Below, in pieces: positions 1-64,000 of a stretch of DNA of 64,000 nt (positions are counted from its first letter, which is position 1; each line of letters starts with the position of its first letter). The notes below the pieces were generated by a model. The model worked only from the letters and a program-made list of their open reading frames with translations. It did no database searches and had not been told where the DNA came from. The translations under genes were made by a program, and so were the position numbers. The DNA is from Cephalotus follicularis (Eukaryota > Streptophyta > Magnoliopsida > Oxalidales > Cephalotaceae): positions 205,037 through 269,036 of the forward strand of contig BDDD01000052.1 in the NCBI GenBank assembly GCA_001972305.1. Direction: 5' to 3'.

Positions 1-1040
1 CCGCCCTCTAGACTTCCAACATTGTTGGTGACCATAATCACGATAATCTAATCCACGCCCATGAGCACCCTTAAGATATCGTAGAATCCGAATCACAATA
101 TTCCAGCGTGTGATTCTTGGAGACGTTAAGAATTGACTCACCACACTCATTGAGAATGCTATATCAGGTTGAGTGACTGTCAGATTGTTGAATTTTCCTA
201 CCCACCTTTGATATTTTTCAGGGTCATCCACTATTTCTCCATCCTCAACTACAAGGCTCACATTTTGATCCATTGGAGTGTCAACAGGTTTAAATCCCAG
301 CATTCGGGTTTTCTCCAGATGATCAAGAACATATTTCTCTTGTGATAAAGAGATGCCCTTATGGAATTTGGCCACCTCAATACCCAGGAAATACTTCAAT
401 CATCCCAAGTCATTAGTCTGAAACTTCTATTGAAGATGCGCTTTTAAATCAATAATATCAACCTGATCATCCTCAATAATAACAATATCATCAACATACA
501 CCATCAACAGAATTTTCCCAACATGAGACTGTCGATAAAATACTCAATGGTCACTATTACACTCTTGAACCACATAACCACATTTGTAAACCTTCCAAAC
601 CATACCCTAGGAGATTACTTCAACTCATATAACAATCGTTTAAGCTTACACACATGACCTAATTCCCACCGAGCAACAAAACCTCAAGGTTTCTCCATAT
701 ATATGGTCTTGTGAAGTTCCCTATTTAGAAAAGCATTCTTGACATCGAACTTGGCCAATGATGGACAACAACAAGAGAAATAAGTAATCTGATAGAGGAT
801 AACTTAGCCACGAGAGAAAAAGTATCAGAATAATCAACCCCATAAATTTGAGCATACCCTTTAGCCAACACACGAGCTTTCAACCGAGCAATAGAACCAT
901 CAGGATTAACTTTGACTACGTAAACCCATTTACAACCAATCAGAGATTTATCTTTGAGTAATGGGACCTGATCCCAAATACGATTATGCTCTAAGGCTCG
1001 TATTTCTTTGTAGCGACCCAAATTCTATGGATCGCTTCAC
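1..1040 (-). pseudogene. Copia pol fragment (reverse transcriptase to RNase H), fossil
   Basis: Read on the minus strand, this is the RT half of a Ty1/copia polyprotein. The upstream part (about 725-1021) has the copia RT entry motif IGCKWVYVVKVNPDGS followed by ARLKARVLAKGYAQ. Further on (about 430-540) lies the YVDDIVI catalytic box, and the 1-400 part reads like the RT tail (SQEKYVLDHLEKTRMLGFKP). No gag, protease or integrase adjoins it and no LTR pair can be assigned, so it is an isolated broken fragment that runs off the window start. Beyond about 1040 the sequence switches to unrelated LTR-like DNA. The same fragment recurs at 2976-3655 as part of a tandem duplication. Confidence 0.85.
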
Positions 1041-2975
1041 TACCTTCAACATGCATATTTAATTACTGTACTGAAATATATGCCTGTTTGCATATTTATG
1101 GACTAAATGGATTGAGGTATTTAATACCCATACAACTGATATGCATGAGGGTAGTTTTATGATTTAATTGAGAGTTATAAAACCTTACCGTACACCAAAA
1201 TGCACCAGATTACTCCCCACACACATAAACTACCCTAAACACTCTTTTTTTCTGATCCTAAGCCATTTCCTCTCATTCTCCATCACGAAAAAAAATCTCC
1301 TCACAACTGCCACTGTCGATTCTTAATCAAAGACCAAGGGAGGGATTTTGCTCGTTCTAGATACTGATTTCTTGAGGTTGGAGTGGATTGAAGTGAAGAT
1401 TGAACTTGAGTTGTTCCTTCATCTCCTCCTTTCTTCCTTTTTCTTCAAAGATAAAGCTCCTAGCAAAGTGGTAGAGTTTCTCTACCTGAAATGTGCCATG
1501 GATTCATGATTTATAGCTTCATTGGATTGATTAAATGTGATATAGTACTTTTAATGGATTGAATTGAAGGAATTAGATTTTTAGGTTAAAATGGGGGATT
1601 TTGACCTAGAAATTGAATGGGTGGCTCTACTAGATTAGGGATGGTTTAAAGTATTAAGTGAAGTGTATGGAGCTTGTTTTAACTGATTTACACAAGAAAA
1701 ATGGACTAAGGAACGAATTATGGCTTGAATTGAGTTTTAAGAAAACTGATATCCGGTTTCTAGAGCTGAAAGCGTTGACGCTTTCATCAAAAGCATCGAC
1801 GCCTTCCTTGTTATACAAAAAGAAAATCTTGCCTGCATTGTAAGCGTCGACACATAGCCCTAAAGCGTCGCCGCTTACAAGTCGTATTTCAATGGGTTTT
1901 CAAGGATACCCTTCAATGCCTAGCCTTGTTGGCAGTGCGTAGCTAACCGACAACACTTAGCCCATAGCGTCGCTGCTTAGTGAGTTTTCACACAACATGA
2001 ACCCACTACCTCTCGTTACCGACGATGCCAAGCTTAACATTTGACTCCTAGAACCAAAGTGTCACCGCCTAATCTAAGACATCTTTGTTTAAAAGATGTC
2101 AGCATTTTTAAATGTATTTTAAGAATATTTTTCTAATTAATTTCTTTCGGAACCTTTCCTTGACTCATGTGTATTTTTAAAAGTTGGTTTAAACATGGTT
2201 TTAATTGTGGATCTATCTTGGATTGATTCCCGTAATAAATGATTGTTCTATAACCGAAATGAAATGTTTTCTACAAGGATTAGTAAGGAATTAGAATGAG
2301 AGATATTAACGTATGGAGATATGAGGATTATTAGAGTATGGTGTGTTGTATGGTATGATTGTATGGTACGTGTTAATATAATAGAGTGACCCTAAGGTAC
2401 GTGAATATTGGTTGAGCTCCTACGTGTCGGCAACAAATACTAGTTAATCTCTGGCGTATATATCCACAGGCAACTAGACCCAGTAGAGCTATGTTGTGTA
2501 TATCCATCCGCAACTTGGGGGTGAGAGTTTTAGTTGAGGTTTGATGTCAATATTCACAGGCAACTAAACCTAGTTGAGCTCTGGCGCCTGTATTCTCTAG
2601 CGGCTAGAAATTCTAGTCAAGCTCCCTTGTGTATATCCAAGGGCCGCTAGATATACTTTCTTATAAGGGAGGTCGTTAACTTTATAGGTTGTTATATGTT
2701 GTATGGACGTGCTTGGACGTATGGTATGACATTGATTGTCTGTTAGATGTATGGATAGGTTGTATGCTTAGGTCCTATTTGTATATGTCAGTATGGGATG
2801 GTGGTATATAAATGGTTGACCAAAATTGACATTCATGCATATAACATGATATGCATTATAACTGTTTATAACTGTTCATTCATTCGTTCATCACACATGG
2901 GGTTATTCTATGAGGTCGTTTGATGTCCGAGGATGGGGTTATATTTTGGATATCAGATAGAGGAGCTAAAGGTAG
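1041..2975. repeat. LTR-like non-coding segment, copy 1 of a composite unit
   Basis: No coding capacity is visible. The segment matches 13381-15313 along almost its whole length, for example the shared stretch around 1063-1135 and 13381-13450. It has the look of a gypsy LTR. There is a TATA-like patch near 1215-1230, a pyrimidine-rich leader at 1240-1300 and 1420-1450, and a cluster of GCGTCGACGC-like palindromes at about 1770-2090. A diverged tandem repeat of roughly 50 bp built on TTGAGCTCC follows at about 2400-2660. Its true element ends cannot be fixed because it is fused to copia RT fragments on both sides. Confidence 0.6.
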
Positions 2976-3655
2976 CAATAAATACTTAAATTGTCCCAAG
3001 TCATTGGTCTGAAACTTCTGTTGAAGATACACCTTTAAATCACCAATATCAACCTGATCATCCTCAGTAATAACAATATCATCAACATACACCATCAACA
3101 GAATTTTTCCTACATGAGGCTGTCCATAAAATAATGAGTGGTCACTATTACATTGAGATAACCCAAACCATAGAACCACATTTGTAAATCTCCCCAAACC
3201 ATGCCATAGGAGATTTCTTCAACCCATGTAATGATTGTTTAGGCTTAGATGCATGACCTAACTCCCACCGAGCAACAAAAACTCGAGTTTTCTCCATATA
3301 TACGTTCTTGTGAAGTTCCCCATTTAGAAAAGCATTCTTGACATCGAACTTGCCAGTGATGGACAACAACAGGAGAAATAAGTAATATGATGGAGGCTAA
3401 CTTAGCCACAAGAGAAAAAGTATCAGAATAATCAACCCATAAACTTGTGCATACCCTTTAGTCACTAAGCGAGCTATCAACCAAGCAATAGAACCATCAG
3501 GATTAACTTTGATTGCACAAACCCATTTACAACCAATCGCAAATTTACCTTTCGATAATGGGACCAGATCCCAAATATGATTATGCTCTAAGGCCCGCAT
3601 TTCTTTGTAGTGACCCAAATTCTATGGATCGCTTTACTACCTTTAGCATACATAT
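2976..3655 (-). pseudogene. Copia RT fragment, second copy, fossil
   Basis: This is the minus-strand copy of the RT region also seen at about 375-1040. It shares the YVDDIVI box (about 3070-3100), HKNVYMEK (about 3280-3310) and IGCKWVCAIKVNPDGS (about 3490-3540). It is shorter than copy 1 because it starts within the RT at the duplication joint. It is broken and has no partner domains. Its far side (3600-3664) carries the same non-coding flank as copy 1 and then meets solo LTR-C. Confidence 0.85.
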
Positions 3656-4454
3656 GTAATTACTTTTAATGCCCCAGAATTTCATAAATCATTATTGTGA
3701 TATTGGTGCAGTGTACGGCCGTAATAAAGCCGATAGAGGCCCAGAGCAATAAAAGGCATTGCTCATTGAAGCCCACAATTATAAAGCCCAAATGGTTAAT
3801 AAAACCTATTTTTAATGCGCACCTGTAAGGCCCAAGGTTCATATTATTATTACTGTTATTTTAGTGGGCGGTTGGATGAATTAATATCTCAATGCGTGGA
3901 GTAGTCGGGACTCAAGCCTTAATATTTGTTGGTAAATGCCAATAAGAAAGCCCAAAGAATAATAAAGAAAGAAGGAGACACGGGCGCATAGCGTGTCCGT
4001 GCGAAGAAAGAAAGAAAGAGGCGAGGGAGAGAGCGCGGGACAAAGAGTGGGAGAGCGCACAGGAGAAGAACGGCGCCGGAGCGAGCCCCCGGACCAGGAT
4101 AAGACGGCGAGCAACCCAGGCCCTCAACCCGTCGGTAACCTCTCTCTCTTCTTCTCTTTTCTCTCTTTTCTTCTATTCTCTTCCCTGACGTTGTGCGTCT
4201 CGGCTGTGCGATTTCACCGCCGTTAGCTTCGTGGATTGAGCGGGTATTCTTCTAGAAGGCTAGCTCTGCCCATTTTGATGATGGTTGTAATAACCGCAAT
4301 TTCAATCGATGTATATTGATCCAATTATTGAAATAAAATATACATTTTAATTGAGTTATTGTCCAATTATTATATTCTTCTGTGTTGATTTACGTTTGGA
4401 TTGAATGGAGGTTCATTTTGGTGAAAATCGAACTTGAGAAACCCTAAAATAGCC

Positions 4455-4575
4455 CTTGGCAGCCGACTACCACAGGGGAAAGTCGACTGCCTGGTTTGTG
4501 AAGGGGCAGCCGACTGTCACAGGGGAGCAGTCGACTGCCTGATGCGTGATGAGGACAGTCGACTGGCCCATGCAT
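4455..4575. repeat. CAGTCGACTG palindrome cluster in LTR-B (first group)
   Basis: Several copies of cagtcgactg or one-base variants lie 15-40 bp apart. A perfect 10-bp palindrome is at 4528-4537. A second group of the same motif lies at 5625-5745 in the same LTR. Confidence 0.85.
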
Positions 4576-5624
4576 CCAGTTGACTGGAATTGCGCAGAAC
4601 AGGTGTCTGTGCATGCCTGTTAAACTGAACTAAGGGGAGAATGCATGGGGGGCAGGTGTCACTCGAGACAGGGCTGCCAGAACATGCAATTAGAGTGCTT
4701 GCATGCCCTCTGTTCTACCTGCAATTTGCAGTCCTGCAACCTGCAAGAATCAAAGAGAGAAAAGGGTAGGAAAGGAGGTGCATGTGAGAGAGAGAAGAAG
4801 GGAGAGCAGGCTGAGTTATGGCTCTGGCGAATTCAAATCCCTGAGCCTTTATATCAACTTCTAGCAGCTGTGTGTGAGTGTTGGAAACACTAAAGATTGA
4901 GGAGAATTGCTGGAATTGGTGAAGGAGCTTGCATGTGGATGGTTTAGAGCTCAAAGGAGGAACTTGGGAACTTGGACTTCTCCTGGTAAGTTCCAAATCC
5001 GAGGTCTCTGTTAATATGTTATTGATGTAACTAGGAACGTTGATATCTCCTGTTAATGGATTAGAATCAACAAACTCTTAGAATTGGAATAGAAGGTATT
5101 AAATGGTTCAAGTGCAAATGGGTGTATATAATCTCTAGATGGGATTATAGTTGATGTTAAGGTCAAGATATGCTCACTGGTTCCCTAAATCTATATATGC
5201 ATCTTCTGTCAACACACATTAGGATCAAGAATCCGAAATTGAATAGTAGTTTACATAGAATGCAAGGAAGTTGTTAAATGGAAGTTAAAACTTGGGGAAC
5301 TTGATGATTAAGCTACTGTTGATTGTAACTGTTATAAGTAATTACTGAACATAATGTTACTGATGCATGTATCCATAAACATGCATGTTTAGATTATAAC
5401 CTACTGGATTGAAAGATTGTTGATGAAAGTGACTTGGGGAACTCAAAGAGAAAGGTCAAACTCAATTGATCTTGGGATAGCATTTGAGGTAGAGGTAGTG
5501 ATATGTTATGGAAGATAGTATGCATATTATGTATGTTCATTTTCCGCATTATTACATGCCTTGATTGTATTAAAATTGGACATGGAATTGCATACGAACT
5601 GCCACTGCCTACACTGTCTGGGCA

Positions 5625-5745
5625 GAAGCAGTTGACTGTTCAGAATTACAGTCGACTACTCAACCTATCCAGTCGACTGCCAAGGCAAGGCAGTCGACTA
5701 CTCAACCAAACAGTCGACTATTCTTGAGGGCAGCCGACTGTCCTG
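5625..5745. repeat. CAGTCGACTG palindrome cluster in LTR-B (second group)
   Basis: About six copies of the agtcgact core sit within 120 bp, separated by irregular spacers. The spacing is not a strict tandem period, so this is a motif cluster and not a minisatellite. Confidence 0.85.
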
Positions 5746-7824
5746 GGTAGAAATTGCATAACATTGATTGAATTGCTACTGTTTTGAATTGTTATTGAAT
5801 TGTATATGCTACCACCACCTAGTATATACTGTTGGATGTTAATTAACATCGCTACTATTGATATTTCAACGATCGAACGAACTATGTGCTATATGCACCA
5901 TTTATGGGTTAAACACCATTTTCAAACGAAAACTATTATTTACAAGGAACTACTGATTTATCAATTACTGTTTATCACCTACTGTTTCATATTCTAATGA
6001 TTGAATCAACTGTGTGCTATATGCACAATACATGATATTATCCTATCATTTTCGAATGAACACTTATTGTTTAAAAGGAACTACGGATTTTCCTCCTACA
6101 TGAGAGGTACCTACTATTTTGTTTCCTCATCTGGAAACCACTACTGTACTGATATCGTTTTCCTCATACGAGATGTACGATCACTGAAATGATATATGTT
6201 TCTAAAGAAAACACTTGATATTGCATATTATTTGTGTATGTAATATTACTACTGAATTGTACTGATTGAATTGATCGTCTATGTTTACTGCCGTAGTTAG
6301 TGATGGAGGATATCACTGATTATGGATGTGATCCTGGGTGCCAGGAGTTGGCCAGAGTATCACCCAAATGTCTGCCTTGCAGAATTACCGTTAAACTACC
6401 CGTCAACGCCGGTAGTAAATGTTACCTGATCTGTCATCCTCGGTGCATAGGGTGATAGTTAGGTGGTGCACAGTTGGTGCTAGGAGTTAGCGATATGTGA
6501 CACCCAAACCACTGAATGAATTGATTGTACCCTTGTGAGGTATCTTTGCATATGAACTGTTTATGGCCACTTGGCATGATTGCTTATATATTGGCACACT
6601 GAAATGATATTTTATATAAACTGTCATACATGTTGCATTCATATATTCCTTAGCATCCATTATCTTCCTACTTAGCCAAGTGAGGACAACGGCTAACCCC
6701 TACAATTTCAGATTGAGCGAAGACGTTGGAGTCGCCGCTGAAGCTTGGAGAGCTTCTTTTGTCGTCTTAAGGTTGTTGTTTACTTTTGAAGTATTGTAAT
6801 GAACGAATCATACCTCGTTATGTTATTTTCCTTATGTAAGGATGATTTATGTTGTATTACCCACACGTAGTATGGGCTGCGTGCGGACGACTTGAGTTTT
6901 TATATTCCGGCTTATTGACTGCTTGCGCATATTGTTTTCGTATTATTAAACGAAATGCTGGAATGTACGTTTAAATACTGATATCACCATATATGCTTGT
7001 CTTATGGTGTGGAACCGAAAAACGGGCTGTGACAATGGTTAAGGCGTTTCTCGGCCGGAATCTATCGGAATCAGTCGACTGAGTCAACTCAGTCGTTCTG
7101 ACTCACTGCCTCCTATGACCGTGCGATTAGCTCTGAGTCTCTGTGAGTCTTGGGTAGTGATGCGTAGAACTGCTGGTTTTGTGGTGTTTTTGGGTGGTGA
7201 TCGAAGTTGTTGAAGTCCGTCGAGTTGACTCAGTGAGTCAAACTCACTGTCGGCTGTGACAAGGCATTTTGCGCTAAGTCTCGGGGAGTCTCCGATGGTT
7301 CTGTCTAGATCGTCCAATGTGGAGTATGTTTATGGGTGTCGCCGGAGCTAGGGGAATTTGCCAAAATCTGGCCAGAGCTCCGTTGACAGCAGTGTTGATT
7401 CTTGTACGTTGAGCGTAACGGGAACGTGTTGTATAAGCAGTGTGAAAGAAGTGATCAAGGATAGGAGGTTCCCAAGCGATGACGATTTGATATCCAATTC
7501 AAGCTTGGAGTGGAGTTCCTGTACTAGACTTGGGAGCTCAGACGCTCAGATTGTGATCTTGAAGAGGTGGACTACGATTTGTAACTTGGAATATGAGGTA
7601 GGGATTATATAACTGTGATTTTGAGTTTGATTATAATGAGTTTCATTTGGTGAAATGCATAAATGTTATGGATTGTGGATTGTGTAAATGCTATGGTTGT
7701 TATTGATAGACAATCTGCCATGCATGTTGTGATTTGGACAGAAAATGGACTGAGTTCCATGAGTTGAATGCTTGATTTCCACCTGTATTGTTGTGTTGTG
7801 GTGAGGAAGACGAGTTCTGGTTTT

Positions 7825-8240
7825 GAACACATCGACACCTAGAGGAAAGACGTCGATGCCTTAGACTGTTATACGGGGAGGAAGACGCTTAAAGCATCGT
7901 CGCCATGAAGTGACGTCGACGCCCAGAGATAAAGGCACTGATGCTTAAGGTTCCTACCTTAAAGCATCGACGCCAAAAGAGATATGACGTTGACGCCTAA
8001 GGCTCCAGCCTTAAAACGTCAACGCCAGGGAGTGAAGCGATGATGCTTAAAGGACTATCATGGACGTTGATGCCTAGAGAGGGTACAAGTTAATGCCTAA
8101 GAGAAATTTTGTACACGTTGACGGCTAGGTTATGTGTTGACGCCTAAAGGAACTGTTGTAAACGTTAACGCCAAAGGTATGAGTTGGCGCCTAAGAGAAT
8201 GGACATACACATCGACACCTAGAAGGTACAAGTTGATGCC
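7825..8240. repeat. TCGA-palindrome cluster in LTR-C (gcgtcgacgcc type)
   Basis: There are more than ten degenerate repeats of the form (a)cgtcgacgcc(taaa), alternating with their reverse complement, for example gacgtcgacgccc near 7914. The Cop-D insertion lies immediately downstream (8260). Confidence 0.8.
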
Positions 8241-8259
8241 AAAAGGGTTGCTTGCATAT

Positions 8260-8961
8260 TGAAATAACTATATGGCAACTTTTAGATAATAAATTTGTTT
8301 GCGGAAAAGACAAATTAAACTATGAATATAAAAAAGCACACAAAAACAATCAAACAATTACAAATAATAAAGAGAGAGAGTTAGAGAGATGCAAACACGG
8401 TTTATAGTGGTTCGACAAAATCCGTGCCTACGTCCACTTTCTCAAGAACCCCTTGAGATTCCACTAGAGACCACTAGCAACCTTTGATTTCGGCTTGCGG
8501 GTGCAAATCAAAGAAAACTACCTTACACTTGATTTTGGGTTCCGGGTGAAAATCAACTAAACACCTTACAAGGGTTCACTCCCCTCAATATTCTCACTAA
8601 GGGTTTTAACACCCTTCGTACAAAGAAGGATTTGTAAAGATGGTTTGTGTTTACAAAGTAACCTCTCAAAGGTTGGATATGAAAGTGTAAGATTACAAGC
8701 CTTGAGCTTTGATTTGCATAAAGCGCTGACGCTTTATTCCTGAGCGTCGCCGCTTTGAGTTCTTCAACTGATTCCACAAGTCACTGTTTTTAACCGCTGA
8801 TACAAGCTCCTTAAGCGTTGACACTTTGGTCTAAACCGCTGGCGCTTTCCATTAGACCGTCGACGCTTTGATCAGTTTTATCTTTTACTTGCACAGAAAG
8901 TAACAATGTTAAATGCAAATATGTAATCATTAAAACTTAGGATTGAGACTAAAAGTCATCA
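8260..8961 (-). repeat. Cop-D 3' LTR (minus-strand sense)
   Basis: It matches 11111-12162 end to end apart from a length difference. It carries a palindrome cluster (about 8718-8870) of the aaagcgctgacgcttt and gcgtcgccgcttt kind. In the element's own sense that cluster lies in U3, close to the LTR start. Confidence 0.9.
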
Positions 8962-9469
8962 ATCTCCCCCTTTTTGATGATTACAAAGATTTGCTACAAT
9001 AAGGAAAAAAAATGTATAACAATTCATAACAGTAAGTACATTTCAATGATAGATTTCCTTTAGGTACCAATTTAAAAACTTTAGATAAACTCCCCCTTAA
9101 TGTAAGCTATCAATTTTTCCTTAAGCCAAAAGCATTCTCCTCCTTTTTGTTAACATCAAAAACATTATTTCAGCAGTTATGATATCATATTGACAAAATT
9201 AAAGGGATACCAATTTGAAAGATAAAATTTGATTCAAAGAGAGCATTTTATCATTGCATAAAAATCTTGTATTAAAAAATATTACCTCCCCCTTAACAAA
9301 TGCTTTTTCCCCTTACTTTTGTACTTGAACATTTTGAAAAAACAACTCCAAGTACACCTACAAAAACAAGGTTTAAGTTTTTGGTACCCATTTGAACTTG
9401 GGTCCTTGCAAGTTAGTCACAAAAGTTCCTTTAGGAACGCAAATTTTTTTAGTTCTACCAAAACAAAAA

Positions 9470-11057
9470 TTATTTTTATAAATGCAAGAGGTAGAAACAT
9501 GTCATAGTCTACCACAATAATTGCAAATAATTTTAGGCTCATTTTTCTTAACAAAGAAATTATTAAAATGTTTGATATTATTCATTTCTCCATAGCCGAG
9601 ACCGGCTTTGTCAAAAACACATCTTTGAAGTCCTAGTAGGCTATCCAATGTGTCACTACTATTAGAGAACTTAGAAAAAGTCTTCTTCAAAGCATCAATT
9701 TCAATTTTCAATTTTCCATTTTATTCCATTGAATCACTTGATAATTTTGAAGAAACATTTAAAACTTCAATCTTATTCATATAGAAGCTATTCTTATTCT
9801 TTAGAGATTCAATTTTACTTATATATTTGGTATTTTCACTCTTTAGATTTTCAATTTCTTTAGACATGGACATAGCATTTTTCTTTAGGGATTTGTTCTT
9901 TAAACACACATTTTCATATTCAACATACAACTTCTCATAAGCATTTTGCAATTCATCAAAAAAAATTGTACCTCATTATCACTTTCTTCTTCATTAGCAT
10001 CTTCTTCCATAGAGTCACTTTGGGTTTCTGCATGTGCCATGAGAGCAAGATTTACTACCTCTTCATCACTTTCACTTTCTTCAGAGCTTGAGGGATCACT
10101 ATCATCCCAAGTGGCTACCATTGCTTTCTTCTTCTCGGAATGCTCATTCTTCTTCTTGAATTGCTCTTTGTTGAATTTCTCTTTCTTCTTAAGATTTGGG
10201 CACTCGTTTTTGAAATGACCCGGATTTTTGCATTCATAGCAAGTTGGTCCTTCCTTTTTGCTCGATTCTTCATCTTAAGGGAATTTATTTTTGAAGGCCT
10301 TTTTGCCTTTTTGACTCTTGAGGAACTTCTTGAATTGTTTGGAAATAAGAACAATATCATCATCTTCATCGCTCTCACTTTCTTCCCTTAAGGCTTTTAA
10401 GGCAATCGTCTTCTTCTTTTTGGCTTCCACATGCTCATGATTCTTCATCGTTGTCTCATGTGTCATCAAAGAGCCAAAGATTTTCCTCAATAGCCGTCAC
10501 CTTTGGAGTCCAATTCTTCGGCAAGCACCTTAAGATTTTCCTTACAAGTTCTTCGTTAGAATAAGATTTGCCAAGATTTTTAAGAGAATTAGCGATTGTA
10601 GTAAAGCGTGTAAACATGTCACTTATACATTCAACATTATGCATCATAAACAATTCATACTCATGTACAAGCATGCTTATTTTTGATTCCTTTACTTGGT
10701 TAGTCCCTTCATATGTAACTTCTAACAAGTCCCACATTTCTTTGGCCGTGTCGCAAGAGGAAATGCGATTAAACTCATTTGTCCCCATGGCACAAAATAA
10801 AACATGTTTAGCTTTTGAGTTTAATTGAAGCATCCTAAAATCATTATCATTATACTCATTTTCGGGTTTAATTGATTCTACTCCTTCTATCGTTCTTGTG
10901 GGCATCCTAGGACCATTTACAATAATGTGCCATAATTGATAGTCTAAGGATTGTAGAAAAATCATCATTCTAGTTTTCCAAAAACTATAATTGTTTCCGT
11001 CGGTCTAGTTATGGAAGAACCTTCTAATCCTATGTTTAGATTCATAGAAGTTGCCAT
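9470..11057 (-). pseudogene. Gag of Cop-D (UBN2-type capsid plus zinc knuckle), fossil
   Basis: The best-kept stretch (10456-10968) reads as a UBN2/DUF4219-type copia gag. It includes SLDYQLWHIIVNGP, LQLNSKAKHVLFCAMG, MWDLLEVTYEGTNQVKESK and LRCLPKNWTPKVTAIEE. Downstream are lysine-rich sequence, a CX2CX4HX4C knuckle (CYECKNPGHFKNECP, about 10197-10245), an acidic coiled-coil-like region and a partial second knuckle near 9510. The start codon is probably the ATG at 11057, just inside the primer site. The frame has a few breaks. It is clearly homologous to the Cop-C gag at 53656-55197. Confidence 0.88.
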
Positions 11058-11097
11058 GGATCTTTATCTCTAACAATTAAGAATTATGAGATAACCG

Positions 11098-11110
11098 CTC
11101 TGATACCAAT
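11098..11110 (-). other. Primer-binding site of Cop-D
   Basis: On the minus strand it reads ATTGGTATCAGAG directly next to the 5' LTR. This complements the 3' end of initiator Met-tRNA, the usual plant copia primer. Confidence 0.85.
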
Positions 11111-12162
11111 TGAAATAACTATATGGCAACTTTTAGATAATAAATTTGTTTGCGGAAAAGACAAATTAAACTATGAATATAATAAAGCACACAAAAACAA
11201 TCAAACAATTACAAATAATAAAGAGTGAGAGTTAGAGAGATGCAAACACGGTTTATAGTGGTTCGGCAAAATCCATGCCTACATCCACTTTCTCAAGAAC
11301 CCCTTGAGATTCCACTAGAGACCACTAGCAACCTTTGATTTCGACTTGCGGGTGCAAATCAAAGAAAACCACCTTACACTTGATTTTGGGTTATGGGTGC
11401 AAATCAACTAAACACCTTACAAGGGTTCACTCCCCTCAATATTCTCACTAAGGGTTTTAACACCCTTTGTACAAAGAAGGATTTGTAAAGATGGTTTGTG
11501 TTTACAAAGTAACCTCTCAAAGGTTGGATATGAAAGTGTAAGATTACAAGCCTTGAGCTTTGATGGATTTGACAATTGAAGCTTTTCTCTTACTAAGTTC
11601 TTTTCTTTTGCTTGAAAGTGGAAGTTGTTGAACTCTAGTTCTTAGATTGTGCAAAAGTCTCCTTGATCTTCATTCTTGGCTTCTATTTATTGTAGATTTA
11701 AGTTTCTAGCCGTTGTGGAGCTAATAGAGCCGTTGGAGAAGCATTGGAACTTGTTGTATCCGAAACGGTCCTCAAAAAGTGGTCTATTTAATTTCTGCCC
11801 GTGCCCAAAGTTTCGCCGGAGTAGCACTAAGTGCCGACGCTTATGTTACCGTTATGTGTATGAATTTGAATTTCTCGCTTAGACCGCTGGCGCTTTAATC
11901 TGTGAGTCGATTGCTTGCATAAAGCGCTGACGCTTTATTCCTGAGCGTCGCCGCTTTGAGTTCTTCAACTGATTCCACAAGTCACTGTTTTTAACCGCTG
12001 ATACAAGCTCCTTAAGTGTTGACGCTTTGGTCCAAACCGCTGGCGCTTTCCATTAGACCGTCGGCGCTTTGATCAGTTTTATCTTTTACTTGCACAGAAA
12101 GTAACAATGTTAAATGCAAATATGTAATCATTAAAACTTAGGATTGAGACTAAAAGTCAACA
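11111..12162 (-). repeat. Cop-D 5' LTR (minus-strand sense) with TATA box
   Basis: It is the longer of the two LTRs. On the minus strand a TATA-like AATAAATA lies at 11684-11691. The TCGA-type palindrome cluster (11820-12070) is upstream of this TATA box, so it is promoter-proximal U3 DNA. The end abuts TSD catat at 12163. Confidence 0.85.
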
Positions 12163-12559
12163 CATATTACTATGGATTGAGTTGTAGATTGAGATGTGAA
12201 TGATTTCTAAAGTGTTTTATCATTTTAGAAAGTGCATACATGATTTTATTATAAATCATTATTTTACATGAAATATTATATTTCAACGGATTGAAACGCG
12301 GTTTCAAAGATGGTTACGTATTTTGAATAAATATGTTTTGACAAGTATTTTATGACATATAAATTACTTGATGACGAATTTGGAAAGGATTTATTATATA
12401 TATCCAAATGGTTATATGATTTCAAACGTTTATGAACATATAAATTACTTGGGACATATTGGACTGAATTGATTGATTGTGATTGTTACACCGTTAGTGC
12501 GGTGACGGAAGTTGTCACTTACTCTAATGGTGGGTGTTGCCTTAGGAGCGCCACACCTT

Positions 12560-12790
12560 AAGCTTTCCCAGCCTACATACCGGTTAGCCTACGCACTTTT
12601 CTAGCCTTGGACGGTTAGTATTGTTGACATCATTGGATTGGTCGAGCTTTCCCAGCCTATGTGCCGGTTAGCCTATGCGCTTTCCTATGTACCGGTTAGC
12701 CTACGCGCTTTCCTAGCCTTGGACGGTTAGCATCGATATGAGGGTTAGCATCATTGTTGATCGAGCTTTCCCAACCTAGATATTACCAAC
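12560..12790 (+). repeat. Diverged tandem repeat in LTR-C
   Basis: Four or so copies of a block containing gagctttcccagcc, gccggttagcc and ccttggacggttagc recur with varying spacers. It lies between the palindrome cluster and the terminal inverted repeat, as in the other gypsy LTRs here. Confidence 0.7.
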
Positions 12791-13385
12791 CTACGAGTGG
12801 TACGGATCGATTGATTGGTCCTTTGTGACATGACTGATGGATTGTGTTGATGTAGCCACTTGGCATGGTTACTCATATATTGATAGATATACATATACAC
12901 ATATATGTATCGTATATATATTGTATTGCATCACGATGCATTCATTACATGATATTTATTATCGTTGACCCCAAAATGCCTTTTATTTTATATTTTTCCT
13001 ACTTAGCCAGTGGATTCGGCTAGTCTTATCAATTTCAGATTGATGCAACAAGATTGATATCGCTATGCTTGGGGGATCGAAGAGAAGAGAAAGTTGTAAT
13101 TTCTTTTGAGAAATGTTAAATGGAATTATGTATTGACTGATTTAGTTCATGCTCTGGTTTTAGGTCAATTAATGATAATTATTGTATTGATGTTTTAAAT
13201 ACATGGTAACATGTAGTATGAGATGCATGTTACGTTGTTTAAATTCAGCTTATGATTAATGCTTCCGCAATGACTTTATATGGTTGGAAAAGTTTTATTT
13301 TTTTTCGTATTTTCTTATAAGCTGAATATGTGTTTATTGCCACGACCTCCGGGTCGAATTGTTGAAAACGGGGTGTGGCATTACT

Positions 13386-15313
13386 GTATTGAAATATATG
13401 CATGTTTGCATATTTATGGACTATATGGATTTAGGTATTTAATACCCATATGGAATGATATGCATGTTTTGCTGTTTTAATTCTACGTGGGGGTAGTTTA
13501 ATGGTTTAATTGAGAGATATAGAACCTTACCGTACACCAAAATGCACCGGATCACTCCCCACATATATAAACTACCCTAAACACCCTCTTTTTTTCATCC
13601 TAACCCGTTTCCTCTCATTCTCCATCACACAACACTTCTCCTCTCAACTGCCACCGTCAATTCTTAATCAAAGACCAAGGGAGGGATTTTGTTTGTTTTG
13701 GCTACTGATTTCTTGAGGTTGGAGTGGATTGAAGTGAAGATTGAACTTGAGTTCTTCCTTCATGTTCTCCTTTCTTCTCTTTTCTTTGAAGATAAAGGTC
13801 CTAGAAAAGTGGTAGAGTTTCTCAACCTGAAATGTGCCATGGATTCATGATTTATAGCTTTATTGGATTGATTAAATGTGATATAGAACTGTTAATGGAT
13901 TGCATTGAAGGACTTAGATTTTTAGGTTAAAATAGGGGATTTTGACCTAGAAATTGAATGGGTGGTTCTATTGGATTAGAGATGGTTTTAAAGTGTTAAG
14001 TGAAGTGTATGGAACTGTTTTAACCGATTTACACAAGAAAAATGGACTAAGGAGCAAATTATGGCTTGAATTGAGTTTTAAGAAAACTGACATCCGATTT
14101 TTGGAGCTGAAAGCGCCGATGCTTTCGTCCAAAGCGTCGATGCCTTCCTTTATTATACGAAAAGAAAATCTTGCCTACATTGTAAGCGTCGACACCTAGT
14201 CCTAAAGCATCGCCGCCTACAAGTCGCATTTCAATGGGTTTTCCAAGATAACCTTCAATGCTTAGCCTTGTTGAGAATACCTAGCCAACTGATGCAACTT
14301 AGCCCATAGCATCACCGCTTAGTGATTTTTCACACAACATTAACCCACCGCCTCTCTTAACAGATGATTCCAAGCTTAACATTTGATGCCTAGATGCAAA
14401 GTGTCACCGGCTAATCTAAGACGTCGCCACTTAAGAGATGTTAGCATTTTTAAATGTATTTTAAGAATATATTCTAATGGATTTCTTCCGGGACCTTTCA
14501 TAGACTCGTGTATATTTTTAAAAGTATGTTTAAACATTGTTTTAATCGTAGATTGATCTTGGATTGATTCCCATAATAAATGATTGTTCTATAATGGAAA
14601 TGAAATGTTTTCTACAAGGATTAGTAAGGGATTAGAACGAGAGATATTGAGGTATGGAGATATGAGTATTTAGAGTATGGTATGTTGTATGGTATGTGCT
14701 AATCTACTAGAGTGACCTTAAGGTACGTGAATATTGGTTGAGCTCCGACGTGTTGGCAACCAATACTAGTTGAGCTCCGGGGTATATATCCACCGACAAC
14801 TAGACCTAGTTGAGCTCCGTTGTGTATATCCATCAGCAACTTGGGGGAGAGAGTTTTAGTTGAGCTTTGATGTCAATATCCACCGGTAGCTAACCCTAGT
14901 CGAGCTCTGACGCTTGTAATCTTTAGCGGCTAGGATTTTTGGTCGAGCTCCCTTGTTATATCCATGGGTGGCTAGATATACTTTCTTATGCAGGAGGTCG
15001 TTAACCTTATAGGTTATTATATGTTGTATGGACGTGCTTGCACATATGCTATGACATTGATTGTTTGATAGATATAAGAATAGGATTGTATGCTTAGGTC
15101 CTATTTGTATACGCTGGTATGGGATGGTTTTATATAAATGGTTGACCACAGTGGGCATTCATGTATATAACATGGCATGCATTATAACTGTTTATAACTA
15201 TTCATTCTTTCTTTCATCGCACATGGCGTCATTCTATGAGGCCATTTGGATGACCCATCCTTCATGATGGGGTTATATTTTGGATATCATATAGAGGAGA
15301 TAAAGGAAGCGAT
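13386..15313. repeat. LTR-like non-coding segment, copy 2
   Basis: It continues copy 2 of the composite unit after the solo LTR-C. It matches about 1067-2975, with a TATA-like atatataa (13563-13570), a pyrimidine leader (13575-13640), TCGA palindromes (14105-14430) and the ~50-bp TTGAGCTCC repeat (14740-14960). Homology to copy 1 stops at about 15313. No gene is seen in it. Confidence 0.65.
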
Positions 15314-15331
15314 AAGTGATAGGACCATTAT

Positions 15332-15718
15332 AATGACCCGAACGTATGCATTGTATTTTATCGTATGCTTTTTACTATTGTACCATAGACTGGATTGGAG
15401 TATTGTATACTCATACTAATTTTATTGTTTATGCATACACATTTATATTATTATTTGGGTACGTTTAAGCTGAGTTCGGTGAGTAGGGCCACAATTATTG
15501 TGGACCCTTGAGTCAATTTGAGGCCACACATTTCCCTTTATGACTCACCCTTACACTCACTAATTGCACACAACTCACAATTCTCTCATCTCACATGTGT
15601 GTCCTCTCTCTCTCACACACTCCTTATCTATTTTATTACATAACACAAACACTCACAATCTCTAACTATCCATATCTCTCTACCCATGCCCCTCTCTATC
15701 TCTTTCCCCTCTTTATTT
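15332..15718 (+). repeat. Left piece of an LTR-like sequence (H), host of Gyp-A
   Basis: It starts near a TAATGACCCGAACG sequence resembling gypsy LTR starts in this window. It runs through AT-rich DNA, a ccacaattattgtgg inverted repeat (15490-15504) and a pyrimidine-rich tract (15605-15720), then stops where Gyp-A enters. Its continuation should lie beyond the other end of Gyp-A, outside the window. No coding sequence is seen. Confidence 0.4.
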
Positions 15719-16599
15719 GTTCTTGTCAAGCCCCGAACCCCTCTCTACATATGTAATTTTATGAAAATCGGGCATGTAGTATCCATTTATCAGACTATGC
15801 CCCTTATAAAGAAAAACTCAATTTATATGTTGGGCTCATCCCTCAGTACACCACACTCCCGTAGGAGGAAATCCAGAAATACACATTCTAATACCTCAAA
15901 TGATGAACCTATCCATATCCAATACATCAACACACATATATATCTTATGCACTACCACAAGCCGGAAGGTCAATAGTTGAAATAAAACATGTCTCTAATA
16001 CATCATCTGTTCATTTGATTTAACCACATTTATGCAAGGTAGGTCAGAGGAGATGTATATCCTTACTCTGCGATTTAGCCCGTCTGATCACTGCGGCGCG
16101 TCACCTGGACCTGACCCATCCATTAAAATGAACGGGTCAGCAACCCAAAGGTTATGTACAATATACATATGTAGTGACTATGCAGAGTGAAACATATATA
16201 TGTGTGTGACATGAGAATGCAGACATATCAATTGATAATGCAGACATATCAATTGATCCTAACATAACTCATATCATTATTCAATAGTTCATAATCATCA
16301 TTTATGTTATTCCTGAACCTTAGGGACTCCATTAGAAATCTAGAGGTTGACTACATATATATACTGTCCCATACCAGCATACATTAATAGTTAATCATCT
16401 AGAGGTTGCCTAAATATATATACTATCCCATACCAGCATATATAAGTAGTCAACTATCCTATCATCTCAATTCATATCTTCACAATCATTTCAAGGCATA
16501 TAGAACTATTCCCAGCCTTCTCTGCTCATTGAGTATGATTAGGCAGAGGATATTAAACCACCTATGCGTTCCTAGGATCGGTATACTATACTCTCCTAG

Positions 16600-16950
16600 G
16601 GTAAGAGTAGGCGGAGGACTCTTAACCTTCTACTGATAGAGGACATTAAACCTTCTACGGGTAGAGGACATTGAACCTTCTATGACAGAGGACATTGAAC
16701 CTTCTGTGGGTAGAGGACATTAAACCTTGTATGACAGAGGACATTGAACCTTCTATGGATAGAGGACATTGAACCTTCTATGACAGAGAACATTGAACCT
16801 TCTGTGGATAGAGGACATTGAACCTTCTATGGATAGAGGACATTGAACCTTCTATGATAGAGGACATTAAACCTTATATGGATGGAGGACATTGAACCTT
16901 CTCTGTCAGAGGACATCGAACCTTTTGTGGATAGAAGACATTGAACCTTC
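16600..16950. repeat. Minisatellite, ~24-25 bp unit, in Gyp-A LTR
   Basis: About 13 copies of a unit like ttgaaccttctatggatag followed by aggaca, with small length changes between copies. It shares the aaccttctat core with the next array. Confidence 0.88.
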
Positions 16951-17335
16951 TATGACATTATAGGTCGTTTAACCTTCTATGATGTTCTAGGTAGTTTAAC
17001 CTTTTATGATGTTCTAGGTCATTTAACCTTCTATCATATCCTAGGTCATTTAACATACCATCATATCCTAGGTCATTTAACCTTCTATGATATCCTAGGT
17101 CCTTTAACCTTCTATCATATCCTAGGTCCTTTAACCTTCTATCATATCCTAGGTCCTTTAACCTTCTATGATGTTCTAGGTCTAGGTCCTTTAATCTTCT
17201 ATCATATCCTAGGTTGTTTAACCTTCTATGATGTTCTAGGTCGTTTAACCTTTTATCATATCCTAGGTCATTTAACCTTCTATCATATCTTAGGTCGTTT
17301 AACCTTCTATGATGTTCTAGGTCATTTAACATTCT
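16951..17335. repeat. Minisatellite, 27-bp unit, in Gyp-A LTR
   Basis: About 14 copies of a 27-bp unit built on tcctaggtcatttaacc plus ttctatcata. Since 27 is divisible by 3, the minus strand stays open as repeats of LNDLGYDRR over 16958-17332. That is a by-product of the repeat, not evidence of a gene. Confidence 0.9.
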
Positions 17336-17589
17336 CTTAGAGGCTTCGTAAGTCTTGATATCAGACTGAGAGCCTTAGGCTCTGACCTTCAGCCCGTGGG
17401 CATCGGTCTACTCTGCATATAAGGTCTGCCTTCTAGTACTGAGGCCTTGCATTCAGTATGAAGTCTGCCTTCTATGCTAGTCTAGTATGCTCAACAGCCT
17501 TAGGGACGGTCTTCTCAGTAGGCTTAAGCGCTAGACTGGCCTTAGAATCATTTGGAATTGAAACCCATGCGATGCTAGTTAATTTACAT

Positions 17590-17940
17590 AAAACATGGGA
17601 TTTAGGCATCGACGCTATCATGCTAGGTGTCGACACTTTTAGGCATTTTACCTTAAGCGTCAACGGTTCACCCATTTCCTTTAAGCCTTAACAGATTCTA
17701 TGTTCGCGTTAATGCATAGCGCTACTTATCGCGCAGAGTGCCAAAGAACATATTAAGCATCGACTGGTCACCCTCAAGGAGTCAACACTAAGCGTTGTAC
17801 TACAATGTTGTGCGTCAACGTTATGTGTTGACGCGTTGCACTGAGTAGCGCATAGAAACGCAAGGAACACATATCACGCCAAGTGGTCATTCATAAGACG
17901 TCAACTGATCACCCTCAAGGCGTCAACGCTTATGCCTTAG
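17590..17940. repeat. TCGA-palindrome cluster in Gyp-A LTR
   Basis: Degenerate gcgtcaacgcytta motifs recur about ten times in both orientations. They match in type the cluster in LTR-C. Confidence 0.75.
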
Positions 17941-18724
17941 CGCCATTGGGTTGACCAATGCTGTGGGTTTGAAAATAGTTCAAAACCCAAATTAAATCTA
18001 GTTCACTCCGTCACAATAAGGAATCCAAAGCATGTGTATAATGTACCTGTTAATAATTGAGCTTGCGAATTGGGAGGACTTGTAACAGAATCGACGAATT
18101 GCCACCTCCTCTAAGCTTCACTCACTACCATGGGTACATCTCCTTCTTGTGCATAAAGAGCTTCCACTTTCTCTCTTAGTATCACTGCAATAATTATCAC
18201 ACTTTTGTTACGACCTACATACCGAAAGCAACGCACTGTCATCACCAGAGCTCCAGCCAGATTCTGGTCAACACATAGGAGCTCCAACCACGCCATAAAA
18301 AGACTCCACATTGGTTGATCCATACAATGCTACTGGAGACTCACCGTGACTCGCCGTAGAATGCGCTGTCATGGCCGGAAGTGAGTCCAACTCACTTAGT
18401 TGACTCGCTGGACTTCAACCACTATGGCTGCCTCATAAAAACGCAACAAAGCCTTCAGTTCTATGCGTGTCTGCCCAAGACTGGCTAAGAAACGCAGAGT
18501 CACGGGCGACAACGAGCTAGAACGACCGAGCTGACTCAGCCTTCAAATTCCAGCCAATTCATTGACGATTCTAGACTAAAACAGAGATAAGTAAAGCTAA
18601 TCTAGCTGCACTTATGACGACTGGCCCTGCGGCAAAGTGAAGTTGTCGGAAGGTAAGAAGCTCTATGCTTCGGTTTCCATAGAGAAGAAAGAAAATGGAT
18701 AGGAGGAATTACCTTGCAGTGTAG

Positions 18725-21183
18725 TGTTAGATAGGCGTGTCCCTACAAGCCAAGAGATGGCTGTAGACATATGTTATTAACATATGATACACTCTTTGTC
18801 AATACATTCTTAGTTCCATTCGTGTTCAATTGTGCATATTCAGTAACAATTGGCATTATAGCTATATGTACTATCCCAAACCGTTGAATCGGATCAGTTA
18901 ATCACCATGTTAACTGAATACACATATAGTGCCCTGTCCATAGAGGGTTGGATCTCTTGCATGGGAGGTTATGAGAATGAGATCCTTATTCCCTTGTGAC
19001 AAAATTTTCCAAGTCATAGTTCACTCTCTAAGGCAATTGATGAATCGCAAAGACTTGCCGTGTTATGCTTGCTCTGAATGATAAAGGGGGATGAGTCATC
19101 TCATAGCCATTTGGGTTTACCCTAAAGCTAATGGGGGGTGCGTGCTAGAGAGCATCACTGAACCGACCCACCATAGGTTACCTACTTGGAGAGTCAACAC
19201 CTCTGTTAATAGGACTCCTATTCATCACGGTAGTGTTTAGTCGAAGGAGACTAATGGGTACTTTAAGATTCGCATTGTATCCTTAGACCTAAGCGGCTGG
19301 CATGCATTGTGTAGTAACCGCTTGGATTTGATTTCCTCCTTCCCCAACACTAGCCACGTGCTAGCAAACGGGTTATCTTTGGGCCTTGTGGAAGCTACAT
19401 TGAGATGTATGGGCGAGTACGCAAGATGGGATCATCACACCTATGTTGAAGGTTATAGGCTCTATAAAATCTTTGACCATTGAGGACTTGGAAGTCTTGA
19501 TCAAGCACTTGGGAGATGGAAATGAGGTTTCCTGGGATGTCTCCTGATAGTCTCAATGTGTTCATGGAATTATAGTTATCGCGTTTTACCTAGGGGTGAC
19601 ATTAATCCAAACCCTAGTCGCAGTCAGAGCCGAGATAATGAGGGATATGCGAAACATATGTCGATGACAGTGATAAAGTACAGGTTTAACTGGCTAACAA
19701 ATGATAGACGTGGTATACATGGATCCGGGGGTGACCGGAGATCACACCGGGGCTATAGGATAGTCTTGGACTATCGGGATAGTCGTACCAGATTTCTGGG
19801 ATTTCTGAGAAATATATCATTTGTATCGGGAACCAACCTGGCTTTCGAGTCCCCCCTGATTTTGGAACAGGTTGATATGTTGGGTGACACATCATTTAGT
19901 GAAAGGATAACATCTAAGTAAGATGTTACTTTGCTAAGTGAATATGTCATTTGCTGAACATAGTTCAAGCATCACCAAAATGAAATGTTCCGAGCAAAGG
20001 GTTGTTTGTTTCCAATAGCAAGTGCATTTGGGCATTTGTTTGGGGAGAGAGCTTATGATCTTATAGCATATTGGGCTAGGGATTCATAATCCCATTTGGG
20101 CCGAATTTATGCCTTAATATGGCTTAGTTCAACGATGGTCCAAATTGGTTTCATTAATGGCCCAAATTGTATATATGCAAAGCCCACCAATGTGGACTTT
20201 TCAAAGGTGTGTATGTAACACACTTTGGCCGAAATTTTTGAGGCATTTTATGTCTTGTTTTTGCCTGACATTTGGTGCTAAAATGAGAGAGAAAACATGT
20301 TGATTCATTGGCTTGGAAGATAGGCAAAATTAAACTTGACTTGGTCAAGTCTTATAAAGATATTTGGCATATATCTTATTTAATAACACACCTAGCCTTT
20401 CTCTCTTATGTTACCCGTAGATGCTCTCTTTCTCTCTCTTCCTTCTCTTGCCGTATTCTTCTCTTCTTTAGAGAGGAAATACAAGAGCTTGGTGCGCTTG
20501 AAGAGAGGAGAACAAACCAATCTCCTTTCACCCTCCAAGTATCACAATAGGTTGAGATTCTTTACACCTTGCATCCTATCTTTATCTATGGTGATTTTAG
20601 TATAGGATTTAAACGTATAAGCCTCAATCCTTTCTACATGTTTGAGGCAGAAAATTCTTGGACCAATATGGAGGAGATGGAAGCTTGGATCAAAGTGTAG
20701 AGGGAGCACTTGAAGGAAGGAGCGGAAGACCCTAGTTGATGGTTTCTAATCCTTCCTATTTTAGGGTTAGATTGTGTATTGTGTGGGATGGAAATTTAGG
20801 GTTTGAGCTAGGGTTTTTATACCCTAGACAATCCCTAATGTTTCCTTGTAAAAACCCTAGAAAACCCTAAGGGTTTTTCATGCTAGAGTTTCGGGTTTTG
20901 GGGGTTGTGGACATAAGGGTTTTGTGAGTTACCCTAGTCCATGTAATTGAGTGTGTATGATGGGTTAGTGAATTCCCATCCCTCAATGGCTGAAACCTAG
21001 TTGCTTGAAAATGTTAGTATTGTTCATTTTAAGGGTTAATTAGTGATCCAAAGGCCTATTTGGACAATTATGGGTCTAGGGTTTTAGAATGTCTCATTGA
21101 CTGGAGACTAGTTAGATGAAAATTTTTAAAATGCAACCCTAAATTGTTCCAATCAATCTCTTCCTCATAGAGCCATTCCAACA
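18725..21183 (+). repeat. Cop-A 5' LTR
   Basis: 2459 bp, TG...CA, preceded by TSD tgtag. It matches 25363-27812 throughout, for example atatgttattaacatatga near both starts. No TCGA-palindrome cluster is seen in it. Confidence 0.93.
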
Positions 21184-21185
21184 AG

Positions 21186-21197
21186 TGGTATCAGAGC
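21186..21197 (+). other. Primer-binding site of Cop-A
   Basis: TGGTATCAGAGC two bases after the LTR end, the initiator Met-tRNA type. Confidence 0.9.
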
Positions 21198-23950
21198 CTC
21201 CTAATTAGCTTCATTTGGACTTGAATTTGATGTCTAGTGGCTTGCTTTGATGTGTTGAACCATTGCCTGAAAATGACTCCCAAAACCCTAGAGTGAACTT
21301 GGCAAATTTTAGGTCAATTGGAATTTGTGATTTCTAGTTGATTTTTCCAATTGTTTGAACTAGTGTAAATGACTAATTAATTGGATTGTTTGATGATCCA
21401 AAGATTAACACATTGTATGTTGATGGTGCATGGGGGCATTCCAACATCCACATGTATGATTTAGGATCTCGAACGGACCTTAAAAAGTCATTGAATGGTT
21501 ATTTAAAAGTGTCAGAATTTTAATTCGAAAACTGGTTACGTGCGGGAATTTCTGTTCAGATTTTTTATACTATTTAGTGCAGACTTTTTGGCAGTTACCC
21601 TAAACAGAAAGTTGGACTGGTAAGTGACAGTCTGAGTGCAGGAAAGCTTTGCACTGTTTCTTGCAGTTTCTGCTAAGAGACTGGCTATTTTTGCACACTT
21701 ACTGATAATTTCCAGCACGATTACTGCAAGTTACTAGCAGGTTTCCTGCGAGCTTCTGACGAGCTTTTCTTTACAGATTCTGTGCAATCTTCACAAAGTT
21801 ACTTGCAGGAATATTGTCTGGATTGGACGGGTACGCACCAGGGTGTTCGGATACAGATTCAATTCACTTATACACAAAGTTCATTAAAATAGTGTAATTT
21901 ATTCAATATTAATATTAGTTGCGGCTAATATTTTAATTGCATTGTTTTGACTCAAATAGATCTGATGCTAGGATCAATGAATATATGTAGTTGTGAGCTA
22001 CGTATGGGGTGACTAGATTCCTATTTATTTAGTGAGAGTGAAATTTTAAGTAGGCTGGTAAATAAATCGACGAGCCATTAAATATTAAATTTCCACTTGT
22101 TTATTCATTAAATATAATGTATATATTTTTTGAGTTTCTTATGCATGCTGGTAGGCTTGGAACTCGACCTAGATTTTTTGGTTTCTTATGTGGATGTTAT
22201 TTAAATTCTTTATTACTATGGTGTTCATTCGGTCTGTAATAAGGTAGCCTGCGTGCGTCAATATTTTTTCTTATCCATTATTTTTGAGTTTTCTCTTCTC
22301 CCTCTATAATTGTATTCTTATTCTTTTGTAATACGAGTGATGTAATTTTAAGAAGAGATGCAGTAGAGATTGAAGAGAGGATCAAGAAGAATACAAGACC
22401 AATTGAAGGCCATGTATGCATGGTGTGAATGCTGTAATAAAGTAGTTATTAAATAATAAGCACCTAAGAAACCAAGTGGTCACGTTTGGCTCACGTGATC
22501 ACTATAATAGCTAAAGTCTCAAGTCAGGCCATATTTTTTTAGGATGCATGAGATGGAGTAATTATTTTTTAATTTTCCCAAACACGTCCAAGCATGTTAA
22601 GCCATTCCAAATGGATGTGGAAGACAATTAAAATTATCTAAAACGGCTATGGTAAAATATAAAATTTGATGAGACCAAATTCCTCCAAAACGTGGAATAA
22701 TAATTCAATAAGCGGTGGGGCATACGGCTACCCTGTCGTTGGCCTTCCATAACTTCGTTGAAAGGTGTGGACATATTGGGGATAGCATCACTACTGCCAC
22801 AACAAAGGTCCCCCGTATGACCATTATCGTTCAGCTTCACTACTATGGTAGTACTGGAAGGAAGTGACCATGTTTTGAAACTCTGACAAGCACACTTGTG
22901 GGTGACAAAACGGGTTCATTTATTTGAGGGAGGTGTGTCTGACTTATACCGGGGTCATACTATTGGCACAACCACAGCTGTGGATTGCATGGGCCAGGAG
23001 GCTGAACTTGTATCGAATCTTGCATTTCAAGGGTGAGGCCCTAATGCAAATATGATGCTTTATGCCTAACTATTCGGTATTATGGTTTGTCATGCCACAG
23101 CTGAGACCATGATATGCGGGATAGATTCCGATCCCCACGAGGAGGCGGGTGCTTCCTGAATTCCATATGGAGGTGTGGGATACGATTAGAATAGTGGGAG
23201 GAGCAATAATTACAAAAAGTCCAATGGATTATGGTAATAACATTAATGGAATGATTTGCTAATATTCTTTCTCTTTTTCCTCATATAGGTTGCTACTTTT
23301 CACATACATTATAAATTGCTTAAATATCAAACAGCACAAACAAAACACAATTGAGACTCCTAAGCCAGTAGATCCCTATTAGCTTAAATAGCTACGCATT
23401 TATGCATATGGTTCTCACGAGCATGAGAGTTGCTCATGTTAAGACTGAGATACGCCCTGAGCTAGTGAATGATGCATTAGACCATTACAAGGCAAGTGTG
23501 GCTAAGTGATGGGATGATGATTATAAAGCTCGTAACCTAGTAGTTGTTGGCATACTGCCACAATTACACATGTAGGTTATGCACTCACAGACCTTGTATG
23601 TCATGTTCACACAAATCGAGGAGTTGTGTGGCACCCGGTTGAGGACTGTAAAGGCAGATTTTGACCAGTCGGGATCAAGATCAACTGTGATGCCTCGATT
23701 TCCTACTTGAATAATCTCAAGGGAGATAGATCAAGTGAATCTAATTCCAAGGATGAAATCCCTAGGAAAAGGCAATTAGTGACAGGGAATACCATTCTAA
23801 AAGGATCAAAAAGATATTAAAGGAGAATGCCTACTTCTAATGTGAGAAGCAAAGGCAAATGGAAGAAAGGAATTGGACATTGGTGAGTATGGTCCAATCC
23901 ATGATCGATTCTTTCAAATCTCATTATGGGTAATGCAATGCAGTTGGAAT
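21198..23950 (+). other. Cop-A interior, 5' half: mostly unrecognised, possible gag trace
   Basis: From 21198 to about 23380 I recognise no protein. The stretch 22840-23170 has balanced base composition unlike the AT-rich DNA around it and may be of foreign origin. Between about 23410 and 23670 weak copia-gag character appears (DDDYKARNLVVVGILPQL, then FTQIEELCGTRLRTVKADF), consistent with the central gag helices of TNT1-94-type elements. This is tentative. Confidence 0.35.
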
Positions 23951-23973
23951 AGCATATTCTAATCCGGAATCCT

Positions 23974-25340
23974 TTGAAATCCTTCCACTCCATATCTAGT
24001 GAGATATTAAAATGGAGGAAACCCAGCATAATCCATTGTGATAAGGTTAAGGTATGTTCAGCTTATGTAAGAAGGTGGGAACCTTCTAAGCTGGAAGCAC
24101 GATCGAGACGATGCCGGTTTGTGGGATATCCTAAGGGAAGGTTAGGATTTTATTTCTAGCATCCCAGTGAACAACAGATGTTTGTTTCGCGCACTACAAA
24201 ATTCCTAGTGAGGGAATATCTGATTGCAGGAAGTAGTGGGAGTAAGGTGAAACAAAGTGAGTTTCCACCAAATGAAAACCCATAGGACGATAATGAATTA
24301 GAGGTTAAACCCTCTAAATACATAATTGGGAAATGATCACAACCTGAGATAGAATCTCAGTAAGGCACTCCTCAATAGAGGAGATCAGGCAGGATTTTGA
24401 CAGCACCTGAGAAATAAGGTTTTCTTAATGAAAGGCACTGACGAATCTATCTTCAACGATGATGATGAACCTATCAACTACGTGGAAACAGTGAAGTGCA
24501 CTAATTCCAGGGCATGGTTAGAGTCCATGAAATCCGAAATGGACTCCATATACGCAAATCAAGTAAGGAACTTGGTTAATGCACTCGAAGGCATAAAATC
24601 CTATCAGATGCAAGTAGATCTTCAAGATGAAGATACGCGTTAATGGATGATCCGGATAATACAAGCTCCAAAGGTCTACGACCTTAAGCAAGCATCCCAT
24701 AACTGAAACATCCGTTTTGATTTCATAAAATCACGGATAAGCCTAGTGTCTACCGGAAATAGAATAACCTGGAAATCATCATCTTGATATATAAAGAAGA
24801 TAGTGAATAGAAACATAAGAGTTAGGTCGACTCTAGTTTCATATGTGATCTGGATGATCAAAAATCCATTTCAGGATAAGTGTTGACCCTGAATGGAAGT
24901 GCTGTATGAGTTAGAGGAGAATGAGGTAGTAGATGACTGCTGACTCCACCAGAGAATGAAAGTATGTTGCAACCTGTGATACCGATAATGGTAGCTGGTT
25001 TGGATACGGAAGTTCATTACTGAACTATATAGGTTCCATCCGTCGATTGTGCAGTTGTGGTGACTGTGATGACGATGGGGGCCGTTCCACAAGGTATGGA
25101 ACTGAGGCTCATTACTGCTCCAAACACATACAACATTGATATCACAAGGTCATGGAGATCAAATGAGTGGTAACGTCTTGAAAGAGACGTGATTAAGGAA
25201 ATATAAGAGACATCACAAGGTAGATATCATATAGAGAGAGTCACACAGCAGAAGCAAACTTAGCAGACCCATTGACCAAAGCCATGAGCAGTACTCAAGC
25301 GGCAAGAGAGTACAATATGCTTAGGCTGTAGGTCTTTATG
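23974..25340 (+). pseudogene. Cop-A pol remnants (integrase-RT linker, RT start, RNase H tail), fossil
   Basis: Recognisable pieces are WEPSKLEARSRRCRFVGYPK (24080-24140), typical of the end of the copia integrase region, and AWLESMKSEMDSIYANQV (24510-24570), the first part of copia RT. LADPLTKAMSST (about 25265-25300) is the usual end of RNase H. The catalytic centre of RT and most of RNase H are absent. The coding capacity is lost. Confidence 0.7.
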
Positions 25341-25362
25341 GCTTGAGGGCCAAGTGGGAGAT

Positions 25363-27812
25363 TGTTAGATAGGGGTGTCCCTGCAAGGTAAAATATGGGT
25401 GCAGACATATGTTATTAACATATGATACACTATTTGTCAATACATTCTTAGTTCCATTCATGTTCAATTGTGCATATTTAGTAACAACTGGCATTATAGC
25501 TATATGTACTATCCCAAACCGTTCAATCGGATCAGTTAATCACCATGTTAACTGAATACACATATAGTGCCCTGTCCATAAAGGGTTGGATCTCGTGCCT
25601 GGGACGTTATGAGAATGAGATCCTTATTCCCCTGTGACAAAATGTTCCAAGTCATAGGTTCACTCTATAAGGGCAATTGATGAACCGCAAAGACTTGTCG
25701 TGTTATGCTTGCTCTGAATGATAAAGGGGGATGGGTCATCTCACAACCATTTGGGTTTACCCTAAAGCTGATGCAGGGTGAGTGTTAGAGAGCATCACTG
25801 AATCGACCCACCATAGGTTACCTATTTAGAGAGTCAACACCTCTGTCAATAGGACTCCTATTCATCACGGTAGTGTTTACTCAAAGGAGACTAATGGGTA
25901 CTTTAAGACTCGCGTTGTATCCTTAGACCAGAGCGGCTGGCATGCATTGTGTAGTAACCGCTTGGATTTGATTTCCGCCTTCCCCAACACTAGCCACATG
26001 CTAGAAAACGGGTTGTATTTGGGCCTTATGGAAGCTACATTGGGATGTATCAGTGAGTATGGAAGATGAGATCATCACACCTATGTTGAAGGTTGTAGGC
26101 TCTATAATATCTATGACCATTGAAGACTTGGAAGTCTTGATCAAGCACTTGGGAGATGGAAACAAGGTTTCCTGGGATGTCTCCCGATAGTCTCAATGTG
26201 TTCATGGAATTATAGTTATCGCGCTTAACCTAGGGGTGACATTAATCCAAACCCTAGTTGCGGTCGGAGCCGAGATGATGAGGGATATGGGACACATATG
26301 CCGATGACAGTGATAAAGTATAGGTTTAACTGGCTAACAAATGATGACGTGGTATACACGGATCCAGGGGTGATTGGATATCACATCGGGGCAATAGGAT
26401 AGTCTTGGACTATCAGGATAGTTATACCAGATTTCTGGGATTTCTGGGAAATATATCATTTGTACCGCAAAACAACCTGGCTTTCAGGTCCCGCCTGATT
26501 TTAGAACAGGTTGATATGTCAGGTGAAATATCATTTAGTGAAAGGATAACATCTAAGGAAGATGTTACTTTGCTAAGTGAATATTTCATTTGTTGAACAT
26601 AGTTCAAGCATCACCATAATGAAATGTTCCGAGCAAAGGGTTGTTTGTTTCCAATAGCAAGTGCATTTGGGCATTTGTTTGGGGAGAGAGCTTATGGTCT
26701 TATTGCATATTGTGCTAGGGATTCACCATCCCATTTGGGACAAATTTATGCCTTAATATGGCTTAGTTCAAGGATGGTCCAAAGGGGTTTCATTAATGGC
26801 CCAAATTGTAAATATGCAAAGCCCACCTATGTGGACTTTTCAAAGGTATGTATGTAACACACTTTGGCTAAAATTTTTGAGGCATTTTATGTCTTGTTTT
26901 GGAAGGCGATCTGGTGCTAAAATGAGAGAGAAAACGTGTTGATTCATTTGCTTGGAAGATAAGCAAAATTAGACTTGACTTGGTCAAGTCTTATAAAGAT
27001 ATTTGGCATATAACTTATTCAATAACACACCTCGCCTTTCTCTCTTATGTTACCCGTAGATGCTCTCTTTTTCTCTCTTCCTTCTCTTACCGTATTCTTC
27101 CCTTCTTTAGAGAGGAAATACAAGAGCTTGGTGCTCTTGAAGAGAGGAGAACAAACCAATCTCCTTTCACCCTCCAAGTATCACAATAGGTGGAGATTGT
27201 TTGCACCTTGCATCCAATCTTTAACTATGGTGATTTTAGTATAGGATTGAAATGCATAAGCATCCATCCTTTCTACATGTTTGAGACAGAATATTCATGG
27301 AGCAATATGGAGGACATGAAAGCTTGGATCAAAGTGTAGAGGGAGCCTTTGAAGGAAGGAGTGGAAGACCCTAGGTGATGGTTTCTAATCCCTCCTATTT
27401 TAGGGTTAGATTGTATATTGTGTGGTCTGGAAATTTTGGGTTTGTGCTAGGGTTTTAATACCTTAGACAATCCCTAATGTTTCCTTGTGAAAACCCTAAG
27501 GGTTTTTAATGCCAGAGTTTCAGGTTTTCGGAGTTGCGGACATAAGGGTTTTGTGTGTTACCCTAATCCATGTAATTTAGTGTGTATGATGGGTTAGTGA
27601 ATTCCCATCCCTCCATGGCTGAAACCTAGTTGCTTGGAAATGTTAGTATGGTTAATTTGAAAGCTTAATTAGTGATCGAAAGGCCTATTGGGATAATTAT
27701 GGGTCTAGGGTTTTAGAATGTGTTATTGACTGGAGACTAGTTAAATGAAATTTTTTAAAATGCAACCCTAAATTGTTCATATCAATTTCTTTCGCATAGA
27801 GCCATTCCAACA
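25363..27812 (+). repeat. Cop-A 3' LTR
   Basis: 2450 bp, preceded by the purine tract AGTGGGAGA and followed by TSD tgtag (27813-27817). Collinear with 18725-21183. Confidence 0.93.
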
Positions 27813-27875
27813 TGTAGGTGAGCTCGCCTTCATTTTTCCTAGTCACCGGTACCTCGCCCAGAGTATACTCTCTCT

Positions 27876-27902
27876 CCCCCCCCCCCCCCACCCCCCCCCC
27901 CC
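27876..27902. repeat. Poly-C tract (C14-A-C12) in Gyp-A LTR
   Basis: The run lies in the Gyp-A 3' LTR close to the Cop-A insertion point. On the sense strand of Gyp-A it is a poly-G run next to a GA-rich tract and could form a G-quadruplex (inference). Confidence 0.9.
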
Positions 27903-28423
27903 TCTGCTTCTTTCTGCTCGCTTTCTTGGCCGAGTCTCGCCGAGTCTCGGCCATCGGTGTGTTCGTCATGGTGTTGGCGTCCTCATATGTCAAGGCCGGT
28001 CAACGGCAAGTTGACCGAGACTCAATGAGTCCAAACTCAGTGAGTCGCCACCTCTGGCCGCCGTGTTTCGGCGGTGTTCCAGTCGTGTCTCCTCCCAACC
28101 CGCGTCTCTCTCCTTGTTCTTTGCTCCTTATTAATCCTTATCCCATCCAAATAATAATACTTAGGTCCAATATATTGTGCATTATGATATCAATAAATCC
28201 AGCCGCCCACAAAAATAGCATGATGTTAATGCAAATATTGGGCCTTACGGCCACACATTAAAAATGGCCTTTATTAGCCATTTGGGCTTAATAATTGTGG
28301 GCTTCAATACGGAATATCTTTTTTTTCTTCGGGCCTCTATTGGGCTTTATTACTGCAATACACTGTGCCAAAAATTACAACAATTATTTATACGATTGTT
28401 TTTATAAAATTCAAGGCATTACA

Positions 28424-30030
28424 TCCTCCCATCCTTAGAGAAATCTCATCCCGAGATTCCTTAAGGTTAGAATATGTGAGGTCACAAGGCTTCCATTTCA
28501 TCCATTCGCAGCTACTTAATTCAGTGGTCAACAATCTGGATAAGCCTTTCTTCATTGCTCGTATCCGTCCTTAGCTGTAACGGCTCAAATTGTAGCATGT
28601 GAGAAGGATCTGGATGGTACTTCCTGAGCATTGAGACATGAAAAAAATTATACACATCCGATAAACTAGGTGGTAGGGCAAGTCTGTAGGTCACTGCACC
28701 TACTCTTTCAAGGATCTTGAAGGGTCCAATAAACCAAGGAGCTAATCTCCCATTCTTGCCAAACCTCATGATCCCCTTGGTTGGAGAAACCTTGAGGAAA
28801 ACATGATCACCCACTGAAAATTTTAGCTCTTGTCTGCGATGATCTGTATAACTTTTCTGTCTGCTCTAGGCTGTTAGAAGCCTATCTTGTATGATTTTGG
28901 CCTTCCCCGTCATTTCTTGCACAAGCTTTGGCACCAAAAGACTCTGTTCACCCACTTCAAACCAATAAACTGGGGTTCTACACTTCATACCATAGAGAGG
29001 CTCGAACGGTGCCATTCCAATACTGGCATAATAGCTATTATTATACGAGAACTCGACTAACGATAGATGATCATCCCAATTTCCACCCAAATCATCACGC
29101 ATGCTCGTAGCATGTCCTTCAAAGTATGAATAGTCCACTCAGACTGGCCATCAGTTTGAGGGTGGAAAGCTGTGCTGAAACTCAAATGGGTACCAAATGC
29201 GGTTTGTAGCTTCTTCCAACACCGTGCTGTAAACCGGGGGTCCCTGTCAGACACCACACTTATTGGAACTGTATGAAGCCTTACAATCTCTGCAACATAT
29301 AAGAATGCCATCCGTTCGAAAGAATATGTCGTCTTGATCGCTAGAAAATGATCAGATTTGGTAAAGTGATCAGCGATCACCCATATTGCATCACGGTTAG
29401 TTCTTGTTCTTGGCAACCCTGATACAAAATCCATAGTGATGTGTTCCCCTTTCCATTGAGCGACAGGTAATGACTGAAGTAGTCAAGCAGGCCTCTGGTG
29501 TTTGCCTTGATTTGCAGGCATGTTAGACAGGAAGAAACATATTCCACTATCTCCCTCTTCATATTATTCCACCAAATTGAGCTTTAGATCTCGATACATC
29601 TCGCTAATCACCAGATGTACTAAGAAACTGAAGAGATGGGTCTACGATAACAATTCATCCTCCAGCTCTTTATTATTAGGAGCAAATATACTGCCTTGAT
29701 ATCTTATCAATCCGTCACTACGAATAAAAAATTTAGGTTTTAAACCAACTTGATCATTCAATGCAGCTTTAAGAAAGATTCCATCCGCACTTTAAGCTTC
29801 TCGGATTCTTTCCAATAACCATGGACGTGCCTGAAATTGGATATAATTAGACAAGCTAGTCGACGATTTAAAGCGTCTGACACCACATTAGCTTTTCCTG
29901 GGTGGTACTGTATTTCACAATTGTAGTCATTTAGCAATTCCATCCATCTTCCTTGCCTCATAGCCATGACATTCTTGGAAAACAAGCGCTTCCAGCTTTT
30001 GTGATCACCGTACACTTCAAAATTTATGTC
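28424..30030 (-). pseudogene. Gyp-A pol, 3' part: RNase H end, integrase, chromodomain-type tail, fossil
   Basis: On the minus strand in order: the RNase H end (KANVVSDALNRR, about 29860-29900), the integrase zinc region (CLTCLQIKAN, 29490-29530) and the integrase core. The core has MDFVSGLP (29415-29434), VSDRDPRF (about 29230-29260) and FHPQTDGQSEWT (about 29120-29160). The integrase C-terminus follows, with HVFLKVSPTKGIMRFGKNG and YNFFHVSMLRKYHPDPSHM. After it a residual tail and a purine tract (28424-28436) meet the LTR. The set is that of plant Del/Tekay chromoviruses. It is broken in several places. The 5' continuation lies across Cop-B at 39666. Confidence 0.88.
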
Positions 30031-30035
30031 GTATA

Positions 30036-31853
30036 TGTTAGAGATGAAATGCTTCGAGCTAGTGTCGAGCTTGTATTTACTTTATCTTGTATAAATGATT
30101 TATAAATTCAATAAAGATGTTTATGTTTTATCAATGGCTATGAGTTCGTTTCATTAATACATGCTTTATCAAATGTAAATGAATGTCCTGGAATAAAGCT
30201 AGAGAACCAAGTTCATGACGAGATCATGATGTGAGAGTTGGAATCTCTGTGTACTTTATTTCAAATCTTCCTAGTCATAGGATTGACACTCAGGGCAATC
30301 CGGATAGACCAGCACGTACTGTCAGATCGGTAAGCAGAGGGTGACTGATCGCACACTCACTCGCATGGAAGATGTTATGACAACTACGTGGGTGCTCATT
30401 TAATGAATTCACTGAAGGTGACCATTGATAGAATATCTGTATGGAGTTTTACTTATATGTCAGACAAAATTCTAGTTTTACAGCAGTCCATGTGGTCCTT
30501 GGACATGAGCCATCACTAGATGTCTTGTGCATAGGGTGCTGTGTTTTGATGATGCTTAAATACATATTCTATGAAGTGTATACAGACATTAGTTGGACAT
30601 AGTACACTTATGTATGGAGGCATGTGAACTGACAACAATGAATCCATTACTTCTAGTAAAAGAAGATTATGCTCGGGATGATTTTCGTTAGCGATTAAAC
30701 GCCTGGCCAGGCTAGCTACGACATCAAGAGTGTGATATCATTGCTTGAATATTAGAGGGGAACCACTAATATTATTAAGACTAATGAAAGATAGTGACGA
30801 GGCTAAAGATTAAATTATTGGGGTCTGACATAATCCGTACCCTAAATTTAATTAGAGCATTGTCAATGAAGGGAATATACGTGCATGTAGCTGTAAATAG
30901 TGGTTCGCAAATGATTCATATTACCTGGGAGTTGTTATGCATTGCTAGATGTCGATGTCGACTAGTATGATGCCCGAGATTAAATTGATAAATTAATTTT
31001 AGAAGAAAAATAATTAAAAGAGTTTTAATTCGATATATTCAAGAGAATATTTTTTATGAGATAAGAAATATTTAATTGGATAAATTGTGAACGTCACAAT
31101 TTAATCCTATGGCCAGTGTAATAGTGAACCCATATGGTCACACACAATACGGGCAGATATTTCCAACACGTGATGAGAGAAAAATAATTGGGATGTTATT
31201 TTCTAATTATATTTAATGAGATTAAATATATAAATATATTTAATGAGATTATATATATATAATTAATGAGATTAATTATCCATAATGAGATTAAGGAATG
31301 TAGAAGTCAAAAAAGAGAGAAATACTATCTAAGGAAGAATCCTAAATGCATTAGGAAACCCTAAGCATGATAGGATAAGAGTTTGTGTTTTAATATGATT
31401 GTCTAGCAGCAAGTATATATAGAACACCCCTCCCCCACCTATTGAGAGTTGTTGTTGGACATTTTCTGTGCTCTCTCTTGGTGTCTTCTCTCCTCTATCT
31501 CATATACAATCAAGAGTTGAAGGTTTGAGAAACCTGGTGTTAGAAATTGAAGCTTTGTGTGGATACCTTGAGGCTTTCTATACTTGGAAGTTAGAACCGT
31601 TTAATACGGTCTACAAGTAGCTGTACTTTTGGAAGCAAGAAGGCTTATTGGAAGAAGGAAGGAGCCGCTCCATTCATGTGAGTAATTCCGCCTGCTCCTC
31701 CCTATTGTTTTATATCTAACTATATATGTATGCTCAAAAGATCCTGGAAACGAACCATATGGCTTGATATTCATGAGATGATCACAAAATATATGTTTTA
31801 GGGTTTTATACATATAGATATTTTATTGTATAAATCTCCATAAGGTTCCAACA
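30036..31853 (+). repeat. Cop-B 5' LTR with TATA box
   Basis: TG...CA, with TSD gtata before it. A strong TATA box (tatatatag, 31414-31422) follows gcagcaag and precedes a pyrimidine-rich leader. It matches 37865-39660. No palindrome cluster lies inside the LTR. Confidence 0.93.
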
Positions 31854-31856
31854 AAA

Positions 31857-31868
31857 TAGTATCAGAGC
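31857..31868 (+). other. Primer-binding site of Cop-B
   Basis: TAGTATCAGAGC three bases beyond the LTR end, the initiator Met-tRNA type. Confidence 0.8.
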
Positions 31869-31984
31869 CATATTTGATGCATATATATAGTTAGAAACAT
31901 GTTTGTTGATGATATGCTTGAATTGTTTGGGTTTAATCCGTGAGACGGAAGCATGGGATGCAAATTTGCATTTCCATGTAGTCG

Positions 31985-32175
31985 TGAAAGCATTGACGCC
32001 TTTGAGAAAAGAGTTGACGTCTACGCGCAATACCACTACAGTAAATCGAACCAAGACGCATAAGCGTCGACGCCTGCACGCTAAAAGGCTGATACGCTAG
32101 GCGCTAAAGCGTCGACGCCTACGCAGTAAAAGTTTGACGCTTTTGAGAAAACGCGTCGACGCTTACGCGTATAAC
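31985..32175. repeat. TCGA-palindrome cluster in the Cop-B leader
   Basis: Three perfect copies of GCGTCGACGC (32064-32073, 32109-32118, 32153-32162) lie among degenerate copies in both orientations. Here the cluster is outside the LTR, between primer site and gag. Confidence 0.9.
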
Positions 32176-32198
32176 ACGGCGCCATAAGTTCACAAAAG

Positions 32199-33657
32199 TG
32201 TTAGATATAGTTACCCGACAAGCCATTGGATGAACTGTCATTTTATATCTATTCTTGTATGAATAATCTTATTCCTTATATATATGATACGTGATAATTT
32301 GTTATGGCAATATCACTTGTGTTTTATTACTTAATTGAAATAGTTTATCATTTACCTGCTTACACTTGTGATGCTCTAACATAAGGTTGGATGCCTGGGA
32401 TGGAGGCTGTGAGACTGGTTACCTTATTCCTAATGTCAAATTAGTTCCAAGTCATAGGTTCACTTTGTGGGCATTAGTGAACTGGATAGACTTGCGCGTA
32501 TGTTCCCTGCTCATGGAATTGGAGGATGGATTCTCTCACTGCCATATGTGTTGGACACTAGGGCAAATACGGGTTCTGCGCTGGGAGTGTGTACACTGAA
32601 CTGGACCCGCATAGGAGACACTATTTGGATAGTCTCTATTCTCGTGTCAGTACTGACTCCTACTTGTTGTGGTTGTGTATAAGTGATGATCACTTAGCGA
32701 GTTCTAAAACTCGTATGATCCTTAGACCTGAGCGACTGCTCTATTTGGTATGGAGACGATTATACTTTCATCTCCACCTTACCCAGTCCTTATGCAGGGC
32801 TGGCAATCTGGTGGTCTTTGGGTATGATCGAATCTATACGAATATAACTGAGTGCGCAATATGAGATTGTCACACCTGAGCGAAGGTGATCAGCTTTATT
32901 ATGATCTGATTATACTTTGGACATATGAAATCCTTGGCCGAGGTTGAGGTAGACTGGAAATTAGATTTCCAGAGAGTTTACCAAAGGTCCTAGTAATGAT
33001 CAGATATTTTAGGCATTGAGGTATTATCTAAGGTTGACAGATATCCTTACCCTAGACCTCAATCGGGGCCAAGCATGACAAGGAATTATAGTACACGTGA
33101 ACCGACGACTTAGAAAATCTATGGTTATTGAGGTGTGTAATAAATTATGAGAAAATTAATTATATTAATTTTTCCATATGGATAATATTAGATATTATTC
33201 CGATAGCATTTAAATTGGTCAAGGACCATTTAGAATGGCTAAATCGGACCCTAGGGGTATTTCAGTAATTTATGAACACCTCTTGTTTTAACCATGATTT
33301 TAAAGGGTCCCTACCTTATAATGATTAGTTCTTTAATATGTTGGACATATTAAGTCTTGGTGTCAAATATCGGTTGTGTGGATTTTACATTTTGTGGAAA
33401 CACATATATTTGATCTTACTTAACCAATATTCGAAGGGTACATGAAATCACTAAAAGAGTTAGTGATTCACAAGCGTCCATGGATTGGCAAGGACATTAG
33501 TAGTAGTGACTTGAGCCCAAAATCACTACGAGGTCTTCCTAGGTGTAAAGATATAAATCTATTTATTACAACAATAACCATGCATACATGGCCTTCAAAC
33601 ATCTTGTACTCCATTTCTCCCTTCCTCCATATCTCCTTGTAAGGTCTTCTTTTACAT
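32199..33657 (+). mobile_element. Solo LTR-like copia insertion in the Cop-B leader
   Basis: It begins TGTTAGATATAG and shares the LTR layout of Cop-A. The ccaagtcataggttcact block (32448) and tatgatccttagacctgagc (32714) match Cop-A LTR sequence around 19014 and 19278. The duplication aaaag occurs before it (32194-32198) and at 33658-33662 after a ca-like end. The right end is less certain than the left. It holds no coding sequence and separates the palindrome cluster from the gag of Cop-B. It is shorter than the Cop-A LTRs, so it is a relative and not the same family member. Confidence 0.6.
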
Positions 33658-33837
33658 AAAAGTACTTTACATTTTGAAAATAAAATTACATTTAAAAATT
33701 ACAAGGAGAAATAACAAAATTGAGAAAAATAAATGGTGCACGCAGACAAACCCACTCACTGTAATTCTTTATGGTTATAAACATTTAAATTGAATTTATC
33801 TGAATATTGTCTTTATTTTGTATTTGTAGAAATCGTA
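33658..33837 (+). other. Cop-B leader remainder
   Basis: AT-rich leader up to the gag start codon. The gacaaaccc...tcactgtaattctt stretch occurs twice (about 33747-33775 and 33841-33867), a short local duplication across the gag start. Confidence 0.6.
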
Positions 33838-34711
33838 ATGACAAACCCCCCTCACTGTAATTCTTGAGAAGAATAAGTTGACAGGTCCAAATTATGTGGT
33901 CTGGCTACGGAATGTCAGAATAGTTCTAAATTCCGAAGACATAGAGTATGTCCTAGAGGCGCCTATGCCAGCATAGCCTGCTGAAGATGCCTCAACCGAA
34001 GATCGTGCTATTTATAAGAAATGGGTGGCTGATAAAAAGAAAGTCAGAAGCTACTTAATGGCATCGATGAGCAATGCCCTACAAGTCCAGCATGAATCGA
34101 TGCGAGACTCTTAGGAGATTCTCCTACATCTCCGCGAGCTATACAGAGAGACTAGTGGGAATGCTCGGTTCCAGCTCACTGCTGAGCTGTATGGCACTAA
34201 AATGGCTGAAGGATCATCTGTTAATGATCACGTGCTTAAGATGATCAATGCAATTGATCATCCTGCTGCTCTTGGCATCATTCAGGATGCTGAATTAAGC
34301 ACAGATCTGATCCTTCACTCGCTTCCACCTACCTACTCTGGTTTCATCACCAATTTTAACATGAATAGGATATCAGCTACTCTGCCTGATCTTCTAAACA
34401 TGCTGAGGGAAGCCAAAGTGAACATGAATAAGGGCAAGGCGACAGTTATGATGGTAAGATAGTCCTGTAGGCCTAAGAGGAAGGGCAAGTCTAACCTTGA
34501 GAAGGGAGAGACTAAAAGTGGGACAATACCACCACGACCGGCATCTTTCAAACCAACGAGAGACATACCATATAATCAGACAAACTAGCAAGCTGTTACT
34601 ACACCGGACACTGTCACATGAGTTGCACCTGCTGAGGAGTCTGCCTCAAAAGCTCCTGCTAAGGGACCATGCTTCCACTGTGGGAAGCCAGGACATTAGA
34701 AAAGGAATTGT
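33838..34711 (+). pseudogene. Cop-B gag with zinc knuckle, fossil
   Basis: The start is the ATG at 33838 (MTNPPS). The capsid region reads LTGPNYVVWLRNVRIVL, then SDTLHSLP-like sequence as DLILHSLPPTYSGFITNFNM (about 34305-34360) and LPDLLNMLREA. A CX2CX4HX4C knuckle (CFHCGKPGH, 34670-34709) closes it. The order and spacing match TNT1-94-type gag. It is broken in a few places. Confidence 0.85.
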
Positions 34712-35990
34712 GTGACATTCCTTAGATCAATTGGCAAAGGTATGCCCTATTTGTCTTATATAGAGGTGACTATGAATATTTATGATTCATCTTCCTGGAT
34801 TTTAGACAGCGGATGTGGTACTCACATATGTTCTAAATTACAGGCCCTCACGGACAAAAGAAACCTTGACAAGGGTGAGGGAGATCTACGGTTTGCGGAT
34901 GGTTCCGTTGTAGAAGCCATAGCTATAGGATCAGTTTATATTTTGTTGCCTTTGGGCCAGAGTTTTGAACTCAAACATTGTGTTTATTCGCCTCACATTT
35001 TGCAAAATATTATCTCTATTCCAGCATTAGATGCTGAAGGATTTCATATTATTTTTAAAGACAAGTGTTGTTTTATTTTATTTAATAATATGATTTATGC
35101 AAAATGTTTTCTTCATGATGGATTATATATATTGAGTAAACATGAGACTGTTTTCAATATGTAAAAAGACAATAAAAGAAAGAGACATGAAGTTAATCAA
35201 TCCTACCTATCGCATTGCAGACTTGGTCATATAAGTGAGAAAAGAGTCCGCAGGTTGATCTCGGATGGATACTTTGATTTCTCAACGTATCAACCGTTTC
35301 TAACTTGTGAACCCTGTCTTAAAGGTAGAATGACCAAATCTCCCTTCACAGGGAAAGGGGAAAGGAACCCAGAACTACTAGATCTAGTACATACTGATGT
35401 ATGTGGACCAATGATAGTTGATGCCTGAGGTGGATATTCCTACTTCATAACCCTTACGGATGATCATTCCCGTTTCTGTTATTTGTACCTTATGCGGCAC
35501 AAATCTGAAACCTTTGAAAAGTTCAAAGAATTCAAACATGGAGTAGAGAAACAGACTGGTAAAAGTCTGAAAACTCTTAGATCAGATTGAGGTGGTGAAT
35601 ATCTCTACACCGAGTTTTTAACCTATCTTAGAGATAATGGGATTATCTCTCGGTGGACCCCTCCGGGAACACCACAGCATAATGGTGTGTCTGAAAGAAG
35701 AAATCGCACCTTGCTTGACATGGTGCGTAGCTTGATGAGTGATGCTGGAATTCCACTGTCTTTCTGGGGATATGCTTTAGAAACTGCTGTTCTCTTATTG
35801 AACAGGACTCCAACGAAATTTACTCCCAAGACCCCATATGAGATATGGAATGGGAAGAAACCCAATCTTAGTTACCTAAGAATATGGAGCTGCCCTGCAA
35901 ATGTCAAGCAGATAGCAGATAAATTGGAATCAAGGTCCATTAAATGTAAACTTGTGGGATATCCAAAAGAAACATGAGGATATTATTTCT
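34712..35990 (+). pseudogene. Cop-B protease and integrase region, fossil
   Basis: The aspartic protease motif WILDSGCGTHIC lies at about 34796-34830 (catalytic DSG at 34804-34812). The GAG-pre-integrase region (about 35200-35340, HCRLGHISEKRVRRL) follows. The integrase core has DLVHTDVCGPM (about 35386-35418) and TPQHNGVSERRNRTLLDM (35668-35720), then FWGYALETAVLLLNRTP. The end is RSIKCKLVGYPKET. It is broken in several places. Confidence 0.88.
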
Positions 35991-36265
35991 ATTATCCACC
36001 TGACAACAAACTGTTTGTAGCCAAGCATGCTACTTTTCTTGGGAAGGATTTCCTGTTGGAAGACAGTAGTGGGAGTATGATAGAATTATATGAACGATAT
36101 AAAGGACCACAAGTTGAGGGCATATCCAATCCTGTTCAAATTGATGTTCCTGAAATGCCGGCTACCACAGATACACAACCTCTGCATAGAAGTACCTGAT
36201 TACCCAGGGAACCTAAGAGATACTATGGTAGTTTTCTCATTGAAGGCACCCAAGAGGTAAATTTC

Positions 36266-37123
36266 ATGAATGATGATCCGGTAAGCTACAAAGAAGCCAT
36301 ATGCGATATGGACTCAGAGAAATGGCTCAAAGCCATGAATTCTGAAATGGAATCCATGTACTCCAATCAAGTTTGGGATCTAGTGGATGCACCCGAAGGG
36401 GTTAAACCCTTAGGCTGCAAATGGATTTTCAAAAGGAAACTTGGAGGCGATGGAAAGTTGAAGACCTTTAAAGCTAGGCTCGTAGCCAATGGTTACAATC
36501 AACAGGAAGGGATTGATTATGAGGAAACTTTTTCTCCCGTAGCCATGCTTAAATGCATTCGGATTTTACTTATAGCTACACATTTTGACTATGAAATATG
36601 GAAAATGGATGTGAAAACTGCTTTTCTCAATGGAAACATTGATGAAGACATTTATATGACTCAACCAGAGGGTTTCATATCCACTGGTGAGGACCAGAAA
36701 GTGTGCAACTTTCAGAAGTCCATTTATGGACTCAAGCAAGTTTCAAGAAGTTGGAACATCCGATTCGATGAGACAATCAAAGAGTTTGATTTCATTAAGA
36801 ATCGAGATGAACCATGTGTGTACAAAAAGGGTAGTGGGAGCTCCGTTACTTTCCTAGTCTTGTACGTTGATGACATACTCCTTATAGGAAATGATGTGAT
36901 CATGTTGTCAAACGTAAAGGCCTGGTTATCTATAGTTTTCTCCATGAAAGACGTGGGAGAAGCTTCGTATATCCTCAGGATAAAGGTCGATAGAGATAGA
37001 TCCAGAAGGATGTTAGGGTTGTCCCATTCTTTGTACATTAACAAAGTGCTTAAGCAGTTTAGCATGGAAAATTCCAAGAGAGGTTATCTATCTCTATGTC
37101 ATGGAATTTCTCTTTCTAAATAG
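36266..37123 (+). pseudogene. Cop-B reverse transcriptase (RVT_2), best-preserved segment, fossil
   Basis: A long open stretch covers most of the copia RT domain: WLKAMNSEMESMYSNQVWDL, LGCKWIFKRKLGGDGK, TFKARLVANGYNQ, DVKTAFLNGNIDEDIYM, then YVDD at 36863-36874 followed by ILLIGND. Active-site aspartates are present. It connects to RNase H downstream. It belongs to a broken polyprotein and is not an independent gene. Confidence 0.92.
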
Positions 37124-37849
37124 ATGTCTCCCAAGACAGCTAAAGAAAGACAAAGGATGATGCATATTCCATGTGCTTCAGCAATGGGAAGCATCATGTA
37201 TGCTATGCTTTGTACTAGAACAGATATCGTCTATGCTGTAAGTGTTACAAGCAGATATCAGGCAGATCCAGATGAGAGTCACTGGAAGGCTGTCAAAGAT
37301 ATCCTCATGTACCTTAACAGGACTAAAAATATATTCTTGATGTATGGAGGAAAAGGTTTGAAGATTGAGGGTTTTACTGACTATAATTTTCAGACAGATG
37401 TGGATGATTTGAAATTGACATCGGGGTTTGTGTTCACCTTAAATGGTGGAGCAGTGAACTGGAAGAGTTCCAAGCGGCCTACCATTATGGATTCAGTGAC
37501 TAAAGCTGAATACATTGCGGCATCGGAAGTTTCCAAGGAAGGTGTATGGATGAAGAAGTTCATCGAAGATTTGGGTGTTGTTCCTGACATTGAAGATCCA
37601 TTATCTTTGTACTGTGATAACAATAGAGCGATACCACAATCCAAGGAGCCTAGATCGCACTCAAAGTTTAAGCACATTCTTAGGCATTTTCACCTTATAC
37701 GTGAGATCATTGATCGTGGAGATATAAAAGTTGAACGAGCTCCAAGTGAAGACAATATTGCAGACCCGCTTACTAAGGCACTACCAAGGGCAGTCTTTGA
37801 CAGACACCTTCATGCTATGGGTGTGAGACACTATGGCAACTGGCTTTAG
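37124..37849 (+). pseudogene. Cop-B RT tail and RNase H, fossil
   Basis: MSPKTAKERQRM and SAMGSIMYAMLCTRTDIVYA start the region. RNase H motifs follow: GFTDYNFQTD, TSGFVFTLNGGAVNWKSSK, TKAEYIAASE, LYCDNNRAI and NIADPLTKALPR. It ends about 15 bp before the purine tract and the 3' LTR. Confidence 0.92.
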
Positions 37850-37864
37850 CACTTAGTGGGAGAT

Positions 37865-39660
37865 TGTTAGAGATGAAGTGCTGCGAGCCAATGTCGAGCT
37901 TGTATTTACTTTATCTTGTATAAACGATTTATAAATTCAATAAAGATGTTTATGTTTTATCAATGGCTATGAGTTTGTTTCATTAATATATGCTTTATTA
38001 ATTGTAAATGAATGTCCCAGAATAAAGTTAGAGAGCCAAGTTCATGATGAGATCATGATGTGAGAGTTGGAATCTCGGTGTACTTTATTTCGAATCTTCC
38101 TGGTCATAGGATTGACACTCAGGGCATGATCAATCCGGATAGACCAGCACGTACTGTCAGATCAGTAAGCAGAGGGTGATTGATCTCACACTCACTCGCA
38201 TGGATGATGCTACGACAACTACGTGGGTGCTCATTTAATGAGTTCACTGAAGGTGACTGTTGATAGAATATCTGTATGGAGTTTTACTTACATGTCAGAT
38301 AGAATTCTAGTTTTACAATCGTGCATGTGGTCCTTAGACATGAGCCGTCACTGGATGTCTTGTGCATAAGGTGCTATGTTTTGATGATGCTTAAATACAT
38401 ATTCTATGAAGTGTATATAGGTATTAGTTAGATAGAATACGCTTATGTATTGAGGCATGTGAACTACAACAACGAATCCATTGCTTCTAATAAAAGAAGA
38501 TTATGCTCAGGATGATTTTAGTTAGCGATTAAACGCCTGGCCAGACTAGCCACGATATCAAGGGTGTGATATCATTGGTTGAATATTAGAGGGGCACCTC
38601 TAATATTATTATGGCTAATGAAATATAGTCACGAGACTAAAAATTAAATTATTGGGGTCTGACATAATCCGTACCCTAGATTTAATTAGAGCATTGTCAA
38701 TGGAGGGACTATACGAGCATGTACCTATAAATAGTGGTTTGTAAATGATTCATATTACCTGGGGATCGTTATGCATTGCTAGATGTCGATGTCGACCAGT
38801 AGGATGCCTGAGATTAAATTGATAAATTAATTTTGAAAGAAAAAGAAATAAAAGAGTTTTAATTCGATATATTCAAGAGAATATTTTTTATAAGATAATA
38901 AATATTTAATTGGATAATTTGTGAGCGTTACAATTTAATCATACGACCAACATAATAGTGAACCCATAGGGTCACACACAATACGGGTAGATGTTTTCAA
39001 CACGTGATGAGAGAAAAATAATTGGGATGTTATTTCGTAATTTTATTTAATGAGATTAAATATATATATATATGTAAATTAATGAGATTAATTATCCTTA
39101 ATGAGATTAAGGAAAGTAGAAGTCAAAAAGGAGAGAAAGACTATCTAATGAAGAATCCTAAATGCATTAGGAAACCCTAAGCATGATAGGATAAGAGTTT
39201 GTATTCTAATATGATTGTCTAGCAGCAAGTATATATAGAACACACCCCCCTTCCTATTGAGAGTTGTTGTTGGACGTTTTTTGTGCTCTCTCTTGGTGTC
39301 TTCTCTCCTCTCTCTCATATACAATCAATAGTTGAATGTTTGAGAAACCTGGTGTTAGAAATTGAAACTTGGTGTGGATACCTTGGAGGATTTCTATACT
39401 TGGAAGCTAGAACCGTTTAATACGTTCAACAAGTAGCTGTGCTTTTGGAAGCAAGAAGCCTCATTGGAAGAAGGAAGGAGCCGCCCCATTCATATGAGTA
39501 ATTCCGCCTGCTCCTTCCTATTGTTTTATATCTAACTATATATGTATGCTCAAAAGATCTATGAAACGAACCATATGGCTTGATATTCATGAGATGTATA
39601 TGTTTTAGGGTTTTATGCATATAGATATTTTATTGTATAAATCTCCATAATGTTCCAACA
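37865..39660 (+). repeat. Cop-B 3' LTR
   Basis: 1796 bp, following AGTGGGAGAT (37855-37864). TATA box at 39230-39238. Followed by TSD gtata (39661-39665). Confidence 0.93.
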
Positions 39661-39665
39661 GTATA

Positions 39666-41480
39666 GGTAATGCCTCCATTTGCATAGTACAAAGATTATC
39701 GTTGCCAACTCAAGATCATGAGTTGCGTAATTCTCTTCATGAGGCTTTAACTTTCTTGAGGCATATACGATCACTTTGCCATTCTGCATAAGTACGCATC
39801 CCAAGCCACCTCTGGGTGCATCACTATATACAATGAAACCTTCATTACTTTCTAGTAGGGTCAGAATCAGTGCAGAAATTAGACGGTGCTTCAACTCTTG
39901 GAAGCTCTGCTCACAATTATCACCCCATACCAAGACCGCCTTTTTCTGTGTTAGTCTGGTCAGTGGTGTGGCTATTCGTGAAAACCCCTCGACAAAACGG
40001 CGAGAGTATCCTGCTAAGCTCTGAAAACTACGGACCTCAGGCACGTTTGCCAGCCTCATCCAATCTCTTATCACCTCAATCTTGGCTGGGTCCACTAATA
40101 AATCGGTACTAGAGACAATGTGCCCTAAGAAAGCCACCTCTGACAACCAGAACCCACATTTGCTAAATTTGGCATACAACCGATGTTCCCTCAAAACTTT
40201 CAAAGCCAAGTGCAATGCTCTCCATGTTCCTTCATCGATTTAGAATACATCAGGATATCATCAATAAAGACTACAATGAACTGGTTGAGGTATGGGCTAA
40301 ACACCCTGTTCATTAAGCTCATGAATGCAGCAGGAGCATTAGTCACTCCAAACGGCATGACTACAAATTCATAATGCCCATATCATGACCTGAAGTTGCC
40401 TTAGGAATGTCTTCTGCTTTAATTCTGAGCTGATGATACCCTGATCTCAAGTCGAACTTGGAGAATACTGAGGATCCACTCAATTGATCAAATAAATCGT
40501 CAATATGTGGCAGAGGGTACTTTTTCTTGACCGTAGCCTTGTTAAGCTACCGATAATCGATACACATTCTGAGGGATCTAGGTACTCCCCATGGGGATAC
40601 ACTCGGTATGAAGAAACCTTTATTGAGTAACTCCTACAATTGTAATTTCAACTCCTTCAATTCAGGAGGGACCATCCTATGGGGAGCTCTCGATATAGGT
40701 GATGTTCCTGGCAGGAGTTCAATTACAAATCCACATCACCCTCTGGAGGTAAGGAGGTCAATTTCATCCGAAAACACATCCGGTTATTCACAGACAATTG
40801 GGACATCCTCTATCCTTGGTGTCCATTTCTTGCCATCTGATACATGCGCCAAGTATCCAATACAACCTTGTCTCATAAGCATTGTTAGCTTGCATAGCAG
40901 AAATCATTTTGATTGGTTGATGCTCTAAGGTTCCAATAAACCAGAATTGAGACTAGACTGGCAGATTGATGGTTACATCCTTCTGATAGCTTTCTACATG
41001 AGCATAGTGTGCCGATAATCAATCCATCCCAAGGATTATATCAAGTTCATCCATCGGCAACACTATAAGGTCGGTTAGCAAGATCCGTTAACCTATGGGT
41101 TATGAACCCACTAGGAACTTCTTAGCTTTCCTTGCTTCAGTGCTAACCATATGAGGTGTTATCCTTGATAATTCATTAACCTTGGCCTCATACTGGTTAC
41201 CATCATGCTGTAGCCACTTGTCACTGCATCATTTCATTCATTGGGCCATCAATTCATACATCTCTCTCAATAATCTCTAGGCTATTCTTGACTCGGAGTA
41301 ACGTTTTTTTTTACTTCTTGGGACATATTCTCTTATTCTACAACCCCATTAGCAGGGTCTGTCTAGTTGTCGGCCTAGATCTATCTCCTCTCGTGGTCCT
41401 TCCGCATCGACCTTCCATATTTCTACCTTGCATAAATGAAATGGGTTCATATTACACTTATCATTTCCTCAACTCCAAGT
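39666..41480 (-). pseudogene. Gyp-A gag remnant, protease, RT and RNase H, fossil
   Basis: The best-preserved minus-strand stretch (39666-40215) is the RT end and RNase [86 protein letters not shown]. Earlier RT sequence lies at about 40215-40760 with [13 protein letters not shown]-like and FIDD-like stretches. A protease-end trace (LPMDELDIILGMD) is at about 41040-41080 and a short basic gag start (MEGRCGRTTRGDRSR) at about 41370-41420. Most of gag is missing. It is broken throughout. The coding continues at 30030 across the Cop-B insertion. Confidence 0.85.
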
Positions 41481-41571
41481 AACTTCAAATTAATATAGCA
41501 CTTTATCCAATCAATCACTTTTAATTTCCAACAGCCAAGGACCCTATCCTGGCGTATCCAGAATAGTCCGG

Positions 41572-41583
41572 CTCTGATACGAA
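41572..41583 (-). other. Primer-binding site of Gyp-A
   Basis: On the minus strand it reads CGTATCAGAGCC immediately inside the 5' LTR end, a slightly diverged initiator Met-tRNA site. It fixes the orientation of Gyp-A. Confidence 0.75.
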
Positions 41584-41585
41584 AC

Positions 41586-42425
41586 TGTCAAGCCCCGAAT
41601 AGAGCGGAAACCCCATGATTTGACACATGATCACCGTCCCTTAAATCTATGCAATCTCATATAAATCATACTCCCAAAGTGCTATAAATTTAAAACTTTA
41701 ATCAATCATATTACATCAGCAAAATAATCAATTTATATACATTCTAACTCTTATAATTTTACGAAAATCGGGCAAGTAGTATTCGTTTATCGGACTACGC
41801 CCCCTGTAAAGAAAAACATAATTAATATGTTGGGCTCAGCCCTCAGTATACCACACTCTCATAGGAGGAAAGCCAGAAATACACATTCTAATACCTCAAA
41901 TGATGAACCCATCCATATCTAATACATCAACACACATTTATATCTTATGCACTGCCACAAGCCGACAAGTCAATAGCTGAAATAAAACATGTCTCTAATA
42001 CATCATCTGTTCATTTACATTAACCACATTTATATAAGGTAGGTCGGAGGAGATGTAGATCCTTACTCTGCGATTTTCTGATCACTGCGACGCTTCACCT
42101 GGACTTGACCCATCCATTAAAATGAATGGGTCAGCAACCCGAAGGTAGTGTACAATATACATATGCGGTGAATGTCCAGAGTGAAGCAGATATATGCATG
42201 TGACATGAGAATGCAGACATATCAATTGATCCTAACATAAGTCATATTATTATTCAACAGTTCATAATCATCATCTATGTTATTCCCTACCCTTAGGCAC
42301 TCTATTAGAAATCTAGAGGTTGACTTAATATATATATTGTCCCATACCAGCATACATATATAGTTAAACATCTAGAGGTTACCTAAATTTATATACTATC
42401 CTATACCAGCATATTTAAGTAGTCA
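41586..42425 (-). repeat. Gyp-A 5' LTR, 3' portion only
   Basis: It starts TGTCAAGCCCCG on the plus strand and parallels 15724-16440. Shared blocks include cgaaaatcgggcaagtagta, cagaaatacacattctaata and ctagaggttgac. It includes the perfect 8-bp inverted repeat TGACCCAT/ATGGGTCA (42106-42133). It stops at the LTR-E insertion. The rest of this LTR is not identified in the window. Confidence 0.8.
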
Positions 42426-42703
42426 TGTCACGCCCCGAACCGCGAGGGTAAAGTGAGATATGTTCCATTCAATCCAATAATATAATAATCATACACCCAA
42501 AGTGCTATAAATTTATCACTTCAATCAATCATTTAACATCAACAAGATAATTAAATCAAATATAATCTAACTCTTATAATCTCCCAAAAATCGGGCATGA
42601 AGTATTCGTTTATCGGACTTATGCCCCCTGTAAAGAAAACCACAGTTTAGCATGGGCTCAGCCCTCAATATGTCCACACACCCAAAGGAGGAAAATTAGA
42701 AAT
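42426..42703 (-). repeat. LTR-E: piece of a second LTR related to Gyp-A, interrupted by Cop-C
   Basis: It restarts with TGTCACGCCCCGAACC after agtca (42421-42425). It then repeats the LTR-terminal sequence just seen at 41640-41860 (cccaaagtgctataaattta, then aaaatcgggcatgaagta). Two LTR ends in the same orientation this close imply insertion of one into the other. It is cut by Cop-C at 42704 and no right end is seen. Confidence 0.7.
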
Positions 42704-42844
42704 TGTTGATATTTATGTGTTACAATCTTTGTTTTGATGATAACAAAACACTTAATGTGTTTGTTGATGTGAAGGATAAGTTTGAAAGTAATAAATAGGA
42801 AAAGGTTCAAGTGCAAAACAAGAAAATTGTGCATATCAGACTTA

Positions 42845-43330
42845 TTGGCATCAACGACTATACTATAGGCGTCAATGTGCTGGGCTTGAGTATGAGTTCT
42901 GGGCTTTGGAAGATGATCTTCACCAACCCCTTGAATGATTCTCGTCGACGTGCTCGGGATTGCATTATTGGCGTCAACGCCATATGGAAGACGTCAACGT
43001 CAAAAGGTGCAATTTTGGATAGTAGGTTTGGACGTTAACGTGAAGCCTTTTTAGCGTTAACACCAAGCTAGAAGATGTCAACATCATATTTAGTCGTCAG
43101 CGCAAATGTGTGCACAAATTAGAACAAAGACTTGGACGTTAACACACAAGGGAAGTGGAGTCAACACAAATGACATTCATGTCAACGTCATGAATACGCG
43201 TCAATGTATATATGAATAAAGATAGACAAAAGTTTATGGTGTCAACGCAAAAAACTAATGGAGTTAACACATAAGGGGATAGACATCAATGCCATGCGTA
43301 CAAGTCAAAGGCAATGATAGCCAGACACAA
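42845..43330. repeat. TCGA/TCAACG-type palindrome cluster in Cop-C LTR (U3)
   Basis: About fifteen degenerate copies of ggcgtcaacgcc-like motifs in both orientations, all upstream of the TATA box at 43429. Confidence 0.8.
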
Positions 43331-44199
43331 AATTTGCAAAAAATGAAGTTGCTAAAATGGTGAGATCCTACCATACATGACTCCAACGCGCCCTTGATGA
43401 TTGCAACAGTAATATTCAACAAGAAGGCTATAAATAGAGGCCGAATCAACAGCAAAAGATAAAGCAATACATCAAGCAATTCTCAATTAAACTTTCATAT
43501 TCTCAAAGAGCCTTTGTTATATTTTGCAATCTTTATCTTTGATATTTGTGACGACCCGAATTCCCTTTTACACTGTTCATGCATACATCGTACCGTATTG
43601 TACCGTACTGAACTATATTGAATTGAGGTATTCTTATACCTATTGATATTGTATTGGTCATATGCATGTATAGTCGGGATTTTGGGCCGAGTTTCGGAGA
43701 GTTGATCGAATCGACTATTTAAGTTAATTCTTTCTCTCTTTTCTCTCATTATTCTCATTTCCTCTTCTCTCTCAAGCTGGTGCCTCCATCTTCCTCCCTT
43801 GCAGCCAGAATTGAATCTCCATCGACAAGGACAGTGATTACAAGTGGTGGCTTACCGATTGCACAAGAAAGTAGTGGATTATTGGGCGTTTTCAGCCGAT
43901 TGATCCATCGTTAGCTCAACTTTTGAAGCTTCAGTGAAAGGTAGGACTTCTTTACTGAATTGCCTACTGTTTTATTAATTGATTGATTGAATTGCATGAT
44001 TGAATTGAGGTTCTGGGGTTTGTAGCAAACCCTTGACCTAATTGTTAAATTGAATGATTGAAATCGAATTTGGAAGGTTGTAACTAGTCTTTCTGACCTC
44101 AAATGATTGATTGTAAACTTTGGTTTTCAATTAATGGCTTTAAATTGGATTTTAACCTGAGATTGGCCCTATTTTCTGCACAAAATCGACTTTGCCCGG

Positions 44200-44540
44200 A
44201 AAAGACATCGACCCTTAGCCCAAAGACGTCGATGTCTTTCTCATACGAGTGCTATATCCTTGATTCTGCAGCAAAGACATCGATGTCTTTCAAAGACGTC
44301 GACGTCTTTTCCTTGAGATGTCTCTCCCCTGGAAAGACATCGACGCTGAACATCGATGCGCATTCTTAGGCTATTTTTATTGAAAAGCGTCAACGCCTTT
44401 CTCCAAAGACGTCAACGTCTTTGGCCAGTTCTCTGCATAAACAGGGAAGGACATCGATGTCTTTCTAAAGACATCTACGTCTTTCCTCCGTTTTAAAGAG
44501 GAGTCGATGTCTTTCACCAAAGACATCGATGCCTAATGTA
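44200..44540. repeat. TCGA/ATCGAT palindrome cluster in Gyp-B 5' LTR
   Basis: Two neighbouring perfect 18-bp palindromes, AAAGACATCGATGTCTTT (44273-44290) and AAAGACGTCGACGTCTTT (44292-44309), plus about ten degenerate copies. The counterpart in the 3' LTR is at 51475-51810. Confidence 0.95.
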
Positions 44541-45536
44541 TTGAAAGGAGGTTTTAACTGTTTTAAAGCTAGTTTTCCACTTCTTTTCACATCGCCACTT
44601 GACCGGAGCCTTACTTGAGGTGATCAAGTGTTTGAAAACAGTTTTAATGATTGTACTGACCGATTGATTGCTTGGGTCATGAGTGTTGCTGCGAGTCTAA
44701 GTCGGTAAAATGGATGCACGTTCCCATTCCTCCATTAGGCACCACCACTTATTGGCCTTGCTTCGACGTTGTATTGATACATTGACCGATTGCTTGGGTC
44801 ATGAGTGTTGTTGCGAGCCTAAGTCGGTATGATGGACGAATGTTCCCATTTCTCCATTAGACACCACCACTTATTGACTCTACCCAATATTGTATTGACT
44901 TGATTGATTGATTGATTGATTGTATTGTATGGATCCTATAGAGCGACCTCATGATTCGTGTTGGCATGTTAGGTTGTTGACTCTATCCACCTATTCTGCC
45001 AATCGTTTCATTTATTGTATTGTATTGACCCGCTGATGAGCAGTACTGATTGATTGTCGATTGATGCTCCCTTGAGGTCGTAGCTCCCTAATGGTATCAG
45101 TAGCTCCCTCGGTTGTAGCTCATCGAGACCGTATTGACCCAGCCATAGGCTGGAAGATCTATGAGTCCCAGACCTGATCAATCTGGAAATCGTAGATAGA
45201 TCTCCCACCCTTTTTGAAGGACTACCTTCCGTGGGATTGATCACCGCTAACCGATTGACATTGTATTGACTCGGTCGCATGCTCTATAGGATATTGATTT
45301 ATTTATTGGGTGTTTCATACACCGCCATTGAGTGTCTGCCATTGTATTGATTGTTTGTTATAGATCCTATCCGTATGCTCTGTTATGGGCCACTGTCATA
45401 CAGGTAGTCTGATCGCCAATTGTACATGTACATTTGCCATGTCATGCATTGATATTGTACATCGCACATTGATATTGTATTGATTATCACCGATATTGCA
45501 TATTGTACATGCATACATGCTGCATGGGGTTTCTGC

Positions 45537-45553
45537 TTAGCCAGCGTGGCTAA
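45537..45553 (+). other. Perfect inverted repeat TTAGCCA-gcg-TGGCTAA in Gyp-B LTR
   Basis: A 7-bp stem with a 3-base loop, 367 bp before the LTR end. Related stems occur at the same relative place in LTR-B, LTR-C, LTR-C' and the Gyp-C LTR. Confidence 0.85.
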
Positions 45554-45923
45554 CCTCATCCTTCGGGGTGGGGCTATGTTGTATCTTTGTGTGCGACATA
45601 GGTAGGGCAGCAGGTAGCAGCGGACAGAAGGATTGAAGACTTGATTTTATCGCATGACTGCTTGGGTACTACAGGACTGGTTATGATATTGTAGTGAAAA
45701 GTTTGGAAGGTTTTATACTGAAATGCTGCATTCTAAAAGACTGTATTGTAAAAGATTGTTTTGTACTGTATGAATGCATTTGTTTTGTATCTTCCGCAAG
45801 TGTTATATATTGTAAAGTTTTAAGTTTTTCACATTTTTATATTGCTAGTCCACACCATTGTATTGTGTATTAGATTGAGAGTAATGCCACATGTCCGCCC
45901 TACGGGCGCGGGGTGTTACAGTA

Positions 45924-45934
45924 TGGTATCAGAG
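45924..45934 (+). other. Primer-binding site of Gyp-B
   Basis: TGGTATCAGAG, three bases past the LTR end, the initiator Met-tRNA type. Confidence 0.9.
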
Positions 45935-46103
45935 ATATTGGTCGGCCTACTAGCTAAGTATATAAATGCGTTGATTTAGATTGACTGAATGGATTTTCAT
46001 GATATGTGTTCATGCTTATTCATGCTATTGTTATTGGAAAAGAGATTTATATTGGAATTGAAAGTGATTGTATCTGATCATCCCATTGTTGTCTCTTATA
46101 GTA

Positions 46104-47240
46104 ATGGAAAATAGAGGAAGGCGTGGCCGACGGGGTGGAAGGAATGCTCATGCCCTTGCTCCTGCCCCTGCTCCTGTTGATGATGAACAAGCTCTTGGTA
46201 ATGCTTTTCCAGAGTATGATCCCAATGCTCCACCAGTGGGTGCTGACCCTGAGGTTTGGAGACAATTGTGTGCCACTATGGCACAGATGCATACTCTGAT
46301 GGGACGCCAATAGGCTAGAGTGTAACGTAGACCAAGGAGAGAAGACATGTTGAGCCGCTTCTTAAAGTTGCAACCTCCAGCATTTGTAGGAATCCCTAAC
46401 CCTACCCTTGTTGAGTCTTGGCTAATCCACCTGGAAAAGATTTTTGAGGTCATGGGATGTGATGATGAATAGAGATTGGTATTGGCAGTGTATATGCTCC
46501 AAGGAGAAGCTGAGCACTGGTGGGCTATGGTTAACACGAATTGGACAAGAAATGGTATAGTCCGCTCTTGGGATGCCTTCAAAAGAGGATTCAATGCAAG
46601 GTACTACCCTCAAGTTGAGATAGACAGAAGGGAGATTGAATTTGGTAAATTGGTACAAGGAAGCATGACAGTTGCTGAGTATGAAGCAAGATTCATGCAG
46701 TTAGCCCGATCTGCTCCATACTTAGTGGAAGACCAAGAGCGTAGAGCAAAGAAGTTCCTTCGGGGACTGAGATTGGATTTGAGGAGGAAATTGAATCTCT
46801 TGGGATTGTCCTCCATATCAGATATTTCTTCCCGAGCTATGCAGCTTGAGGATATTGCAGCTGAGGCTAAATTGATGAGGAATGCAGCCCATACCAGGCC
46901 TACTCCTTCTTCTTGGCAGAGTGGTAGTGACAGTGGCAGTGCTAAATCACAGAAGACTGATAGTAGCCCCTTACCTGGTTCTCAGGGTAGCAATCAGGAT
47001 AGCGGGAATCTGTCCTGTTCCCAGAGGAGAGGCAGATCGAGGAATGCAAGTTGAGGAGGCCGATCTTCATCACCTAGTCAGGGTGCACCTTCCAGACTTT
47101 CTGAGAGTGGTAATCAGAGTGCTACGGTTCCTTGTGTGCATTTTCAGAAGACCAACCATACTTCTGAGAATTGTAGATGGTTCTTGGGCCATTGCTTGGT
47201 TTGTGGTGGTCCTGACCACAGTGCTAGAGATTGTCCTCGG
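46104..47240 (+). pseudogene. Gyp-B gag with zinc knuckles, fossil
   Basis: The start is ATG at 46104 with a basic N-terminus (MENRGRRGRRGGRNAHA) and an alanine-proline stretch. The capsid domain (Retrotrans_gag) shows EAEHWWAMVNTNWTRNG, FNARYYPQ, EFGKLVQGSMTVAEYEARF and KKFLRGLRLDLRRKL at 46500-46810. A serine-rich linker follows. Two knuckle-like motifs end it: CVHFQKTNHTSENC (47131-47175) and CLVCGGPDHSARDCP (47193-47240). It is broken in a few places. Confidence 0.9.
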
Positions 47241-47379
47241 AGTTCTCGTCCTAGAGGATTTGATCAGACACAGCGGACACCGCCTCCACCAGGACCTACA
47301 GCTAGTGCACCGTCTTCTTCCCGGGGGACTTCGCATTCCAGGGGGAAGCAGCCTATGAGTTCTGCTCCGACAGTTCAGG

Positions 47380-48090
47380 CTAGAGTGTTTGCTATGGAAC
47401 CGAGTGCTGCAGCAGGGTCAAATGTTGTGATTGGCGGTACCATTCGACTCTTTCAGCTTCCAGCGCGGGTTCTTATTGATCCGGGTTCATCCCATTCGTT
47501 CATTGCATTGCATTTTGTCTCCCATGTTGGGTTGAGACCCGAGTAGCTTCCTTTCTTTATGGAGGTATCCACACCTCTCGGTGAGTCAGCGACCACCGAT
47601 CGAGTGTGTAGAGATTGTATTGTTGAGATTGATGATCGTTGCTTGTTAGCCTATCTTGTTGTTTTACCGATGGATTGCCTAGATGTGATTCTTGGCATGG
47701 ATTGGTTATCTGCTAGCTTTGCTCAGGTAGATTGTCATCAGAAAGTAGTGGTTTTCAGTCCTCCGGGACGACCACCTTTTCGGTTTCTTGGCACCTTGGA
47801 GCCTTTGTTTGTTCCGATGATTTCGGCTTTGCATGCGGACAGATTGTTACGACAGGGATGCCAGGGGTTTCTGGCACACGTGCCTGATACAGACAGATGG
47901 CGGCCAGAACTGGAGGATATTCCAGTGGTTTGCGAGTTCGGAGATGTTTTTCCTCGTGATTTGACGTCATTGCCGCCAGACAGAGAGATAGAGTTTGTGA
48001 TTGATTTGATACCAGGAACTGGACCGATTTCTCAAGCACCATACCGAATGGCACCGATAGAATTGAAAGAGTTAAAGATACAGTTATAGA
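47380..48090 (+). pseudogene. Gyp-B protease and linker to RT, fossil
   Basis: The retropepsin flap is seen as VLIDPGSSHSFIALHF (about 47470-47517) and the second half as VLPMDCLDVILGMDWL (47663-47710). The linker to RT includes PVVCEFGDVFPRDLTSLPPD and FVIDLIPGTGPISQAPYRM, the normal entry into gypsy RT. Confidence 0.88.
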
Positions 48091-48109
48091 ATCTTCTTGA
48101 CAAAAGTTT

Positions 48110-48545
48110 TATAAGACCTAGTGCTTCACCCTGGGGAGCACCTGTTTTTTTTGTCAAGAAGAAAGATGGATCGCTCCGTATGTGTATTAACTACCGATAG
48201 CTCAATAAAGTTACAGTGAAGAATAAGTACCCTCCACTGCACATTGATGAGCTGTTTGACCAGCTTAGAGGAGCGACAGTGTTTTCTAAGCTCGACTTGA
48301 GATCGGGCTACCACCAGTTGAAAGTCAGACTGGAGGATATTCCGAAGACGGCTTTCAGATCGAGATATGGCCATTATGAGTTCTTAGTTATGCCTTTTGG
48401 TGTGACTAATGCTCCTGCGACTTTCATGGACCTGATGAACTGAGTGTTCAGGCAGTATTTGGATCAGTTCATTGTAGTGTTCATTGACGACCTCTTGGTC
48501 TATTCCAGGACCGATGAGGAGCATGCCCAGCACCTCTACATTGTA
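48110..48545 (+). pseudogene. Gyp-B reverse transcriptase, fossil
   Basis: Gypsy RT motifs in order: [75 protein letters not shown], then FIDDLLVYS (about 48480-48506) with the catalytic DD. The reading is broken in several places. Confidence 0.9.
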
Positions 48546-48554
48546 CTGTAAACT

Positions 48555-49913
48555 TTGAGGGATCACCGACTGTATGCCAAATTCGACAAGTGCGAGTTTT
48601 GGCTATCGGAGGTTGCTTTTCTAGGGCAAAATGTTTCTGGTGACGGTTTATCAGTGGATCCATCGAAAGTTGAGGCAGTGAAAGATTGGAAACGACCGAC
48701 GAATGCTTCTGAAGTTCGCAGCTTCTTGGGTTTAGCAGGGTATTATCGTCGGTTTGTTGAGGGATTTTCCCGTATTGCTACACCGTTGACCAGATTGACA
48801 CAGAAGAACGCTGCCTTTGTATGGGATAGCGATTGTGAAAGAAGTTTTCAAGAGTTGAAAGACAGATTGATTTCCACTCATGTCCTAGCCTTGCCAGACG
48901 GGGACGAAGACTTTGTTGTATACACCGATGCTTCTGGAAAGGGGCTTGGTTGTGTTCTTATGCAATACGGCAAAGTGATTGCATATGCATCTAGAAAGAT
49001 AAAACCACATGAAGAAAACTATCCATTGCATGACTTGGAGTTGGCAGCCATTGTCTTTGCTCTTGGAAAATGGCGCCACTACCTTTATGGGACCAAGTTC
49101 ACAGTCTTCACTGACCATAAGAGTCTGAGATATCTCTTTTCACAGAAGGAATTGAACATGAGACAAAGAAGGTGGTTTGAGCTTCTTAATGATTATGATT
49201 GTGATATCAAATATCATATTGGAAAAGCCAATGTCGTTGCAGATGCATTGAGTCGCAAGTTGTCTTGTATGACTCTTTCCCATATACAGGTGCAACCTGC
49301 ATTGCTTGACCGGATTAGTGATGCACAGATAGTGGATATTGAATTACAGAAAGTGGCTACTGCTATTGATGAAGGATTGAAACCCGATTTCTCTCTATCT
49401 ACAGATGGGTTATTGAGATACAGGAACATAATTTGCATTCCAGCCGATAGCGAGTTGAAGGAAGAGTTTCTTTCTCAAGCTCATAAATCCTGTCTCTCTA
49501 TTCATCCAGGGAGTACGAAGATGTATCGTCACCTAGAACTTAGCTATTTGTGGACTGGCATGAAGAGAGAAATCGCGGAGTTTGTATCGAGATGCCTCAC
49601 TTGTCAGCAAGTTAAGGCAGAGCACCAGAGACCGGCGGGTTTGCTTCAGCCCTTGCTCATTCCTGAGTGGAAATGGGAACACATTACCATGGATTTTGTG
49701 TCTGGGTTGCCTCTGACCCACGACAGACATGATTGTATTTCAGTTGTGGTCAATCGACTCACGAAGTCGGCCCACTTCCTACCGATTCAGATGACTTATT
49801 CTAGAGAAAAGTTTTCCAGATTGTTCATAAAAGAGATTGTTAAAGCACATGGAGCTCCTGTCAGCATTGTTTCGGATCGAGACTCTCGCTTCACTTCCAG
49901 GTTTTTGAGTTAG
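48555..49913 (+). pseudogene. Gyp-B RT end, RNase H and integrase (long open segment), fossil
   Basis: One long open stretch of 452 codons spans RT connection ([20 protein letters not shown]), RNase H ([26 protein letters not shown]-type motif as [31 protein letters not shown]) and the integrase zinc region. In that zinc region, [10 protein letters not shown] and CLTCQQVKA supply the H and C pairs. The start of the integrase core follows ([27 protein letters not shown]). Length and order fit plant chromoviruses. It remains part of a broken polyprotein. Confidence 0.92.
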
Positions 49914-49919
49914 TTACAG

Positions 49920-50735
49920 GTAGCTATGGGTACAGAATTGAGTTTCAGCACTACTTTTCATCCCCAAACAGATGGTCTGTTCGAAAGGACCATTCAGATA
50001 TTGGAGGACATGCTTCGTGCATGCGTACTCGACTTTGGAGGTAGTTGGGATGACTACTTGCATTTGATTGAGTTCTCGTATAACAATAGTTATCACGAGA
50101 GCATACAGATGGCTCACTATGAAGCCCTATATGGTAGGAAGTGCCGATCGCCAGTTTGTTGGGATTAGGTCGGTGAAAAGAGTATTTTGGGGCCAGAGAT
50201 TGTACAGATTACCACAGAGAAAGTGAAACTGATTAGAGACCGATTGATTGTTGCACAGAGTAGACAGAAAAGCTATGCTAATGTTCATCGCAGAGGCTTG
50301 GAGTTTAGTGTTGGTGACCATGTTTTCCTCAAAGTGTCGCCCACTAAAGGAGTCATGAGATTCGGGAAGAAAGGAAAGCTTTCTCCTCGTTTTATTGGAC
50401 CTTTCGAGGTATTGGCTCGGATTGGCCGACTTGCTTACAGGGTTGCCTTGCCTTCAGCATTGTCGGGAGTGCACGATGTGTTCCATGTTTCTCAGGTGAG
50501 GAGATATGTTCGAGATCCTTCACACATCATTGAGTTTGGTTAGATTCAGTTGGAATCCGACTTATCGTTTACAGAGACTCCTATACAGATTGTTGACCGA
50601 CAGATCAGAGTATTGAGGAACAAGACCATCCCTTTGGTCAGTGTTCTATGGCAGTATCATGGTTTTATGGAGCGCACCTGGGAGCGCGAGGATGATATGA
50701 GAGAGACATATCCTTTCCTATTTGATTGATTGATC
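49920..50735 (+). pseudogene. Gyp-B integrase core end, C-terminus and chromodomain-like tail, fossil
   Basis: LSFSTTFHPQTDGLFERTIQ (49935-49995) holds the third catalytic region. FSYNNSYHESIQMAHYEALY and GRKCRSPVCW follow, then the GPY/F-type C-terminus (HVFLKVSPTKGVMRFGKKG; PRFIGPFEVLARIGRLAYRV; VFHVSQVRRYVRDPSHI). The last part (VDRQIRVLRNKTIPLVSVLW, about 50595-50650; TWEREDDMRETYPFLF) is a chromodomain-like tail typical of Del/Tekay. It is broken in a few places. Confidence 0.9.
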
Positions 50736-50782
50736 GTTTGACCGATGAATCTGGGGACCAGATTCTTTTAAGGACGGGAGAA

Positions 50783-53142
50783 TGTCACGACCCGAATTCC
50801 CTTTTGCACTGTTCATGCATCGTACGGTATTGTACCATACTGGACCGTACTGAACTGTATTGAATTGAGGTATTCTTATACCTATTGATATTGTATTGGT
50901 TATATGCATGTATAGTCGAGATTTTGGGCCGAGTTTCGGAGAGTTGATCGAATCGACTATTTAAGTCAATTCTTTCTCTCTTTTCTCTCATTATTCTCAT
51001 TTCCTCTTCTCTCTCTATCCTTCTCCTTCTCTCTCTCTAGCTGGAGCCTCCATCTTCCTCCATTGCAACCGGAATTGCATCTCCATCGACAAGGACAGTG
51101 ATTACAAGTGGTGGCTTACCGATTGAACAAGAAAGTAGCGGATTATTGGGCATTTTCAGCTGATTGATCCATCGTTAGCTCAACTTTTGAAGCTTCAGTG
51201 AAAGGTAGGACTTCTTTACTGAATTGCCTACTATTTTATTAATTGATTGATTGAATTGCGTGATTGAATTGAGTGATTGAATTGAGGTTCTGGGGTTTAT
51301 AGCAAACCCTTGACCTAATTGTTAAATTGAATGATTGAAATCGAATTTGGAAGGTTATAACTAGTCTTACTAACCTCAAATGATTGATTGTAAACTTTGG
51401 TTTTCAAATAATGGCTTTAAATTGGATTTTGACCCGTGATTGGCCCTATTTTCTGCACAAAATCGACTTTGCCCGGAAAAGATATCAACCCTTAGCCCAA
51501 AGACGTCGATGTCTTTCTCATATGAGTGCTATATCTTGATTCTGCAGCAAAGACATCGATGTCTTTCATAGACGTTGACGTCTTTGCCTCGAGATGTCTC
51601 TCCCCTGGAAAGACATCGATGCTGAACATCAATGCGCATTTTCAGGCTGTTTTTATTGAAAAGCGTCGACGCCTTTCTCCAAACACGTCGACGTCTTTGG
51701 CAAGTTCTCTACATAAACAGGGAAGGACATCGACGTCTTTCTAAAGACATCGACGTCTTTCCTCCGTTACAGAGGAGTCGATGTCTTTCACCAAAGACAT
51801 CGACGCCTAATGTACTGAAAGGAGTTTTTAACTGTTTTAAAGCTAGTTTTTCACTTCTTTTCACATCGCCACTTGACCGGAGCCTCACTTGAGGTGATCA
51901 AGTGTTTGAAAACAGTTTTAATGATTGTACTGACCGATTGATTGCTTGGGTCATGAGTGTTGCTGCGAGTCTAAGTTGGTAAAAGGGATGCACGTTCCCA
52001 TTCCTCCATTAGGCACCACCCCTTATTGGCCTTGCATCGATGTTGTATCGATACATTGATTGATTGCTTGGGTCTTGAGTGTTGTTGCGAGCCTAAGTCG
52101 GTACGATGGACGCACGTTCCCATTTCTTCATTAGACACCACCACTTATTGACTCTACCCAATATTGTATAGACTCGATTGATTGATTGATTGTATTGTAT
52201 GGATCCTATAGGGCGACCTCATGATTCGTGTCGGCATGTTAGGTTGTTGACTCTGTCCACCTATTCTGCCGATCGTTTCATTTATTGTATTGTATTGACC
52301 CGCTGACGAGCGGTACCGATTGATTGTCGATTGATGCTTCCTTGAGGCTGTAGCTCCCTAACGGTATCAGTAGCTCCCTCGGTTGTAGCTCATCGATACT
52401 GTATTGACCCAGCCATAGGCTGGAAGATCTATGAGTCCCAGACCTGATCAATCTTGAAACCGTAGATAGATCTCCCACCCTTTTTGAAGGACTACCTTCC
52501 GTGGGATTGATCACCGCTAACCGATTGACATTGTATTGACTCGGTCGCATGCTCTATAGGATATTGATTGATTGATTGGGTGTTTCATACACCGCCATTG
52601 AGTGTTTGTCATTGTATTGATTGTTTGTTATAGATCCTATCCGTATGCTCTATTATGGGCCACTGTCATACGGGTAGTCTGATCTCCAATTGTACATGTA
52701 CATTTGCCATGTCATGCATTGATATTGTACACCGCACATTGATATTGTATTGATTGTCACCAATATTGCACATTATACATGCATACATGCTGCATGGGGT
52801 TTTTGCTTAGCCAGTGTGGTTATATCTTTGTGTGCGACATAGGTAGGGCATCAGGTAGCAGCGGACAGAAGGATTGAAGACTTGATTTGATCGCATGACT
52901 GGTTATGAGATTGTAGTGAAAAGTTTGGAAGGTTTTATACTGAAATGCTGCATTGTAAAAGACATTATTGTAAAAGATTATTTTGTACTGTATGAATGGA
53001 TTTGTTTTGTATCTTCCGCAAGTGTTATATATTGTAAAGTTTTAAGTTTTCCGCATTTTTATATTGCTAGTCCCGACCATTGTATTGTGTATTGGATTGA
53101 GAGTAATGCCACGTGTCCGCCCTGCGGGCGCGGGGTGTTACA
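50783..53142 (+). repeat. Gyp-B 3' LTR
   Basis: 2360 bp, preceded by the purine tract at 50770-50782. It is collinear with 43547-45920, including the palindrome cluster (51475-51810), the ~116-bp duplication and part of the TTAGCCA repeat (52807 onward). Confidence 0.93.
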
Positions 53143-53603
53143 GTTATTGTGCAATTACTTTCATATTCAACCATTGTAGAGGTTATTACAATCACTACAC
53201 CTATATGAATATATTGTAATACCAGATCATTAGTACCTACATTGATAGTTAGGATTTAGCTCACAAAAAATCTGAGTAAGGATTGAACTCGCAAAAATCC
53301 GAGTTAGGATTCAACTTGTAAAAATCCAAAAGTTCAGATTGTGATCGGGGGATTACAATCTTAGTGGAACCTCAAGTTACGGCTTGGGAGTGTGGACGTC
53401 GGCATTGTTGGCCGAACCACCATACATTGTTTGCAACTTTCTTTTCCTTACTCTTTTAATTAAATGCAAGTTATTTTATTGCTTATAATTGTTTGGAGTA
53501 ACTTGCTTGCTTGCTTGTATTTGTTTTTAATTGAAAAAGAGGAGGTTTATTTTTTGCATAACCTATTCACCCCCCCTCTAGGTTGCTAGTTGTGGACCTA
53601 CAT

Positions 53604-53614
53604 TTGGTATCAAA
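53604..53614 (+). other. Primer-binding site of Cop-C
   Basis: TTGGTATCAAAG two bases after the LTR end, initiator Met-tRNA type. It shows that the LTR sequence before it belongs to the gag gene after it. Confidence 0.8.
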
Positions 53615-53655
53615 GTAGTTTTTATCATTAATCTTTTTTGAGATAATTTGATTCC

Positions 53656-55197
53656 ATGGCAACCTTTTTCAATGACAACATTAGTGAGTCCATTAATGAG
53701 CCCCCTAGTTTTGATGGAAATAATTACAGTTATTGGAAAACTAGAATGGCAATTTTTATTCAATCCTTGGATTATCAACTATGGAACATCATTACCAATG
53801 GTCCTGAAATTCCAACAAAATTAGTTGATGGTCAAAGAGTGCTTAAACTGAACAATGAATATAATGATCATGATTTTAAATTGCTTCAGTTGAATGCTAA
53901 AGCTAAGCATGTCATTTTCTGTGCATTAAGTCCTAGCGAGTTTAATAGAGTCTATTCTCTTGATTCTGCCAAAGAGATGTGGGATAGACTCATGGTTACC
54001 TACGAAGGTACCAACCAGGTAAAGGACACCAAGATAAACAGATTGGTACATGATTATGAACTGTTTACTATGCTTGAAAATGAAAATATTTCTAGCATGT
54101 ATGCTCGTTTTAATGATATAATAAATGCTTTGAAAGGTCTTGGAATAGTATATACTAATCATGAGTTAGTAAGAGATTCTCAGGTGCCCCCAAAGTCGTG
54201 AGAACCTAAAGTCACAGCTATAGAAGAAGCGAAGGATTTATCTACTCTCCCGTTAGAAGACTTGCTGGGATCGTTAATGACGCATGAGCTTCGAATGAGC
54301 GATCAAGCAAAAATGAGCCAAAGAAGAAAACGATAGCTTCGAACGCTTCAAAAGATAATGAAAGTGATGAAGAGGATATGGCCTTGTTAACTAAAAGGAT
54401 TAGAAAAATCTTAATGGACAAGAAGAACTTCTCCAAAAAGCAATTAAAGAAATTCCAATCCAACAAAGGAGAGACAAGCAAGAACGAGAAAGAGGAAAAA
54501 GAAGTTATCTGCCATGAATGTGACAAACCAGGTCATATAAGGCCAGATTGTCCTAAATTGAAGAAAAGGAAGGGCAAAATAAAGAAAAAGGCGATGATTG
54601 GTACTTGGAGCAACAACGATGAGTCTAACTCTGATAACGAAGAAAGTGAAGAAATTGCAAACATTACGTTTATGGCAATAGAAGATGATTGTGAGGTAAC
54701 TACGTCATCTCTTAGCTATAATGAATTGCAATGCGAATATAATGAGCTGCTAGATGTTTTGAATGAGTTAAATATAGAATATCATTTGCTAAAGAAAATT
54801 GCAAATGATAGAGCTAAAAAGAATGTAGAGTTAAAGAATTGTATTCAATAAATGAAAAAGGATGAAAGCATAATTGAAAAGATTTCATCTTTAGAAAAAG
54901 AGAATTCAGTATTAAAATTGGAAATTGATGGTTTAAGAAAAACTTTCTCAAAATTTTCTAGTAGTAATGATAAATTGGATAGACTACTAGGAATGCAATG
55001 ATGTGTATTTGATAGAGCTGGTTTAGGCTTTGATGAGATGAACAAAGTAGAACATTTTAATAAATTTTTAGAAAGAAAGAAGAAAATAATGAGTTGTAAC
55101 TATTGTGGAAAGATTGGACATATTTCTTCCAATTGTTGGCATAGAAAATCTGGTAGTAAGGTTAAAAGAATCTGGGTTCCGAAAGGAACATTTCCAA
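53656..55197 (+). pseudogene. Cop-C gag (UBN2 capsid, zinc knuckles), fossil
   Basis: It starts at the ATG 53656 (MATFFNDNISESINEPPSFD). The capsid part has NYSYWKTRMAIFIQSLDYQL, LLQLNAKAKHVIFCALSPSE and AKEMWDRLMVTYEGTNQVKD. Further on are a lysine-rich region, a CX2CX4HX4C knuckle (CHECDKPGHIRPDCP, about 54510-54555), an acidic region, a coiled-coil-like region and a second knuckle (CNYCGKIGHISSNC, about 55095-55138). The end reads RIWVPKGTFP. It is a close relative of the Cop-D gag. It has a few breaks. LTR-F interrupts the element at 55198 and it resumes at 61309. Confidence 0.88.
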
Positions 55198-55918
55198 TAT
55201 AACACCGCCGGTTCGGGATCAGGATGTCACCCCCTATTCAGAACCGGAAATGTCATGCTAAACCAGACTAATGGAAACATATCAACATATCCTAAACCTA
55301 TGTCATTAAAAACAGTAATAAAGTCTCCAATTAAACTGATAAAAGAAAGAGTGTCAGGTTCAAAACTTAAATTCTGCTCATAAACAAATTGGTCTCCAAA
55401 TTAACACGTGGTGGTCTAAACATAATCTGATAACACAACTGGAACTGGAAATCATAGTCCCGAAAAACATAGCATTACTAAAAGAATTTAACTCAATAAA
55501 ATCCTCAAGTCATAGGTTGCTCTCTTATCACACTTTCCCTAAAGCTCCAGATAACCTGCCGCATGGAAACAAAAACGCGACTGAGCAAACCTCAGTACGG
55601 ATATAGAATCATAAAGCAGTACGAAACAAAATAGATTACGAAATAGATCAATTCCCAAAATCATAACAGTTACAAGACAAAACCAAATAAAACTGTTGCG
55701 AATCAAAACAAATACGAAACAGAACAGTGTCCGATACAAAATAGTATTCAAAACTTCATAATACGAAATAAAACATTTTACAAAATAAATCATTTTATGA
55801 AACAAAACAAATTACGAAGCAGTTTACGAAATAGAACAATAATAATCATTTACAAAAACGTAACAATTCATAACAAAATCAGTTTATGCAAATCCAAAAT
55901 ATGCTCATGTCAAATCAT

Positions 55919-55972
55919 ATATATATATATATTCACAATTCAGCATAAAGTGAATATATATATATATCAAAG
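55919..55972. repeat. Two (TA)n runs in LTR-F
   Basis: Short atatat runs flank an identical-looking attcac/gtgaat pair, forming a roughly symmetrical AT-rich inverted repeat. Confidence 0.6.
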
Positions 55973-56749
55973 CATATCAGTTTCTAAAACTTTTCAAAAA
56001 CCATGTCTTATGCTGAGAGATGCAATATCGAATTAAATACATACATAAATGCAAGGGATCCTGTAGAATCCACTTGCCAAACGGAATGACGTGTACTGCA
56101 CTACACAATCAATTCCCACAATCCATAACATATCACATAACATATAACTAGAGTCAACCCATATGCCTCTATCATATATAACGGATCCATAAATCCACCT
56201 CATTGGATTTATTCAAAACATAGAGAGACACCGTAGTCTATTCACACCGCTACGGAAGTGTCATGTCCCCGTGCCAGGCCTACGACATGCCTATGGTACC
56301 TATATAGGTAGGAAATAATATATTCTCAGTATTTAAAAAATAATGATTTATCAAAATCATTTCCAATATCGGTTTACTCACAAAACCAAATCATATCTTA
56401 AAAATTTGCATAATTTCGTAATTGAAAATCATGCTCATAAAAAAAAATATGTATCATAAAAATTTAGCATACTTTCTTAGGTGAAAATCATGCTCAATTT
56501 ATAAAATCAGTAATATTTAACGTTACACCAAAAAGTAATAAAACAGATTTTATCATGTCGAAACATATCTGCCAAAGCGAAAAATCCTTGCGAAAAACAT
56601 ATCTGAATTCATTTCAATAAAATCATAGGATAAGACCTAAAGACGAAGAAATCCGGACATTTTCACATTCAGGAACCAACTCATTTAATTTTCACAATGA
56701 AAAAGATGTTCGTACAAGAACTTTTATGAATGGGTCATAAGTTAATTTT

Positions 56750-57186
56750 ATAAAGTCAGGAATATGACGTATTCTATCGAGAAGCTTGCTCGATTGTATA
56801 TCCAGGAGATAGTGAGATTGCATGGGGTGCCGGTCAGTATTGTCTGCGACCGAGATGCTAGATTTACTTCGAGGTTCTGGAAGAAGTTCCAAACAGCTAT
56901 GGGAACAACCTTGAACTTTAGCACTGCATTCCACCCCCAGACTGACGGATAGTCCGAGCGAACTATTCAGACTCTGGAGGATATGCTACGGGCTTGCATG
57001 ATTGATTTTGCTGGGAGTTGGGAGGATCATCTGGCACTAATTGAATTCTCTTACAACAACAGTTTTCATACCAGCATTGAAATGGCTCCCTATGAAGCTT
57101 TGTATGGAAGGAAGTGCCGATCGCCTATCTGCTGGGACGAGGTAGGTGAGAGACAAGTGTTGGGACCAGACTTGGTACAGGAGACT
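56750..57186 (+). pseudogene. Gyp-C integrase core, fossil
   Basis: MTYSIEKLARLYIQEIVRLH and VSIVCDRDARFTSRFWKKF, then LNFSTAFHPQTDG and [35 protein letters not shown] and [13 protein letters not shown] follow. It is the same domain as Gyp-B 49800-50165, at moderate similarity. It is broken. Confidence 0.88.
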
Positions 57187-57942
57187 TGTTCACTGTTAAA
57201 AGAATGTTTTAAAATTTATAGCCGCAAGTGCACGGATCATGCAGTAACGGGTCGAACGCAGGGAAACTTAAACTAGTTGTAATTTATCCAACCTAGGTGA
57301 AGTATACCAATTTTGAGATTAACTATCAAAAACTACTCCTAATTATGCAAAAAATAATAAAATAATTGAAAACAGAAAAGAAATAAATAAAATAAAATAA
57401 CGGACTAAAATAAAATAATAGAAAAGAACACGTGCAAATTAAAACTAATTAAAACAATAAATAAAACTCAAGAAAATATATAATTAAAAAGCGGTTTAGG
57501 GTATAGAAACTCACCGCTACTAAGCATAATGAAAACTAAATTAATGAGAAAAGAAGGATTAGGGTTGTCACCACCCTCTCTCTGATCTAATCTACTATTT
57601 TTGGCCGAATATCATTATTTATAGACTACTAAGTTGATCAAAAATGGAATAAAAGCAATCCTAGTTACAAAATATGGCAAAAATCTAAACTTTCTATTTC
57701 TGCTGCAGAGGACTTCTTTAGGAAAGGAGTCGACTTCTTTGTCCTGTTTTCTGAAGAATTCTGCAATTCTTCAATCTTTATGCTTTAAGCTTCAATTATG
57801 CACACTTTGGGGTAATATTCTTGCACTTTGGTCTTTAAACACTTGTACCTGAAAATCATTGAAACACAACCAAAGTAGTCTATTCCAAGCATAAAAATAT
57901 AACAAATATATCATTAAAAATCACACATTTTTATGCTAAACA
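57187..57942. mobile_element. Small solo LTR-like insertion in the Gyp-C integrase
   Basis: A 756-bp segment starting TGTTCACTG and ending GCTAAACA, flanked by near-identical agact (57182-57186) and ggact (57943-57947). It interrupts integrase coding sequence, which continues directly after it. It contains the block gccgcaagtgcacggatc (57222-57239), known from terminal repeats of plant gypsy elements. It has no coding region. A gagtcgacttcttt motif (57724-57741) is a weak member of the palindrome class. Family otherwise unknown. Confidence 0.72.
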
Positions 57943-58466
57943 GGACTACTGATAAAGTAGAGCTAATCAAGAAGAGACTGCTAGCTACACAGAGTCGGCA
58001 GAAGAGTTATGCCGATAGCAGGAGAAGAAAGCTAGAGTTTGAGAAGGGGGATCATGTCTTCCTGAAGATCTCGCATTCGAAAGGGATACACCGTTTTGGC
58101 CTCAAAGGGAAGTTGGCCCCAAGGTATATTGGACCTTACGAGATACTGGAGAGAGTGGGGGAGGTAGCATATCAGATTGCTCTACCGCCTAGTTTGTCGG
58201 ATGTGCATAACGTATTTCATGTTTCCATGTTACAGAAATACATACCCGACCCATCTCACATTTTGAGCTACTACCCTAGATTCGTCAGTCCCAGATTGAC
58301 ATTTGAGGAAAGGCTGACAAGGATAGTGGATCGAATGGAAAAGGTTCTAAGGAACAAGACCATCCCTATGGTAAAAATACTGTGGCATTTTCATAGAGCT
58401 GAGGAGGCTACGTGGGAGCATGAGGACAAAATGAGGGAGACGTTTCCCCACTTGTTTGGAATGTAA
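57943..58466 (+). pseudogene. Gyp-C integrase C-terminus and chromodomain-like tail, fossil
   Basis: TDKVELIKKRLLATQSRQKS, then HVFLKISHSKGIHRFGLKG, PRYIGPYEILERVGEVAYQI and VFHVSMLQKYIPDPSHI. The tail VDRMEKVLRNKTIPMVKILW and TWEHEDKMRETFPHLF is chromodomain-like. It ends shortly before the purine tract. Confidence 0.9.
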
Positions 58467-58490
58467 GGGCTAAATTCGAGGACGAATTTT

Positions 58491-58507
58491 CTTTAAGGAG
58501 GGGGGAA
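58491..58507 (+). other. Polypurine tract of Gyp-C
   Basis: ctttaaggaggggggaa directly before TGTAATAACC. The preceding text gaggacgaattttc is a usual end of Del/Tekay elements. Confidence 0.85.
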
Positions 58508-59854
58508 TGTAATAACCATAATTTCCATTCATGTACTTTGTACCATCGATGAAGAAAATATACTTTGGGATGTTATGTTGTTACCTTTTTAATCGAATGA
58601 AGTGGGAATAACATTCTTACACGGAAAGTAAAGAAATGATTTCTGGTATTAAACCGCCGACGCTTAGAGTCATACCATCGACGCTTTAAGCCCTGTTAAG
58701 TACACAAAATGCACAGCTGAAGGCTGTGATTAGGCGCACACAGTCGACCTTCAAGCGCCCAGCATCGACACTTAAAGGCATATAAGCACCGACGCCTAAA
58801 AGTAACCGGCGACGCTTTAGGCGTGTTCTGGCGCAAAACATGTGTCAATTGGAATGAAATGGCAGAGCTGACATAATGGGAACATTGGCATGTGTCCATA
58901 GAAGTGGTTGCCATACAAAAGAGGCGCTGCCAGCTGTTGTTAATGCCAGACTAATAGCTTGCATGTCTACCCACCACCTGAACAACCTGCAAAGTTAGAG
59001 AAGAACAAAAGAATGCAGGCATGTGAGAGAGGGAAATGCACAATGAAAGTTAAACTGGCTGAGGAAATTAAAGGCACGAAACTGAGCCTTTATATCAGCT
59101 GATTAGTCGAGTGATGTCAGATGTCACTGGCTAACGGAGGTGGTCCTATGTGCCAGGAGTTGGCTAGAGTACACACCAAAACTGCCTGCAATGCAGAGCT
59201 TGATTGTTAAACTGCCCGCTAACGCCGGTAGTAAATGTTACCTTATCTATCATCTTCGGAGTGTAGGGTGATAGATAGGTGGTGCACAGTTGGTGCTAGG
59301 AGTTAGCGACATGTGATACCCAAACCACTGTACTGATTGATTGTACCCTTGTGCGGTATTCTTGCATTATACTGTCTATGGCCACTTGGCATGATTGCGT
59401 ATGTATTGGAGTACTATGTATATATGTCATTTCATATTAACTATCATGCATATTTACATTTATAGATTCAATTACATGCTTTATCTTCCTACTTAGCCAA
59501 GTGAGGACAACGGCTAACCCCCTACAATTTTAGATTAAGTGAAGGCATTCGGGGAGTTGCTGCTTAAGCGTGGAAAGCTTCTTTTTACCTTAAGGTTGTT
59601 ATTATTTTATGACGATGTTCTGTATATTGTATCGAACGGTTCATACCCCTTTACTGTTGTACTTTCCTTATGTAAAAGGATATTTCTTGTATTTTTTAGC
59701 ACGTAGTATGGGCTGCGTGCGGATGACTTGGAATCCAGTTTTAATTGCTTCCGTTTATATTATTTTAAATTGGTATTGGAAATGCTGGATTATTGCTTAT
59801 TTCTGATATCACCACATATGTTGTCTAACGTAATTGGAATAACGGGGTGTGATA
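58508..59854 (+). repeat. Gyp-C 3' LTR (LTR-B family, shorter version)
   Basis: It starts TGTAATAACC and ends near CGGGGTGTGATA. It parallels LTR-B in the second half (ggtgcacagttggtgctagg; ggccacttggcatgattgc; TTAGCC/GGCTAA at 59493-59517). The palindrome cluster at 58655-58830 is of the gcgtcgacgcttta kind, unlike the CAGTCGACTG kind in LTR-B at 4455. Confidence 0.85.
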
Positions 59855-59867
59855 CTCATATAACTCT

Positions 59868-60235
59868 GCACCATGTACACACACACACTTACTGCTTGCA
59901 AAACACACAAAGCACACAACACATGCACACACTGCCTACAACACATACACACACACCTACACAACACACAAAACACACATACACATACTACATGCAAAAC
60001 ACACACAGCACGCACCGCACACGCACTGTCTACACACAACGCATTCACTGCACACACACCACATGCGAAACTTCTCACACTCATACCCGACACTACCCTC
60101 AATACACACTGCTCACATACACAGCACATACAACATGCAAATTACACCCAACACGCACACAACACATGCATAACATAAACTCTATTTTTACAGTACATAC
60201 ACACAACCAACACACACACACACATGCAGGATAAT
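59868..60235. repeat. CA-rich cryptic repeat in LTR-F
   Basis: Dense but irregular acacac/catgcaaa repeats. Open frames across it on both strands (cysteine-rich on minus, His/Thr-rich on plus) are composition artefacts. Confidence 0.85.
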
Positions 60236-60661
60236 CCTCGTGTTGAGCATGAACCCAGGTGATAAATTTATGGGCAACAGTGGTGTCAACACAACCAGTT
60301 AAACCAATTCCTTACATGACGCCAATGGAAACAACAAGAAATGCAGAAAAATAGGGGAGAACGTAGGCATATGCAAACGGTGGCTGTGTTAAGGAGAGGG
60401 ATGGGATCAAGCCCTACACATGTGACCGGGTTGATATCCAACCGACCATGACCCATGCTAGACACCATGACTGCTAAAGAATCAGAAATGAAAGGTGCAG
60501 GCTTACACAGAGAGAAGAGGATTAACACATGCATATCTATATACAGTTTATATAAAACGAATCGGATCACCACAATGAAGCAAGAAACCAAACCTGAAGT
60601 GATGTAGGATTGTGGGTTACTGTGCAAGAAACCTTCCTCTAAGCTGCGCAACAATGGCGCT

Positions 60662-60667
<6 letters not shown>

Positions 60668-60708
<41 letters not shown>
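60668..60708. repeat. (GA)n microsatellite in LTR-F
   Basis: About 20 GA dinucleotides, followed by 250 bp of GA-rich DNA. On the minus strand (the LTR's sense) it is a CT-rich leader-like tract. Confidence 0.92.
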
Positions 60709-61308
60709 CTATCCGGCGGGTGAGAGAGAGACAAATGAAGGAGATGACAAAAGAAAAGAAGGTGGCCAAAATAAGGCAAAAACACGTGAGGAAAAAAAGA
60801 AAGAAAAGAGAGTAATGCATGGGAGAGATTTTCGGCAGAGGGCGCATAAGTGGGAGGGCAAAACGCGGGAGAGAGAGGTAAAGAGAGAGTGTTGACGCAG
60901 GAGAGAGTGAGTGAGAGATTGGGAGAGAAACCATTTTGGGAAAGGAGAGATTGAGGGAGAGAGGGTGGCGGCATAAAAGGGGAAAAACAAAGGAATAATA
61001 AACCATTTCCTTTTCACATTGATTTTGCATAATTTGGTTTTTAAAACAAAAGTGACAATTCCTTTTTAAATTGATATTTCAGTTTTCTAAAAGAGAAAAT
61101 GATAAATGGCTTCAAAATAAAAATATTTTCTTTAACCATTTACCAAAGATGTTCATTGGTCAAAATTCAAAATTAAATTACCCCAAACAAACCAAAATTT
61201 TGGGTAATTCATATCTAAAACAATTAGGCAGCCCACAGAAATAAAATTAAAAAGGGGTCCAATTAAAATAAAATAAAATAAATTTTATACGGAAAAACGG
61301 GTATTACA

Positions 61309-61809
61309 TCCAACTCTCACCAAAGGACCCTAAACCTTTTGGGTACCAAAACGATAAACTTTCTTTTTTGTAGGTGTGCTTGAAGAATTGGACAAAGATA
61401 TGCTCCAAGCACATGTTTAGTAAGTACTTATTATTTTTTAATCTTGATTGTTTGATATGATTAAGTTATTTGTTCAGGGAATAATGTTGTTTGATTGATT
61501 ACTTAAACATAATCTTGTTTAAGATGTTTTTGAGTTTGCTATTGTAAAAATTCTTTTTCATATTTTAAAAAAAGGTTCACTCAAATTTGTTCTTGAAGAA
61601 TAAGTTTTTAAATTTTTTAAAATCAAGTTTTCATGCCAACGTTCAATATTAGCGTTAATGCTATTATACACATTAACGAAAATTCTGTTCTTTGTTTTTT
61701 GCGCGTTAATGAAAATATTCATTTATTTTTGTTTTGACGTCAACGCTAAAACAAAGCGTTAACGTAAACAGAGTTTGCTTAGATCTTGTGCGTCAACGCT
61801 ATCTATTAG
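61309..61809 (+). other. Cop-C interior continued, after LTR-F
   Basis: The first ~110 bp read like the end of SIRE-type gag (ggaccc, then ttttgggtaccaaaacgat, then a pyrimidine run and ggtgtgcttgaagaattgg). The Cop-D tail has the same order at about 9310-9420. The following DNA is AT-rich and has no coding. A gcgttaacg/gcgtcaacgc cluster lies at 61640-61795. No protease or integrase is seen before the next insertion, so whether Cop-C is autonomous is undecided. Confidence 0.65.
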
Positions 61810-62248
61810 TGTCACACCCCATTTCTATAACAACACTTAGGTCATGAGAATTAGCATAATATCCAGCTTATATAAAAATACGAAAAATTGAAAACCTTTA
61901 AACATACGATTTCATCGTAGAAGCATTCGGTGCATAAGCTGAATTTAAACCTGTAACATGATCCATACCACATGTTACCAAATAATACATATCCAACATT
62001 GTTAATGGCCCTCAAAACGGTGCATGATCAAATATTGTCCAATACATTATCCAACAATAATCATAAACATTAATCCATGGGTTACAACAACAGTTTAAAT
62101 AACCTCAAAAGGAAAATACAATTTCATGAGATACATCATTACACTTCAGTCTTCTCCACGCTGCTCACATTGATATCACTGCATCAATATGAAATTGTAG
62201 GGGGTTAGCCTTTGTTCTCACTTGGCTAAGTAGAGAAAATATAAATAC
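61810..62248 (-). repeat. LTR-C': terminal part of a gypsy LTR in minus sense
   Basis: It begins TGTCACACCCC (reverse of GGGGTGTGACA). On the minus strand it resembles the end of LTR-C (cttatgcaccgaatgcttc region, catgttacaggtttaaattc, ctacttagccaagtgagaac). TTAGCC/GGCTAA at 62205-62229. The left target copy would be attag (61805-61809). LTR-G interrupts it. Confidence 0.7.
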
Positions 62249-64000
62249 TGTAATGGCCCGCATAAATTTTGGGTAAATTGATGTTTGAGGCTTGGGAAAT
62301 TTTTTTTTCTCCTTGGTTATGGTTGGCTTGGGCTTCTTTTCTTGGGCAAGTGTTACTTTAGCTTGGGATTGGTGGAGGCCCAATGGTTGTTATGGATTAA
62401 GAGATAAGAGATATTTGTTTAGTGTTGGGAAGTGTGCAAAGCTTGCTTAGGAATCCTAGCAGTTGACTTTCGGCAGATATCTTATCCATCATCTCACGCC
62501 TGAAGAAGCATTTGGGAGAGTGAGCTTTCATCTTTCCTCTTTCTTCTTTGTCTTTCTTCTGAAGCTTTGATCGTTGGTTGAGGTTGGGACTTTCTTTCAC
62601 CCGTCTACGCGTCTAGCAGGTGAGTGTCCTACTCAGTACGTTTTGGTGCGTCGCATGGTTGGTGCAGGCACAATCTTTGAGGTCGAGAAGGAGCTTCGTC
62701 TTTGTTTTCATGGATGTATGTGGTTCATGCAAGCTTCAGAGATGTTGTTCATGGTGGCTAAGCGTTGTTGTGTGTTGGTCTTGCAGAGGAAGATCTAGGC
62801 ATGGAGTTCGCACAACAAGGGAGCCAGCTGAGGAAGCTACTGATCCTAGTGAGTGGGATATTCTTCTTTCTATCAATTGATAACTGAGAGTTTATTGTTT
62901 ATTTGCTTTTCCATGATATTATCTTGACTAGGATTTCTTCTCCTGTCATCTTGTTGATATTGCATGTGAATACTATTGTTTCCTAGCTGAGGACTCAATG
63001 TTTGGGTTGAACCTGTTGTTTCCCCTTTCTGTTTAAGTATTCATGCTTTATTTGATATCATGTGTTGTTGTCCTTGGATACTAGTTACTGGTTACTAGTT
63101 ACTTGGTTATGTATGAGGCTTGTTGTGGCTGATGGGGGAGTGGGCGTTCGATCCTAATTCCATTCAGCTGTGCCATTGTCTATGATGAGCTGTTGAGTGT
63201 GACCGTGCTTGGGTTCCATACTCGGATCTGCTCATTTCATTGGTCTATGATGGAATGATGTGTGAGGGCAGTCGTGGATCCGTTATCGTCTCTGGTTAGG
63301 CCATAATGGAGTCCTCGGGCATGAGATTGCTGGCATGAGATGGTCTAAGTGGTTATACACTTACCTCTGAGCTCATGTTCTCCTCTGTCATCTCGTCAAG
63401 GGTGGAGCTGAGTGGTGATTCGCGGGCCCCCTAGACGATACTGACGATATGTGATTGCCGAGGAGTTAGCTCCTCGATCGAGGTTAACCTGGTGTAGTGC
63501 TGAGCTCGTGGTTATCGAAGGGGTGGGCTTGTGTAGCCCCTCGGTCGATGTTCATGGACTGAGGTACGCCAACGTGTGATTTCTGGGCAAGGAGTGCTTG
63601 CGTAGCCCTTCGACCGATGTTCATGCGATACTCTAGAAGTGGGTATCTATATGCGTATATGAGGGATGTGTACAGTCCTGTAGCCCATGACCGCGTTGAT
63701 GGATTTACACAGAGTTGTTATTTATGCTTGCCAAGGTGGTTCCGGCTATGGAAGTGTGTGAGTTTGATGTGTGCATGTGCATGTGTGGAATGCGCTTGTG
63801 ATTGATACAGTACCAGTAGTCCCCTTAATAATTGTTGATCCTTATAGTTGATCTTTTGTTTATCCTTGGATCCCTGGTATGTTCTGACATATAAACCGTT
63901 GTTTATCTTCTTTCCTTGAGGTCGGTCATTGAGTTGGTAGCTCTGACGTCTCCTCAGGTTTTCCTTTTTATCGATATCCTTGTATATTTTTACCCTTGCC
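62249..64000 (+). repeat. LTR-G: LTR of another gypsy-type family, runs off the window
   Basis: It starts TGTAATGGCCCGC after aatac (62244-62248). It shows a long T run (62300-62310), a pyrimidine-rich leader (62530-62565) and two copies of a ~75-bp block with gtagcccctcggtcgatgtt (63535-63560 and 63603-63625). The palindrome CCTCGATCGAGG lies at 63472-63483. No coding sequence is recognised. Whether it is a solo LTR or the start of a whole element cannot be told. Confidence 0.6.

Follow-up and report, generated by a model that had tools for sequence, protein, structure and literature searches.

Copia and gypsy elements in one stretch of Cephalotus follicularis DNA carry arrays of palindromes that are probably the predicted sites of one cooperative dimeric DNA-binding factor used by both groups. 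The stretch, hereafter the window, comprises 64,000 nt of contig BDDD01000052.1 (GCA_001972305.1), and all window-wide counts refer to it. The arrays share a 16-bp site, which within the window is nearly confined to them, and space it in phase with the DNA helix; in two LTR lineages the array keeps its slot, and CpG-rich sites stand amid sequence that otherwise turns over. From these patterns we infer binding by a protein, its encoding by the host, a role as LTR enhancers and separate gain by the lineages.

Palindromic sites are concentrated in arrays

An earlier note on this DNA had described clusters of TCGA-centred palindromes in 14 regions (3746 bp, leaving 60254 bp of window). The clusters are real, but several details given for them were wrong. 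The degenerate palindrome CRTYRAYG, picked after inspection of the regions, occurs 71 times in the window, compared with a mean of 12.8 (sd 3.4, maximum 24) in 200 dinucleotide shuffles within 250-bp blocks, which keep local dinucleotides; none of the 200 reached 71. Local dinucleotide shuffles gave 2.8 TCGA-centred palindromes of at least 10 bp (maximum 7 in 200) against 16 observed, and 5.0 copies of GTCGAC against 26. Ranked by count, CRTYRAYG was first of 192 palindromic patterns that use its half-site letters or the complements of these (median count 13). Under an order-2 Markov model with six low-complexity stretches masked, CGACGC, CGTCGA and GTCGAC took the top three places among over-represented 6-mers of the window. 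Fifty-five of the 71 sites fall inside the 14 regions and 16 in the rest of the window, where density is near background. G+C and CpG are higher in most clusters than in their flanks, as an origin by chance or in CpG-rich patches would have it, but the block shuffles and the matched patterns leave that origin with next to no probability, and we reject local composition for this window. The arrays, and the LTR that holds two of them, are as follows.

1765..2095, + strand: unit array, first copy of a tandem unit of ~2.6 kb; 8 sites with at most one mismatch to CRTYRAYG, 2 exact; 21-bp pairs at 1773/1794 and 1845/1866
14100..14430, + strand: unit array, second copy; same array as in the first
4286..7034, + strand: LTR-B, a solo gypsy-type LTR (TGTAATAACC...GTGACA, target duplication ATGGT) inserted into LTR-C
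4455..4600, + strand: LTR-B array 1; six AGYYRRCT sites (at most one mismatch), gaps 20, 27, 21, 28, 21
5620..5750, + strand: LTR-B array 2; six AGYYRRCT sites, gaps 20, 21, 21, 20, 20
7820..8245, + strand: LTR-C array; 17 sites with at most one mismatch, 8 exact; LTR-C is a solo LTR (~3665-13380) with LTR-B and Cop-D nested inside
8714..8880, − strand: Cop-D 3' LTR array, weak; 1 exact site, 3 with one mismatch; 5 matrix matches in 8700-8890
11820..12080, − strand: Cop-D 5' LTR array; 4 sites with one mismatch, pair 11925/11946
17590..17945, − strand: Gyp-A LTR array; 8 sites, 5 exact
31985..32175, + strand: Cop-B leader array; 6 sites, 4 exact
42845..43330, + strand: Cop-C 5' LTR array (left cluster); 15 sites, 8 exact; copia-type LTR from ~42703 to 43546, interrupted by Gyp-B and resuming at 53144
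44195..44545, + strand: Gyp-B 5' LTR array; 12 sites; LTR ~43547-45920
51470..51815, + strand: Gyp-B 3' LTR array; 12 sites; LTR ~50783-53142
58640..58840, + strand: Gyp-C 3' LTR array; 5 sites, 1 exact; LTR 58508-59853
61640..61805, + strand: right-hand cluster, earlier called Cop-C; 6 exact sites

Relative to 1000 shuffles per region, CRTYRAYG was clearly in excess (p ≤ 0.002) in LTR-C (8 sites), Gyp-A (5), the Cop-B leader (4), the left and right clusters called Cop-C (8 and 5), the two Gyp-B arrays (9 and 10) and the left unit copy (2). It was weak or absent in the right unit copy (1, p = 0.059), Cop-D (1, p = 0.029, and 0) and Gyp-C (1, p = 0.047), arrays that are weak taken singly, and the LTR-B region had 0 together with 7 GTCGAC. 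These per-array tests are not blind, because array edges were set by the presence of palindromes, whereas the window-wide counts are. The note had spoken of perfect or near palindromes in all regions; of the TCGA palindromes, perfect ones 10 bp or longer are missing in the unit, LTR-C, Cop-D, Cop-C and Gyp-C regions, which hold near-palindromes. The statement that Cop-A LTRs lack the motif held, at a background level of 1 site per ~2.45 kb LTR, and Cop-B, with 0 and 0 in its LTRs, carries the motif only in its leader. The cluster at 61640-61795 had been assigned to Cop-C; it matched no LTR and adjoins a piece matching the Cop-D interior. The repeated site is enriched above composition in LTRs; the Cop-B array, which stands in a leader, one unplaced cluster and the unit, a putative LTR, are exceptions.

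Arrays keep their slot in two gypsy lineages

Instead of the "at least eight unrelated LTR families" of the note, we count six lineages, some families being related (LTR-C with Gyp-A, LTR-B with Gyp-C, Cop-D with Cop-C); copia and gypsy both remain among the six, and the central claim of the note, one palindrome class in unrelated elements of both superfamilies, stands. The second unit copy was left out as an independent array. With nested insertions omitted, the array begins ~1407 bases from the LTR start in LTR-C and ~1365 in Gyp-A, and within the array the two align only weakly (59%, E 8e-5). The Gyp-C array, with CG..CG arms, and LTR-B array 1 are flanked by the same pair of matching blocks; the segment with LTR-B array 2 has no Gyp-C match. 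In these two gypsy lineages the slot of the array in the LTR is kept and the array sequence turns over. Between the Cop-C and Cop-D LTRs, the halves that carry the arrays gave no alignment. Assignment of the left Cop-C cluster to the Gyp-A LTR found no support: local alignment scored 101 on the same strand, where 40 shuffles reached up to 107, and 92 on the other, against 87.

A 16-bp site is shared across lineages

All lineages except LTR-B have in common the 16-bp site WARGCGTCGACGCYTW. Its edge lies at ±8, where conservation is 0.40 bits, falling to 0.01 at ±9 and 0.03-0.13 further out. When each lineage was left out in turn, CRTYRAYG was every time the best of 384 palindromic patterns in the remaining five, and in the held-out lineage it ranked 1 or 2 in five of six cases and 9 in LTR-B/Gyp-C. 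A 16-bp matrix built without the tested lineage found 8, 23, 12, 12, 6 and 4 matches, compared with 0.02-0.08 expected; outside all arrays, the held-out matrices found 6-10 against 6.0 expected. Arm positions ±5 to ±8, which played no part in site choice, agree with GRAW in 5.2-6.8 of 8 places across six groups (75 sites) and in 3.1 of 8 across 233 control sites, although only the held-out matrix is a clean test, because GRAW was derived from the same sites.

Each family had been said to use its own arms. This is so for LTR-B, which has the centre and spacing of the other arrays with different arms; the others share the 16-bp site, and their arrays are recovered by held-out matrices. In the Cop-C 5' LTR array many sites have TTAA or TCAA centres. 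The occurrence of sites in "both orientations" has no meaning for a palindrome.

Site spacing follows the DNA helix

Spacing had been called irregular, yet 32 of the 74 gaps between neighbours measure 19-23 bp, 11 measure 41-45 and 6 measure 50-53. Scanned over periods of 6 to 30 bp, the distances departed most strongly at 10.25-10.5 bp (z = 4.6, p = 0.003 after correction for the scan), and power at 10.5 bp was 0.307, compared with 0.071-0.110 under the nulls (p ≤ 0.0013). Gaps of 20-22 bp number 26 of 74 against 9.9-15.8, a null value that varies with the minimum distance (p ≤ 0.0007), and a 20-22 bp pair is present in 10 of 11 arrays against 6.0-7.2 (p = 0.004-0.03). The packed nulls, with minimum distances of 16, 18 and 19 bp, are still exceeded, so we reject close packing as the origin of the spacing; the phasing survives them, though it is weaker than with an initial looser null. 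Plain GTYRAC, with no choice of regions, gave 13 pairs at 20-22 bp against 2.1 per 3-bp bin, the first-ranked excess among 51 palindromic patterns, while exact CRTYRAYG sites gave 4 against 1.9 per bin, with 8 in the best other bin (51-53). A first, unthinned scan had a broad peak at 26-27.5 bp (0.31) level with that at 10.25 bp (0.30), which the packed null leaves weaker at 26-27.5 bp (z = 2.8). A strict 21-bp period was not significant (p = 0.30).

Spacers are 30% identical between neighbours and 27% between arrays, and we reject recent tandem duplication as the origin of the 21-bp spacing, the spacers being unlike. Tandem repeats are called in LTR-B array 2 and in parts of LTR-C and Gyp-B.

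Promoter context and comparison of copies

A TATA-like box, a kind of word common in the window, lies downstream of the array in Cop-C (TATAAAT at 43429, ~140 bp after the last site), the Cop-D 5' LTR (ATAAATA, ~235 bp), LTR-B array 1 (TTATATC at 4849, ~260 bp) and Gyp-C (TTATATC at 59090, ~275 bp). This placement covers four arrays; Gyp-B, Gyp-A/LTR-C and the unit are without a located promoter. LTR-B alone has seven TATA-like matches. The Cop-B array lies ~130-320 nt downstream of the primer-binding site (31857), in the transcribed leader.

Observed/expected CpG reaches 1.0-2.0 within arrays, compared with 0.36-0.80 in their flanks (0.56-0.57 in both for LTR-B). Copy-to-copy mismatches inside and outside the array are 6.3% and 4.7% in Gyp-B, 15.2% and 10.4% in the unit, and 2.4% and 2.1% in Cop-D; because arrays are kept no better than their surroundings between element copies, there is no sign of selection after insertion. 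CpG transitions inside and outside are 0.179 and 0.178 in Gyp-B and 0.288 and 0.256 in the unit; in Cop-D they are lower inside (2/26) than outside (4/18).

Known sites and known systems

Known sites were counted in 11 arrays (3091 bp) and set against counts from the remainder of the window, scaled to that length. The W-box TTGACY (6 against 4.3), the heat-shock pairs GAANNTTC (1 against 1.4) and TTCNNGAA (0 against 0.8) and the WT-box (1 against 1.3) were not enriched, the VOZ form was absent (0), and the arrays do not qualify as heat-shock element arrays, whose units are nGAAnnTTCn. The DRE core RCCGAC (9 against 1.4), TGACG (29 against 2.4) and ACGT (26 against 5.0) were in excess, and can be fragments of palindrome variants; the scan yields no clear candidate factor. 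The VANC motifs YAGTATTAY, AGTTGTCC and AGTTGTAC have 0 matches in the arrays and 0 in the window. The word CACTA occurs 55 times across the window, and on reading none was seen framing an array, as terminal inverted repeats of a CACTA element with a 3-bp target duplication would. GCGTCGC-type words may resemble CACTA motifs.

The closest parallels are short site clusters in other mobile elements. The copia families ONSEN/COPIA78, COPIA37 and TERESTRA have clustered heat-responsive elements in their LTRs, gained recurrently and independently and answering a host stress pathway; theirs are of nTTCn type and in copia, whereas the putative 16-bp GTCGAC palindrome site here is in both superfamilies (excerpt of PMC5059998). 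The EVADE and PHRE1/2 LTRs carry sites to which host transcription factors bind, the W-box among other stress sites (excerpt of PMC12786077); here the W-box is not enriched, and the excess of TGACG can follow from TTGACG variants of the palindrome. The VANC arrays of VANDAL elements and AT9TSD1 are likewise dense, noncoding and fast in turnover, with a motif common to unrelated elements, but as tandem-repeat arrays outside LTR elements (excerpt of PMC5735166). CACTA elements (En/Spm, Tgm) have subterminal repeats of short direct and inverted motifs that differ between subfamilies and, in their case, are bound by TNPA-like proteins; the carriers here are LTR elements (excerpt of PMC2613891).

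Explanations for the arrays

Among the explanations offered in the note, a common DNA-binding factor is best supported, because the site has a 16-bp edge, sites are phased, spacers are unshared and the slot is kept despite turnover. It is improbable that the arrays descend from one short ancestral array that template switching, recombination or capture carried from family to family before the copies diverged: copia and gypsy share arms and the 21-bp pair, and by eye some arrays resemble one another (TAGCCC(T)AAAG, for instance, stands between sites of the unit and of Gyp-B), but between-array spacer identity is near the random 25%, related LTRs align weakly or not at all in their arrays, and in the stretches read no terminal repeats or target duplications were noticed at array edges. 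We think it unlikely that an anti-silencing protein of the VANC or Spm TnpA kind, whether transposon-encoded or hijacked, binds the arrays and removes methylation, a benefit that unrelated LTR elements would share. Their density, noncoding position and fast turnover with a persisting motif class would suit it, as do the VANC6 motif in Arabidopsis AT9TSD1, a non-VANDAL element hypomethylated in VANC6 lines (excerpt of PMC5735166), and the correlation of Spm activation by TnpA with demethylation (excerpt of PMC10398659). However, VANC21 and VANC6 motifs are absent, VANC21 motifs are one-directional and often in tandem repeats (excerpt of PMC5735166) where ours are palindromes with unlike spacers, and no protection is seen in fixed copies, because CpG decay inside arrays is about that outside (Gyp-B, unit).

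Action in RNA, with neighbours paired as hairpins with ~11-nt loops for packaging, dimerization or small-RNA production, seems very unlikely. Predicted folds are stabler than dinucleotide shuffles in 10 arrays (z −0.7 to −8.7), complementarity between neighbours equals that within sites and the Cop-B array is in an RNA leader; but once spacers and spacing are randomized around fixed sites, the real arrays show little added stability (z −2.3 to +0.5, 7 of 10 negative), gaps of ~42 and ~51 bp suit helical turns rather than a single hairpin loop, and four arrays are upstream of a TATA-like box.

Under the common-factor reading, one dimer would cover one 16-bp palindrome, and dimers would often be paired two helical turns (~21 bp) apart, with further sites ~4 and 5 turns off, so that sites would lie mostly on one face of the DNA; binding would probably be cooperative. 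The predicted factor is most likely host-encoded; its arrays may enhance activity of the LTR promoter, much as heat-shock elements work in ONSEN, and in Cop-B may form a downstream enhancer. Lineages may have gained arrays separately, with LTR-B shifting to a related or altered factor. That one trans-acting factor runs a shared copia/gypsy regulon, possibly anti-silencing, with LTR-B as a code switch (new arms in the old slot and spacing), we regard as doubtful.

If true, the common-factor reading, with one phased site in copia and gypsy together and a slot kept through turnover, points to a factor on which several families of one genome depend, and paired 16-bp palindromes 21 bp apart would be a precise probe with which to look for it. 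How unrelated elements arrive at one activation route, or one escape from silencing, would then be open to test. ONSEN, COPIA37 and TERESTRA, the compared retrotransposon cases of recurrent gain of host response elements, are copia families (excerpt of PMC5059998). Among the matches listed in a search of open-licence literature, no title or abstract opening reported the motif in LTRs. A search of viral contigs gave zero relatives and zero matches to one paired-site pattern. Among the best 120 of 7980 scored matches, the Gyp-B open reading frame matches plant gypsy polyproteins, and its species-named relatives are plants (for example, Tanacetum, Drosera and Cucumis) at ~38-63% identity.

Six lineages in a nest of LTR retrotransposons

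The window is made up of nested plant LTR retrotransposons, an arrangement that we derived from self-comparison, junction sequences and primer-binding sites. Two of its members are solo LTRs:

4286–7034: LTR-B, a solo LTR within LTR-C, with target duplication ATGGT
about 3665–13380: LTR-C, a solo LTR that has the copia element Cop-D inside it as well as LTR-B

Judged by alignment, LTR-B is related to the 3′ LTR of Gyp-C (both start with TGTAATAACC, and LTR-B 1983–2746 matches Gyp-C 572–1344 at 75%), and LTR-C is related to Gyp-A, with which it shares two blocks (73% and 68%). Between Cop-C and Cop-D, the LTR end (71%) and the stretch onward into gag (60%) align. No match was found between them across the array-bearing part of the LTR, so their palindrome arrays may be separate gains; the two were counted as one lineage. 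The earlier note had spoken of at least eight unrelated families. With these three kinships the number falls to six lineages (a tandem unit of unassigned type, Gyp-A/LTR-C, LTR-B/Gyp-C, Gyp-B, Cop-C/Cop-D and Cop-B), and copia and gypsy are indeed both represented. Pfam matches, obtained in 13 of the 20 ORFs scanned, gave copia-type gag or RT in Cop-B, Cop-C and Cop-D, and gypsy-type gag, RNase H or integrase domains in Gyp-B and in pieces assigned to Gyp-A and Gyp-C; LTR-B and LTR-C, without a coding part of their own, would be gypsy through their relatives Gyp-C and Gyp-A. The tandem unit (about 2.6 kb, two copies, 389–3664 and 13380–15315) is in two parts, 86–87% identical, and its second copy is split by the LTR-C solo LTR.

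Palindromes exceed expectation window-wide

The palindromes claimed in the earlier note are real. Against 200 shuffles in which dinucleotides were kept within 250-bp blocks, the window holds 71 copies of the degenerate palindrome CRTYRAYG (shuffles 12.8, s.d. 3.4, maximum 24), 16 perfect TCGA-centred palindromes of at least 10 bp (2.8) and 26 copies of GTCGAC (5.0). CRTYRAYG, which was picked after the regions had been read, ranked first among 192 palindromic patterns composed of its half-site letters or of the complements of these (median 13). A 6-mer ranking independent of that pattern, with six low-complexity stretches masked, was headed by CGACGC, CGTCGA and GTCGAC. The 14 clusters named earlier (3,746 bp) contain 55 of the 71 sites, and the remaining 60,254 bp contain 16. 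Array borders were drawn by a palindrome-seeking reader; the window-wide counts, the rankings and the GTYRAC pair test below are independent of them. More palindromes, of the TCAGTCGACTGAGTCAACTCAG type, lie at 7060–7260 in LTR-C, separate from its main array.

One 16-bp site recurs across lineages

When each lineage was left out in turn, CRTYRAYG was the best of 384 palindromic patterns in every five-lineage set, and its rank in the held-out lineage was 1 (Gyp-A/LTR-C, Gyp-B, Cop-B), 2 (unit, Cop-C/D) or 9 (LTR-B/Gyp-C). Lineage-averaged conservation was 0.40 bits at ±8 and fell to 0.01 at ±9, delimiting a 16-bp site, WARGCGTCGACGCYTW. Its outer arms, which played no part in site selection, matched in all six groups, at 5.2–6.8 of 8 positions (75 sites) compared with 3.1 at 233 control sites. 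For conservation and matrices, the unit and Gyp-B were each represented by one copy and Cop-D by its 5′ LTR, and LTR-B was left out. Held-out 16-bp matrices found 8 matches in the unit, 23 in Gyp-A/LTR-C, 12 in Cop-C/D, 12 in Gyp-B, 6 in Cop-B and 4 in Gyp-C, where only 0.02–0.08 were expected per lineage; outside all arrays they found 6–10 (6.0 expected), which is about background. The right-hand Cop-C cluster (61640–61805), left out of the matrix and included in the spacing tests, gave 4 matches when scanned.

The full matrix had no match in either LTR-B array (4455–4600 and 5620–5750). LTR-B is a true exception, with the same GTCGAC centre and the arms AGTCGACT. Family-specific arms, which the earlier note had ascribed to every family, thus belong to LTR-B only; in the other lineages the held-out matrix recovers each array.

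Sites are helically phased

Spacing was measured in 11 non-redundant arrays, with overlapping matches thinned to 85 sites and 74 neighbour gaps, and compared with sites re-dealt over the same array span so as to lie at least 16, 18 or 19 bp apart. Gaps of 20–22 bp made up 26 of the 74 (null 9.9, 13.2 or 15.8; P < 0.001 each), those of 19–23 bp 32, of 41–45 bp 11 and of 50–53 bp 6. A 20–22-bp pair was present in 10 of the 11 arrays (null 6.0–7.2, P = 0.004–0.03), and with LTR-B excluded 18 of 64 gaps were of this length (P = 0.0003–0.0087). The 10.5-bp component was 0.307 (null 0.071–0.110, P at most 0.0013), and among periods of 6–30 bp the largest departure from the packed null lay at 10.25–10.5 bp (z = 4.6; whole-scan P = 0.003), so the spacing is not irregular, contrary to the earlier note. 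A broad 27-bp component was weaker against the packed null (z = 2.8), its peak being level with that at 10.25 bp in the unthinned scan, and a strict 21-bp period was not significant against that null (P = 0.30). Plain GTYRAC, tested with no choice of region and second copies dropped, formed 13 pairs at 20–22 bp compared with 2.1 per 3-bp bin, ranking first of 51 palindromic patterns; exact CRTYRAYG alone gave a weak signal there (4 versus 1.9) and a larger one at 51–53 bp (8). Recent duplication was ruled out as the origin of the spacing, since the bases flanking the sites differ (identity 30% between neighbours, 27% between arrays).

Taken together, the 16-bp limit of the site, its dyad symmetry and the helical phasing of the arrays suggest a dimeric protein, whose dimers would bind the palindromes side by side along one face of the DNA. 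A TATA-like box, a kind of word common in the window, follows the array in Cop-C, Cop-D, LTR-B and Gyp-C, which would put these arrays in an enhancer position; the Cop-B array lies behind the primer-binding site. Use of the sites by both copia and gypsy lineages suggests that the putative factor is host-encoded. Among known sites checked in the arrays, W-box, heat-shock, WT-box and VOZ forms were not enriched, and TGACG (29 versus 2.4), ACGT (26 versus 5.0) and RCCGAC (9 versus 1.4) were, possibly as a result of palindrome variants; bZIP-like and DREB-like factors are candidate binders as leads, no more. Action of the palindromes in RNA is not favoured, because their real arrangement is little more stable than one in which the sites are re-dealt (z = −2.3 to +0.5). 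The arrays might also serve anti-silencing, a use for which VANC6/AT9TSD1 and TnpA offer precedents.

Arrays decay and turn over

CpG observed/expected was 1.0–2.0 in the arrays and 0.36–0.80 in their surroundings, except in LTR-B (0.56–0.57 in both). Between element copies the arrays were not better kept than the rest (mismatches 6.3% versus 4.7% in Gyp-B, 15.2% versus 10.4% in the unit, 2.4% versus 2.1% in Cop-D). CpG transitions were as frequent inside as outside in Gyp-B and the unit, and fewer inside in Cop-D, in numbers too small to judge (2 of 26 versus 4 of 18 columns). Array sites therefore decay like other CpG in dead copies, and we infer that their CpG richness derives from active source elements. 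Decay of TCGA sites is thus a plausible origin for many of the TTGA, TCAA and ATCGAT variants; one decay step alone does not account for the TTAA centres of Cop-C.

Not counting nested insertions, the array starts about 1,407 bases into LTR-C and about 1,365 into Gyp-A, 406 and 261 bases after the last shared block, and the two arrays align weakly (59%, E = 8e-5). The same matching blocks (1–60/1–58, E = 3e-5; 451–573/475–592, E = 8e-5) bracket array 1 of LTR-B and the array of Gyp-C, and the arms of the two arrays differ despite the common slot. The roughly 1.4-kb segment bearing LTR-B array 2 had no match in Gyp-C.

Other features were noted in these elements. The Gyp-A LTR region carries a large minisatellite of 25-bp and then 27-bp units (16600–17400), and the block adjoining it recurs near 41754–42425 without the minisatellite. 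A 122-bp segment is duplicated in tandem downstream of the array in both Gyp-B LTRs (44662–44918 and 51936–52192). About 350 bp of the Cop-D 5′ LTR (11565–11914) are missing from the 3′ LTR, the two being otherwise 98% identical. Each Cop-A LTR contains a stretch (18887–19646 and 25525–26347) about 64% alike to part of the Cop-B interior (32333–33150), which is odd for an LTR.
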